Source: Dioscorea cayenensis subsp. rotundata (Eukaryota; Streptophyta; Magnoliopsida; Dioscoreales; Dioscoreaceae). From it: 64,000 nucleotides of DNA. Both the position numbers and the translations under genes were made by a program. Of this stretch, positions 1 to 64,000 are shown piece after piece (positions within the stretch are counted from its first letter, which is position 1; every line of letters starts with the position of its first letter). The stretch lies in contig NC_052488.1 of the NCBI RefSeq assembly GCF_009730915.1, positions 20,020,305 to 20,084,304 of the forward strand, in the 5' to 3' direction. The notes under the pieces are model-generated. The model worked only from the letters and a program-made list of their open reading frames with translations, was not told the DNA's origin and ran no database searches.

Positions 1-1345
1 ATCAGCGACGATGAGATACTCAATGTCCCTACTCAATGAGGTCTCTGTTTAAAAAATAAGCTCTCTGTTTAAGAAATGAGTTCTGCTTTAAGAAATGAGT
101 TCTCTGTTTATATGCTTGTTTGTCTTTGTTTAAATATCGATGTTTCGCATTTTAATATATTGCGTTTACGTTTAAAAAAAGTGCTTAAATATCGTTGTTT
201 CTATTTAAATATATGCGAGTGCAACCTTTCGATGCCTTCGCTCGACGACGAGGGAGCATCGCGGTCTTCCCGAGGTCGACGGCGAAGAAGATGAAAGAGA
301 TGAGGTCGACGACGGGGAAGGCGATGAAGGCGAAGGCGGCGAGATCGAACCCTCATCGTAGCCGCTTCCTCCCTCCGTTCACATCGCGACTTAGGCACCA
401 TGGATCGAACCCGGAATGATCCCTAACCCTAACCCTATTGCTATCCATGTTGCGGTCTCCGCGATCGAGAATGGTTCAGTTCGAGTTCGACCCGTCTTAT
501 CGGCGTCGCCACGAAGACCTCACCACTCCGACCGCCGAGGAGCGTCGCCCAGCCGGATCGCCACGCCGATAAAGATTTCTCCTTTAAGACCCCACACGAG
601 CGAGGCCACTGCCGAGATCGCTCGCCCGGATCCGGAGCTCGGCACTCAGCGTTCGCGAGATCGTGACGATGAGATACTCAATGTCCCTACTCGATGAGGG
701 TCTCTGTTTAAAAATAAGCTCTGCATTTAAGAAATGAGTTCTCTGTTTATATGCTTGTTTGTCTTTGTTTAACTATCGATGTTTCTGTTTAATATATTGC
801 GTTTACATTTAAAAAACTGCTTAAATATCGTTGTTTCTATTTAAATATGTACGAGTGGCCAAGATTAATTGGTTTTTATATCCAGGATTAATTTATCACG
901 TAAATATTTATTTTTCTGTTTAAATATTAATGTTTTTGTTTAAAAAATGAGTTTTATGTTTAAAAAAATGAGGTTTCTGTTTAAGAAATGAGTTTTCTGT
1001 TTAAGAAATGAGGTTTCTGTTTAAGAAATGAGTTTTTTGTTTAAGAAATGAGGTTCTGTTTAAGAAATGAGGTTTCTGTTTAAGAAATGAATTCTCTGTT
1101 TAAGAAATGAACTCTCTGTTTAAAAAAATGAGCTCTCTGTTTAAGAAATGAGTACATGCAAAAAGGAATGCAAAAAAGAATGAAAAAAATATATGCAAAA
1201 AGGTTTAAGGGCAATGATGGAATTTCATAATGCAGGGGGTAAAAAGGAAGTGAAACAATAAAGGAAGGGTTGTCTGAGGTATGCAAAACTCACAGGGGCT
1301 GTTTGGGAAGTTTTGAAATTATCGAGGAGTAAACAGTAATTTTCC
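1..1345. mobile_element. Partial Mutator-like element (right end), non-coding
   Basis: This is a GC-rich core (about 200-700) flanked by TTTAAA-rich DNA. Bases 1-220 are repeated at 664-860 (shared words include GATACTCAATGTCCCTAC and TGCTTGTTTGTCTTTGTTTA), giving a tandem unit of about 660 bp. The right end, read inward on the minus strand, starts ATTAGGGAAAATTACTGTTT and later has TGTGAGTTTTGCA. The element at 52599-57285 ends in a similar way (ATTAGTGGAAATTGTC, then TGTTAGTTTTGCA). The class is inferred from this terminal form, the long subterminal repeats and the Ulp1 remnant in the sister element; no transposase is visible here. The element is cut by the window edge. Short reading frames across the GC-rich part look fortuitous. 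Confidence 0.5.
680..1155. repeat. Subterminal tandem array of an ~18-bp unit
   Basis: Many imperfect copies of TGTTTAAGAAATGAG followed by TTCTC or TTTC are present, densest at 955-1152. Each contains the core CTCTGTTTAAG or a variant. Subterminal arrays of this kind are typical transposase-binding regions of Mutator-like and CACTA elements. Confidence 0.75.
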
Positions 1346-1459
1346 CTAATAATAATAATAATAATAATAATATATAATTCTTGAAGATAGAACAGCTTTC
1401 CACCCGGATCATTCTTTGAGTTCTACTCAGAAATGAAAATCACATGTGCCACTGTTGAG

Positions 1460-2465
1460 AGTATCATATGACATTGATCACAATTATTTAATTCTTATCG
1501 TGAGCATAATTGGTGACAGGGAATGAGAAATGATATTTTGAATGGTCTATTTTTTTAAAAAATTTTTTTAATCACATACAATCCTTGTATTTTGATTGAT
1601 GTGTGTGTATATATATATATTTGGCAAATACAACTAGCACTACCTTACAAAGGGTTGTAAAAAAATAGATAAGACAAGTAGTGCACCAGTTAAGTGGGTT
1701 AATGATCTCTGGGTTTTATCATGTGAGGTGTACTAATACGCGGGATAATAATGATCTGATAATACTACTATAATATTTTTATAATATATCTACAATATTT
1801 ATATAGTATTATATTGCGCATGAATTTGGCCGTACACCACTCACTTATTTAAGTGACGTACCACGAGACAATCTAGTGGTTGTCCTTAATAAATTCAAAA
1901 AGTGACAAGAAAAGAGAAGTGAAAATTTGGAGGTTGTCTTTAATAAATTTAGAAAGTGACAAGAAAAGAGAAGTGAAAATTTGGATGTTCCCTTTTTATT
2001 TTTTATTTTTAATAATTCTTAATTACACACAATTCTTGATGAATATATATATATATATATGACAAATACAACAAGTGCCACCTTATAAAAAAATTATAAA
2101 ATAAATAGATAGGTATAATAGTACACCGGTTAAATGGTTTAACGATCTTTGGGTTTTATCATGTGTAGTGGGCAAACACAAGAAACAATGATAATATGTC
2201 AGTACTACTATAATTTTTCTATAATATATCTACAATATTTGAACAATACTATACTGCACATGAATTTGATTGTACATCACTCATTCATATTCAAATGACA
2301 TACCACTCGACAATCTAGCGGTTGTCCTTAATAAATTTAGAGAGTGACAATTATTTAATCACTATCATGAGCATAATTTGTGACAGAAAATGAGAAGTGA
2401 TATTTTTAATGTTCTCTTTGTTTTTTTAATAAATCTTAATCACACAATCCTTGTACTAGGTTGAT
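1460..2465. repeat. Imperfect ~430-bp tandem repeat, about 2.3 copies
   Basis: The blocks starting near 1560, 2010 and 2420 share TTAATCACA-type starts, then a (TA)n run, then GGGTTTTATCATGTG, CTACTATAAT, ATAATATATCTACAATATTT and GGTTGTCCTTAATAAATT. The inner part resembles the SINE inserted at 6230-6628 (CACCTTATAA, GTTTAACGA and TATAGTAT words). I take this to be an old SINE-containing segment that was tandemly duplicated. It is absent from the matching position in unit 2. Confidence 0.6.
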
Positions 2466-2843
2466 GAACAGGAATTTTCTCCCAATAAATTCAGAGTTAT
2501 TTATGAGACATCGGCAGAGAATTCAATGGATGGTTGGGAAGTATGATTGCAAGTAGACCATTTTGTATTTGTAATCCATCGTTTCCCTCTCTGATACCAG
2601 CACAATAAATAAAAGAAAAATTAACACCAAAGTTTTTAAATGGTCTGCCACATTTATTTCCCTTCAACCCAAATTTAATGCTGAAGTTGATCTGCAGTGT
2701 TTCACCGACAGTAACAGAATGAGAAACTCAGATTTACATATTCAATTAGTAGAAATCTTAAATCTTAAATCATGATAATTAATGAAATGGTACATTGTTT
2801 TACAGCTAATAAGAATAGATAAGTCAAGAAAAGATAAAACTCA

Positions 2844-2851
2844 CATGCATG
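2844..2851 (+). promoter_or_regulatory. RY motif CATGCATG upstream of CSLA-A1
   Basis: The palindrome CATGCATG lies within CTCACATGCATGGCCTCC, about 340 bp before the start codon. The same 18-bp word stands at 16395-16412 before the paralogous gene. RY motifs are bound by B3 factors of the ABI3/FUS3/LEC2 group. A role here is inferred only. Confidence 0.35.
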
Positions 2852-3126
2852 GCCTCCACTCTCCATGTGAAAATGAGACTAGTGTCTCACTCTGTCAAGG
2901 TCCATTGGCAGGAGATTAAATTTTTAAAAAAATGGCGGTCCTTCTGTTCATCCTTTCACTGTCTATACCAAAGTCATCAAAGTTGAACTTTAATGTCTTG
3001 TCTTCATTTTATTCATCCAAAAAATTATGAAACCAGAAATTTTTTGCTTGATTCATGGATATGTTTGTTTAGATTCTAAAACCCTGTTCTTCTTGCATCA
3101 ATGGTCCCACTCTCTTTGTTCAACTT

Positions 3127-3135
3127 TATATAAAA
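3127..3135 (+). promoter_or_regulatory. TATA box of CSLA-A1
   Basis: TATATAAAA lies 52 bp before the ATG at 3187, which fits a short 5' leader. The paralogue at 16634 lacks it. Confidence 0.6.
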
Positions 3136-3186
3136 GGTAGTCATGAAGGATCAAATGAGGTAGAAGCTGCTGAGTAGTTTACACAT

Positions 3187-5976
3187 ATGGCTGCCATAAC
3201 TCAGACAGGTAATTCAACCCAAAATTTTTTTTTTAAAATCTTTTTTGCTTAATTGCTTTCCATTGAAGTTTCTAAAACAGCAAACAACAATCTGTGTGCA
3301 ATGCAGCAGCTGCAGTGATGGCTGTTCTTGTCCAAGTATGGAATTTAGTGAGAGTGACACTAGTTGTGCCATTGTTAAGGTTGGCAATCTTCCTGAGCTT
3401 GATGATGACAGTGATGATACTTGTGGAGAAGGTTTTTGTGGGCATGGTGAGTTTGACAGTGAGAATTTTTGGTCTAAAGCCGGAGAAACGGTATCGATGG
3501 GAACCGATGAGGCCGGACTTGGAGACCGGACACTTGGCTTATCCTATGGTGCTCATTCAGATTCCAATGTATAATGAGAAAGAGGTAAATTAACATCATT
3601 CAAAAACATTAATGTTATACTTTTTCTTGTGTTCTTCTTCTTCTTCTTCTTCTTCTTCTTCTTCTTCTTCTCATAATCATGTTAATGAATAGGTTTACAA
3701 GCTCTCAATTGGAGCTGCCTGTAGTCTTGACTGGCCTTCAGACAGGATGATAATCCAAGTCTTAGATGATTCTACAGATCCAATAGTGAAGGTGAGACAG
3801 AATTATGATTTAGTGTCAGGCTTTTGGTAATCACTCCACTATTTTCTGTTTTCTTAGATCAGAAAGAAAGTATTCTTTGTTCTTGCATTATTAGGACATG
3901 ATATGAATTTTTCTTTTTTAATTTTGGCTTATTTCCAGTGTTTGACAATTTGATTAGGTTGCTTAGATTGATTAGAATGAAGCACTAGTGATAATCAAAG
4001 TCACTGATAGAAACATGGGTAGGGACTAGGGAGGATTCATATCTTTAAAGTAAGGTGACAGTAGCCAATGAGTTGGACCTCACTTACATTCAATTTCATT
4101 GATGTTCCCCATGAGAATTTCAGTTCTGCCATTCTTTTCAATGTCACTTGCTCTTTTCTTTTCTTTGTTGTTCCTTTTTTTGGTGTGAAAATGATCATGA
4201 ATGATTTTGACTCATAATTAGCATTATGACTTTTTCCTGCTGAGAATTTGAGTAGGATTTGGTTGAGCTTGAATGTCAGAAATGGAAGAGCAAAGGAGTG
4301 AAAATTACATATGAAGTTAGAGACAATAGACAAGGTTATAAAGCAGGAGCATTGAAGGAAGGAATGAAGTATGATTATGTTCGAGAGTGTGATTATGTTG
4401 CAATGTTTGATGCTGATTTCCAACCAGAATCTGATTTTTTGCTGAGAACTATTCCCTTTCTTGTGTATAATCCTGACATTGCTCTCGTTCAAGCTAGGTG
4501 GAAGTTCGGTTAGACTTCTCTCGCTGTTAAAAAAGTTAGAAAACAAAGATTTAGTGCCGGAATAACACCTTTTTTTTTATCTTGTTCTCATGTAGTGAAT
4601 GCTGATGAGTGTATGATGACCAGGATACAAGAAATGTCACTAGATTATCACTTCAAGATTGAGCAAGAAGCAGGCTCTTCTACATTTGCATTCTTTGGTT
4701 TCAATGGTACAGTTGCATTGCATGCTGAAATCTTGGTAGTTTTCGGCCCTACTTGCGATAATTTACAAATCAACAAGTTAAATTTTAGGAACTGCCGGTG
4801 TTTGGCGTATTAAAGCCATTGACGACGCAGGAGGATGGAAAGATAGAACAACTGTCGAAGATATGGACTTAGCAGTTCGAGCAGGGCTCGAAGGTTGGAA
4901 GTTTGTCTATGTTGGAGACGTTCATGTATGTTTTCCTTTCATCTTTTCAGTCTCTGTTCATGAATTCAAATCTATGTATTGCCTTAAGTTGATGTTTAAT
5001 TTTAAAATAGGTGAAAAGCGAGTTGCCGAGCACCTTCAAGGCGTATCGGTATCAGCAGCACAGATGGTCTTGTGGTCCTGCAAATTTGTTCAAGAAAATG
5101 GCCAAGGAGATAGTGATTAATGAGGTAAATTGCAGCATTTTATTGAACTTCTTTTTGTGAACCCGCAAAACTTACCGACATATATTCATTACATATGTGC
5201 AGAATGTGTCAATGTGGAAGAAATTTCATTTGCTATACAGCTTTTTTTTTGTCGGCAAAATCGTTGCTCATACTGTAACATTCATCTTTTACTGCATTGT
5301 GATCCCGGTTTCAGTAATAGTACCTGAAGTTGAAATTCCTCAATGGGGAGTGGTTTATGTCCCAACATTGATCACATTTTGCAAAGCTTTTGGAACTCCA
5401 AGGTAGAAAAACATACATCAATTCCAAGTCCTTACTTTTCATGAAAGATTATTATACCTGCTGAGAAGAGTACATTTCTGAATTTTACCACAGCTCAATT
5501 CATCTGGTGATCTTTTGGCTCCTTTTCGAAAATGTCATGTCCTTACACCGAATAAAAGCCGCTTTTACTGGACTACTAGATGCAGGGAGAGTGAATGAAT
5601 GGATAGTCACCGAGAAGTTAGGCGATGCGCACAAGCCTAAGAACACCGATAACTTCCAAGATAGCTCAAACACTCAACCACTGATGAACAAGCCTAAGAA
5701 AACTCAAACCAATATTTGGCAAAGGTACATGCATGTTAAATTTGAAACCATTGTTTCTTCATGACCGATAAATTTTAATAAACATATTGTTAATTCCTTC
5801 TTCTTGCTGTTAGATTCTATTTTTCAGAAATTTGGATTGGTTTGTTCATGTTATCATGCGGTTGCTTTGATCTTGCAACAAGACAGCAAGGCTACTTCAT
5901 CTACCTATTTCTCCAAGGCTTTGCATTTCTCTTCATTGGTTTTGGATACGTGGGAACATATGTTCCTGGTTCTTAG
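3187..5976 (+). CDS. CSLA: Cellulose synthase-like A, glucomannan 4-beta-mannosyltransferase (copy A1)
   Basis: This is a Golgi GT2 enzyme that polymerises GDP-mannose (and GDP-glucose) into (gluco)mannan backbones. Exons: 3187-3208, 3316-3584, 3693-3791, 4256-4508, 4596-4706, 4789-4925, 5011-5124, 5203-5402, 5494-5724, 5814-5976. All phases close to give 532 aa; Arabidopsis CSLA9 has about 533. Visible motifs are an N-terminal membrane segment (about residues 28-50), LDDSTD (121-126), DADFQP (182-187), TVEDMD (273-278) and QQHRW (312-316), i.e. the full D, DxD, ED, QxxRW set. The C-terminal third (exons 8-10) is hydrophobic with several membrane spans and ends VGTYVPGS. Exon 2 can also be joined at acceptor 3280, which shifts the frame; the 3315 acceptor keeps MAAITQT in frame. 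It is the first gene of unit 1 and near-identical in structure to the gene at 16634. Confidence 0.93.
3632..3671 (+). repeat. (TTC)n microsatellite in CSLA-A1 intron
   Basis: A run of about 13 TTC units lies in the intron after exon 2. A shorter run is at the same place in the paralogue (17042-17069). Both double as polypyrimidine tract upstream of the exon 3 acceptor. Confidence 0.9.
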
Positions 5977-6229
5977 TCATCTGATTCTTGCAACACTGAA
6001 TTCACCATCAAATTTTACAGAAGTATCATGTGAATCCTTCCTTTCTCTCTGCACATGTACGGCTCTTTATTCCAATTGACAGATACCAGCAAATGTTGGC
6101 TGTCAAGATTCTAGCAATTCATAGCAATTGTACCAAAACAATGTGCAAAAATGCAGCAACAGAGGGAAGAATGGCACTTGTTTGAGTACAATTTTGTAAT
6201 AATTGCTGCAAATTTTGTCTGTTCAATTA

Positions 6230-6628
6230 ATTTTTTTTTTTAACAAAGGCGATAAGCGCCGCCTTATAATGAGGTGTCAAAGGATATACAGACACAGAAG
6301 TGCACTAGTTACAGTAGTTTAACGACCCCCTAGAGATTTATTAACCCGGCCAAATGTCATATGGGGCAATTAAATTTCTACCATGTGCACGCCTAGAAGA
6401 TATTTCAGGAACCAAACCAAGTTAATAAATCCCGCTGTCTTGTAACCCTGGAGAGGAGGAAAATGATATACTCTCATGAGGGACCTATAAACAGTACAAC
6501 TACAGTATTTTTATATAGTATATTCAGTATATAAACAGTACTATAACAGTATTATCGACCCAGAAATTTGATTCTGGGTCGATCCATTTATTATGGAAGT
6601 AACTGTACGGTGGTTGTTTGGTTGTTTG
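6230..6628 (-). mobile_element. SINE-like retroposon with 10-bp target-site duplication
   Basis: The insert begins with a T run on the plus strand (its A tail) followed by AACAAAGGCGATAAGCGCCGCC. It is flanked by the perfect direct repeat TGTTCAATTA (6220-6229 and 6629-6638). The matching place in unit 2 (near 19215) has uninterrupted TTATTCAATTCATATTC, so the insertion came after the duplication. The same tail word, GGCGATAAGCGCC, is in the SINE at 31256-31444. An internal pol III promoter is not obvious, so it may be a rearranged or composite copy. Confidence 0.7.
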
Positions 6629-6638
6629 TGTTCAATTA

Positions 6639-7353
6639 CTCTTTATCACATTTCTGTTCCTTTTTATCACATTTCTGCAGAACAGAATAAAATAAAGTTC
6701 TGTGAATGAATCAAGAATTTTAAAATGATATACTCCACGTAAACATTAATACTTGCCACTTCTCCTTACCAAATTTTCCATAAATACTCTACAATCAGAG
6801 AAAGATACACTTGACTCTGCAACTTTCAGTACAGTTGACAAAATCACCAAACTTTCCATTCTTATCTAATAATTTTGCCAGCTAATAACAACCATCTGTA
6901 TATCTTTTCAAAATCCATGTGCTTAATGGCTGACAAGAAACTACCAATCATAGCTCCACATTTCATGAACATCTCTGTAACCAAACACAGTACATCAACA
7001 GTCTCCAACACTGTTACATATTTTGGTATTTTGTCTCAAAGCTTGTCCACAGATTCCACTAGCTTCGGAATTCAACGTATTTCTAAACTTTTGTTGATTT
7101 TTTGGATTTACAAAAAAGACAGAGTGTTGTAGTAGTCCATGATGTGACTCCACTTAAATTTTGCTAACATGTCTCCAAAAGTGTTGGTGCTTCAAAAGTG
7201 CAGATATTTGTAAAAATAACTCAGTTTACTTTTACCTCATGGTTGAAAAAGAGACGTCATTCTCACTTTCATACTACTGGGGCTAACTCTCACTTTATAA
7301 AGAGCTCAGAGAGTCAAGTCATTCCCAGATAGAGCAAGAAGCCTTTGGTGGCC
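6639..7353. other. Intergenic, upstream of CSLA-B1
   Basis: This is ordinary AT-rich upstream DNA. The part up to about 6880 has a counterpart at 19240-19445 in unit 2. The rest, including the promoter, is deleted there. No gene is seen. Confidence 0.6.
7296..7301 (+). promoter_or_regulatory. TATA box of CSLA-B1
   Basis: TATAAA in ACTTTATAAAGAGCTC lies 58 bp before the start codon at 7354. Confidence 0.5.
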
Positions 7354-9348
7354 ATGGCCACTTCAAAAGTAGGTGCAATTAGTGAGTCTTTTCTTAGTTT
7401 GTTCTCCTCTTCTTGTTCTTTGTTAAGGTTGCAATGGGAGGAGTTGGTGGTGAGGTGGAGGATTATCAGGGTAATGGTGGTGGTTCCATTGCTAAAGGTG
7501 GCAGTTTTGCTGTGCCTCATCATGTCTGCAATGCTTGTCTTTGAGAAGGTAACCATGGCATTGACCAGTCTCTATGCAAAGGTCTTCAGGAGAAGACCAG
7601 AAAGGAGGTATAAGTTTGAGCCATTGAAGGAGGATGAAGAGCTTGGAAACTCTGCTTTTCCCATGGTTCTTGTTCAAATTCCTATGTACAATGAGAGAGA
7701 GGTAATGTAGAAGATTTACTATCTTTTTCCTTTTGTGGTATGTTTTTACATGGATTAATTTGCTTGAGAAATTATGGTGAAGGTATACAAGCTTTCCATT
7801 GGAGCTGCATGTAGACTTTCATATCCAGCAGATAGAGTAATAATTCAAGTTCTTGATGATTCCACAGATCCAGAGATCAAGGTAATTGGATTTCTGTTGT
7901 TTGTGTTTGTTGGAATGTTTTGGGAGTTGATAAGAGTTGGAAAATTTGTGTAGGAACTAGTGGAGTTAGAATGCAAGATCTGGCAGAAGAGTGGCAAGAA
8001 CATAAGATATGCAGTTAGAGACAATAGGTGTGGTTATAAAGCTGGTGCTTTGAAAGAAGGGATGAATCATGACTATGTTCAGCTGTGTGAATTTGTTGCT
8101 ATTTTCGACGCTGATTTTCAGCCTGAATCCGATTTTTTGCTTCTAACTGTGCCTTTCCTTGTGCATAATTCTGAACTTTCTCTTGTTCAGGCTCGATGGA
8201 AATTCGGTATGACTAATTTGTTTTCGTCATGTTTGCGAATCTCTGTTTCAAGATTTGGTGTTCATCTAATCTAACTGGATTTCTTTTCGGTATTTTGTAG
8301 TGAATGCTAATGAGTGTTTAATGACGAGGATTCAAGAGATGTCTATGGATTACCATTTTAAGATTGAACAAGAAGCTGGTTCGACAATGTGGTCATTCTT
8401 CGGTTTCAATGGTGACTAAAACTCAAGTGTTTTCAAACATATCAGCTGTATGATCTCTGTTTCATCGAACTGCTCTTTTTACAGGAACTGCCGGTGTTTG
8501 GAGAATCAATGCTCTTGTTGAATCGGGAGGCTGGAAAGATCGAACGACAGTAGAAGACATGGATTTGGCAGTTCGAGCAAGCATTGAAGGATGGAAATTC
8601 GTATATGTCGGCAATGTCAAGGTACATCAATAAATTTTACTTTGAAAACCTTAAGATGATCGACAATCGCGCATGTTCATGACAATGTACATTCAGGTTC
8701 AAAGCGAATTGCCGAGTACATACAAGGCCTATCGTAATCAACAGTATCGTTGGTCTTGTGGTCCAGCCAATTTGTTCCGAAAGACTGCTTTTGAAATACT
8801 TAAGACAAAGGTTTGATGTTTGTGATTAACCCTTTTTTTCTGCTAACTTGTCATTTTCTCAGGGTCTTTCTTGATTTTTACTGCAGAAAATCTCATGGTG
8901 GAAGAAAATTTACTTGCTTTACAGTTTCTTCTTAGTCCGGCGAGTGATTGCGCACATAGTCACCTTCGTATTTTACTGCATTATCATTCCATTTGCGGTG
9001 CTAATCCCTGAGGTTACAATTCCAGCATGGGGAGTGGTTTATATCCCTACAACAATTACATTCCTCAATGTTTTCGGAACTCCAAGGTTCGTAAAACAAA
9101 TCAAATTCAATGACTTCGCCTTATTCTTATTCCTTCGATCTCTTTCCTGCAGTTCGGCCCATTTGCTGCTATTTTGGATCTTCTATGAAAACGTCGTGGC
9201 TCTGCATCGTATGAGGGCGGTGATCACCGGTCTGTTGGAGGTAGGCAGAGTAAATGAATGGGTTGTTACTGACAAACTTGGAGACACTTTGAAGAACAAC
9301 ACCATCAAGAAAATTATCACAAAACCCAACTCAAAAGTTCATGAAAGG

Positions 9349-9387
<39 letters not shown>

Positions 9388-9635
9388 CCATCCTTTTTTA
9401 ATCAAGTCATGACCTGAATCTTGTGATGATTTACAAATACTCATATTCTATACTTGGTCGTTTACTATGCAGGATTTACATCCCAGAGCTGGTGGTTTCA
9501 GTGTTTCTGTTCATATGTGCATGTTATGACTTAAAGTATGCAAAGGGGCACTACTACATCTACATCTATCCACAGTCCGTTGCATTCCTTATCATGGGTC
9601 TTGGATATGTTGGGACCTTTGTTCCCAACAAGTGA
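7354..9635 (+). CDS. CSLA: Cellulose synthase-like A, glucomannan 4-beta-mannosyltransferase (copy B1)
   Basis: This is a second, diverged CSLA. Exons: 7354-7701, 7783-7881, 7954-8206, 8301-8411, 8485-8621, 8697-8810, 8887-9086, 9153-9347, 9473-9635; phases close to give 539 aa. It has the same intron positions as CSLA-A except that there is no small first exon. The N-terminus is longer ([20 protein letters not shown]). The catalytic set LDDSTD, DADFQP, TVEDMD and QQYRW is complete, and the protein ends VGTFVPNK. The start is the first ATG in frame, after a TATA box. Residues after [12 protein letters not shown] are more variable than in CSLA-A. The donor of the eighth intron is AAAG/GTCATC and runs straight into a TCA microsatellite, which makes a weak splice site. 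The unit 2 counterpart (19473-20656) is dead. Confidence 0.92.
9349..9387 (+). repeat. (TCA)n microsatellite at a splice donor
   Basis: Twelve or so TCA units begin directly at the donor of CSLA-B1 intron 8. Read through, they would encode a serine run before a stop at 9415-9417. Confidence 0.9.
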
Positions 9636-9969
9636 ATAAGAGATCCTCATTCCATTTCAATATTTCCAAATGTCTATTCTTCAACTAAGCTGCATGCAGC
9701 ATTATACAAAGACATTTATATATTTTCTGAATAAGGTTTCCATAAAAGTCATTCAGTTTGTAATTTTATATTCCTGTTGAATACTACACTCCCTTTTGAT
9801 TGCAAAGACAACATGCTCATCAAACTTGTCGTCATATTTGTATAATAAAGTGTTGAATGACATGAGAATATGATGCTTTGTTTCAAATCATATACCACCA
9901 ACAAATTGCAAGAATTAACTGCCAATAGAAAGAGAGAAAAAGAGAATACTGAAAAAGTACATCTATTAT

Positions 9970-12900
9970 CAGTAATCTCACAATCAGGAAAGAAACCAAG
10001 TTTACGGCTTACGGCTAGTAGGAAGACAGCAGCCTCTGGAAAGGTGACCTTCAAGACCTTTCGATCTTCCACCATATGGGCTGAGTGAGCGCAAATCATT
10101 ACACTAAGCTTGTTAACCATGCCACCGTATTGATCATCTGTTGTTTCCTTGATACTGCCAGTCATAGCTGAATCAACTTCCCAATGCTGAACAATGTTGG
10201 AATTACAGTTAGGTTTAAGCTGGTTGTCTGATCTTGCCATGTTGTCCGAGTTCAGTACAACCACAATGACTCCATCTGTGTCTGTGAGTAACTTCCCTTG
10301 GAGCCGGGAAGCAAATTCAGTCCTCAAAAAAAAAAAAAGAAGCTAAATTAGCAGCAAAATACAATAACTAAGATTGACATTGAATAGTAAAAATCCACGG
10401 TAAGATGAGAAGAGACAAGTTTGATGCATACCATGAAATGGAGCAGGACATGTTGATGGTGTCCATGTTACTGCAGCTATAGCATGAATATATAATTGGC
10501 TACGTTTAGATTGATTAATTCTGCACTCTAAACAAAATGTGCTAAAAATTCTTGATTGTGTCATGTCACTGCAGCTACAGCATGAATCCATAGTGCCATA
10601 TTTCCATTGTTTAGTTCTGCAATCAAGACAAAAAACAAAAACTCAGCAAGCAGGACTTTCATCAAATGTTTTCTGATGAACAATGACAGCTAGTCATTGA
10701 GAGATTTATAATGAAATATCACGTCAAATGAGTTGGATGTAGATCCAATACATTATTTAAGCTTAATTCAACTCAAAACCTTAAACTGATCAAATGAGAG
10801 ACCCATGCTTATGTGATCATTAGATTCATTACTCCCACATGCATTGAGGAATCATTACTCACTCTGATGGGGGAAATGGCTTTCGTTTCATGAGAAATTT
10901 CCATTTTACGCCATTTTACTAAAAAATATTAATTTAAATAATTGATTATAATAATTAACTCGAATAATAATTAAAGTGAAATATTTAATTTAAACACTTA
11001 ATTATAATAATTAAAATTGACAATGATGTTCAAAATTTTTTATAAATAAAGACAAGCTATTTTATTCAGATAGTTAATTAGAATAATTAAATTAAATAAT
11101 AATTAAAGTGAAATATTTAATTTAAATATTTAATTAACCTGAATAATAATATTCAAAATATTTTATTAATAAAGAAAATTATTTAATTAAAATAATTAAA
11201 TTGAAAATTGACTAAAGAGACATCTTTGCTTATAATAATTAAAATAAAGAATGAATATTTTATAAATAAAATAATTATTTATCATTAAACATAACTCACA
11301 ATTGCTCTATATTAAACGCATAAATGTAACTTCACCACTATCCCCTCTTTTTACTTTTCTCATTCACAATAAATTAACTTTCCAATCAAACACAATTTGC
11401 ATTCCTATCATTCCATTCCCATTACCAAACACAATTTGTTTATAAAGCCACTATTACTGAGAGAGCAAAATAAGATATTTGAGATTTACAATTGATTCAC
11501 TCATAGCTGCATCACAGTAGAAAGCGTGCGAGTTATAAGAGAACCCGGACTCAAAATCTTCTATTGACACTATTAATACTTGAGTCAAACCTTTTTTTTT
11601 TTTCTCTATACTTGAGAAAGACCATATCTGCTTGCAACTCAATAAGCTCCCTAGGTGCTAATTGATCACATGACAAATTTAATTTGGTATAAAAATAAAA
11701 AATAGAATAATTACCTTGGCGAACAGCTTGTATTTGTCCTTTAGCATAATTTTCATATATATATGCTAAATAATTATACGTAACTTTAGCAATAGAAAAT
11801 TTTGATAAGTGAAAACCAATATCCTAAATAACCAAATTTTTTTATCCATGTGATGATTTTTTACATTGGCAATACACTATTTTCATTGGTGTTGTTTGTG
11901 ATTACACAGCTTCTGCAAGACTATCATGCTTCGGATCAAGAATAAACATAATTAAAAATCAATCAAAATGCTTCAACATATGTATTTCAATTAAAGCTTA
12001 TTCATACCAAACAAAAAAAATTCATTTTGCATGTATTTAAATTACAATAATCAAGATTCTTACCAAATACTAAAATTGTTACTTTATAGGGAAAGTAAAT
12101 GCAGAGAAAGATTTTGTAAGGAAACTTAGTAGGGGAAGTGTTTCTTTGCAAAGTATCAAACGGGAAAAGTAAGAATAAAAAGAGAATAACACATGAAAAC
12201 ATCAACACAAAACAATTATACAGCAGTTACAAAATAACTCACTGATGTTTTTCTGCCCATTCTCATGGCAAACAAAGAAGACAAAATCATAGAAGCGGTT
12301 AAATTGTAACGAGTCCACCCATTCAACAATCATAGCAAAAGGTTAATATTCAGGAATATAGTAAAATAATCCCATTAAGATCCCCGATACAAGTATTTGC
12401 ATTTTAAAAACAGAAAATGTAGGCAAGGAATAGCAATCTTGTCAGATATGCATGCAACCTGAAATCAAATGGCACTGGCACAGTTTACCAATTCATTAAT
12501 CTTGGTGAAAAAAAATCATATTCAAGTATGTGATGAGTTAATCCCATCCTGGTCCCGATAAAATGATTTGCATTTTAAAATAGAAAAGGTAGTTAAATAT
12601 AGCAGGATTGCCAGACACACACAATTTGGAATGAAACGGCACTCACAGAGAGGTCAAGACATGCCATAAGTATGAGAAGATCATCTTGGTGAAAAAAAAA
12701 AAATCATATTGAAGTATGTGATGAGTTAATCCCATTCTGGTCCCGACAAAATAATTTGCATTTTAAAATAGAAAGGGTAGTTAAATATAGCAGGATTGCT
12801 AGACACACACACACTTTGGAATGAAATGGTACTCACAGAGAGGTCAAGACATGCCATAAGCATGACAAAATCATTAAAGCCTGCTCATTCTGACACTGTG

Positions 12901-13570
12901 AGATCCTATAACCACGCTTTGATCGAAGCGTATAGCCCTCTAGAGTCTAGACCCATTTATGTATACTTTCACTGCCAAGAGATGTAATAAAGATATAAAC
13001 ATTTAAACAGTATTAAAACAAGGAAGTTTAATACAAGCTATGCAATGCTGATGTAAGTATTATACAAGCGGAAATTGCATACATGGGAAACCAGTTTAAA
13101 GTATAGATGAATTGAGAAATTAGTTACAAGAATTAAACTTGAAGAAGAACAGCGGTCATTTCATAAATTAAATCACACTACCACTTTAAAAAAAAGAACA
13201 CAGGCATCAAAACAACATACTATGCATCATATATAAACGACGGAATCATGTATGAATCTTCAGAAAACACAATAAAATTCAACAAAAAGAAAGAAAACCG
13301 AATGCTTGGTATCAGAGACAACCCAAGACCCAAAAACTTCCCAAGTCGTCAATCTGCGCCTAACACCACTTAAACCCTAGAAACCAAGAGAAACCCCTCT
13401 AAACTCCACCTCAAACGCAACCGGACCTCAAGAACCCACTCAAATCAACAACATAAACAATAATTGGCGAAGAAAAAAAGGAACTTTAGGTTCAAGAATA
13501 GAAGACGCAAACCGCGCGATGTGGCGTAGACCTCGAAGATGACGGCCCGGACACAGAGAGGGAAGCCCAT
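9970..13570 (-). pseudogene. Degenerate AAR3/DCN1-like gene (unit 1 copy)
   Basis: Compared with the intact gene at 20997-26760, this copy keeps five parts: exon 1 (about 13513-13570, reading MGFPLCVRAVIFEVYATSR), a partial exon 3 (about 12840-12890), exon 4 (about 12243-12318, frame open, FYDFVFFVC), exon 8-like DNA (about 10437-10620, internally duplicated) and most of exon 9 (about 9990-10330, frame open, QHWEVDSAM, TTDDQYGG). Exon 2 and exons 5-7, which carry most of the cullin-binding domain (including WRIVLTGRFRLLNQW in the intact copy), are missing. Exon 3 and its intron are tandemly repeated (about 12497-12690 and 12691-12890). It cannot encode a DCN1 domain. Whether remnants are transcribed is unknown. 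Confidence 0.8.
10920..12000. other. AT-rich filler replacing AAR3-like exons 5-7
   Basis: AATAATTAAA and TTTAATTTAAA words recur through 10930-11280, followed by unremarkable AT-rich DNA. No counterpart is seen in unit 2. It may be a decayed insertion, but I find no clear terminal repeats. Confidence 0.4.
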
Positions 13571-13739
13571 GGGTGATCGGCGGCAGCGCTGGGGAATGGA
13601 AAAGGCTGCTTTTTGGATCGGGAAAACACTAGTACGAGATCGGATTTGGGAGAAAGAGAGGGAGAAGCAAGAATGCCACAGGGTCAAGGACGAAAAGAAG
13701 GCATGAGGATTGGGTGGAAAGCGGGCTAACAAGAAAAAA

Positions 13740-14720
13740 GAGAATAAAACCGTTTGTTTATTTTGAGAACTTTTTCATATTCGTCTCCTCAGCTCCTGGT
13801 TGTGGATCTTTGTTTGTGTTCTTTTCTGTTGATTGTTTTTCTTTCGTTGCCTTGTACTGTTACACCACTGGTGTTGCTTCCTTCCCTTTTTCTTTTTTCT
13901 GTTATTTCCCTTTTCTTATTTGTCTTAGTCTTCTGTAGTCTGTTTTCGGCTTTTTTCCTTATTGAATAAATAAGTGGTTTATCCACTTTTATCAAAAGTT
14001 TTTTTAAAAATGTAACCTAATATGTGTTTGCTATAAAATTATACAAAATGTAAATAAAAATTATTATTATTTCACATATGTATATATGAAGACATGTACT
14101 ATGTAGTCTAAGAACGTCGTCTATAGATTCGAAATTTAAAGAGATTAATATGAACCGTTGGATTGAACGATTTTCAGATTGGGATGTATAGTAACTACTG
14201 GAGTTATGAACTAAACAAGTTTTAATAGAATCTACATAAAATATAGAGCTAACAATTAACTAATAAAGATATTTGTATCGCTTATGAAACAATCACTAAG
14301 GTGTGGATCATTTGTTGAAGATGACACTAAAGATAGTAGTGAATAATGGATAACGTAGTTTGCAACATAGTTAAATGTTATTGTTTCACTATGATCAAAA
14401 TTATGCAAATTGTGAAAGCATAAACTACATTTGATTGTGGAGATGAAATCTTCTAGCTCGATTCACTCCGAAGTGGGAGTTACATCGAAGAAAAGCATAT
14501 TGGCTAGTGATTGTGAGGCCCCAATTCTTGACTGGAAGGGACACCAAAGGCCTCTGCCCTTCCATCCCTTGAATAGATAGAGAAGGAGGGCGGGGCTTTT
14601 TTTCGGTTTTTTCATGTTGTCAAACAGTTGAATATGTATTTGATTATTATATTAACAAAGATAAGAGAGAATTGTGGTTGAAAATGCAGTTATTCTTTTT
14701 TAGTTAGCATTGCAACAAAT
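13740..14720. other. Intergenic spacer between duplication units
   Basis: A T-rich stretch (13750-13960) is followed by AT-rich DNA. No gene, RNA or element is recognised. Confidence 0.5.
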
Positions 14721-14729
14721 TGTTTTTTA

Positions 14730-15246
14730 TCATGCCATTTCCAATGCATGACCCAAATCCCAAATTTGGAGTCAAATTTGGTGTGAATTGCTCCAACCCA
14801 CACCCAAATTTGACCCCAAATTGGGGTTTGAAATAGGATGACCCTAAATTTGGGATCACACTATTGTAATCCAAAATTTGGGGTCCTACATGAATATTAA
14901 TTTTTTAATCAATTTTTTTTTATAATTATTGTAATTAAAATTATAAAGTTAATAATTCATTAATGTAATTATAAGTAGTCATTATATACTTACAATATCA
15001 ATTTGAGTGAAATTAATTACTTAATTAATAATAAAATTATTAATTGGATTAATTTATGATAAATTTATGAAAACTTAATAATAATAATAATTATAATAAT
15101 AATATAAAAAAGATGTGAAAAGAGTATTTTGCGAATATGTTTTTTTGGGTAAAATTTGGGGTTTGTGATTAAGGTATAATTTATTATAGCAAAATCAAAT
15201 TTGGGATTTAGGGTATAAATTTAAGGTTGTGGATTGGAGATGGTCT
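14730..15246. mobile_element. MITE-like element with ~35-bp imperfect inverted ends
   Basis: The left end reads GCCATTTCCAATGCATGACC, then CAAATCCCAAATTTG. The right end, reverse complemented, reads ACCATCTCCAATCCACAACC, then CCTAAATCCCAAATTTG. The roughly 500-bp interior is non-coding and AT-rich, with repeated CAAATTTGGG words. A target-site duplication could not be fixed, so the superfamily is open. Confidence 0.55.
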
Positions 15247-16398
15247 CAGTAATTCAAATGTGTTTATATTGTCTATCTCCAAAAAGATCATGCCTCATCT
15301 ATAGTGATCAAAATGATTCTCTATTGTCCTCTAAAAACATTCGTAGATTTGTGATCACTGTTTGGGTGAACAATACTATTGTAATTATGAGTAGTAGTAC
15401 AGTGAAAAAAATGAGATATACAATATTTTGATCTTAACCGTCAATACTTATTTCTACTAGACTTGTAGGAAACTATAAAACAAAACCCAAACAACCCAAT
15501 TAAACCATTCCTCTTTCTTAGATGTCACTGCAGACATTCTACAAATGTCCGCAGTTGACGTATTGTGTGTGTATACATGTGTAATATTAAAAATAAATAA
15601 ACTTAGGCATTTATCCTAATTTTATAAACATTAACATCCAATGACATTTATTCATCACTCTCAACTTCAGGCCTGATGAGTCAGAAGAATGTGGGAATGA
15701 AACTAAAGCTCACGAGGGAGAGGTAGCCTCATGCTTTGAAGATTGGCAGATGCATGGATCCCATGACTTGCATTAATATTATTAAAAGACCGCTTGAAGC
15801 AATTAAGTCAACCAAAATTTTTAAAATTTCTACACAAATCAAATTGATATATAATTTCTGAAGATGAAGCATCTCTCCATTCTGAACATAAGTTCTTTTG
15901 ATTCTACTCAGAAATGAGGATCAAATAGAACCTGTGATTCAGATGACCATTCACAGCTAAATTATCTGCAAACCAGTTCCAATACCTTGGAATGAATTTG
16001 AATTCCACAGCAGCATCAAAGTTTGTCAGAGAATGAATATTTCTAATAGCATTATTTACTCTCCATGTCAGACAGTGGTTTGAATACTTCCATATCTTGG
16101 TGAGATTTGCACGGTCAGTAAAAATAGCTTCACTGTTTTTAGTTGATCTCCTGCATCTACTTCTGTTCACAGTAATTGTCAGAGTTCAGCTGTGTTCTGT
16201 GTTCTGTGTTCTGTGTTCTGCACATAGTGCCAATCAAGATTCAAGAATTAATAGAATGAGAGACTTAGTCTTATATATTCATTTAGCATAAATTTTGAGA
16301 ATTAGATCATGATGGTTAATGAAATGGTACAACGTTTTACAGCTAATAAGCATAGATAAGTCAAGAAAAGAGGAAAATTAGAAAAAAGAAGGAACTCA

Positions 16399-16406
16399 CA
16401 TGCATG
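16399..16406 (+). promoter_or_regulatory. RY motif CATGCATG upstream of CSLA-A2
   Basis: Same context as 2844-2851. It is retained after duplication although the surrounding promoter has diverged. Confidence 0.35.
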
Positions 16407-16633
16407 GCCTCCATACTACATGTGATTTGTGAGACTACTCTCTCAAGGTCCACGAACAAGAGAATTGAAATAAAAAAATGGAAGTCCAGTTCATCTTTAA
16501 ATGTCTAAACCAGAGACATTACTGTTGAACCCTTGCTCTTCTTCCATGAATAGGTCCCATTCTCCTTGTTTCCTTCCAAAATGATGGGCATGAAGGATCA
16601 AAGGAGGTAGAAGATGTTGAGAAGTTTCCATAA

Positions 16634-18980
16634 ATGGCTGCCATGACCCAGACAGGTAATTCATTTATTACTTTCCATAGGAATTCCTAAAACAGCAAAC
16701 AACAGTCTGTGTGCAATGCAACTGCAGTGATGGCTGTTCTTCTGCAAGTATGGAATTTAGTTAGGGTTACACTGGTTGTGCCATTGTTAAGGTTGGCAAT
16801 CTTCTTGAGCTTGGCGACGACAGTGATGATACTTGTGGAGAAGGTATTTGCAGGAATTGTGAGTTTGGTGGTGAAAGTTTTTAGTCTAAAGCCGGAGAAA
16901 CGGTACCGATGGGAACCGATGAGCCCAGACTTGGAGACCGGAAACTTGGCTTATCCTATGGTGCTTATTCAGATTCCAATGTACAATGAGAAAGAGGTAA
17001 TTAAACATGGTTCAAAATATCAATCTTCCACTTTTCTTGTGTTCTTCTTCTTCTTCTTCTTCTTCTTCTAATCATGTTAATGAATAGGTTTACAAGCTCT
17101 CAATTGGAGCTGCATGTTGTCTTGACTGGCCTTTAGACAGGATGATAATCCAAGTGTTAGATGATTCTACAGATCTAACAGTGAAGGTGAGACAGAATTA
17201 TGCTTTAAGCTGTTGTTATGACATTATGACATTTTCTGGTTTGAATGTTAGCAGGATTTGGTTAAGCTTGAATGTGAGAAATGGAAGAGCAAAGGAGTGA
17301 ATATCACTTATGAAGTAAGAAACAATAGACAAGGTTATAAAGCAGGCGCATTGAAGGAAGGAATGAAGCATGACTATGTTCAAGAGTGTGATTATGTTGC
17401 AATATTTGATGCAGATTTCCAGCCAGAATCTGATTTTTTGATGAGAACTATCCCTTTTCTTGTGTATAATCCTGACATTGCTCTTGTCCAAGCTCGGTGG
17501 AAGTTCGGTTAGATTTCTCTGATTTAGTCACAAGATTTAGACAACAAATATATAGTCAATGAATAACACTTTCCGATCTTTTCTTATGTAGTGAATGCTG
17601 ATGAGTGTATGATGACCAGGATACAAGAAATGTCACTAAATTATCACTTCAAGATTGAGCAAGAAGCAGGCTCTTCTACATTTGCATTCTTTGGTTTCAA
17701 TGGTACAATTGCATTGCATGCTGAAACATTAGTAGTTTTTGGTCCTACTTGTCATAATTTACAAATCAACATGTTAAATTCTAGGAACTGCAGGTGTCTG
17801 GCGTATCAAAGCCATTGACAATGCAGGAGGATGGAAAGATAGAACAACTGTCGAAGATATGGACTTAGCTGTCCGAGCAGGGCTTGAAGGTTGGAAGTTT
17901 GTCTATGTCGGAGACGTTCATGTATGTTTTTCCTTTCTCTTTTTTGTTTTCTGTTTATGTCTTTAATTCTACTTTTATCTTTAGTTGATGCTTAATTTTA
18001 ATATAGGTGAGAAGCGAGTTGCCGAGCACCTTCAAGGCGTATCGGCATCAGCAGCACAGATGGTCTTGTGGTCCTGCAAATCTGCTCAAGAAAATGGCCA
18101 TGGAGATCATGAAGAATGAGGTAAATTCCAGAATTTTAACAAACTACTTTTTATGAACTGGTGAAACTTACCAGCATATTTTCGTTATATATGTGCAGAA
18201 AGTGTCGATTTGGAAGAAATTTCATATGCTATACAGCTTTTTTTTTCTTGGGAAAGTCGTTATTCAGACGGCAACATTCATCTTTTACTGTGTTGTGATC
18301 CCGGTTTCAGTATTAGTACCTGAAGTTGAAATTCCTCAGTGGGGAGTGGTTTACATCCCAACATTGATCACAGTTTGCATAATTTTTGGAACTCCAAGGT
18401 AGAGAAAGGCATCAATTACCAGCCTTGCATCTCTTATTAGAATCCAAGTTTACATGAAGTTTATATCTGCTGAGAAGAGTACATTTCTGAATTTTACCAC
18501 AGCTCAATTCATCTGGTGATCTTTTGGCTCCTTTTCCAAAATGTCATGTCTTTACACCGAATAAAAGCCGCTTTAACTGGACTACTAGATGCAGGGAGAG
18601 TGAATGAATGGATAGTCACCGAGAAGTTAGGCAATGCACACAAGCCTAACAGCACTGATAAATTCAAAGAAAGCTCAAACACTCAACCACTGATCAACAA
18701 GCCTAAGACAACTCAAACCAATATTTGGCAAAGGTACATGGTAAATTTGATATTGTGGTTTCTTCTTGACCGATAAATTTGAATAAACGGTATGTTTATA
18801 ATTCTTCTTGCTGCTAGATACTATTTTTCAGAAATTTGGGTTGGTTTGTTCATGTTATCATGTGGCTGCTTTGATCTTGCAACAAGACGGCAAGGTTACT
18901 TCATCTACCTTATCCTCCAAGGCATTGCATTTCTCATCGCCGGTTTTGGATATGTCGGAACATATGTTCCTGGTTCCTAG
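16634..18980 (+). CDS. CSLA: Cellulose synthase-like A, glucomannan 4-beta-mannosyltransferase (copy A2)
   Basis: This is the tandem paralogue of the gene at 3187. Exons: 16634-16655, 16728-16996, 17088-17186, 17255-17507, 17592-17702, 17785-17921, 18007-18120, 18199-18398, 18503-18733, 18818-18980. Phases close to give 532 aa and every exon has the same length as in A1. LDDSTD, DADFQP, TVEDMD and QQHRW are all kept. Substitutions are mostly conservative (for example PIVK to LTVK after LDDSTD, EVRDNR to EVRNNR). The intron after exon 3 is much shorter than in A1 (68 versus 464 bp). No TATA box is seen at the position used in A1. By family it acts in the Golgi on GDP-mannose; sub- or neofunctionalisation relative to A1 cannot be read from sequence. 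Confidence 0.93.
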
Positions 18981-19472
18981 TCATCTGCTTGCAACACTGA
19001 ATTCAACATCAACATTTGCAGAATATCATGCCAATCTTTTGTGCCTGCACTTACACTGCTATTCATTCCTGTTTAAAGACCAGCAGAAAAGGTTGGTTAA
19101 AAAGATCTTGTCAATTGGTGACAATTGTACTTAAACAATCAGGAAGCTGCAACAAGAGCGGAAAGAAGCTTCCTTATTAGAGTACAATTTTGTAATCATT
19201 ACTGACAATTTTATTTATTCAATTCATATTCTATGTAACATTTCTGCAGACAAAAAAACAATGAAGTTCTGTGAATGAACCAAAGAACTTAGGATTAAAT
19301 CCTGTATGTAAGCATTACTCTTGGCACTTCTCCTTACTGAATGTCTGCATAAATACTACAATCAGAGAAAGATCTACTTGACTTACAACTTCAAATAAAC
19401 ATTTGACAAATAACCAAAATTCCCACTCTTGGTTAATAATTTTTTATCGCAGATAAAAATAATTTTGTGTAG
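18981..19472. other. Intergenic with remnant CSLA-B2 upstream DNA
   Basis: The stretch 19240-19445 matches 6660-6880 of unit 1 (TCTCCTTAC, ACAATCAGAGAAAGAT). It then jumps straight to the CSLA-B exon 3 acceptor at 19472, which marks a deletion of about 1.05 kb. Confidence 0.7.
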
Positions 19473-20656
19473 GAATTAGTGCAGTTAGAATGCAAGGTCT
19501 GGAAGATGAGTGGGAAGAACAGAACATATGAAGTTAGAGACAATAGACTTGGGTATAAAGCCGGTGCTCTGAAAGAAGGGATCAATTATGCTTATGTACA
19601 GCAGTGTGAATTTGTTACTGTTTTAGATGTTGGTTTTCAGCATGAATCCAATTTTTTGCTTCAGACTGTGCCTTTCTTTCTGCATAATTCTGAGCTTTCT
19701 CTTCTTCAGGCTTGATAGAAATTCAGTATGACTGATTTATCTTTTTCATGCCTGTGAATCTATGTTTCAAGTTTCAATGTTTTGTAGTAAATTCTAATGA
19801 GTGTTTGATGACGAGGATTCAAGAGATGTATATCGATTACCATTTTAAGGTTGAACTAGAAGCCAGTTTGACAATGTGGTCCTTCCCCAGTTTCATTGGT
19901 GACTAAGTCTCAATGTTTTCAAACATATCAACAGTATGAACTCTGTTTAATCGAACATTTCTTTTTACGGGAACTGCCGGAGTGTGGAGAATTAATGCTC
20001 TTCTTGAATAGGGAGGCTGGAAAGATCGAATGCAGTGTAAAAGACATGGAATTGGCAGTTTGAGCAAGCACCGAAGGATAAAAATTCAAATTTGTCGGCA
20101 ATGTCAAGGTACATTGAAAATTTTACTTTGAAAACCTTAAGACGATCGACAATGTTGCATGTTAATCACAATGTACATTTAAATTCCAAGCGAATTACCG
20201 GGTACATACAAGGCCTATCTCAATCAACAGTATCAGTAGTCTTCTGGTTCAGCCAATTTGTTCGGCAAGACAACTCTAAAGATACTAATAAAGGTTTGAC
20301 GCTTGCGATTAATGTTGTTTCTGCTAACTTCTAGTTTTCTTAAGGTCGATACTGAAGACAATACACCACAAAAAGAAAATTATCAGAAAACCCAAATCAG
20401 AAGTTCATGAAAGGTCATCATCATCTCTTATAAATCAACTTTTTGTGTTCCAAATCTTGTGATCATTTGCAGGAACTCATATTTTATACTTGGTTGGTTC
20501 ATTTGCAAGATTTACATCCCAGAGCTGACGGTTTCATTAGCATGTTATGACTTGAATTATGCAAACGGGCGCTATTACATTTACACCTTTTCACAGTCCA
20601 TTGCATTCCTTATCATGCGTTTCTTGGGCATGTTCAGACCATTGTTCACAGCAAAT
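19473..20656 (+). pseudogene. CSLA-B pseudogene (unit 2 copy)
   Basis: This is homologous to 7954-9630 but lacks the promoter and exons 1-2. The exon 3 remnant (19473-19725) still reads [10 protein letters not shown], but the catalytic DADFQP has become DVGFQH and QARW runs into a stop. The exon 4 (about 19788-19900), exon 5 (about 19972-20108) and exon 6 (about 20175-20294) remnants carry stops (for example LLE-stop-GGWKDR) and frame changes. Exon 7 is deleted. Exon 8 survives as a fragment (about 20355-20415) and exon 9 has lost its AG acceptor (CAA before GATTTACATC). It is not functional as a glycosyltransferase. Confidence 0.92.
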
Positions 20657-20996
20657 GAATATGAGATGTTTATTCCATTTTAGTATTTCCGCATGTCCAT
20701 TCTTCAGTTAAGCTGCCTGCAGCATTATAACAAGACATTTATCAATTTTCTAAATAAGATTTCCATAAAAAAATAAAAATAGAGCATTCAGTTTGTAATT
20801 TTATTTTCCTGTTGAAGACACCCTTTTGATTGCAAAGACAAGTAACATGCTGATCAAACTCATTGTTGTATTTGTATAAAAAGATGTTTTGTTTCAAATT
20901 ACAATGTACCAAACAAATTGCAATAACAGCCTGCCAACAGACAGAGATAAAGAGGATACGAAAAAACAAATATTTCTATTATCAATAATCTCAGGG

Positions 20997-23900
20997 TCAG
21001 AGGAAAAAACCAAGCTTGTGGGTTGTAGGAAGACAGCAGCCTATAGAAAGGTGACCTTCAAGACCTTTTGATAAGCTATCTTCCACTGCACAGGCTGAGT
21101 GCATGCAAATCATTACGCTCGGCTTGTTGACCATGTTGCCGCCGTACTGATCATCTGTTGTTTCCTCAATACTGCCACTCATAGCAGAATCAACTTCCCA
21201 ATGCTGAACAATATTGGAATCACAATCAGGTTTAAGCCTCTTGTCTGGTCTTGCCATACCATCTGAGTTCAGTACTGCCACATTGCCACCTTCTGTGTCT
21301 GTGAGTGACTTCCTTTTTGATCCAGGAAGCAAATTCAGTCCTAGAAAAAAAAAGATGAATGAGCAGCAAAATATAATAACAAGGGTCGATGTTGTATGAT
21401 AGAAATCCACATTATGACCAAAATAGACAAGTTTGATTCATTACCACGAAATGTGCTGGAAATGCTTGGTTGTGTGTCCATGTCGCTGCAGCTACAGCAT
21501 GGATCTATAGTGCTACATTTTGATTGATTAATTCTGCACTCAAAACAAAAAGGCTGAGCAAGTTTGAATTTCATCGAATCTTTTGCAGTGAACAATGACA
21601 GCTAATCACTGGTTGATACACAATGAAGTATGACGGCAACAGAACAACCTATCAGTGTCAAACTACTTGGTAGGTAGGAAAAACAACTTCAACACACTCT
21701 TCTATTACTATCGATTTGAGCATTCAGTAGCCATGGTATGGTACAGATCCATATGAATAATAGACGAATAGCAATCAGTATTTTTGTGCTGGCATTGACT
21801 GATCTGATCAGTGGTATTTATGGAAAACACCAACAATGTAAGTACAGAATGTATAGGGCTGTTTTTCACAACATGAGTTTTGCCATCAGATTGTGTTTAA
21901 TGTAATAGCAATGGTATAGATAATATAACACCTGTACATATGCTCCACAAAATCATCAATGAGAACAGGCCAAGCTCCTGCAAATGAGTTGAAGTAGTTA
22001 AATGTAAATTTTGAACGATATTTCTTTACTATTATAGCATAATCTTATGACAACTAAAACCAGTTTAAAGAGAAAAAAAAAAAATTGCAACCACCAAAAC
22101 TATCATTTAACCCTGAGCATTAATAGAGCAGAGGCTTGGGGATTTTGGACCACCACAAATAACCAAGAAAAAGCTAAACCATATATTTAGTATGTGAAAG
22201 TACAGTAATGACGAAATAATGAGAAGAGGCGAGAACTGACAAGACAACATACATAAATAAGCTTTTTGATAAGAGTAAATAACAAAGTAAACATGATTGG
22301 CACATACATTGCTTGTAATGCAAGATGACCTTTCTCCTGAACCATGATGTTGGACTGAATATCTACTTTAAATTGCAAGAGAAAGCATTTTGCTTTGAAA
22401 CAAAAAAATAAAGAGGAAGCATTTCCCTCAAGGGTAAAGGAAAACCTTCTGGCCTGTTTAAATTTATGTAAAGAAGCTTTTCCTTCTCATTTGACAATTT
22501 GACATGATAAAAAAAAAAAATTTAAAAAAAGAGGGATAACTCTAGACAAGGCAATTGATCATTTACAAGTGTGTGCAAATATTTGGTAATAACTAACTGT
22601 TGCAAGATCAGCACCACAAATTATTTAGAGGTAGTCTTATTCTAGTGTAGTGTAGTAGCATCACACTTTCTATAACAGTTTCATTCTCTCAACAGCAATG
22701 ATAATCATATCATTTATGACAAGGGGTTACTTCAGCAATTGAAGATATGTTATATACAGCAAAAACCAACTAAGAGCAAGCCATATTGAACTTGACAAAC
22801 ATATGCAAATTCTCACTGTAAGTTCTAATTTCATGCACAGAGAGACAATCACTTACTGCACAGAGAAATAGATTGCTTCAAACAAACAAGAAACAACAGC
22901 ATAGGTGTTATATTTCACCTATTTCTAGTATTAATTGTCAATAAGCCCATAACATGGGCTTGGTAATTACCTTTGGGATCATAACCATCAAGATCTTCAT
23001 TCACACAACGGCTGAATGCCAGGAGTTGACGCCAAGCATCCTCAGATATATTATACCGCTGGTATTTCTAAATTAAGCCAGAAAGGATGTTAATGTCCAT
23101 CCAGAACAAGAGAAGATAAAATATTTCTAGCCAGAATGATTAGAAATAATTTGATGTGATTGGAATTTGGAAGACTGTCGTAATTCAAAATCAATGTCAT
23201 AAAAAAGAAAGAACAGGTAGAAAATCACGAAATCAGAATATTTCAGTCTTGTAACAGAAACCATCACATTTCAAAATCTTGATACAGGCTAATTCAATGC
23301 TACATTTATGCATGAACTTTTATTGTCTGTTGATACACTAAGTCAATAAAAATTTCTGTGCGCCCACATCTTAATGGGGCAAATACATGCACAATACAAT
23401 ACAATCTATAAAGCAAACGTGCATATACAACATCAAGAAATGATCACTGACAAGTGTTTGTTGCAACATGTTTTGAATGAGCATGTTGCCTGTTTGGGAC
23501 ATAATTTTTGTTAGTTTATGGGCTCATATGTGTTATAATTACTTATCCTTGTAGATGGGATGGTTGATGAGCATTCGCCAAAAAAAAACGATGCCAAAAC
23601 GATTAGTTCGCAAGAAGTTCAGAGGGGTACACGGCCATGGGATCATTCTCCATGGGCATGGTGAACAATTCAAGACGATACCTGAGACAAGCACGGATGT
23701 GGGAAGCATCGTCCGTGGCCATGGAAGGACGGAAAGGAAACATTCAATGGCCAAAGCGCACGGCCATGGGAAACCTTACCACGGCCATGGATTTGACAAT
23801 CCGAGCAAACACCCGGAAAGGCAGAGACGTGCACGGCCGTGGGGACTAATTCCCACAACCGTGGGAACTGCTTATGCAAATTAGACGGTTCAAAGACAAA

Positions 23901-26760
23901 GAAGCGCACTGTCATGAGTGCTCTAGCCAAGGTCGTGGACAATCACGGGATAAGGGTATCTGGGTATATAAGGCCAAGTTTTAGAGAAAATAGGGGGCCT
24001 TTTTCTGGACAAAAGGAAGAGGCGGTTGTTGACCTAATTTGGAAGGAAAAAGAACCATCAGGCAAGGGAGGAGACCTTGAACAGAATCAACTACAACCAT
24101 TCATCATCGCTTCCGTCTTCCCCATTGTTGGTGAAAAGGACCAAGCGTCATTCGGCCGTCCAAGGAGAAGGATTTATTTTCATATTTTAATCATAGACTT
24201 AAGGGAGTTTTCGTTTGCTAAAAACATGTATTCCTTTCAGATTTTCAAGTTTGTTTTGTATTGCTTCATGAGGAGCTAAACCCCCTTTGGTGGGTGCTTG
24301 AACCTGAGAACCCCGGGATGCTTTAGTTGTGGTTTGGCTTACTTCCTTTAATTCAGATTGCAATTGAGTTCGAATCTTATGTTTTTCTTGCTCATGACCT
24401 TTGTAGTGACAACATAGGTTTTTGAGAATGAATGTTCTGGTGAAGAGTTGCAAGACCCACTAAAATAGGTCAACCAAGATTGGAGAGGGAGACAAGAGAG
24501 CCAAGGGTAGAGAAGTATCCACTTCCCCTCCGATTGATCACGGCTGCCCTCGCGTTTCCTTGTTCTTCATGCAATCATACAAATTCCTTTGACGTGAGAG
24601 GTCATAGTGAAGAATTTTTATTGGATTTGGGGTTAGTGATCTTGCAAGAGCGCTAGCCTATTTCAAAAACCTAGTTGGTCAACCGGGATCCCTAGATCTT
24701 CAAGAATTCAAACAAGCCCCTTATAATGTGACAGGTAACAGGTTGAGGGTTTCTATTGGAGTAGTCACCAATCACCATGTAAGTGGGATTGGGGTACCTT
24801 ACGATCGCCGCAACTCAAGTAGTTTAAATTAAGGAAATTCGTGGGTTTTGGTTCTTCATTTCTAGAAATCCTAGGGGATCAGTGTTCAAGCACCTGCTTC
24901 ATCATCTATTGATTGTTTCCTTATTCTTTCTCTGTGCTTTTAACCTTCATCTTATTGTGTTAAATTGTTATTTCTCTAATTGTGTTTAAGGCTAGATAAC
25001 AAGATCAAAGTGATTGCTAGTAATTTCTTTCCTTGTGAATATGATAACCCAATCTTTAGGTTTTTTTATTACTTTGACACCCGAGCACTTACGGTACACA
25101 TACGCAAAAAGCGTGCCAATCAAAAACATCTCTAGCAACAAATAATTTTCCAGGATTAAAAAACTATGCCAATAAAGTTGGATCCAAAGAAATAATGACA
25201 CAACAGGTTCCAAGTGAAACATAATTGTAACCAAAAGTACTGAAGCAACACATTCGTTTACAGTGCTAATGTTAGAGGAACCACAAGAAACTCAAAAAAT
25301 GAAATAAAGCAGCTTTATACCTCAATAAACTCACACCACTGATTAAGTAATCGAAACCTCCCAGTTAGAACTATCCTCCATGCAGTAATAGCCCTGCTTA
25401 CAGCTGTGAAACATTCAAAACCCAAGAAAAATTTTAAGGTAAGGATAGAAAGAGAATAACACATGGAAACAGCAAGATAAAGCAATTATACAGGAGTTAC
25501 AAAATAACTTACTGATGCTTTTCTGTCCATTTTCACGGCAGACGAAGAAGACAAAATCATAGAAGCAGTTAAATTTCAATGAGTCCGCCTATTTAGCAGT
25601 CATAGCAAATGGTTAATATTCAGGAATATAGCCAAATAATCCTATTCAGATCCCGACACAACGATTGCCATTTTAAAGAATGGAAAAGATAGGAAAGAAT
25701 AGAAATATTGTCAGATCAGATATGCATGCAACCTGAAATGAAATGGCACTCACATAGTCTACCCATTCATTAATCAATGGTGAAAAGAAAATATTCAAGC
25801 ATGTGGTTAGTTAATCCCATTCAGATCCCGACAAAATAATTTGCATTTTAAAAACAGAAAAGTAGTTAAAGAATATCCATATTATCAGGCATGCACACGA
25901 TTTGGAATGAAATGGCACTCACAGAGAGGTCAAGACATGCCATAAGCTTGACAAGATCATTGAAGATTGCATCCCTGCCAAAAAATGATGATAAATACAT
26001 AATCATTTTTAAGAATATCAAATCAAGGAAGTTTAACTCAAGTTATGCAATGCTGATATAAGTTATGCAAGCTGAAATAGCATAGACGTAAACCATTTTA
26101 AAGAAGGAGTCTAACTGAAATGGCAGAAGATCTGAAACTCAACAAATACCTTGATGGCCATCTTGAGTCCAAGGATTTTGATAGCATAACCAGAGGCTCC
26201 CTTGCACTCAAATGATTGTGTTGTGAAACAATATCTGAAATAGACGACACTAAGACAGTAATTTCTCAATAACAAGAACCATATGCATCAACTAATCAGG
26301 GTTGAACTAAGAAAGTAATTATCAAGAATTAAACAGGTAGAATAACCAGAAGTTCATACATTGAATCATACTAACACTCAAACAAAAAAAGAAAGTTTTT
26401 TTTAGAGCATACAAACTATGCATCTGATATAAAGGTTGAATCATGTATAGATCTTCATAAAACACACTAAAATTCAACAAAAAGAGAAAGAAAACCAAAT
26501 GCTTGGTATCAGAGACAGCCCAAGAACTTCCCAAGTAGCGAGGCTCCACCTAACACCACTCTAACCTCTAAAAACCAAGAGAAATTCCTCTAAACTCCTC
26601 AAACGCAATCGAACCTCAAGAACCCACTCAAAACAACAAGATAAAGAATAATTGGCCGAGAAAAAAAGAGAAATTTTGGGTTCAAGAAAAGCAGAAGCAA
26701 ACCGCAGTATGTAGCATAGATCTCAAAGATGTCGGCCCGGCCACAGAGAGGAAAGCCCAT
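20997..26760 (-). CDS. AAR3: DCN1-like protein (AAR3-like, cullin neddylation domain)
   Basis: Exons, minus strand: 26760-26703, 26234-26150, 25974-25923, 25588-25513, 25403-25321, 23067-22971, 21977-21932, 21533-21445, 21340-20997. All phases close to give 309 aa; Arabidopsis AAR3 is about 295. The DCN1/PONY domain spans roughly residues 60-205 with FYDFVFFVCRENGQK, TGRFRLLNQWCEF, RYNISEDAWRQLL and GAWPVLIDDFVEHMYR. DCN1-like proteins help load NEDD8 onto cullins; AAR3 affects responses to auxins and anti-auxins. The C-terminal region (exons 8-9) is Cys-poor except for a short cluster (CCSCSD) and has a basic patch (GSKRKS, RPDKRLKPD), as in AAR3. Intron 5 holds a solo LTR. It is the intact partner of the remnant at 9970-13570. 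Confidence 0.85.
23470..25095 (+). mobile_element. Solo LTR-like sequence in the AAR3-like intron
   Basis: A block of about 1.6 kb is absent from neighbouring introns. It is rich in CACGGCCATGG and CACGGCCGTGG words (23630-23840), as in LTRs of Tat/Ogre-type Ty3 elements. It ends TTACTTTGACACCCGAGCAC, then GCGTGCCAATCA. The reverse complement of 50975-51060 ends almost the same way (TTTATTACTTTGACAACCCG). No primer-binding site or gag-pol follows, so it looks like a solo LTR. Exact borders and target-site duplication were not found. Open frames inside are not taken as genes. Confidence 0.6.
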
Positions 26761-26878
26761 GGCTGATCGGCGGCAGAGCTAGGGTATGAGAAAGATTGCT
26801 TCTTGGATCGAGAAACCCTAGCCCGAGATCGGATTGGGATGAACGAAACGGCTCAAAACCCTGTTATCCTCCCCCTCT

Positions 26879-26882
<4 letters not shown>

Positions 26883-26911
<29 letters not shown>
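26883..26911. repeat. (CT)n microsatellite upstream of AAR3-like
   Basis: An uninterrupted CT run (GA on the gene strand) lies about 125 bp upstream of the start codon, probably in promoter or 5' leader. Confidence 0.9.
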
Positions 26912-26917
<6 letters not shown>

Positions 26918-27270
26918 CTAATAATAGAGTTTATATAGGTTGCAGCTGTGGGAGGGTAAAAATGTAATTTTAATGATAAATAAAAATTTAAATTTCTGTA
27001 TGACATTAGATAACTTTTTTAAAAAAATTAAAAGAGAAAATTTTCAAACTCATAATATTTTATAATTTAATGAAATTAGGTAACAAATCTATTATTTAAA
27101 AAAATGGAATAAATTCATAGGGGCCAAGTTTTTTTTTAATCAGAAAATTATTACCTCAAAAAAACATATATATATATATATATATTAAAAATCATGGCAA
27201 GAAATAGAAATTAATATTTTGAATTGCTGAAGGATTTGTGAAAATTTGTTTATTAAGAAATAAAACAGTG

Positions 27271-27444
27271 ACCAAAGGGCTTGTAGCCTAGCGGTACCCC
27301 AGTTCCCTCGTTGGAGGAGACGCGAGTTCGATTCCCTCTGACCGCGCTCCCCAGTTTCAAGAGGGTGAGGACGTTGTGGCAATTCTCCCGCCCGCCGCCC
27401 CTGAGAGTTGGGACTTGTCACCCTACCTCAAAAAAAATAAAATA
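27271..27444 (+). mobile_element. tRNA-derived SINE with 13-bp target-site duplication
   Basis: Box A is TAGCCTAGCGG (27287-27297) and box B is GAGTTCGATTCCC (27324-27336), spaced as in tRNA-derived SINEs. The A-rich tail is AAAAAAATAAAATAAAATAA. The direct repeat AAATAAAACAGTG flanks it (27258-27270 and 27445-27457). It is not a tRNA gene: no acceptor stem pairs with the 3' part. Confidence 0.85.
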
Positions 27445-27854
27445 AAATAAAACAGTGGGGTTCTTATTGGTAGTAGTCACTTCTACCAATATTTTGACAA
27501 GCTTTGTTTTTTTAAGCATTTATAATGGTTTAATTTTCAAATCAAGTGGGAAACAAGGAGACTTTTTATAAGTTATTTTTAAGTTCCACATAAATAGTAA
27601 TATTATCAACCTAATAGTCTTTGGTTTGAATATGTATGTTTTCCCTTTTTTTTTCCTTTTATTGAAGGATGAATAATAGATTATCTTGTAGATTTTTTTA
27701 TTTTAAAAAAAATGCAATTCTGCATTGGGAGAGCAAGAGTTATTTGAGAATTAATTTACTTATAAATAAATTAAAAATATTTTATAGTATTTCAAATTAT
27801 TTTTTCCACATGCCAATTTTTCTAATATATATTCATGCACTCTTTGCAACAACG

Positions 27855-28654
27855 CACGGGGCCGGCACTAGGCATAGGCGACTAAGGCCTATGCCTAGCC
27901 TCCATGATTTCCCAAGGCCCCAAAATTTTAATAAATTTTTATATTGTTTTATAAAAAATTATATTTAACATTTTCATTTATTATTATCCTATCTATATAT
28001 GATGATAGATATAATTATCATCTTGGAGATTTTAATTTTTTTTTTCCACACAAATTTAGCCGTATAATAGAACCCACAAATTTTTCAAGCCTCACAATTC
28101 ATTTTTTTAAATTATATTTTAAATATTTATTTATTATCATTCTATAATTCTATCCATATAATTATCTTAAAAATTTTAACTTTTTTTTAACTATAACTCT
28201 TAATTTATTATAATATCAATGCATAACAAATTTGGCTTATAATAAAGCCCCTCAAATTTTCAAAGTTTCACAATTCATGTTTTCTTTTAAAAAAAAAAAA
28301 TATTTAATATCATCCGATAATCATATCCATATAATTATCTTGAACATTTTAATTTTTAAACTATAACATTTATAAAATGCCCCCACAAATTTCTAGGACC
28401 TCACAGTTCATATTTTCTTTTTTAAAAAAATTATTTTAAAACTTATTATTTACTATCGTATCATATGATCCTATCAACATAATTATGATTTTAAAAAGTT
28501 TTAATTGTTTTTTAACTTTAAAATTTATCTTATTTAATTTATTTATGATAATATTTTTTATTTTTATTATATAAGTTATTATTTAATAAAAATAATTAAA
28601 AATATATATTTATTTTGATTTTGCCTAAGCCCCATTTTTCTAAGACTGACCCTG
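27855..28654. mobile_element. Non-autonomous hAT-type element, 800 bp
   Basis: The left end is CACGGGGCCGGCACTAG. The right end, reverse complemented, is CAGGGTCAGTCTTAG. These are degenerate forms of the CAGGGCCGGCYCTAG ends common in plant hAT elements. The 8-bp flanks CAACAACG (27847-27854) and CAACAAGG (28655-28662) differ by one base, the hAT duplication length. The interior is AT-rich and non-coding, with internal near-repeats of CCCCACAAATTT and CCTCACAATTCAT. Confidence 0.75.
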
Positions 28655-29387
28655 CAACAAGGTCCTCTAATTTTATCAATACCAATAACAAAAATTTAAT
28701 AAGTTGAGCTTGAACTTGTTGCAATAAACCATGCCCCATTGTTTGGCCTATCTGGATAGCTTGAAAATGGCTGCATTTTCAAGTTCAATTCGCTTACTTT
28801 ATCTATATTATTTTGAGAATCAATTACATGTTTTGCTTTTGAATTTTTGTGGCCTTAGCTAGCAAGAAGCAAAAAATTATTCCTCTACCGGCTAGTCCTT
28901 TTTAGAGCTTTTTATGTTGCTCTAGAAGGACACTCTATTTACATCCAGGTGCTGTATTTGTTTCTTTATTTTCTCTCAACTTTTAGTTAACTTTTTCTAA
29001 TTTATTAGTTGTTAGTCTCTTGTTATTTTTTGTTTTGTACTCTTAATTGTTTTTAATATATTAGTATTTTATTCACTTTATAAAAAAAATAATAAAATAA
29101 ACGAGTTTTAATTCAACTCAATCAAGTCTTGAGCAAAGCTTTAGCTACCCCTTGAAATTTAACCTCAGAAGTCAGAACTGAAAATAAAATTTAAAGAAAA
29201 AAAGAAACATAACACAACCGTCAATATATATTGGAACACTTTAATTAATAATTTATTTATGTCTAAATTCCAGTAGACTTAGTGCTGTAAAGAGCTTTAC
29301 ACTTTATGAAATGCTTAATTAGTCTTAGTAATAATAATAATACATAACCAAATGTTTAACATTTAAATATAAAATAAAAGGCTTCAT
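28655..29387. other. Intergenic, nothing recognised
   Basis: AT-rich DNA downstream of the PSY-like gene. It presumably includes that gene's 3' UTR (minus strand). Confidence 0.5.
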
Positions 29388-29857
29388 TCACTGAGGTGGC
29401 TTTGGAGTGTGACGATCATTCGGACCGGAACCCGGGTAATCCTCCTTCTCAATATCCATTCTCCCTTCAATAATATCTTCATCTTCAAACTTAATTCCCT
29501 GTTATAATTCATTAATCACCATTATAATTAATTAATTCCCTATTATAATTAATTAATCTTTTCTTTAACTCATATGTATATAATGAACAAGAGTAAAACA
29601 TGCATGTACCTTATAAGCATTGGTAAGCATGGGGATTTCTCCAACTTCTTGAACTAGTTTTTGAGTTCCTACAAACAAGACAGGTGAGTAAACAAGTAAG
29701 TGAAAAAGATCAAAGAAAACTAAATAAATAAAGGGAAAAGAAAAAAGAAAAAGAAAAGAAAAGGTTGATTACTTGTTGAAGGGATGGCAATGGAGCAAGA
29801 GAAGAAGTGAGAGAAAGCCAAGAGAAGAACAAGGAGATGAGTGAAAGTTCTCTCCAT
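29388..29857 (-). CDS. PSY-like tyrosine-sulfated peptide precursor
   Basis: A small three-exon gene, easy to miss because each exon is under 120 nt: 29857-29773, 29668-29610, 29498-29388. GT-AG introns and phases close to give 84 aa. Residues 1-24 form a hydrophobic signal peptide (MERTFTHLLVLLLAFSHFFS). The acidic middle is followed by EDYPGSGPNDRHTPKPPQ at the C-terminus. This fits the PSY1 layout: Asp-Tyr, about five residues, Asn, any, Lys/Arg-His, any, Pro, then Pro-Pro. Acidic residues before DY are needed by tyrosylprotein sulfotransferase. Known PSY peptides are secreted and promote cell expansion through LRR receptor kinases. Family membership is my inference from the motif; a related unnamed DY-peptide family is the alternative. 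Confidence 0.72.
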
Positions 29858-31255
29858 CTTTGCATATGAAAGCCAAGTATCCTCCAATATATATATTTAT
29901 ATTAACTTAAGGTGGGTGTCCACAGTGGAGGTGTTATTAATAAAAAGAAGTCAAAAAGAATAGGGAACACACTGTGTATTTAGTGCTTATGGGCACCTAC
30001 CTAACTTGCAAGCACTAGTAGTACTACTAAAGAAAGAAGTTGTCTATCAACTTGGTGTTCTATATGTAGTGTAAATTTACATTTGTAACCTTGTGTTTGG
30101 TGAGAAAGAGAGTGGTGATTGGTAAATGAAGAGTTTTTCATGGATTTATGCATTGTGTTGAATTTAGATGGGACCTTGAATTGGTTAGTGGGTTGATAAA
30201 TGTCAAGAGGTTGAGAGTGGTGTGGGGATTGAAGAGATGAAAATCAAGACATTGGAGTGACATTGGGATGATGATTTTGCAACATCATTTTTATTATAAT
30301 GGTTAAATAAAATTTTTATTATTTATGTTTGGTATTTGATAAAAATATTTATTGTAAAAATATTAAAAAAAATCGGCTTCACAATAAAATAGTAGTAATT
30401 CATTTCACTCCCACATGAGAAGTTGAGGATTCAACTATGTGTCACAACAGTGGTTGAAGATCTTAATTTTTTCACATTTATTAAAAAATATTTATTATTA
30501 CAGTAATAATTGTAATAATAAAATAATCATAATAAAAATAGTAAAAGAACAACTTGATCTCTATGATGGGATGGATATTTTGGCTAAATTGATGAGTGGC
30601 ATCCTAGTTGTGGTTAATTTACTATTGCTTTATTGTTGTTTTCTTTTTAGTTGAAAAAATATATATTTATTTAATTTATAAATAATATATACTTTTTAAG
30701 ATGTAGAGAAATAAGTGATGCACAAATGGGTGTGTTTTATAAGGAAAAAAGAAAAATTGGAGACAGATGGAGTAGGAATGATGGCATTTATGTGCCAAGC
30801 TTTAGTGGCAAAATTAGTGGTTGACAAAAGAGGAAATATGGATTATGAAAGCAGAGAATGGATCATTTTGGTTTTAAGATAAGATTGACCTTATTGCTTT
30901 TTTCCCCCATAAAGAAGATATGCTTATGTGGTATTTCACTATTTCTTTTGCTTCTTTGTGAATTTTAAAATGTTAAAAATATGAGCATTCTTTTGGAAAG
31001 TTTTGTGTGTGGACCATCGTAAAAATAGAGTAATAGCAAATTAGTATGTTCTCTTTCAATTGTATTTTTATTTTGAATTTCATATATATAGAGTTTTGTG
31101 TTTTTACTGAAAAGACGAGTTTAAACCTCAGTTCATATAGAGTAATGACATAGGTGTGTGAAAATGTTAACTCTACATTTATGCACATCTTGATACAGTT
31201 TGTTTATATTTCATTTTAAAAAAATACAATTCAAACAAAACACAAATAAAATCTA
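29858..31255. other. Intergenic, nothing recognised
   Basis: Upstream of the PSY-like gene; AT-rich, no gene or element seen. Short open frames here lack any family resemblance. Confidence 0.5.
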
Positions 31256-31444
31256 TTTTTTTTTTTAAGAAAGGCGATAAGCGCCGGAATCCAGAGACGA
31301 ACACGTGGGGGAGCCGCACTCACCACCAAACCGTGCCCTCACCTTGCGTGAGATGGAGATTGAACTCGAGGAGCCACGCTCGACACTCGAGACAAACACC
31401 CTACGCAAGGGACCTGATGCCAATAGACCAAATGGTCTATTGGC
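31256..31444 (-). mobile_element. SINE with 7-bp target-site duplication
   Basis: The T run at the left is the A tail on the minus strand, preceded by the tail word GGCGCTTATCGCC. On the minus strand a tRNA-like head (ATAGACCATTTGGTCTATTGG) and a box B-like GAGTTCAATCTCC are seen. It is flanked by AAATCTA (31249-31255 and 31445-31451). Confidence 0.7.
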
Positions 31445-31451
31445 AAATCTA

Positions 31452-32960
31452 ATCCTTTCATTTCTAACTTTTTTTTTTTTTAATATATTTATTTTATTTA
31501 TTAGCTCCACTTATGTTAGTTTATGTATCCAAGTGGTGTGTACATATGTCTTTGTGTGTGTGTGTGTATATATATATATATTCTCAACAATATTTTAGTA
31601 TTGTTTCTTCTTTTACTTACAAATTAAGACTATGTTATGGCACAAACATAAATTTTAAAATTATAATCTCACTGAAAAACTTTTACAACAACTGACTTAA
31701 CTTTTAATTGATTAATATTAACTAAATTAAATAATATTATATAATTAATATTAATTAATTATAAAAATATTATTTTTATTCGTATGTTCAGTCAAAGCAA
31801 CTATATTGAATTGTCGGGCTTCTGAGTTAGATTTAGATTTAGCTGTAAAGAGTTTGACTTGATTAAAAATAACATCTGAATTTGATTCATTTAATTAATA
31901 TACTTTCCTATTATATTTCAAAATTAATCTTTTTCTTTCTAATTTTTAATTTAGGTACGCACAATTTTTAATTCTAAGTTAACTTGAGCTTAATACAAAA
32001 CCTTTGATAAATCTCCATTCTGTTGTCATTTTTTTATTATTATTATTTTTTTGAGACCAAAGGTTGTCATGCAGTATTTGCATTGTCAGATGTTGATTCC
32101 TAGTGAAGTGTTATTATACTATCAATACAGTTTTCTTAAATATTGATAGATCATTTATTTAATCTTTTCATCAACTAAGGTAAGATGCTCAAGCATATTT
32201 CCTTTGATTGATCATTGCCTTTGATAGGGAAAGTGCACATTCATCATTTAATTAGTCCATGTGGTCTTTGTTTATTGTTGTCCTTGTTGTTACAAATTAA
32301 TTAATAAATAAATAAACAATGTGAGTGTTTATCTTTTTTTTATATAATTACTTCCCGGAAAATGAAAAGAACTAAATTGGAAGATACTGAACCAACATTC
32401 AAGTACAACCTTAATTTTTTTGAGTCACAAGTAGTGACAGAACCAAAAGCTAAACCAAGGGGTGCTAACTTCAACCTAAAATAATTATAAATATTAATTT
32501 AAATTTAAAATTATAATAAATTAGCATTTCAAATAAATATCAAATATATAAACCACTGACTACTACTATGAGATGGAAGTTGAATTTTTCAATTTTGCAT
32601 ATTTTAAAATTACACCAAAATAGCTTCACGTCATTTATTTCAAACACCTATCATTCAATGTGGAGAAGATGGTGATAGACCAATGGTGGTGGTAGTGGGC
32701 TTGGTGGCTTGAGTCCAAGAGGAGAAGAAATTTAGCATGATCTACGAAGCTTGAGTGGTTGAGCACAATACCTGAAACAATAAGAACTTGAAAAAATTTG
32801 AAGTTTTTCTAAGCTATGATATCTAACTAGAGTGATTGACTGGGGTAGCATCAAGGTGATTTCTAGAGTTTTAGGAATCTCGAGACGCAAACTGTTTCTC
32901 GGATTGGTAGGGATAGTGTGGGAAAAGAGATGACTTTGTCCTAAAAGATGATTTCCATTG
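31452..32960. other. Intergenic, nothing recognised
   Basis: AT-rich, with a short (TG)n(TA)n run near 31552-31580. No gene seen. Confidence 0.5.
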
Positions 32961-33190
32961 TTTTTTTTAGAAAGAGGAGCGGGGCGAACCTACTAGAGAC
33001 CCAGAGACATGCACAAGCCTCGGTGGAACAAGTGGAGATGGGGCCGCGCTCACGTGGGAGCTGAAATCACCCATGCACAACTACTATTCACAACTCCCAG
33101 AAATGTGCCCTCAGCCGAGAATCAAACTCTCATCACTCAATGAGAGCTCTATCGGCGACCCGTGTACCAATAAACCCGGAGGTCGTTGAT
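32961..33190 (-). mobile_element. SINE, second family, with long target-site duplication
   Basis: It has a T run at the left (A tail of the minus strand). On the minus strand box B-like GAGTTTGATTCTC and the words GCCCCATCTCCACTTG and TCCACCGAGGCTTGTGCATG are found; these are shared with the copy near 48110-48343. The flanks AAAGATGATTTCCATTG and AAAGATGATTTTTCCATTG (33191-33209) look like the duplication, one copy having two extra T. Confidence 0.75.
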
Positions 33191-33209
33191 AAAGATGATT
33201 TTTCCATTG

Positions 33210-34408
33210 TTATGTAGCCTACACTCTTTGTCGTCTTTATCCAAAACTAGTGGCAGACCATGCAATTTTTGAATGACAAACTAACATCAAAATTTGTGCA
33301 ATGAGTAATCTATTTTGGAAAGTTGAATTCAAGCAAATTATAACTAATTTATTTTAAAACTATAAATATAAAAAATAACATCACATGAAAAAAAAATCTT
33401 AATTAAATTAGTTATGAATAAAGGTACCCCCCTACCCCTCTTCAAGGTTGGAAAAAGGGGTCTCCCACCCTCTCTTGGCAACCCCCCCCACCCACATCCT
33501 GGATCACTGGCAACCCTACAGAATCAAGCCCCCTATATAGAATCTAGTAAAAACCAACTAATCATTCATGCTATGACACTAAAGATAAATGATCCACCCT
33601 TAACAATCGTCCTTTTAAGTGCCACAAGCACTTTCTCCAACTTATTGATGTTCTTTCATGATAAACCTATTATACCACTCATGGATTACATGGCACACTT
33701 CTAGTACTTCCATTTAATTGTATTAGCATAGCAATTGTCTTATCTTATTTTGTAACTATTTTTTATCTTAAATTAAGGGGTGATTTATCCACATTTAAAA
33801 GAAAACAAGTAAGTTGGTGCCAGAAGAAGTAGAAAAAAAATTGATTAATTCCAAATAAAAAATTGAGATTATTTATATAAAACGCTGCATAATGTTTCAA
33901 TTATCATAATCAATGTCAAAATTATTAATAATTATGGGTGGTTATTTTATTCTCACCTCACAAAAAGGAAAATATTTTTGGCAACAAAATTGAGATTTCC
34001 ATCAAATTAAGTATCATCAAATGTGAAAGCAAACAAAGAGAAGTATAAAGGAAGGTAAAAAAAAAAAAGGTGAGAGATACTTGAAAAAGAGGTATTGGAT
34101 GCAAAAAGGAAGCAACTTTTTGGCTTTCTTTTGGCTCTCAATGAAAAGACTACAAGCAGTGAAATAAATCAATTGGAAACAGAGAGAATCATATGACACC
34201 CTCTCAAGGCCACAAATAAAAACTTGTGGCTCAGAGCCCTCTTCCTTCTGCTGACGTGGCTTCCTTTCCTCTGTAAATACTAGGATGACAAAGATCATAG
34301 AAATACTAGAATGACATTCAAACACAAGAGAAAGAGAGAGACAGAGAGAGAAACAAAATAACAGGGGAAAACAGAGGAAAAACAGAGAAGAAGAGAAGAG
34401 GAGAAGAG
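33210..34408. other. Intergenic and Dof promoter
   Basis: AT-rich. A C-rich patch lies at 33425-33500 with no convincing coding potential. The last 160 bp before 34409 are purine-rich (GAGA words) and are probably the 5' leader of the Dof gene. Confidence 0.45.
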
Positions 34409-35771
34409 ATGTCAATTGAAAGTGGAGACCCTTCCATCAAGCTCTTTGGAAGGACTATTCCTGTATCTTCATATGGTGAAAATGGCAAGGTGATTCATTT
34501 CCTTAGATATAATTATCTTTGTGCTTGCTCTCTGTTTATATTAGTTTAGCAGAAGAGAAACAGGGGAGAATTTGGTTTTGTGCTGAAATATGGCAAGGTG
34601 GGTTTTATTTTTAGTTCTGTATGATTTTGATGAGTTTTTATAGCAAGAGTTTATTGAAGTATAGTAACTTTACTTGGTTTTAACTTTAAATTAAAGAGTT
34701 CTACTTGTCCTGAACTTCTTCAATGAATTTGACGATTTGAAGGATTAAACTTTAGTTCATCATGCATGGATTGATAATTTTCATTTTCAGGCCACCTGTG
34801 AAGCAAACACTGATAACAAAGATGATCAACAGAGTGTTTCATTGACAAATCAAGACAAAAAGATCACAAACTCTAATGAAAAACCTATGAAAAAACCCGA
34901 CAAGATCTTACCTTGCCCACGTTGCAGCAGTATTGACACCAAGTTTTGCTACTTCAACAACTACAATGTTAATCAACCTCGCCATTTCTGCAGGAACTGT
35001 CAGCGTTACTGGACTGCTGGAGGCACAATGCGCAATGTTCCTGTAGGAGCAGGACGACGCAAAAGCAAGAACTCTTCCTTGCACTACAAACACTTGAACA
35101 TCATCAATCCTTCATGTCCAACGATTCCTATCAATTCTAATGCCACAGTGTTAAGTTTCGGTCCGGATATGCCTCTATGTGAATCAATGGCCTCTTTGTT
35201 GAACCTTAAGAACTCTTCTAGTGAAACAGAGAATGCCAAAGAGCATTCGAGTAGTTTTTCGATAGAAACCAATCTGCAAGCTTCTTCAGCGCTGAAGAAT
35301 TTTCCATGTTTTAATGGTCCACAGTGGCCTATCCAATGGAGTTCGATTCCGATCCCTATGCATTCGACCACCGCTTATTGGACTGTCCCCTGTTTTCCTC
35401 CTCTGACTCCTGGTTCATCAGGGACTTCACCAAATTCTCTGGCATTAGGCAAGCATACAAGAGATGGAAGTGTACTAATTAATGGAAACAATTCAGACAA
35501 GGGAGACACTCTTAGAAAGAGTGATCCAGAGAGATGTTTATGGATTCCGAAGACACAGAGGATTGATGACCCTGGAGAAGCAGCCAAAAGCTCTGTTTGG
35601 GCAACCATCGGTATTAATAATGAGAATGCTGACAGTGTTAATGGTGGAGGATTGTTCAAGGCTTTCCATCCTAAGACCGATAGCAAGAAACATACAGCGG
35701 AGGCTTCTCCGGTGTGGCACGCCAATCCTGCCGCTGTCTCTCGATCTCTCAGCTTCCATGAGAACTCATAA
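34409..35771 (+). CDS. Cycling Dof factor (CDF-type zinc finger transcription factor)
   Basis: Two exons, 34409-34489 and 34791-35771, give 353 aa. The N-terminus ([13 protein letters not shown]) is the conserved CDF start. The Dof finger at about residues 65-115 has [21 protein letters not shown] and [20 protein letters not shown] with the C2C2 cysteines. Near the C-terminus [20 protein letters not shown] followed by VWATIG matches the CDF motif that binds FKF1 and GIGANTEA, and KAFHP follows. CDFs bind AAAG sites and repress CO/FT-type genes until degraded in the light; related genes control tuber and flowering time and nitrogen or stress responses. The intron position after the N-terminal motif is also as in CDF genes. 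Confidence 0.93.
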
Positions 35772-37377
35772 CTTGAAATCGAACAACATTGAAGCCTGTT
35801 CACAGTAGAGGAAATTCACTTTGACTTACATATGTAACTACTTATCACTGATAAAAAAGAGTTTCACATTGTAAATAAATAAACTTTGGCACTTTTTTTT
35901 GATGAATCGAATTCATCTGAAGCGATGAAAAATTATTCACTCTGATAACTTTTGGTATGATGAATGAGGAAAAGAAGTCGATGGGCAATGACTTACAAAG
36001 CGGCCAGCCAATTTAAGCACTCTTATCCTCTGTCATCAATTCATTGGAGAAACTCACATAAAGTAACACAGCATTGCGCTTCAAAAAGACTCCACTCTGC
36101 AAAAGCAGAGCATGAGTGCACTTATCCATCAAAGCCAAGAAGTGGAAGGGAGATGGTGGCCAATCTATAAATTAACATAAGCATGAATGCCATAAATTCA
36201 TGTCATCAAAAGCTCTTCTTGGTGAAATAGAGAAAAGGAAAGTAAAATTGAGGTGGTAAAAGATAAGAATAAAAACCCAAAGTTAAAGCTAACAATTATC
36301 TACTTCATGTACATAAAGCTCTTTCCAGCAAGAATGCAATAGAATAAGATAAAGCTAACGATTATCTACTTCGAGTGGATGAAGCTCTTTTCAGCAAGAA
36401 TTCAATAAAATAAGATAAATAAGATTACCAGGTTCATTCTTCTTCCTCCTTCTTCTTATGCTCATTCCAACTATTTTATCACTCTCCTTCACTGACTTAT
36501 TTTAAGGAGATTAATCTCTAGTTTGTTCTACTTGTTCCAATTGTTAACTTTTCAGAAGTTAAGGATATGGAGGGAGATGGTGGAAGTGGTAATGGATCAC
36601 AAGGACCAAGAAGGCAGCACAAACCAGAGAGGTTAGCTATCAACCCTCCTTCAGGATCTTCATTCTGACCTTAAGCTTCAATTCATGCCCTAATATGAAT
36701 ACTAGTATTGGCTTTTCTCTATTAGATTTCGTTATTCAAAGACTATTATTCAATCTGTAATTTCAGATGTTGGTGAAATCCATTGATGACAACTAGAAGC
36801 TTCAATTCATCCTAATATGATTTTTTCCTTTTCTTTTTTTGGCTGCAGAAAATAAGTTATGCAAAAATATTTGCAATAATTCCACTAGGAAACTTGATGC
36901 GGGAAAAATTGGCATGATTTCTGCTATAATCGGATGATAGGCCAGCAAGTCTGGAGATTTTAAAAACTTGAAAGATTTCTTATTAAATTCTCCATCTACA
37001 ACACTTATAATCACATGATTTAATCTTGAATCAAATGCAAGAGTCATCAATGAGATAACAAAGGATTAGATTTGTCCTGAGATAAATAGGGTAATGTCAA
37101 CATAAATTTTGATGACAGGATGATATCCTTTAAGCATAATGCTAAAAATAAAATACATACTGCATTACAAATGTGTAAAGTGGACGATGATCAATATTGT
37201 AAGAGAGCAGAAGTTGAACATGTTTTTGCGGAGATTGAGTATCACAATGAAAGTATGGTGCAATGTCCCATTACCGACAGTCATGCAAGTTGGCATTTGA
37301 TCACTAAACCAGCAGTTTCTGTTGCAAGTGCAGAGATATTAACTAGTTTTCTCCCTGTCAAATTAATTTGAAATTTG
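35772..37377. other. Intergenic between convergent Dof and HNH genes
   Basis: Contains the 3' regions of both genes. Near 36300-36420 a short word pair (GATAAAGCTAACRATTATCTACTTC) is repeated. No gene recognised. Confidence 0.5.
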
Positions 37378-39326
37378 TCATTGGATGCTACAACCACCAG
37401 AGTCTTGCGCACGACGGACATTACCAAAGGCTGAGAGTTCTAAAAGATCCATGTCTCGGCCTGCAAACATTGGATACCAAGAATTATAAGAAATGGAAGT
37501 GACCGGATGTGATGGTGAAAACATTTCAGTACCTGAAACTCTGCAGTAAGCACTCTTCTGAATGAGTTCTGCTTTGGTTAGCTCAGTTTTATTCCCTTTT
37601 GATCTATTCACAGTAGCCTGGCAAATATATTTTATCAGATCAAGTGAAATGACAAAACAATATTAACAAACTAACCATACATGCACTACCAACAAATTGT
37701 CAACCTTATAATGTATAATAACTGAACACAAAAGCTAGAGTTGTTTTAACTTCTTTCCCTTCATCATCTGTCTTTAATTTGAAATTGATTCTAAGTAGTT
37801 GTATAAGCATAAACAAGTTGGCAAAAATCTATGTGAAGCCAAAAATTAAAATGCTGAACATTCAAACCTTTTAATAGTATAAAAATCACTACACAGACCC
37901 TAACCATCGATAAAAAAATGCAATTTTGTCACTCAAAAGAACTTCAGCCCCATAAGTAACATTCACATAAAGCCATAGGGAGAATGCGCTTACAAATAAA
38001 AAGGAAGAAAACAGAAAACTTTACCTGCAATACCTGGCAATTCTCCAAAGTGCTCTTCCCACCCTGGGATTTGAACATGTTAGAGAACGAATGCAAAATA
38101 ACTAATTAGTTTATTATATATTGCAGGTAAAATCATCAAATAAGATCATATTTTCTTTCCTGGATAAGTCCAGACTACAGAAACATTGCTTCTCTCTCAA
38201 CAATGAATTCTATAATTTTCACATTAATATTTCTCTTAGCTTTAGATTACAATAAGAATCATGACAATCATACTCTGTGAAACATATATAACATTACAGA
38301 TTGAAGTTTGAACAGGATCCATGATTAACATATGCTACATTGTTGTTGCATTAGAAAACATACAACTCTTTTTTTGCTTCATAGTTATGTCTAAAAAATA
38401 GAGAAATTATTTCAACAGAATCTACAATGAATATGTGCTTCACTCCAAACAACAAACTAAACTAAACTAATTTCTAACGCTGCTCAAAGCTAGTATAAAA
38501 CAACAAACTAAACTGATTGCTACACCATAGCCATTGATTCAACACATTTAAAGGTTTCCTAACAATTCAGTTCTCTCTCTTAAAAATTGCATATCATTTT
38601 GTTCTCTACTTCTCTCACTCAATCACCTTCAAACAATTGCAATGCAGAAAACATCATTCACACTTTTTTTTACTAACAAAATCTACGCAGTACCATAATA
38701 AATGGTAAAACATCTCCAGAGAATTATTTGTATAGTTCAACGAAAAGGATTCATACAATTCATAAATTCATTAACAGAAATGGGGAAAAAAGAAGGACTT
38801 TCAGATGAAAAACTAAAACCAGACAACAAAATATTCTTAAAAATTGAGGGAAAATTATTATTATTATTTTTTTTTTTAAAAAAAAGAAAAAGAAATCAAG
38901 GAACACAGACATAGAAATAGGTAAAAATCGCACCTTTGAGTAAGGAACAATGTGATCGTAGTCATGACAAAGGCATCCAGGGCATCCAACGAGCTTCCGA
39001 AAGACGATGTTGCCGAGGGCGTCGCGGCGCCATCGGTCAGGATCTCGGCCCTTCACCTTCTCAGCCTTATCCCAGCACTGCTGCTTCACGCTATACGGGA
39101 AGCTCCTTGGGTTCGCCGCGCTTCGGCCTCCGACGCCGACAAACAGTTCCGAGTCCTCATCGTCAGCGAGGAAAACGGGGTCCTCAACGAGAGAAGCCGG
39201 GAGCCTCGTGGACGACAGAGGGCCGGAGCTGGCGATCGATTCTCCGGCCGGTCGGGAGCGTCTAGGGGAGCCGGTTCCGGCGCCGGCACCGGCGCTTTTC
39301 CTCCCGCCATCTCTCCTCGGCCTCAT
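37378..39326 (-). CDS. HNH-endonuclease-domain protein
   Basis: Exons, minus strand: 39326-38934, 38063-38025, 37617-37533, 37460-37378; phases close to give 199 aa. The N-terminal 80 residues are low-complexity (Gly/Arg/Ser). The HNH region begins at about residue 97: GRDPDRWRRDALGN, then CPGCLCHDYDHIVPYSKGG, ENCQVLQATVNRSKGN. These give the D-H-I, N and N/K positions of an HNH fold with a CxxC knuckle. Similar small plant HNH proteins (Arabidopsis At3g47490 type) exist but their role is poorly known. Exon 1 is GC-rich against AT-rich surroundings; exon 2 is only 39 nt. Confidence 0.88.
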
Positions 39327-40627
39327 ACCTCGCCGCTATTCCGATCCAGATTACTCTCGTTCTTTTTTTTTCACTATTATTTTTTTCACAAAAATATCAT
39401 GTGTTTTTTCGGCTGAATTATCTATTATCCAAAATATATTTAAAAAAATAATTCAAAAGTTAGCAATAAAAATTATTTTTACATACGGATTACATCTCAA
39501 AATCATTTGTGATACCGACAAACTCTTAATTTAGTGGTACCAAATCCATTATATAAAGTTCTTGTTTTGGGAAAATTCAGGATCGAAACTTTCGTATGAT
39601 GATTGGTGAAGGTATGATATTGTTAAGCTCATAGATGCGTTTTATATCAGTGCATATTTTTTACTATTAATCTTAAAATAAGGTACTATTTATTCAGTGT
39701 AAAAAAAAAAATCATTTATGATATAAACCTTCGCCGTGTTTAGACCAACTTGCTATTATTCATAAATTGTTTTGTTGTTTATTTATTTTTTTAAAAATTT
39801 GAATGAGGATTAAAAATTAGTGAGATGACAAGTAATTTAAATAAAATTAAAGAATTTAATTTTTGATTAACTAATTTTTTACGTAAAAATAGGTAAATCA
39901 TCGTTTTATTAAAAATAAAAATAATTACTATTATATATTCCATATGATCTATTAATAGTGGAAAAAACTGTTAAAAAGAACTAATAAGTATGAGTTGTGT
40001 AACTTATTTACATGGAAAAAAATATCCACAATTTATTTATAAGTATAAAAAAAAGCCCAATTGTTTTTAAAAATATATGGAACCTATCGACATGCAAGAA
40101 AGATACCCAAAATTTATTTATAAGCACAAAAACACAACCCAATTTTTTTAAAAATGTAATTTGAATGTAACAAAGACTATCTTATTTTTTTATGACGAGT
40201 AATTTTCAAATTATTAAATTAGTTACACATGTCTGGATCCATCACCCTTAAATAATCCCTTAAAACTTCAATGCTAGTATAGTAAAAAATATACATATTA
40301 ATTGAGAATTAATCGTTAAACCTTCAACTAAAACTTAAATCTTCATACTATTGTTTTTTTCCAGTGAAACTTAAATCTTCACCTCAAAACTTTAATGCTA
40401 GTATTTGTTACTATTATTTTATCCAATAAAATTTAAATTCGATTCTCTTATAAATTTTCATACTATTGTTTTTCATAATAAAGTCAATACCACTAGACTA
40501 TGAATTTTTAGATATTTTTTCATATATATATATATATATATCAGGAGTCATTCCTCCAAATTTTTTTTTTCATCCAAATCAAAACATATCAAGCAACAAT
40601 GTAGAAAACATCATCAAACATCACCTT

Positions 40628-40628
<1 letters not shown>

Positions 40629-40664
<36 letters not shown>
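40629..40664. repeat. (AAT)n microsatellite
   Basis: Twelve ATA/AAT units without interruption. Confidence 0.9.
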
Positions 40665-40668
<4 letters not shown>

Positions 40669-43596
40669 CTTTCTCTTTGAGATACTTTTCTCTGTTTCAA
40701 TCTCATCAAGAGGCGAAACATAAAAGAAGAAAAAGTGTATTGAAAATGGGGGACTTGGAGATGGTTATTATCCAAAGAAGAAGAAAAGGTGGGGGAGATG
40801 TAAGGCATGTTTGAAGATGAGGAGCCAAGGTTGGAGCAAGTGAATATGGATTTTTTTTGTTTGTTTGACGAGAAGGGTGGTGGTTTCATTGATGAAGTTG
40901 CTGAGGACTTTTGTTTAATGAATGCAGGACCATCATGCTCTATGTTTAATTGGGATGAGGACAATGATTTGGGTCCATTGATTTCAATGAGTTTGTCAAC
41001 ATCATGCTGATTTTTTCTTCTTTCTTTATTATTTTCCTGCACTTTGATTAATTTGTATTAAAAAAAAACTATTAAAATTTAATAGCAGAAATACAATCTC
41101 AAAAAGACCTTGGATATATATATATACATATATATTTATACCATGCGTTGACCAATTAGTTCTTAATAGTATAACAATTGAGGAAAGAATCAAATTAAGA
41201 AGATACTGTTGCAAGTGTCAAAAAATTTAACAAAATCCGTATAAAATACTTGCAAAAAAAAAAATTGAAGAATTATATGTGTGCACATAAATTAAAATAT
41301 GCCACATAAATTTATAAGATGTGAAGTTAAAATAAAACCAAAACATTAGTCTATAAAAAATAGGAATGTGCATCGTTTTTTATCTTTTTTGTTTTTTGTT
41401 ATTTCTCTGTGTTTTTTGTCCTTTCCACAGTGAGTGGATGTGTTGTTATCGTTATTTTTTTTAAAAGAATGTGATTTATTTTTTTTTAAGTAAAAGTTAC
41501 ACCTAAAAAATAATTTCCAAGTAGATTATCTATTTTAAAGAACATGGTGAAAAATTCTCCCTTAAACCAAGTATTAACTAATAAGTTATTTCACTGGAAT
41601 TGAGGGATGAATTCAAAAGAGTTATTTTACTCTATGCGGTAATATTTATTGTGACAGATTAATTGACTGACAAAGAATTTAAAAATATTTATTAATAAAA
41701 AAAATTAACCATGTAATGACCACTATATACTGTAGTCATAGATAATGTAATTGTCATCATGAGTTAAAAAATGTTCAAGATAAAATTGAACATGCAGGTA
41801 GACAGATAACTTATTTATAGCATATTTTTACTACATAATGTGAGTGGAAGTGTGGAACAACGTTGTAGAGACACTAAAAAATAAACAATTTTCATTTAAA
41901 TACAAAATCTAGCATTTATTTTTGGGCATCAATATTGTTTTTATTTGTTCAGTAAGACTGAATGAACCACAATACATTAAATAAGGAGCATATAATATAT
42001 ATATATATATATGTATATCAGTAATAATATCTTTCTTAATTTTACAGTAAAACTTTATCATTATTACATTAACACCACTTAGCTTATTTATTTATTTATT
42101 AAGAAAAATTAAATAAAAGATAAAAAAGACATTAAACTTTACCATTTATTTATTTACCATCAAACATAACCTTAATTTATTGTATTCCACTTCCAACCTC
42201 CATTGTGTCTGATGAACTCACTAATATAATATTTGAGTGATGGTTTTCTAGAGCAGATAAAATTATTTCGACATTATTTATCTATTTACATGTGAAAATT
42301 CTGCCTATATATCCCTAACGATCTTTCACTATATTTACCTTTTGTACATTTGTCTAATCACCGCTTTGTTATTACAACCGATTACTACAGTTTTATTTTA
42401 TTTTGTCTTTTATATTTGTTTTTTAGTTTTTGTTCATCTATTCTCTGATCATGTGTTTGTATCCTTTTGTTGTTATTACTTATTAGTATATGTGAGATAG
42501 TTTTATCCATTTTTATCATATATATATATATATATATATAAACCATAACATGTGTAAAAAATAACCCCTACCAGATATCTTAGAAAAGAAGATAATAAAA
42601 CTATTTTGAAAAACTTTATGTAAAGATGTTGCTTCAAAAGACTTAGCATCAACACAAAATCTTTTTCAAAGAAATAATATAACAATTGTTTTATTAAAAG
42701 AAAATTTTGAACAACCATATTATTACCAAATTTATGATAATATATATAGTTGGTATTTCATTTCTCCATTCAAAATGTATAGTTCTTTATTATTATTTTT
42801 TAAAGTACAAATTACTCTTCAATTAATTTATTGACACCATCAATGAACACAAGAGTTGTTGCAGCACCTGTCTTCAATTTTTTTTTTCTCTATCCACTTC
42901 TTTTGATTCTGAAAAAGGCCTAGTAGTTTCAGGGCTATGCTAACTTAGATCAAATGAGTGGCTTGAGCTTTCAATCACTGAAGTCTGAATGGGAATTATA
43001 TGATTCTTTTCATATAACAAGTTTGTGGGGGGCACAACCACAAAACACTAAAATCTATTGCCCTGACCAGTGGAAGCACTTTTTCTCTGCAAAAAACAAA
43101 ATAAAGAAGTGAGGAAAAAAAAAAGGAGCTCTTTTTGAGTACTGTGATCATTTTATAGATTGGTCTCCAGTTCATCAGCTGAAGATGAACTCAAGCTTTC
43201 AACCAGTACTCTCTCTTTCATCTTCATTATATGCTTGTCATGATGTTTTGGGTGTATCCAATCCAATCAAAGGATTAAAATACTGAAAAGTTGCCTTGCC
43301 TTTTGCTGTGGTTTCTCTCTTCTTGTTCTTGCAGAGCAGCTGAGCAGGCACTCATTCTTTAAAAGTAATAATAAAATCTCATCAGTAGACCAAAAAACAC
43401 AAGAAATATAATATATTAAAGGTGAAAGAGTTGGTAGATTTTAGTTGTGTTATGTGGAGATATATATCTTGCATCATTTCTTCTTGGCTTAGGAGGAGGT
43501 TAATTATCTTTGGTTTTTCAGTTAATTTTTTCTGACAAACATAAATATGTAATTTATATATTAAAAAATACATATTTACTAATAACATTTTGACCA

Positions 43597-43720
43597 TAAA
43601 CCGTGGGCTATGCCACTGGTAATTATCTGTGCTTGTGATTGAGAGGTCTCGAGTGCGAACCTCCCAAATTACAACTCACTTTTTTTGGGCCCCCTGTGGA
43701 AGTTATATATATATATATAT
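43597..43720 (+). mobile_element. SINE-like, degenerate
   Basis: A tRNA-like head, GTGGGCTATGCCACTGGTAA, is followed by a box B-like GGTCTCGAGTGCGAACCTCC and then GGGCCCCCTGTGG. Box A is imperfect and no target-site duplication was found. Confidence 0.45.
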
Positions 43721-44490
43721 TTAAAAAGTTATGCACTTAATTATTTCTTGGATATTACTATTAGTATTTGCTTTTTGAAAAACAAAAAAAAGGGAATACA
43801 AAAGTCAAGGGTAGAAAGGGGAATAAATACTAGAGAATACAAACGACAAAGATAGAACAAGGACCATCACATAATCACCAAAAGTAAAGAAGTACGACGC
43901 TTGGGAGATTGCTGAGGGAGAGATTGGTGATACTTTTCCTTTATTTTTTAATTTTTTATAAAAAAAAAATCTCTCTAATAGATATTGAATAGTAGAAGTT
44001 TGTAGTTAATTGAGAAAAGAAAGATGTGTATTTATTTAAGAATACTTTTAACATGTGAGATATATTTCATAAAAGATTAATAAAAACACATGATCTAATC
44101 GTTTATTTTAATTATCTAGTTCGTACTATTGATTTATTAAAAAAAAAAGAAAAAAAAGTGATGTTTAATTCGGAAGGCATTGATGCAGTTGTGGTGCAGT
44201 CTGGGCTATGTGTTGACATGTTATGTACTAACTAGTTCAGTAGTAAGGGTCAAATATCATCAGAAAATAATTAGTTCAGCAACATTTGATATCATTTTTT
44301 GCTAGTCTTGTAACCCACTGACTGAATAAACAAAGAAAAATAGAAAGGCACCAACCTTTTCCCAACTTCACAAAAATTTTCCATTCATAAATAAACCACT
44401 TAAAATTACATGCAAGGATGTAGTTAACTCAAAATACAGATAAATTTAACATATCAGCATTTTAACAAACTAATGAACTATTAGTTCAAA

Positions 44491-45368
44491 TTAAACATGT
44501 CCCACTCCAAGGAAATCTATGAAGTGTGGTGAGCTTGTTGTTGCTTCACAAGATGATGATTCATTAGTTATAATGCTTGATTGATAGCTTGTTTGCTGCT
44601 GTTGCTGTTGTTGTTGCTGTTGGTGCTGCACTACTGTTGTCATTAATGGATAACAATGTTCATGTTGCTGAAAGCCATGGTTTCCATTAATGTTTCTCAT
44701 CCCATGAACTTTAGTTTCTGAAATAAAAGATGGAAAAAGAATGAACAAATTAATAATGCAACTTTGGTAAAAAGACAAGAAAAAGAAAATGAGAACATAC
44801 CATTATGGTTGAGCTTCTTCTTCCTGTGAGAACTGGATTGTTCTCTGTACTTCCTGGCCATGATAACATGCCAGTGATTCTTGACTGCATTGTCAGTTCT
44901 ACCAGGAAAGAGTCTTGCAATCATAGCCCATTTGTTGCCATAAAATCTATGTGCAGCCATGAGTTTCTCTTCTTCTTCTTCACTGAATGCCATCTTGTTG
45001 ATCCTTGGATCAAGCTGGTTGAACCATCTAAGTCTACAGCTCTTCCCTTTTTGTTTCACAAGATTGAAAAAAAAAAGTCAAAAAACAATGAGAAGAAGAT
45101 CCAGTTTCAAGAAGAGTTTTAGACAAATGAAAACAAATGTGTTTGAAAATATATATTTATGATTACCTGATCTTCCTTCAAGCTTTTCAGCAATGAGGTT
45201 CCAGTTTTGAGGACCATAATGAGCAACAAGCTCTCTAAGTTTGGAGTCCTCTGCAGGCCTCCAATGGCCTCTTGCACAAAGCTTTGTTTCTCTCTCAGTT
45301 GTTTTAATTGAAAGAGAGAACATCTCTTGAATCTCTCCATGATCTCCTGTACACTGTTGCAGAGTCAT
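44491..45368 (-). CDS. R2R3-MYB transcription factor (subgroup 21-like)
   Basis: Exons, minus strand: 45368-45167, 45046-44801, 44717-44491; phases close to give 224 aa. R2 starts at [18 protein letters not shown] and R3 covers [18 protein letters not shown] to [12 protein letters not shown]. Tryptophan spacing is canonical (HW, NW, RW in R2; F, W, W in R3). RGHWRPAED and [11 protein letters not shown] are the signature of the MYB52/54/56/105/110/117 clade, whose members act in boundary formation, secondary walls and seed coat. A polyglutamine tract (about Q10) and DFLGVG lie in the C-terminus. Start: the ATG gives a 33-residue lead before R2. Purine microsatellites stand just upstream. Confidence 0.92.
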
Positions 45369-45373
45369 TCTCT

Positions 45374-45419
45374 ATTCTTCTTCTTCTTCTTCTTCTTCTT
45401 CTTCTTCTTCTCACTTATT

Positions 45420-45467
<48 letters not shown>

Positions 45468-45468
45468 C
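45374..45468. repeat. (TTC)n and (GA)n microsatellites upstream of the MYB gene
   Basis: TTC units at 45374-45410 start 6 bp from the start codon side; a GA run with one break follows at 45419-45468. On the gene strand this is GAA and CT, and it probably lies in the 5' leader. Confidence 0.9.
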
Positions 45469-45706
45469 AAAAGGGAAAGGAATGAATGAATGAATGAATA
45501 CTGATGTGAAGTAGTAGTAGTAGTAGCAATATAGTATAATAAAAAAGCTTCCAATTCCTAACAATCAATCCATCATGTAACCACACGTGTGGTTGTCATT
45601 TCAGCAAAATTATTTGTGCGAAATATATGCATTTATTTTTTTTCATTTTTCTTTTTTCAAAACCAATTCAAGACTGCAACTGGAATGTACTCTATGCTGC
45701 AGTGGA

Positions 45707-45711
<5 letters not shown>

Positions 45712-45750
<39 letters not shown>
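45712..45750. repeat. (GA)n microsatellite
   Basis: A perfect GA run about 340 bp upstream of the MYB gene. Confidence 0.9.
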
Positions 45751-45752
<2 letters not shown>

Positions 45753-47797
45753 TGCTGTGCATTCAAAGTTTGCAGTAATGGAGAACAACCTTACTGAAAA
45801 TCAACTTAAATGAATGAATGAATTCTTTTTTCTTCTCTTATTATATATATTTTTTTATGTATTTACAAATATATATTGAATGTGCATTAATGAAATTAAG
45901 ATCAAAACCTGCCCTCTGAAACAAGCATTGAATTATGCCTGCAGTCCATCTGTTCAGAAAAGAACATCACACAAAGACACACATAAGAAGAAGATTAGCA
46001 TTGCTCCAAAATCACATGAAGATATCAAGGTACAAACACTCTTTGCTCTGTTCCACAATTGGAAAAAGCAACCATGGATGCATTTATTAATTTTGACACC
46101 ACTTGCTCTGAGTGTGTTCATATTTGTGGTTAAAAATTTAAGGAGATTAAATAGAATAAAAAATAAGGAAAAAAAATTATTATTATTATAATATAAATAG
46201 AGTGTACTCATATTTATATATAAAGAGTATTTTATAAGAATTTCGAACCTTTGACTTTTGGTTTACAAGAGAAATGAAATATTAAATTATAAAATAAAGC
46301 TAGTATAATTGGGAGAGAAAAATAAAAATAAAAATAAAAAAGTTTATGTCAGAGATTATTTTTTTGTATAAGATCTTTTATAAAATTTTTGAATGTAAAG
46401 ATTATTTTTTAGATTATGGGAAAATAGAACAATTTACAACTTGCGATTGTTTTCTAGATAGTACAAGTTGCTTCTATCTATGCCCTTAATTCTTTGTTGG
46501 TTTTTTATTAGACTTTAATTACACCATTGGTGAACGCTAAAACCTTTAATTTTGTTTATCTTGCAAGTTGTATGTTTGTTTGATTATTTGTAATTGTCTT
46601 TATTTAAAAAAAACAACGGAGAAACAAATAAAATTAAAAGTGAGAATATAATTGTGTGGTTTATTTACTACTATTATAATCATTAAAAATGGGACCGTGA
46701 GGAGATCAACTCCTTTTGAGTGACTAAATGTGCCATCAGTTCTTAGGCTTCGAAACCTCTTTACTCATGTAATCTGCTGGACTATTATAATTGAACAGAA
46801 TAATTGTATCTTCTCTTGTAAAGTATTATTACAATTTTCAATTATTTGCAAAATTGACTGTATGTTTATTACTTTAATAAATGTAGATTTTAAAAAATCA
46901 CACTTGAGGAGTCACTCTTACAATCAAACAAAACCTCAAGTTCCTAAGACCCTTGACATTCTCACCTGAAGGATCTAGCAATTCCTAGCGTGATCCTCCG
47001 GACTCAACTATCTAACAATAATCGTTTCTATTTTTATTTCATTTTCCTTGTAGTCTTGCTTGTCCACCTACGGTGAAAGTAATTATTTATATATATATTT
47101 GCTTGGTTTTGCTTTGTTTTTAGCTGGTGGTTGTTATATTCTTGTTGTTGTGTATTATTTTTATTTTCAATAAATTGTGATTAGTCCATTTTTCTATAAA
47201 AAAAAATCATTAGTTGTTAATGAGTTAAACTAATATAGGACCTCTCTCTCCATCTCCGTTAAAGAGGTCTACTTTCGATCGTTTGTCTGTCCACAGTACT
47301 ACCTCTATTGTTTTCTTCTACCTTCCACCCCTTATTGATCACTTTTTAATTATCTATCATGTTATATTTTTAGTTATTTTATCTCTCTTTGTAATTTTGT
47401 CTCTATCATACGTTGTACTGTTGACTAACTTTAATGTAAGTTTCTGAATTTTTTTTTTTTTATAAAGAAAAGAGAGTTAAATTTGCATATTTAACCCTTA
47501 GTACAAACCAACAGATTCCAATATATATATAAGATAGCACGTTTAGGAAGGGGGAGGGGGGTCAACAATATGGTATTGAGTGATTACTATCTGAAAATGA
47601 AATTTCAATGATATATGAATTGTTAGCTTTAGATTGATGGGTTTGTTTTCTTGTTGATTCTATTGTAAGTAGGTGAAACAATCATACTTTTTTTCCAATT
47701 AGTTATATAGTCTTGTAGCTTTGATTTTCATTTTGCATCATTCCTTTTATTGTCACTATGCTTGGGCCTGAATGGCCTGTTAGGTGGTCAATGCTAG

Positions 47798-47855
<58 letters not shown>

Positions 47856-48108
47856 CTATGTACATATCTATGTGACTTTGTAGGGTTTTGTGTACGTGAC
47901 TAAAGTTTGATTGAACGTGTATTTCTTTAACGCCTCAATATTTTTAGAGCTTTGAGCCCCACAAAAGTATCATGCAAAGGCTTAAAGTTGTTATTTCACT
48001 AATATTGTTCTTTAGATTGGGAAAAGAAAGTAAAATAAATACATTTTTTTGTTACAATATTTGGTTAGATTATACCCACAAGCTCCCAAAAGAATTAGGC
48101 TAAAACTT
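45751..48108. other. Intergenic, nothing recognised
   Basis: AT-rich DNA with scattered short runs. A (TC)n(TA)n microsatellite lies at 47801-47855. Short open frames have no family resemblance. Confidence 0.5.
47801..47855. repeat. Compound (TC)n(TA)n microsatellite
   Basis: About 16 TC units followed by about 11 TA units. Confidence 0.9.
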
Positions 48109-48343
48109 AATGACCAAGTAATTTATTAGTAACCGGATTCCCATTAGAACTCTTCATAAATGATGAGAGTTTGAATCATGAGTAAAGACACATTTATGGG
48201 AGTATAAGCTTTGGTTGTGTGCGGAATGGTCCCAGCACCCATATATGTGCAGACCCTGCCCCACTTGCTCCACCGAGATTTGTGCATGACTCTACCTTTT
48301 TTAGCGATCTAGCCATGCATCTTGGTAAAATAAATAAATAAAT
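48109..48343 (+). mobile_element. SINE, second family
   Basis: Same family as 32961-33190: GATGAGAGTTTGAATCATGAG (box B region), GCCCCACTTGCTCCACCGAG and TTTGTGCATGACTCT, with an A-rich tail TAAAATAAATAAATAAATAA. No clear target-site duplication. Confidence 0.65.
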
Positions 48344-48491
48344 AATATGGGCACCGACTAATTCTATTGAACCTCTCTTCTCGTCGTCGCAGATGGCCCT
48401 TATTCTCCTCAATTCCTATTTAGTTTCATGTATCAACTTCACCTCTAGTGAACACGTAACCAACTTTTGGTCTATTGATTTCTCCTCATCG

Positions 48492-50975
48492 GTTTTTTTA
48501 TTAAAGTGGATAAACTACAAATTTATTGAAATAGAAGAGCATCAAGCACAACAATAATAACATAAAAGAAACTTGCAATAACAAACCAGAAAACCAAAGA
48601 GAAGAATTCAGTCACTAGAGGTGATAAACTCCTAATAGAAAATGGAAAAAAACACAAAAAGAGGCAAAACACAACTGAGAGGAAAGAGTCCACAAGGAGG
48701 TGACAAAGGTCTAGTCAGACTGCCAAAAACTTCGGCTAGATCAGGCGAAGACTACTCTATGTCGTTGGAATTCCCTCTGGCCTCACATTCAGGAAAAACG
48801 AGCAAGCATTTCAACTTTTGAGTTGATTCTGCTTGAACTTAGAGCGGGTCCCTAGCTGCAGAAATCCAATCCAGTAACATGTGAATTATTTTAATGATTA
48901 CTGAACGTGAATTCATAGCATGAAAAGTAAATATTCGCTTGTTTCTTTCAAGCCAAATGTTTCAAAAAATTGCTCGGACAAGAAGGTCCCACATGGTTCT
49001 TTATCAAACATCTATGGATGAAATCCAGGAAGACCATACCTCTGAGATAACCTTAGAATGAGAAGGTAAGTTTAATATTTGTTTAAAAAAGGCCCAAATC
49101 CTATCGGCAAAGTCACAGTGAATTAGGAGATGATATGTAGATTCTGAAGATCTATGACATAAAACACAAGTATTCGTTGTAATTTGCGTGTTACAACCTT
49201 TTTTGGCTAAATTATCCTGGGTTAGAATTTCTGTTCTCACAAGATAGCCAACAAAAGAGAGTGATTTTACTTGGACAACTCAATTTCCAGTAAGAAGAAT
49301 ATAAGGCACTGCGCGTTCCTCCATCTATAAGGAATTTATAGAAAGATCGAATTGAGTAGCCTCCATTTTTTTCAAGATTCCAGGTTTTAACATTCTCTTG
49401 ATCACTGGAACAGTCTGGGATGGATGTCAAGAAATGTAAAATCTCGAAGGAGGTTGTTTGAAAAAGCAGATTCTGCAGAGAAGCATTTTGAGTAAGTTGT
49501 CTAATAGTTATCCTGGGAAAGTTCGAATTATTAAAGAGGTTGACCCAAATGTCTTTGGGTGCTCTACCCTTGACCCAGTTGTCAAACCACAACAATGTAG
49601 AATCTCCATTTTTTCACATTTTTAGAAGTACAAAATTGAAAGACATGTAAGATCGACCGAATACCTGCCCAGAATAAGGAATTATACCTAGCTGATGAGT
49701 GAAGTAGTGTTCCTAGGTGCCCTTCGTTTAGGTAATTAGCTTGAATTATTTTGGACCAACAACCTTTACCGCCTGAGAAAATTTTCCACCACTATTTACC
49801 TAGGAGAGCTTTGTTGAATTCAAAAAGATTTAAAATTTCCCACCCTCCCATTTCACGAGGTCTGCAAATTCTTTTCCAGTCTACTAGTCTCATTCCTTTT
49901 GATCCCAGATCCGGGCATTTCCAAAGAAAGTCTCTTTGGATTTTATCAATCTCTTTGATCACCCATATTGGAAGTTAGAAAACATACATCCAATAGGTAG
50001 GAATTGAAGTAAGAATGGAGTTCAGTAGGGTGAGGCGACCCCCTAAAGAAAGGTAGTAGGCCTTCCAGGATGAAAGTTTTGAACGAACCATAAGTATCAA
50101 TTTCATCCAGTCTTGTCTCCTAGGATGCCTACCTAAGATTGGGACCCCTAAGTAAGTGATAGGTAAGCAATCTCTTTTGCAGTTAAGAATCGTAGCTGAG
50201 GAAGCATTAGGTTGAAATCCATAGTTAGTGGAGACTAGACAACTCTTTAAGAAAATAATTGTAAGACCAGAGGCATCTTCAAATAGATAAAGAATCAGCT
50301 TGATAATTCGGAGGTCTTCCTGTCCTCCTGCTAAGAAGATTATTAGGTCATCTGCATATTGAAAATGATAGATCTTTGTCTCTCCTTCCAATGTTACTCC
50401 CAGTAAGACTCTGGAACACAACGCTTTAGAAACATGGCGCTCAGGGTATCTGCTGCGAGAGCAAAGAGCAAGGGTATAAGGGAATCTCCTTATCTTAGAC
50501 CTCGCTTATGTGTAATATAGCCATGTTGCTCCCCATTGACTAGAACTTTAGCCTTAGCTGAGCTCAGAATATTCAAAATCCAGGAAGCCCACCGAGGCCT
50601 AAAACCTCTTTGCCGCTAGAATGTCCAGTAAAAAATTCCAATCTAAAGAGTCAAAAGTTTTTTGAAAATCTACTTTAAAACCATAGCCTAGAAGCTTTTG
50701 TTTTTGAAGATTGAAAATTAGTTCTTGGGCAGCAATAATATTATCAGCTATACATCTACCTTTGATGAACGCTGATTGTGAATCATCCACAAGTAAGTAT
50801 ATGACCTTACTTAACCTATTAGCCAAAATCTGAAAAATGATTTTACAAGAAGAATTTATTAGGCTAATAGTGTGGTAATCATTAACGAATTCAGGTGGAT
50901 TTGTCTTTGCGATGAGTGCAATGTTCACCCAGTTTAGACGTTCAAGGTTCACCCTTCCCTCAAAGAAAATAAAGA
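48492..50975 (-). mobile_element. LINE (L1-type) retrotransposon, 5' incomplete and decayed
   Basis: On the minus strand, in order: RT core (50975-50599) with NIALIAKTNPPEFVNDY, QSAFIKGRCIADNI and KVDFQKTFDSLDW; then FQYADDLIIFLAGG (50350 region), the YADD catalytic motif; then WKLSCPSKITLFCW (about 49270) and CVLCHRSSESTYHLLIHC (about 49120), a zf-RVT domain. Stops and frameshifts separate these parts (for example QTTSFEILHF is in a different frame from NLAKKGC), so it is dead. A T run at 48492-48500 may be the A tail. The 5' part (endonuclease) is missing because an LTR-type sequence abuts at about 50975. Confidence 0.85.
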
Positions 50976-51598
50976 AAAGAAAGTGCAAGTGCACGGGTTG
51001 TCAAAGTAATAAAGTACCCCGGTGAGTGGGATAGTCGTATCCATAGGGAATAGTGCTCGGAAACACAAGTATTGCTATTTAACTATAGTGAAAACGATTG
51101 ATGAGTTATGTGAACAATATTAATGCAAATGAAAATAAAGAAAAGAAAAGAGAGCGCAATAGGAATAAAGAGAGGTAATTGATAAAAAGATGGGGCACCC
51201 GGACATTGCTCCCCTAAGACTATTGCTTCAAGTGCAAGACTAATCATTATACCTCCTAATTGGCGTTGAATGAGTCATGGAAATACAAAGTCACACGGTC
51301 CAAAACCTAAGGTCAACCGTAACTAACCCTTACCCTATGCCCCGACGGAAATGGATACTCTCGATGCCTCATACTGTGTAGGGTTGCTTGAAGCTCTAGG
51401 GATTTCAAGTGATAAACCCTATTCCCTAATATAGATCTAACTCTTTGGTCTAGGAGAAAGGCCCCTAGTCACAATTAAGCTCCAGTACTAAGGATTACTT
51501 CAACACTTCACTCTGTTGCTCACGCAACTAAGCTCCAGTGGAGTTTGTTTCTTGGCACTTCACTCTATCATGACCGCAAAGAACTCTTGGAACATGGG
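50976..51598 (-). mobile_element. LTR-type sequence (Ty3-like) abutting the LINE and the gap
   Basis: On the minus strand it ends CACCGGGGTACTTTATTACT, TTGACAACCCGTGCACTTGC, as the LTR-like sequence at 23470-25095 does. No coding domain is visible before the N run, so the element may continue in the gap. Confidence 0.55.
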
Positions 51599-52598
51599 NN
51601 NNNNNNNNNNNNNNNNNNNNNNNNNNNNNNNNNNNNNNNNNNNNNNNNNNNNNNNNNNNNNNNNNNNNNNNNNNNNNNNNNNNNNNNNNNNNNNNNNNNN
51701 NNNNNNNNNNNNNNNNNNNNNNNNNNNNNNNNNNNNNNNNNNNNNNNNNNNNNNNNNNNNNNNNNNNNNNNNNNNNNNNNNNNNNNNNNNNNNNNNNNNN
51801 NNNNNNNNNNNNNNNNNNNNNNNNNNNNNNNNNNNNNNNNNNNNNNNNNNNNNNNNNNNNNNNNNNNNNNNNNNNNNNNNNNNNNNNNNNNNNNNNNNNN
51901 NNNNNNNNNNNNNNNNNNNNNNNNNNNNNNNNNNNNNNNNNNNNNNNNNNNNNNNNNNNNNNNNNNNNNNNNNNNNNNNNNNNNNNNNNNNNNNNNNNNN
52001 NNNNNNNNNNNNNNNNNNNNNNNNNNNNNNNNNNNNNNNNNNNNNNNNNNNNNNNNNNNNNNNNNNNNNNNNNNNNNNNNNNNNNNNNNNNNNNNNNNNN
52101 NNNNNNNNNNNNNNNNNNNNNNNNNNNNNNNNNNNNNNNNNNNNNNNNNNNNNNNNNNNNNNNNNNNNNNNNNNNNNNNNNNNNNNNNNNNNNNNNNNNN
52201 NNNNNNNNNNNNNNNNNNNNNNNNNNNNNNNNNNNNNNNNNNNNNNNNNNNNNNNNNNNNNNNNNNNNNNNNNNNNNNNNNNNNNNNNNNNNNNNNNNNN
52301 NNNNNNNNNNNNNNNNNNNNNNNNNNNNNNNNNNNNNNNNNNNNNNNNNNNNNNNNNNNNNNNNNNNNNNNNNNNNNNNNNNNNNNNNNNNNNNNNNNNN
52401 NNNNNNNNNNNNNNNNNNNNNNNNNNNNNNNNNNNNNNNNNNNNNNNNNNNNNNNNNNNNNNNNNNNNNNNNNNNNNNNNNNNNNNNNNNNNNNNNNNNN
52501 NNNNNNNNNNNNNNNNNNNNNNNNNNNNNNNNNNNNNNNNNNNNNNNNNNNNNNNNNNNNNNNNNNNNNNNNNNNNNNNNNNNNNNNNNNNNNNNNNN
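51599..52598. other. Assembly gap, 1000 N
   Basis: Exactly 1,000 undetermined bases, a size commonly used for gaps of unknown length. Order and distance across it are not proven. Confidence 0.99.
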
Positions 52599-55500
52599 TA
52601 GCTGCGTCACTTTGTGGCGAGAAAGCGCACTGGGCGGCCTAGAGCGAAAGAGGATCAGTCGCTGGCGTTTGATGTCCAGCGAAGTTACATTGCAGTCACT
52701 GCCATGGATCCGGTCACGATCGGCGATCTTTGCATGATAAAGCTGTCAGCCGATCTAGGCATTGTTAATCAAAGCCGAAGCGATGACTGGAAACATTAGT
52801 GTATTGATGGGCAACTTTCCATATTTAAACTAGAGACATTGTTATTTTAAAGCGGATCTGACACTGTAAGTTTGAAATATTTCAATCGATGTTTAAAGCG
52901 ATATATAGTATATTTAAACAATGAAAGTGAAATGTACACAATTAGAGCGTAAATTAAACAATGAAATGAAAGCCCGAATGGAATTTAACTCCTTTCTGCA
53001 ATTCAAAAACAAAACAAAAATTTACATTTAGATATACAAGTCGTGTTCTTCGAAAACAAAAACAATGAATTGAATTTGTCTGAGATTTACATTCGAAAAC
53101 AAAATTGATATTCGAGATATACAGGGACATGTTCTTCAAAAACAAAATTTAACCAGCTTGTGGCGACCCCATTTGTCATGGACACCCGATTGCCCTCCCT
53201 CCTTAAGTATCGGGTAACATACCTTAATGTCGAGGGTAAGGAACGATACATGCTGCGGTAGCCGTAACTTCTCACTCCCAAAGTAATTGCTCGATAAACC
53301 GCATGGCGTGAGCGGCAGCAATCGACGCTTCCTTGTTTTTAGGCGTGGGGTTTCCAAAGTCGTCGCAGCGTGGGTACTTTTGCCTTGCTGGCCGACTCGT
53401 CGAACTCCATATCGACACAATTGTCGAATAGATTCATTGTCGAGATATGCAAGTCGAGATTATAATCTCGATTAAATACCACACAGATATTAATCGGACA
53501 TAATTAAATAACTTACCATGTCCAACGCGTCCTTATCGTACCAGGACATGAAGAATAATGCATATATTCTTGTTTATCATTGTCCAGGACGACGACATGG
53601 AAGTGGCCATTCATGATTATCGGGAGGATGATAATTTGAACTTCATGCGAGTTCTTGCGCAGCATCCCCGACCATAGCCATAATTGTTTCGTATGCGTCG
53701 TCTCGCTTTTGACATAAAAGCAGCATGGCGATACGGTGATGAGGCGCTTCTTGTAAGGATATGGCTCTTTGCTCGGCGACTTTTTGTATTATGCATACTG
53801 AAAGTGTCCATCACATCATCGATGACCATCTCCTTCCCTCAGCGGCGTGTATAATTTGTGCGTGTGTGGTACTCAGCGTCGTTCTTCCAGCATGCGATCT
53901 TTGAGGTTAAGCGACAGCGAGATATAATAAGACCATATTGTAAATATTTAAATGATATTATATATAATTAAGCGTTAAGCGAGACAAAAGTAAATGATAA
54001 CATAAAAGGCATTAAACACTATTAGAAAATCGTTAAACACTATAACAAAACCTTTAAAACAATATTATAAAAACTTTAAACTTACGAATCCATAGAAGCG
54101 GTTGAGGAAGATCCTCATCAACTCACCTCTCGTGTTGTTAAAACGACTGAGGCCAACCCATTTCTTCTTCTTGAATAAAAAGCTTTCAGAGACGTGCGGT
54201 CCCATTTTTGATTGGCCTTGATCATCTCTCTCGTTGCTCGGTCGGGGTCTTGACGATCATCTTCCTTCGATCGCGGGGACGATGGCGGCGACATCAGCTG
54301 CGAACACATCCTTACATGGTTGTTCTTGTTGTGGGATTGTGTACGGCTTCGATCTGAGGGACGACGGCGGCGAGCATCAGCCCGCGAACACATCCTTACA
54401 TGGTTCTTGTTGTGGTGGGATTGTGTCACGCTTGGATGCGTGTCTTGTCGGCCACCGCCACGCGCACTGATAGCAGATTCGACGATCTTCTCAGCCAGTG
54501 GCCTTGACAACATCATCATTGGGAGACACACCCTTAACTTGTTCTTGATCTTGAGGATTGTGTCCATCTTTGATCCGCATGATCTCGGCCGAGTCTGCCG
54601 GGTCCAGTCGATTCATCAGAAGAGGTTAACGACCTTCTCAACCGTGACAGCGGCCACATCATCTCGATGTCCTCACGTCATGCCCTGTCATCAGCAGTGA
54701 CGGACTCGATGTGACATCGATCGCCGATGGTGTTGCTATTGTTTCATCGTCGGCGGCGGTGAAGACGAAGCGATATTGTTCTCCTCTTTTTCGCAAGTCT
54801 CTTCGAATGTGGCCGCCTTGGAATGACCTTCCCGATGATGTCGTCGTCGTCGAAATTCGAGCGCCTCGTTACATCCGGGTGCTTCGAGTTCTTTGGAGGG
54901 ATGGCGCGTGCCGGTTGTGAAACGTCCTTCCGGTGCCTCGACACGGCGACAAGTCGAGAAACTCGATCGTCAATATCGGCGTACTGCGTAAGAGTTGCGG
55001 TGACATCTTAGCCTAATGTCAGGTGAAATCGGTGGGTCATTGCGGTCGGAGGGCTGCCATGGTCGGGGGCCCCTATCGTTGTCGTGGTAGGGGTTGTTGC
55101 AATCTGCAGGGGTAGGGGAGGGCTTCTCGGCGTCGAGGAATGCGTCTGGCGTGGTGGGTGGAAGTAGGAGAGCAGGCGTCCGGCGCAGCGATGAGAGTGC
55201 CCTCTCATCCCCGCCTCGAGCAAGTGGTTCGGGAGCGATAGCATCCGTTCGATCGGTTGACCCCAACAAATATTTCTTCTTCGACGTTCAGGAACCACTT
55301 TCGAAACTAACATATGTAAACCAAACAATTTCAGTGAAAATCATTCATTTTAAACTATAAAAAAACTATATTTAAACATAGTGTTTATATATTTAAGCGT
55401 TATAGAATATAATTAAGCGGAGAACAAAAATATTTAAACCGAGTATGAATAAGAGTTAAGCGGTAAATACTAAAGTTAAGCGCTAAATAAAATGTTTTAA

Positions 55501-57285
55501 ACGTTAAAGACTTATGTTAAACATTGTCCATGATTTATTACCTCTTTTCCATCGAGCGATGACAAGCTCGTTTCTCCCGATCGCTTGCTTCGGTAAGTAC
55601 TTTCAGCGTAGCTGAGCATCCTTGGGATCTTCTAGAAGCGGACTTTTCTTCCCCGTTCGGTCGACTCGTAAAACCAGGGACGTTAAGCGCGATCGAAAGC
55701 GACCCTTAATGTACCACGTGTTGAGTGCTTCTTCGGCGCATCTATCTTGCGCTCGGGTCGGTCACTTGTGGAATATCCTCCATAAGCCGCTAATAGTCGC
55801 TGCGCCCGTGCGTATCGCCCCATGGGTAGGTAGATCATCGGCGTAATCAGCGATCCGGTTTGGAGCAGAGCGTGATGTATTTGGGAAGAGGGCTGTCCCC
55901 ATGAGGTACACGTCGGGAGTTTACGAAATTATCTTCTTACCCTACGTCGAACAAGTTGCGCTGGAGTGCTCTTGATGGAGTCTCTGTGTCTCTCGTGGGT
56001 TTTTGATAGATACCTCCCTTGACGCTAACTTGGGGTTTTCTTCTTACGAAAGACCACTACGTCGCCATCGTAGACTGAGACCAAGACGAGGGGCCACATC
56101 TTGAGGTCCGAAACTCGGCGAGCTTTTCCCGATCCCGAATTTATTGGTGCGACCATAGTACCTTTGCAAAAGAGAAAGGGCCCTCTCTTGGTATATAGCT
56201 TCGACTCGTTGAGCAGCTATGAGCGAGTGTCCGTCGAATAATCTCCCAGATGTCGAGGGAGTCGTGTTATTTTTCAATTCGACTAAAGTCTCCACTCTGG
56301 GTGTCGAATAGCATCGCCCATTAACTAGGGTTGACCGAGCGTAATCACCCGACTGCGACAATAACAACACATTCGACATACGGTATTCACGAAAAGTTTA
56401 AGCGCAAATTTAAGGTTTTTAAGCGGTAACCTCTCGGTTATTAAGCAGAGATATCAAATGTTAAGCAGAGACCCATCTTATTAAGCAGAGGCGAGAATAC
56501 TTAAGCAGTGACAACAAAACTTAAGCGTAACATCTCATTTTCTTAAGCGTCGACCTCGTTTTGTAAAAGCTAGACCATGATCGAATGAAAGGGAAATGTA
56601 CATTATAAATATTACCTAATCATAACAATCGAAAAAACTTTTTCGATAGTGTATCTGGAGCAAAATGCAAAACAAAAACAAAACCCTAGTAGAAATCTCC
56701 CGTGGACTAACAAAACCCCGGTAGAAATCCCCTACGAGACTTGATATATTCCAACAAAAAGCAGGAACACGAAAACAAAAGCGAAAAAAATCTTTCTTTA
56801 TGTGAGCAGGTTAACGTAAAAACCATACTCAATACCTTAGATTAGCAAGCGATGAAATGCCCGACTAGTTGCTGCGAGGGACTTCTCCTTTGAGATCTGG
56901 GTGGAAAGGAAAAAGGCTGCAAATCTGGAGGTTTCGTCGGGTAGAGACAACTGGAGGCGAGCGGAAATGGAAGAGGCGAAGGCGAGTTGAGAAAAAGCAA
57001 GTAGCGGCTCCGATAAATTCGTCTCTCGGGGTTACCCTCACGGAAAAATCACCCCACTTCCTCTCAGAATCGCCGAGATGGGCTGCGACCCACGACTCCC
57101 ATGTAAGAGGCGTTTCGATCCATAAAAATTTGAAACTCACTCAGATTCGCATCCAGATTCCGGGGTTTGGGGGTTTGAAAAACATAGAGTTTAAAAGGAG
57201 GGGGTTTTTAGGGATTGCAAAACTAACAGGGTGTTTTTGACAATTTTACAAACTTAAAGGGTTTTTTTGACAATTTCCACTAATG
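52599..57285 (-). mobile_element. Decayed GC-rich Mutator-like element with Ulp1 remnant
   Basis: A GC-rich block of about 4.7 kb sits in AT-rich surroundings. Its right end, read inward on the minus strand, is ATTAGTGGAAATTGTC, then CACCCTGTTAGTTTTGCA. Subterminal repeats TTAAGCAGAG and TTAAGCG occur at 55430-55510 and 56400-56560. A broken Ulp1/C48 protease lies at 53290-53640 (minus). Between about 54000 and 56400 many short open frames exist on both strands, none recognised; a frameshifted transposase could be there but I cannot show it. The left end lies in or beyond the gap. Class inferred; a CACTA element also can carry Ulp1. Confidence 0.55.
53290..53640 (-). pseudogene. Ulp1 (C48) SUMO-protease-like domain, frameshifted
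   Basis: Minus strand from 53640: IILPIIMNGHFHVVVLDN then KQEYMHYSSC has the beta-strand and catalytic His (HFHVVVLD) form of transposon-borne Ulp1 proteases. Downstream YDKDALDM (other frame), then MNLFDNCVDMEFDE after an apparent intron near 53516, then AHAMRFIEQLLWE, a C-terminal Ulp1 helix. The Asp-Cys pair expected before it (GATTGC) is present but out of frame. At least three frame breaks and a stop in LLWE-stop show that it is dead. Confidence 0.72.
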
Positions 57286-57902
57286 TTTAATATCATTTAT
57301 AAAAAAAAAACACACTCTTTAGATATTATTTCTCTTAAAAGAAAAACATATCTTCTAACAATTAAGTAAATATTATAAAATAAAAAAAAATAACATTACT
57401 ACAGACCTTCAAATATAATTTTTAAAAATAGTTATTTAAAATCTTTTGATATAAATTAAAAATAATGTATATTTCAGTATAAAGTATATGAAAAGGATTA
57501 CCTACTTTTATGTTACAATGTCAAGTTAATCATTTTATAATGATGATTTTAATAATTACAGACAAGAAAATAAGACAACTTCCACTAGAGTCTAAAATTA
57601 TGGAATTATATTAAAAATAATGATCAAAACTTTGAAAATTGGAATTATTTAATTTTTTCCGTACTTTTCCCTTTTATTATTCTATATTTTACAAACAAGA
57701 GATCTAGAAATATCTTGATCAGTGTGGGTGAAACAATGACATGTGTGGCCTATAAAAGATCAAACAAATTCTAATGAAACATAGACTAAGGATAAAACCA
57801 ACATTAAATCAATCAAGTTCAACAAACAAGAATTATCAGAAAAAAGTACATTAAAACAAAATTATTAAAAAATAAATAAAAATAAAAATTCATCCAAATC
57901 AT
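57286..57902. other. AT-rich spacer
   Basis: Between the element end and the 3' end of the DYW PPR gene. Nothing recognised. Confidence 0.5.
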
Positions 57903-59678
57903 CTACCAATAATCACCACAAGAACATACACCATTCTTGAAATGGTGGAACCTATTGAGATCTCTAAGAACTATAACTCTATCAAACACCATGGAAATGA
58001 ACTTAGCCATTGAATGGCAATCTCCACAAACTCTAAGATTTTTAACAACTCTAATGGTTGTACCTGGAGTTGTGTTTATGAGCCCAAATGCAATGGCAAG
58101 CTTCTCACTGTGATATCTCAAACTCACTTCCTTTTCATCCTCTTCAAGACCAGCATGAAACACTTTGGATGTATCAGGCACATAACCAACAAGTTTCAGT
58201 TGTTCTACAACTTCATCAACCATTCTATGCACCTCCTCGGAATTTCGGTGTTTACCATCACCGGAGAAGAACTCATGCACTGTGTTTTCGATCTCTATCG
58301 AGCTACATCCCGGCACCTTAACAGCTCCTGTATCTTTCATTAGCTTTCTTATTTTGTTCACATCCTCCCAATGGCCTTTTGTTGCACACATGTTTGATAG
58401 TATCACATAGTCACCTCCATGCGTGTCATCGAGTTCAAGAATTCTATAAAACACTTTTTTCCCGAGATCTACATTTCCATGAGCACCACAAGCAGATAGC
58501 AATGTCCGCCATAGTATCGGTGTGGGTGTGATGGGTGAGTTATCGATGAATTTGTAAGCCTCTTCTAAACGCCCTGCTCGAGCTAGCAGATCGACAATGC
58601 AACCATAATGCTTGATCCCTGGTGTGATGCCGTGGTTTCTCTTCATGCAATGGAAGTATTCAAGGCCTTGCTCTACTAAACCAGCATGACTGCAAGCATA
58701 TAAGACGCCGAGAAATGTAATGTCATCTGGTTTGATACCTTCTCTTCGCATATCCTCGAACAAGGAAATGGAATGAGTGCCGTGCCCGTGAATTGCGTAA
58801 GCAACAATCATGGCAGACCAGGCTTGAGTATCTCTATAGTCCATGTCAGTGAACACCTGCACAGCATCATCTAAGCTCCCGCACTTTGCGTACATGTCTA
58901 TCAATGCAGTGTTCACCTTCACATAGGAACTGAACCCATTTTTCTTCACGTACTCGTGAATCCATCGCCCGAGCTCCAATGCGCCAAGCAGAGCGCAAGA
59001 GGAAAGAACACTAAGCATTGTGACATATGTCGATTCAATGCCATCCGCTTGCAGCTCACGAAACAAAGCCAGAGCTTCACTAGGCCGACTACTCCGAACG
59101 CAAGCTGTGATCATAGAATTATATGAAACAATGCACTTCTGGTCCATTCGGTCAAACAGGTTTCTTGAGGCATTAATGTCACCACACTCTGCATACATGT
59201 TGATGAGAGTTGGCAGCACATAGGCATTTTCAGCATGACCAAGCTTCAAGGCGACAGCATGAGATTGCCGGCCTTGTTTGAGAGCTTTAGAAGTAGAACA
59301 GGCTTTGAGAAGTGAAGGGAATGTGTAGTCATCGGGGAAGAGACCAGATTCAAGCATTCGGGAGAAGAACGAGAAGGATAAGAGTGGTGTGTTTGAACGG
59401 GAATAGGCACGGGACATGGTGTTAAACAGGAGTACACCCGGATGGGGAATTTGGTCGAACAGTTGATGAGCATAGGACAAAGATAAAGGCGTCGGCCGGA
59501 TGGAGATGGCGGTAATGAGCTTCGTGAGCAGCGAGACATCAAGATCGGATTTTATAGTGATGGCATGGATTTGTTGGAATTCTCTGATTGAATTGCATTT
59601 TGGTAGGAGATGGAGAGGAAGGTAACTGTCTGTTGGTTTGGCGGGAAACAAGGGGTTGACAGTTGAAACTGGGTTCAT
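57903..59678 (-). CDS. OTP85: DYW-class PPR protein, OTP85-like RNA-editing factor
   Basis: Intronless, 591 aa, ending CSCGDYW. From the N-terminus: SLA-like HLLPKCNSIREFQQIHAITI (about 22-41), then P, L and S motifs (for example PDDYTFPSLLKACS, VKVNTALIDMYAKCGSLDDA, AWSAMIVAYAIHG, DDITFLGVLYACSHAG), then E/E+ (about 395-490) and DYW with HSEKLAIAFGL and CGDCH (zinc and deaminase HxE, CxxC). The series of motifs, especially RWIHEYVKK, KVPGCSSIEIEN and VHEFFSGDG, closely follows Arabidopsis OTP85, a plastid factor for one ndhD editing site. Orthology is from remembered similarity. A plastid transit peptide is not obvious in the first 30 residues. Confidence 0.88.
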   Translation of the reverse strand: MNPVSTVNPLFPAKPTDSYLPLHLLPKCNSIREFQQIHAITIKSDLDVSLLTKLITAISIRPTPLSLSYAHQLFDQIPHPGVLLFNTMSRAYSRSNTPLLSFSFFSRMLESGLFPDDYTFPSLLKACSTSKALKQGRQSHAVALKLGHAENAYVLPTLINMYAECGDINASRNLFDRMDQKCIVSYNSMITACVRSSRPSEALALFRELQADGIESTYVTMLSVLSSCALLGALELGRWIHEYVKKNGFSSYVKVNTALIDMYAKCGSLDDAVQVFTDMDYRDTQAWSAMIVAYAIHGHGTHSISLFEDMRREGIKPDDITFLGVLYACSHAGLVEQGLEYFHCMKRNHGITPGIKHYGCIVDLLARAGRLEEAYKFIDNSPITPTPILWRTLLSACGAHGNVDLGKKVFYRILELDDTHGGDYVILSNMCATKGHWEDVNKIRKLMKDTGAVKVPGCSSIEIENTVHEFFSGDGKHRNSEEVHRMVDEVVEQLKLVGYVPDTSKVFHAGLEEDEKEVSLRYHSEKLAIAFGLINTTPGTTIRVVKNLRVCGDCHSMAKFISMVFDRVIVLRDLNRFHHFKNGVCSCGDYW

Positions 59679-60319
59679 TGTAACTGAATGTTCTCAAAAG
59701 AGGCCAAAACAGTGCCTTTGTATATAAGTACCTGCAAAAAATAAATAAATAATTAGAAAAAATAGAAATTTTTATTCATAAATTCATATAAAATAAGAGA
59801 AAACAAGACAATGATGGTCATCTAATTAATTTCTTGGCTTGGTTTACACGCTTAGAATGAAAGAAAATAACAGATAAAAAGAAGACTTGATAGCAGACTT
59901 GGTCATAGAAGTGAAGACTTACTCTCTTTATGAACCTCAGGTTCTAACTTAAATTATGAAGCTTTTTTTTTATACACTAAAACATGTTTAGCCGGCTAAG
60001 AATTATTGGTTAAACTAGTAAACAGGAATCTCAGATAAGTGTGAAATGGAAAGTTTTTCTTACTTCAAATTTACGATATATACATCACTAAATCTTGGAT
60101 ATGCTTGCTTAGATTTGGACAGAATGACAGGAGGGAACAAAAAGTCCTCCATTCATACATACAACTCATGACTGTTGGATAAGTTTATAACAACATCAGC
60201 TCTTGCCTCTTGTTACCTTCTTCCTTGCTCAGAGAGAAACAAATTTGAGCTCAAGACAGTGTTTTTAGTCCTCAGAAACATCTTGAGAAGCTGCATGTAA
60301 GCATTCTTAAAGTAAGAGT
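59679..60319. other. Divergent promoter region, PPR and NAC
   Basis: 640 bp separate the two divergent start codons. It holds the 5' regions of both genes; no repeat or motif stands out. Confidence 0.5.
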
Positions 60320-61552
60320 ATGGATGAAAAAATAAATAAAGGGAATGGAGCTGATGAAGTAATGATACCGGGTTTTCGGTTCCATCACACAGATGAGGAA
60401 CTGGTTGAGTTTTACCTGACGATGAAGATTCAGAATAAGCCACTGGCCATAGAGCTCATCAGCCAGCTCGATATTTACAAATATGATCCGTGGGATCTTC
60501 CAAGTAAGCTAATCATCACTTGCACTTCTGCTTGCTGAATTACTGGTATTTAATATTTCTTTCTTCTCATATTGTAAAATACTTGTAACTTTTATTTGAA
60601 TATTTTTCATTCTGTGAAGAGCTGGCACTGATCGGAGAAACAGAATGGTATTTCTACTGCAGAAGACGCCGGAAATACAGAAACAGCGCAAGGCCGAACA
60701 GGGTCACAGATGCCGGATTCTGGAAAGCAACGAGAGGGGACAGGCCAATCTACTCCCCCAACGAAACCAAGTGCATAGGTCTAAAGAAAACACTTGTATT
60801 TTACAAAGGCAGAGCTGCCAAATGTGTTAAAACAGATTGGATGATGCATGAGTTCAGGCTGTCATCGACTTCTGATTCATCTCCACTGAAAAGACCTTCA
60901 GATATACAAATCTCAACCGACGTAAATATCACATGAACCTTAATAAGATGATTAGAAGCCACTTCTGTTTGTTGAAATTATGGTAACTATCATGTCTTTG
61001 CATTAGCAGGATTCTTGGGCAATCTGCAGGATTTTCAAGAAAATCAATTCCTCGGAACAGAGAGGAAAATTGCAACCCTGCATGCCAACCACAACAAAGA
61101 CAGCTAATTCAAACTTCTTCAGCAGTTCAGCTGCCAACACTCCAGTTGGTTTTGAAAGTCTTTTTTGCATAACAGAAGCCAGATGTGAAATTCAATTTGG
61201 CAGCAACATCAACTTGCAATATCAGCCAAAATATCAGATAAAACAAAAACCTTCAGCGCTTCACTTCACTGATAGCATGGTTTGCTCTTCAGTTGATCCA
61301 TCAATAACTTCATCCCAGGCAGTTGATGTTACGTCTGTTCTTCTAGAGATGCCTCCTGAAAAACTTGCAGGTGATAGAACTCTGGCATCCAAAGAATTTG
61401 AAAATAATTCCCAACTGGGGATAAAGTGGAACTGCAGCAGTGGACAAAAAGGTTCATTGATAAGAGAGAATCTTAACACATGCTATCCTAGCAGTGAAGT
61501 GGGTGAAAATTTTGAGGACGATGAGTTCTACTATCGAGTATCAACTCATTGA
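60320..61552 (+). CDS. NAC-domain transcription factor (FEZ-clade-like)
   Basis: Exons 60320-60503, 60620-60921, 61010-61552; phases close to give 342 aa. NAC subdomains: [18 protein letters not shown] (about 17-33), [33 protein letters not shown] and [33 protein letters not shown] and [38 protein letters not shown] and YDPWDLPKLA fit the FEZ/NAC009/NAC094 group (root-cap stem-cell divisions in Arabidopsis). Departures from usual residues: FHHTDEEL for FHPTDEEL, ATRGDRP for [16 protein letters not shown] for AAKGVKTDW. The C-terminal half is Ser/Thr-rich with no known motif. It is convergent with the PPR gene downstream. Confidence 0.9.
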
Positions 61553-62272
61553 TGGATCTCTCCAGTGAGTGGAAACGGAACTTCAATTGGCAATCTCCAC
61601 CTTGCCGCTGTCAAAAGACAACCAGTTACTCTACAAGCAAACACCATAATTGATTAGATTGTACTTGAAGAAAAATCACTCATTTCATTTTCACATCATT
61701 GTAAGTAGTTGATCTTAGGATATTATCCTAAGCAAATTGATTATAACAAAAAGTTTTACTTGAATAAAATTAGGAAAAGAAGCTCAGAGCTTTCAAATAA
61801 TATGAAGTAAAATGAAGAATTCAGGAAGCTGCATTGAAGAAGATGTGCAAGAATGTCCCTCTGGACAGCTATTGAGGCTGAATAAACAAGTTCCACCTGT
61901 AAGCACTAATCATATCCATTGAAAGAGCAGTTATTACTCAAATCAAAATGGTGAAATGAAAATAGTGAACTCACAATTTGCAGAGCACAATGTAAGGAAG
62001 CATAAGTCTTTATTCTCCACATTTTACAACAATCTTACATGATGTTGGTTTTGATAAGCATCACGTCCAACGTGTTTTCCTTATTTCATGAATTAAATTA
62101 ATGTCAGGTACTTGTAAGTTACATTCAAATTCTTCATTTTTACCTGGTGCAGTCATTTTCTTAATTCTTTCAGTATCAATCGACAAAAATGACCAGAATT
62201 GAGGCCATTCTGAAGCATATATCCCATTATAGTTTGGGCAATTAACTAGTGCAAAGAACGGACCTTCAGTTT
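61553..62272. other. Spacer between convergent NAC and PPR genes
   Basis: 3' regions of both genes. An open frame on the minus strand just after the PPR stop (62061-62276) has no resemblance to the rest of the PPR and is not taken as a gene. Confidence 0.5.
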
Positions 62273-64000
62273 TCACACTACACTCCAGCCATATTCCTTC
62301 TTCAGACCAACCCCCTCCATTGAACTTCTGAGCCTAACAACCTCCTCCCAATTTCCCACATCTGCAGACATGTTTGACAAAGAAATATAAGCCCCAGAAT
62401 CAGTAGGCTCCAGTTCAAGAACCTTCTGTGCCGCAACTTTTCCCAGCTCAACATCACCATGTACTCTACAAGCACCAAGCAGTGTGCTCCACACTAATGA
62501 ATCAGGTTTAACAGGCATCTTATGAATAAAATCTACAGCCTCTTTAAGCCTACCAGATCGTCCAAGTAAATCAACAATACAGGCGTAATGGCATAACTCT
62601 GGTTCAATCCCATAATCTCTGCTCATAGATTTAAAATGGAGAAAGCCTTCATCCACCAAGCCATTATGGCTACATGCAGATAAAACGCCAACCATAGCCA
62701 CAGAATCAGGTTTGACGCCATGCTCTTTCATCATGCTAAAGATCTCCAGAGCTTCTAGACCTCTTCCATGTTGAGCATAACCATCCATCATTGCCGTCCA
62801 TGTGATCAAGTCTGGACTTTCTATCTCATCAAACACTTTGCGAGAATCATCAATGCTCCCGCATTTTGAGTACATTGTCACTAGAGCACTACTAACTGAA
62901 AGACAATGAGTAATGCCAGCCCTGATAACACGGGCATGCAATTGTCTGCCCAAACTTTGCTTTGATAAGTTTGCACACAACCCAAGAACTGATGAACATG
63001 TAAAACGGTCCACCTCCCCACCAGCAATCAGCATTCTATTAAAAACCAAGAACGCTTCCTCACTTAAATTATTTGATACATACGCTGAAATCATGGAGGA
63101 CCACAGTACTTGATCCTTGTGCAGTGTCCCATCAAAGATGCTCCTTGCAGAGATTAGAGATTTGCATTTTGCATACATGCTAACAAGAGCACCTCCAATG
63201 AGAGAATCAGGAGCTAGTCCTAAGCGAAGAGCATACGCATGAATTTCCTTTCCCCTTGTCAAGAACTGGGGAAAAGAGGCTGCAGTAAGAACAGAAGACA
63301 AGGTTACATGATCAATTCTTACTTTCTCAAGGATCATTTGCCTGAACAAGAAAAGTGCCTTTTCTGAATGACCATGCTCTGCAAAACCGGCTATCATGGA
63401 GGACCATGCAACTGTGTCTCTTTCAGGCATTTGTAGGAATATCTCATAACTATCATCTATGCTGTCCAATTTAGAGTACACAGTGAAAAGCGCACATCCC
63501 ACCAAAAGATCGGATACTAATCCAGCTTTAACAACATAAGAATGGACCTGTCTTCCCAAGTCTGTAGAATCAATAACGCTTAAAATGCTAGCAATACAAA
63601 ACTTATCTGGATTCAAGCCTTCACGAAACATCTTTTGAAACAGTTCAATTGATTTTGTAAAGCTATTGTTTTGCACAAGACCTGATATCATAGCCGACCA
63701 AGTATTAGGAGATTCCATGACGCCTGCCTCCTTGAACACTTCTTCAGACATCCAAACATCCCCGGTTTTCGCATATGCACTAATCAAAGCATTTTTCACC
63801 ACAAAATCCATAAAAACCCCATTTTTAAGCACCCAACAGTGGATGTGGTGAACCGCATTCACTATTAAAGGTTTACTGCAAGCAGCAAGCACACTTGTTA
63901 TCGTAAAATTGTTCACTTCCACCTTTGCGTGTATCATTTCCTTGAAGAATTGAATTGCATGAAGAGCATCCTCCTTTTGAGAAAACCCTGAAATAATAGC
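62273..64000 (-). CDS. OTP87: E-class PPR protein, OTP87-like, cut by window edge
   Basis: The open frame runs from the window edge (AIISGFSQKEDA at 64000 downwards) to the stop at 62273, 575 codons visible, without introns. It contains repeated P-L-S units (for example PDKFCIASILSVIDSTDLG, VGCALFTVYSKLDSIDDSYE, GGALVSMYAKC, SSALVTMYSKCGSIDDSRKV, PDSVAMVGVLSACSHNGLV) and an E motif (LVWSTLLGACRVHGDVELG to KKEYGWSVV) and then stops, so there is no DYW. This architecture and many words match Arabidopsis OTP87, a mitochondrial editing factor for nad7 and atp1 transcripts. The N-terminus with targeting sequence is outside the window. Functional E-class factors need a DYW partner supplied in trans. 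Confidence 0.87.
   Translation of the reverse strand, partial: AIISGFSQKEDALHAIQFFKEMIHAKVEVNNFTITSVLAACSKPLIVNAVHHIHCWVLKNGVFMDFVVKNALISAYAKTGDVWMSEEVFKEAGVMESPNTWSAMISGLVQNNSFTKSIELFQKMFREGLNPDKFCIASILSVIDSTDLGRQVHSYVVKAGLVSDLLVGCALFTVYSKLDSIDDSYEIFLQMPERDTVAWSSMIAGFAEHGHSEKALFLFRQMILEKVRIDHVTLSSVLTAASFPQFLTRGKEIHAYALRLGLAPDSLIGGALVSMYAKCKSLISARSIFDGTLHKDQVLWSSMISAYVSNNLSEEAFLVFNRMLIAGGEVDRFTCSSVLGLCANLSKQSLGRQLHARVIRAGITHCLSVSSALVTMYSKCGSIDDSRKVFDEIESPDLITWTAMMDGYAQHGRGLEALEIFSMMKEHGVKPDSVAMVGVLSACSHNGLVDEGFLHFKSMSRDYGIEPELCHYACIVDLLGRSGRLKEAVDFIHKMPVKPDSLVWSTLLGACRVHGDVELGKVAAQKVLELEPTDSGAYISLSNMSADVGNWEEVVRLRSSMEGVGLKKEYGWSVV

Follow-up and report, generated by a model that had tools for sequence, protein, structure and literature searches.

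How does a small tandem duplication come to keep a different set of intact genes in each of its two copies, and does such an outcome call for selection? The question is raised by a 64,000-nucleotide stretch of the Dioscorea cayenensis subsp. rotundata genome (C18:20020305-20084304), hereafter the window, compared with itself and with a searched genome of 584 Mb in 2249 contigs. A sequence-only reading had described in it two direct-order copies of a block comprising (i) a CSLA-A gene, (ii) a CSLA-B gene, and (iii) an AAR3-like gene. The features discussed below are collected in Table 1.

Table 1. Features of the tandem block, in window positions.
Feature	Position	Strand	Basis
Unit 1 of tandem block, outer limits of detectable homology	1370..13657	+	self-BLAST and more sensitive comparison
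CSLA-A1, 10 exons, 532 codons, open	3187..5976	+	gene model from splice signals
CSLA-B1, 9 exons, 539 codons, open; GT2 family domains	7354..9635	+	gene model, Pfam
AAR3-1 pseudogene, remnants of exons 1, 3 (exon-3-like sequence repeated), 4, 8, 9	9974..13580	-	exon alignment
AT-rich stretch replacing AAR3 exons 5-7	10728..12165	.	without match to unit 2
Spacer between units, 2.2 kb	13658..15846	.	sensitive comparison
Unit 2 of tandem block	15847..26846	+	self-BLAST and more sensitive comparison
CSLA-A2, 10 exons, 532 codons, open	16634..18980	+	gene model from splice signals
CSLA-B2 pseudogene, exons 3-6, end of 8, 9	19461..20665	+	comparison with B1
AAR3-2, 9 exons, 309 codons, PF03556 cullin-binding domain	20997..26760	-	gene model, Pfam
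AAR3-2 stretch, end of intron 1 to start of intron 3 (exons 2, 3), also in CACTA-like element	25902..26369	-	C19, C1, C8

A single divergence along the tandem block

Self-BLAST of the window displays the two units as a collinear run of direct matches with 73-85% identity, four of them with an E value printed as 0.0, running from CSLA-A through CSLA-B to the minus-strand AAR3-like gene. This is the arrangement that a dot plot of one unit against the other had been proposed to reveal, and the limits of the matches agree with those first assigned to the two copies. A more sensitive comparison places the outermost matches at 1370-1445/15847-15926 and 13108-13657/26303-26846. In the same comparison the spacer finds no match in the left flank and a single weak one in the right flank (62-bp, inverted, 74%), so that the original duplication junction is not seen. 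The sole run of N in the window lies at 51599-52598, with no gap between the units, and a Pfam search with four open frames from the insertion-like stretches and the spacer returned nothing.

Ten classes of noncoding sequence, pooled with the exception of A intron 3 (464 and 68 nt), differ between the units at 502 of 3008 sites (JC 0.189), essentially the value of the synonymous divergence between CSLA-A1 and CSLA-A2 (Ks 0.193, 0.144-0.247), a comparison suggested beforehand. The classes range from the A 3' flank (JC 0.279) to a 75-site intron stretch (0.131), and their heterogeneity (chi-square 15.5, 9 df, p = 0.078) comes close to the usual limit and counts against a single event. Nevertheless, the similar divergence along the block and its match to the A1-A2 Ks fit the duplication of the whole block in one old event, and adjacent, collinear, direct copies sharing one divergence constitute a tandem segmental duplication. 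Could one unit instead be a haplotig of the other, placed beside it by the assembly? Two CSLA genes of C5, located ~460 kb apart and encoding an identical protein over the compared columns, suggest that the assembly may hold duplicated pieces elsewhere; at this locus, however, the ~17% noncoding divergence, the presence of different pseudogenes in each unit and the unbroken sequence between them leave such an artefact a practically negligible chance, and haplotig status was rejected for either unit.

The Ks between A1 and B1 is saturated (2.5); A and B thus diverged long before the block was duplicated. Recent gene conversion holding A1 and A2 alike was also considered and set aside, the A introns differing at 98 of 655 sites, intron 3 (464 versus 68 nt) left out, which is in the range of the other noncoding classes and makes conversion unnecessary.

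Decay of CSLA-B2 and AAR3-1 and constraint on the CSLA-A pair

All gene models are predictions drawn from splice signals and from the concordance of the copies. B1 comprises GT2 domains (PF13632, E 1.5e-19; PF13641, E 7.5e-16), its six matched PDB sequences are all cellulose synthases, distant in sequence, and 321 of 520 residues are identical between A1 and B1. The label CSLA, adopted for the A and B genes from the sequence-only reading, is presumptive. What we take to be the catalytic motif set, D, DxD, D, and QxxRW, is recognized by eye in A1, A2, and B1 as DDSTD, DADF, TVEDMD, and QQHRW or QQYRW, and is broken in B2 by stops and by the change of the DADF of B1 to DVGF.

CSLA-B2 is dead. 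It lacks any counterpart of B1 exons 1, 2, and 7, retains 41 nt of exon 8, from which 154 of 195 nt are gone, and carries six in-frame stops together with (i) a 1-nt insertion in exon 5, (ii) a 3-nt deletion in exon 6, and (iii) two changes in exon 9, an insertion of 2 nt and a deletion of 15 nt. As aligned, the acceptor positions of exons 5, 6, and 9 hold non-AG letters, which for exon 9 may reflect an alignment shift, an AG standing a few bases away. The match between the A-B intergenic regions ends at 6876/19443 and resumes only at 7942/19461; the B2 promoter is therefore gone. The loss of the promoter, of exons 1, 2, and 7, and of the DxD had all been read correctly, the list of exons being incomplete in that most of exon 8 was lost too. 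The B1-B2 Ka/Ks is 0.65 (0.43-1.03; 258 codons, stops left out), and the 72 counted amino-acid differences divide into 43 on the B2 side, five on the B1 side, and 24 undecided, as expected if B2 died early.

AAR3-2 contains a cullin-binding (PONY) domain (PF03556, E 1.3e-28) and matches DCN1-like protein 2 in the PDB (E 2.6e-25). The name AAR3 goes beyond these domain results; it is presumptive and adopted here from the sequence-only reading. AAR3 is described as one of several DCN1-like genes (PMC3968751). The genome search with AAR3-2 listed no more distant DCN1-like genes, and the count of AAR3 copies refers to close copies only. In unit 1, exons 1, 3, 4, 8, and 9 are recovered with scores of 86-374, versus a maximum of 38 in 30 shuffles each, whereas exons 2, 5, 6, and 7 were not found, their scores (19-23) not exceeding the maxima of 30 shuffles (25-27), in keeping with the earlier claim that AAR3-1 lost at least exons 2 and 5-7. 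Exons 5-7 encode the greater part of the cullin-binding match (residues 66-163), so that AAR3-1 is without most of that domain. Open frames set against decayed copies thus leave one intact AAR3-like gene, one CSLA-B, and two CSLA-A, with the losses in opposite units, B2 in unit 2 and AAR3-1 in unit 1, as had been described.

CSLA-A is intact in both units, again as first read: neither 532-codon frame has an internal stop, and the introns are GT-AG given a common exon-2 acceptor in both copies, a model of A2 exon 2 lacking an AG acceptor having been dropped for the one common with A1. With a Ka/Ks of 0.296 (bootstrap 0.21-0.42), i.e., 0.30, both copies are under purifying selection. A2 tends to evolve faster than A1, to judge from the following comparisons, a tendency that is not firm. 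With ten other CSLAs of the genome as outgroup, 33 amino-acid changes fall to A2 and 19 to A1, 11 remaining undecided (p = 0.07, majority count), and the branch lengths in the tree are 0.095 and 0.037, respectively; with B1 alone as outgroup, no asymmetry is seen (A2 18, A1 17, 25 undecided). Four of 11 single-outgroup tests give p below 0.05, A2 being faster in every one of the four; two of these, C5_058 and C5_518, use one and the same protein, and A1 and A2 enter every test.

Why were both CSLA-A copies retained? A division or shift of function (subfunctionalization or neofunctionalization), in place of dose, is a real possibility to which we give somewhat less than an even chance. It would accord with (i) the 63 of 532 residues that differ between the copies, with a peak Ka/Ks of 0.47 over residues 346-532, where the bootstrap range (0.26-0.91) overlaps those of the two remaining regions; (ii) seven differences at sites otherwise almost invariant in the ten other CSLAs, five changed in A2 versus two in A1; and (iii) a repeat-bearing stretch of ~1 kb in front of A1 (1446-2711) that has no match upstream of A2. 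On the other hand, the majority count gives no significant asymmetry between A1 and A2. A change of function would concern only the reason for retention, and is compatible with a single duplication.

Reciprocal loss and the case for selection

We consider it highly probable that one duplication of the block was followed by separate fates for each gene pair, the losses falling by chance in different units. The ancestral block would have comprised an already old tandem CSLA pair (A, B) and an opposite-strand AAR3-like gene of the DCN1 type, and would have undergone one tandem duplication, for which unequal exchange or a replication error is the probable mechanism. CSLA-B2 and AAR3-1 would subsequently have succumbed to deletions, insertions, frameshifts, and stops, a course most likely neutral given the intact partner of each, both CSLA-A copies staying under purifying selection and presumably functional.

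The sequence-only reading had proposed more, namely selection for a single dose of AAR3 and CSLA-B and a benefit from two CSLA-A. Selection that purged the second AAR3-like gene and the second CSLA-B, and favoured two CSLA-A for a higher dose of mannan synthase, would indeed yield the gene content now seen and constrain both CSLA-A copies. However, two independent losses hit opposite units with a probability of one half, so that reciprocal loss tells nothing about selection, and the loss of one member is described as the most common fate of duplicates (PMC9252495). The argument for a single dose consequently falls away. The benefit from two CSLA-A fares no better: the constraint is real, but divided function, slow loss, or a relaxed A2 fits it at least equally, and the faster protein change of A2, not firm in itself, would suit a relaxed or shifted function better than an equal dose. 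Selection on dose thus appears very improbable; reciprocal loss here is an ordinary fate of duplicates, and special selection is unneeded. The locus represents a clean case of a small tandem duplication resolving, in which one gene pair survived and two were reduced to a single intact copy, and it carries a caution that selection should not be read into reciprocal loss from two events.

CSLA relatives, captured fragments, and comparison with known systems

The genome search with CSLA-A1 gave at least 136 matches (81 of 121 candidates scored), the listed ones falling into two classes by exon limits: (i) matches at 129-216 in one exon, with best identities of 57-75%, and (ii) matches around 198-304, with 53-63%, which we take to be CSLC. 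Grouped by position and exon limits, the matches include at least CSLA-like loci on C10, C5 (four genes), C14, C11, and C18 at 18.09 Mb, and a pair on C19. Tandem CSLA pairs are located on C5 at 30.944-30.953 Mb and on C19 at 1.66-1.67 Mb, giving, with that of the window, at least three in the genome. The C19 and C5 pairs match gene for gene, with ultrafast bootstrap values of 99 and 100 in the tree without the CSLC outgroup, and 98 and 86 with that poor outgroup, and would seem to be copies of a single older pair. The final tree, from which the CSLC outgroup (32 aligned columns) and the C5_518 row (equal to C5_058) were dropped, gives A and B no resolved placement relative to the two pairs. 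Of three constrained trees, the one joining A with C19-X/C5-V and B with C19-Y/C5-W is excluded by the AU test (p = 0.0017, obtained with an IQ-TREE warning of too few replicates) but not by KH (0.051) or SH (0.119); the other two are indistinguishable from the best tree. The C19 pair was discarded as a candidate for the pre-duplication block, AAR3-2 being unmatched in C19 1655-1675 kb at E 0.001 and the tree lacking a resolved tie to A/B.

Among the matches listed in the three genome searches there is no second copy of the block, only CSLA relatives and fragments. A third block copy was entertained for C2082 and abandoned, the last 34 kb of this 99-kb contig holding just one 249-bp match, a CSLA-A piece that comprises promoter, exon 1, and intron 1. 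The search with AAR3-2 listed 15 matches, of which the window on C18 accounts for ten, C14 for two, and C19, C1, and C8 for one apiece; the five outside the window are all fragments, namely the two C14 stretches and three exon-2 stretches. On C14, two intronless AAR3 pieces of ~160 bp, located 17.7 kb apart and 93% alike over 2.4 kb, span the exon 6-7 junction unbroken and pass the 7-8 junction next to a deletion of 10 nt.

The exon-2 stretches lie in an element of 5.9 (C19), 5.9 (C1), and 7.4 kb (C8), present in at least three copies whose aligned pieces are 93-97% alike. The C8 copy ends in CACTACTACATAACTG and its near inverse, with AGA on either side, and is the one of the three to display both CACTA terminal inverted repeats and a 3-bp target duplication; the C19 copy has one good and one changed end, and the C1 copy has no intact end, each being changed or shortened. 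Over 464 sites the fragment shares 94-96% identity with AAR3-2, and over 264 sites 72-74% with AAR3-1; in the same alignment AAR3-1 and AAR3-2 share 76% over 265 sites, a value that an ill-matched end brings below the average of the block. Being far nearer to AAR3-2, the fragment derives from the unit-2 gene or its lineage and was picked up long after the block had duplicated, and the element is, on these features, a CACTA-type carrier of a host AAR3-2 fragment with intron. A further reading, that this locus has repeatedly donated gene fragments (AAR3-2 to the CACTA-type element, AAR3 exons 6-7-8 to C14, CSLA-A to C2082), seems unlikely; if true, a decaying, transposon-attracting tandem duplication could favour capture and feed new exon combinations.

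Pack-CACTA elements likewise combine CACTA-type ends with a piece of a host gene that has spread to several loci (PMC8903248); the element described here would be another candidate example of a kind already known. For the same CSLA gene family, a 242-genome survey pictures CslA as scattered singletons (PMC9062648), from which this genome differs by its three or more tandem pairs, a contrast that may interest researchers of mannan synthesis. Dendrobium officinale is likewise reported to have several CSLA genes in tandem on one scaffold (PMC9204230), whereas the duplicated unit described here includes an unrelated AAR3-like gene and one of its CSLA copies is a pseudogene. Finally, the locus resembles fractionation, or reciprocal silencing, in its collinear copies, with most pairs losing one member and losses in both copies; unlike whole-genome fractionation, the copies here are in tandem and comprise only three genes, which gives no statistical case for biased or selected loss.

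Dispersed fragments of the block genes

A 480-bp genomic fragment of AAR3-2, the nine-exon AAR3-like gene of unit 2, is contained in a CACTA-type element at three loci (C19, C1 and C8), and the order of events is block duplication first, followed by capture of the fragment by the element. On C14, two intronless copies of an AAR3 exon 6-7-8 piece of ~160 bp lie 17.7 kb apart, the lack of introns suggesting a processed copy. The CSLA-A fragment on C2082 is flanked on both sides by a 14-bp direct repeat, near 93757 and 94050.

Features in the window and on other contigs of the genome
Feature	Locus	Location	Strand or orientation
AAR3-2 fragment in CACTA-type element	L023	C19:4347826-4348305	
AAR3-2 fragment in CACTA-type element	L024	C1:28771336-28771815	
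AAR3-2 fragment in CACTA-type element	L025	C8:18308119-18308598	
AAR3 exon 6-7-8 piece, first copy	L026	C14:14053343	minus
AAR3 exon 6-7-8 piece, second copy	L027	C14:14071049	minus
CSLA-A fragment of 249 bp (promoter, exon 1, partial intron 1)	L010	C2082:93789-94037	
CSLA tandem pair	L013-L014	C19:1661.7-1671.1 kb	
CSLA tandem pair	L037	C5:30.944-30.953 Mb	
CSLA gene	L039	C5:58-63 kb	opposite to L040
CSLA gene	L040	C5:518-523 kb	opposite to L039
MYB gene		window 44700-45371	
Reverse transcriptase remnants (weak RVT_1 and zf-RVT matches, below Pfam cut-offs)		window 49215-50505	minus
DYW-type PPR gene		window 57906-59693	
NAC-domain gene		window 60311-61549	
Second PPR gene		window 62276-64000	

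Repeats in and beside the tandem units

Intron 5 of AAR3-2 (2253 bp) holds a stretch of recurring CACGGCCATGG-like motifs (window 23500-25250), probably an insertion, in which two open frames returned no Pfam matches. Directly left of unit 1, the first block copy, GTTTAAGAAATGAG-like sequence is arranged in tandem repeats (window 1-1370), and a repeat pair of ~200 bp occupies 7-221 and 665-857.

Other CSLA genes

The CSLA tandem pairs of C19 and C5 match gene for gene and, judged by this correspondence, are probably copies of one older pair. The C5 genes L039 and L040, ~460 kb apart, encode proteins identical in the compared columns; either the assembly contains one gene twice, or an inverted duplication took place recently.
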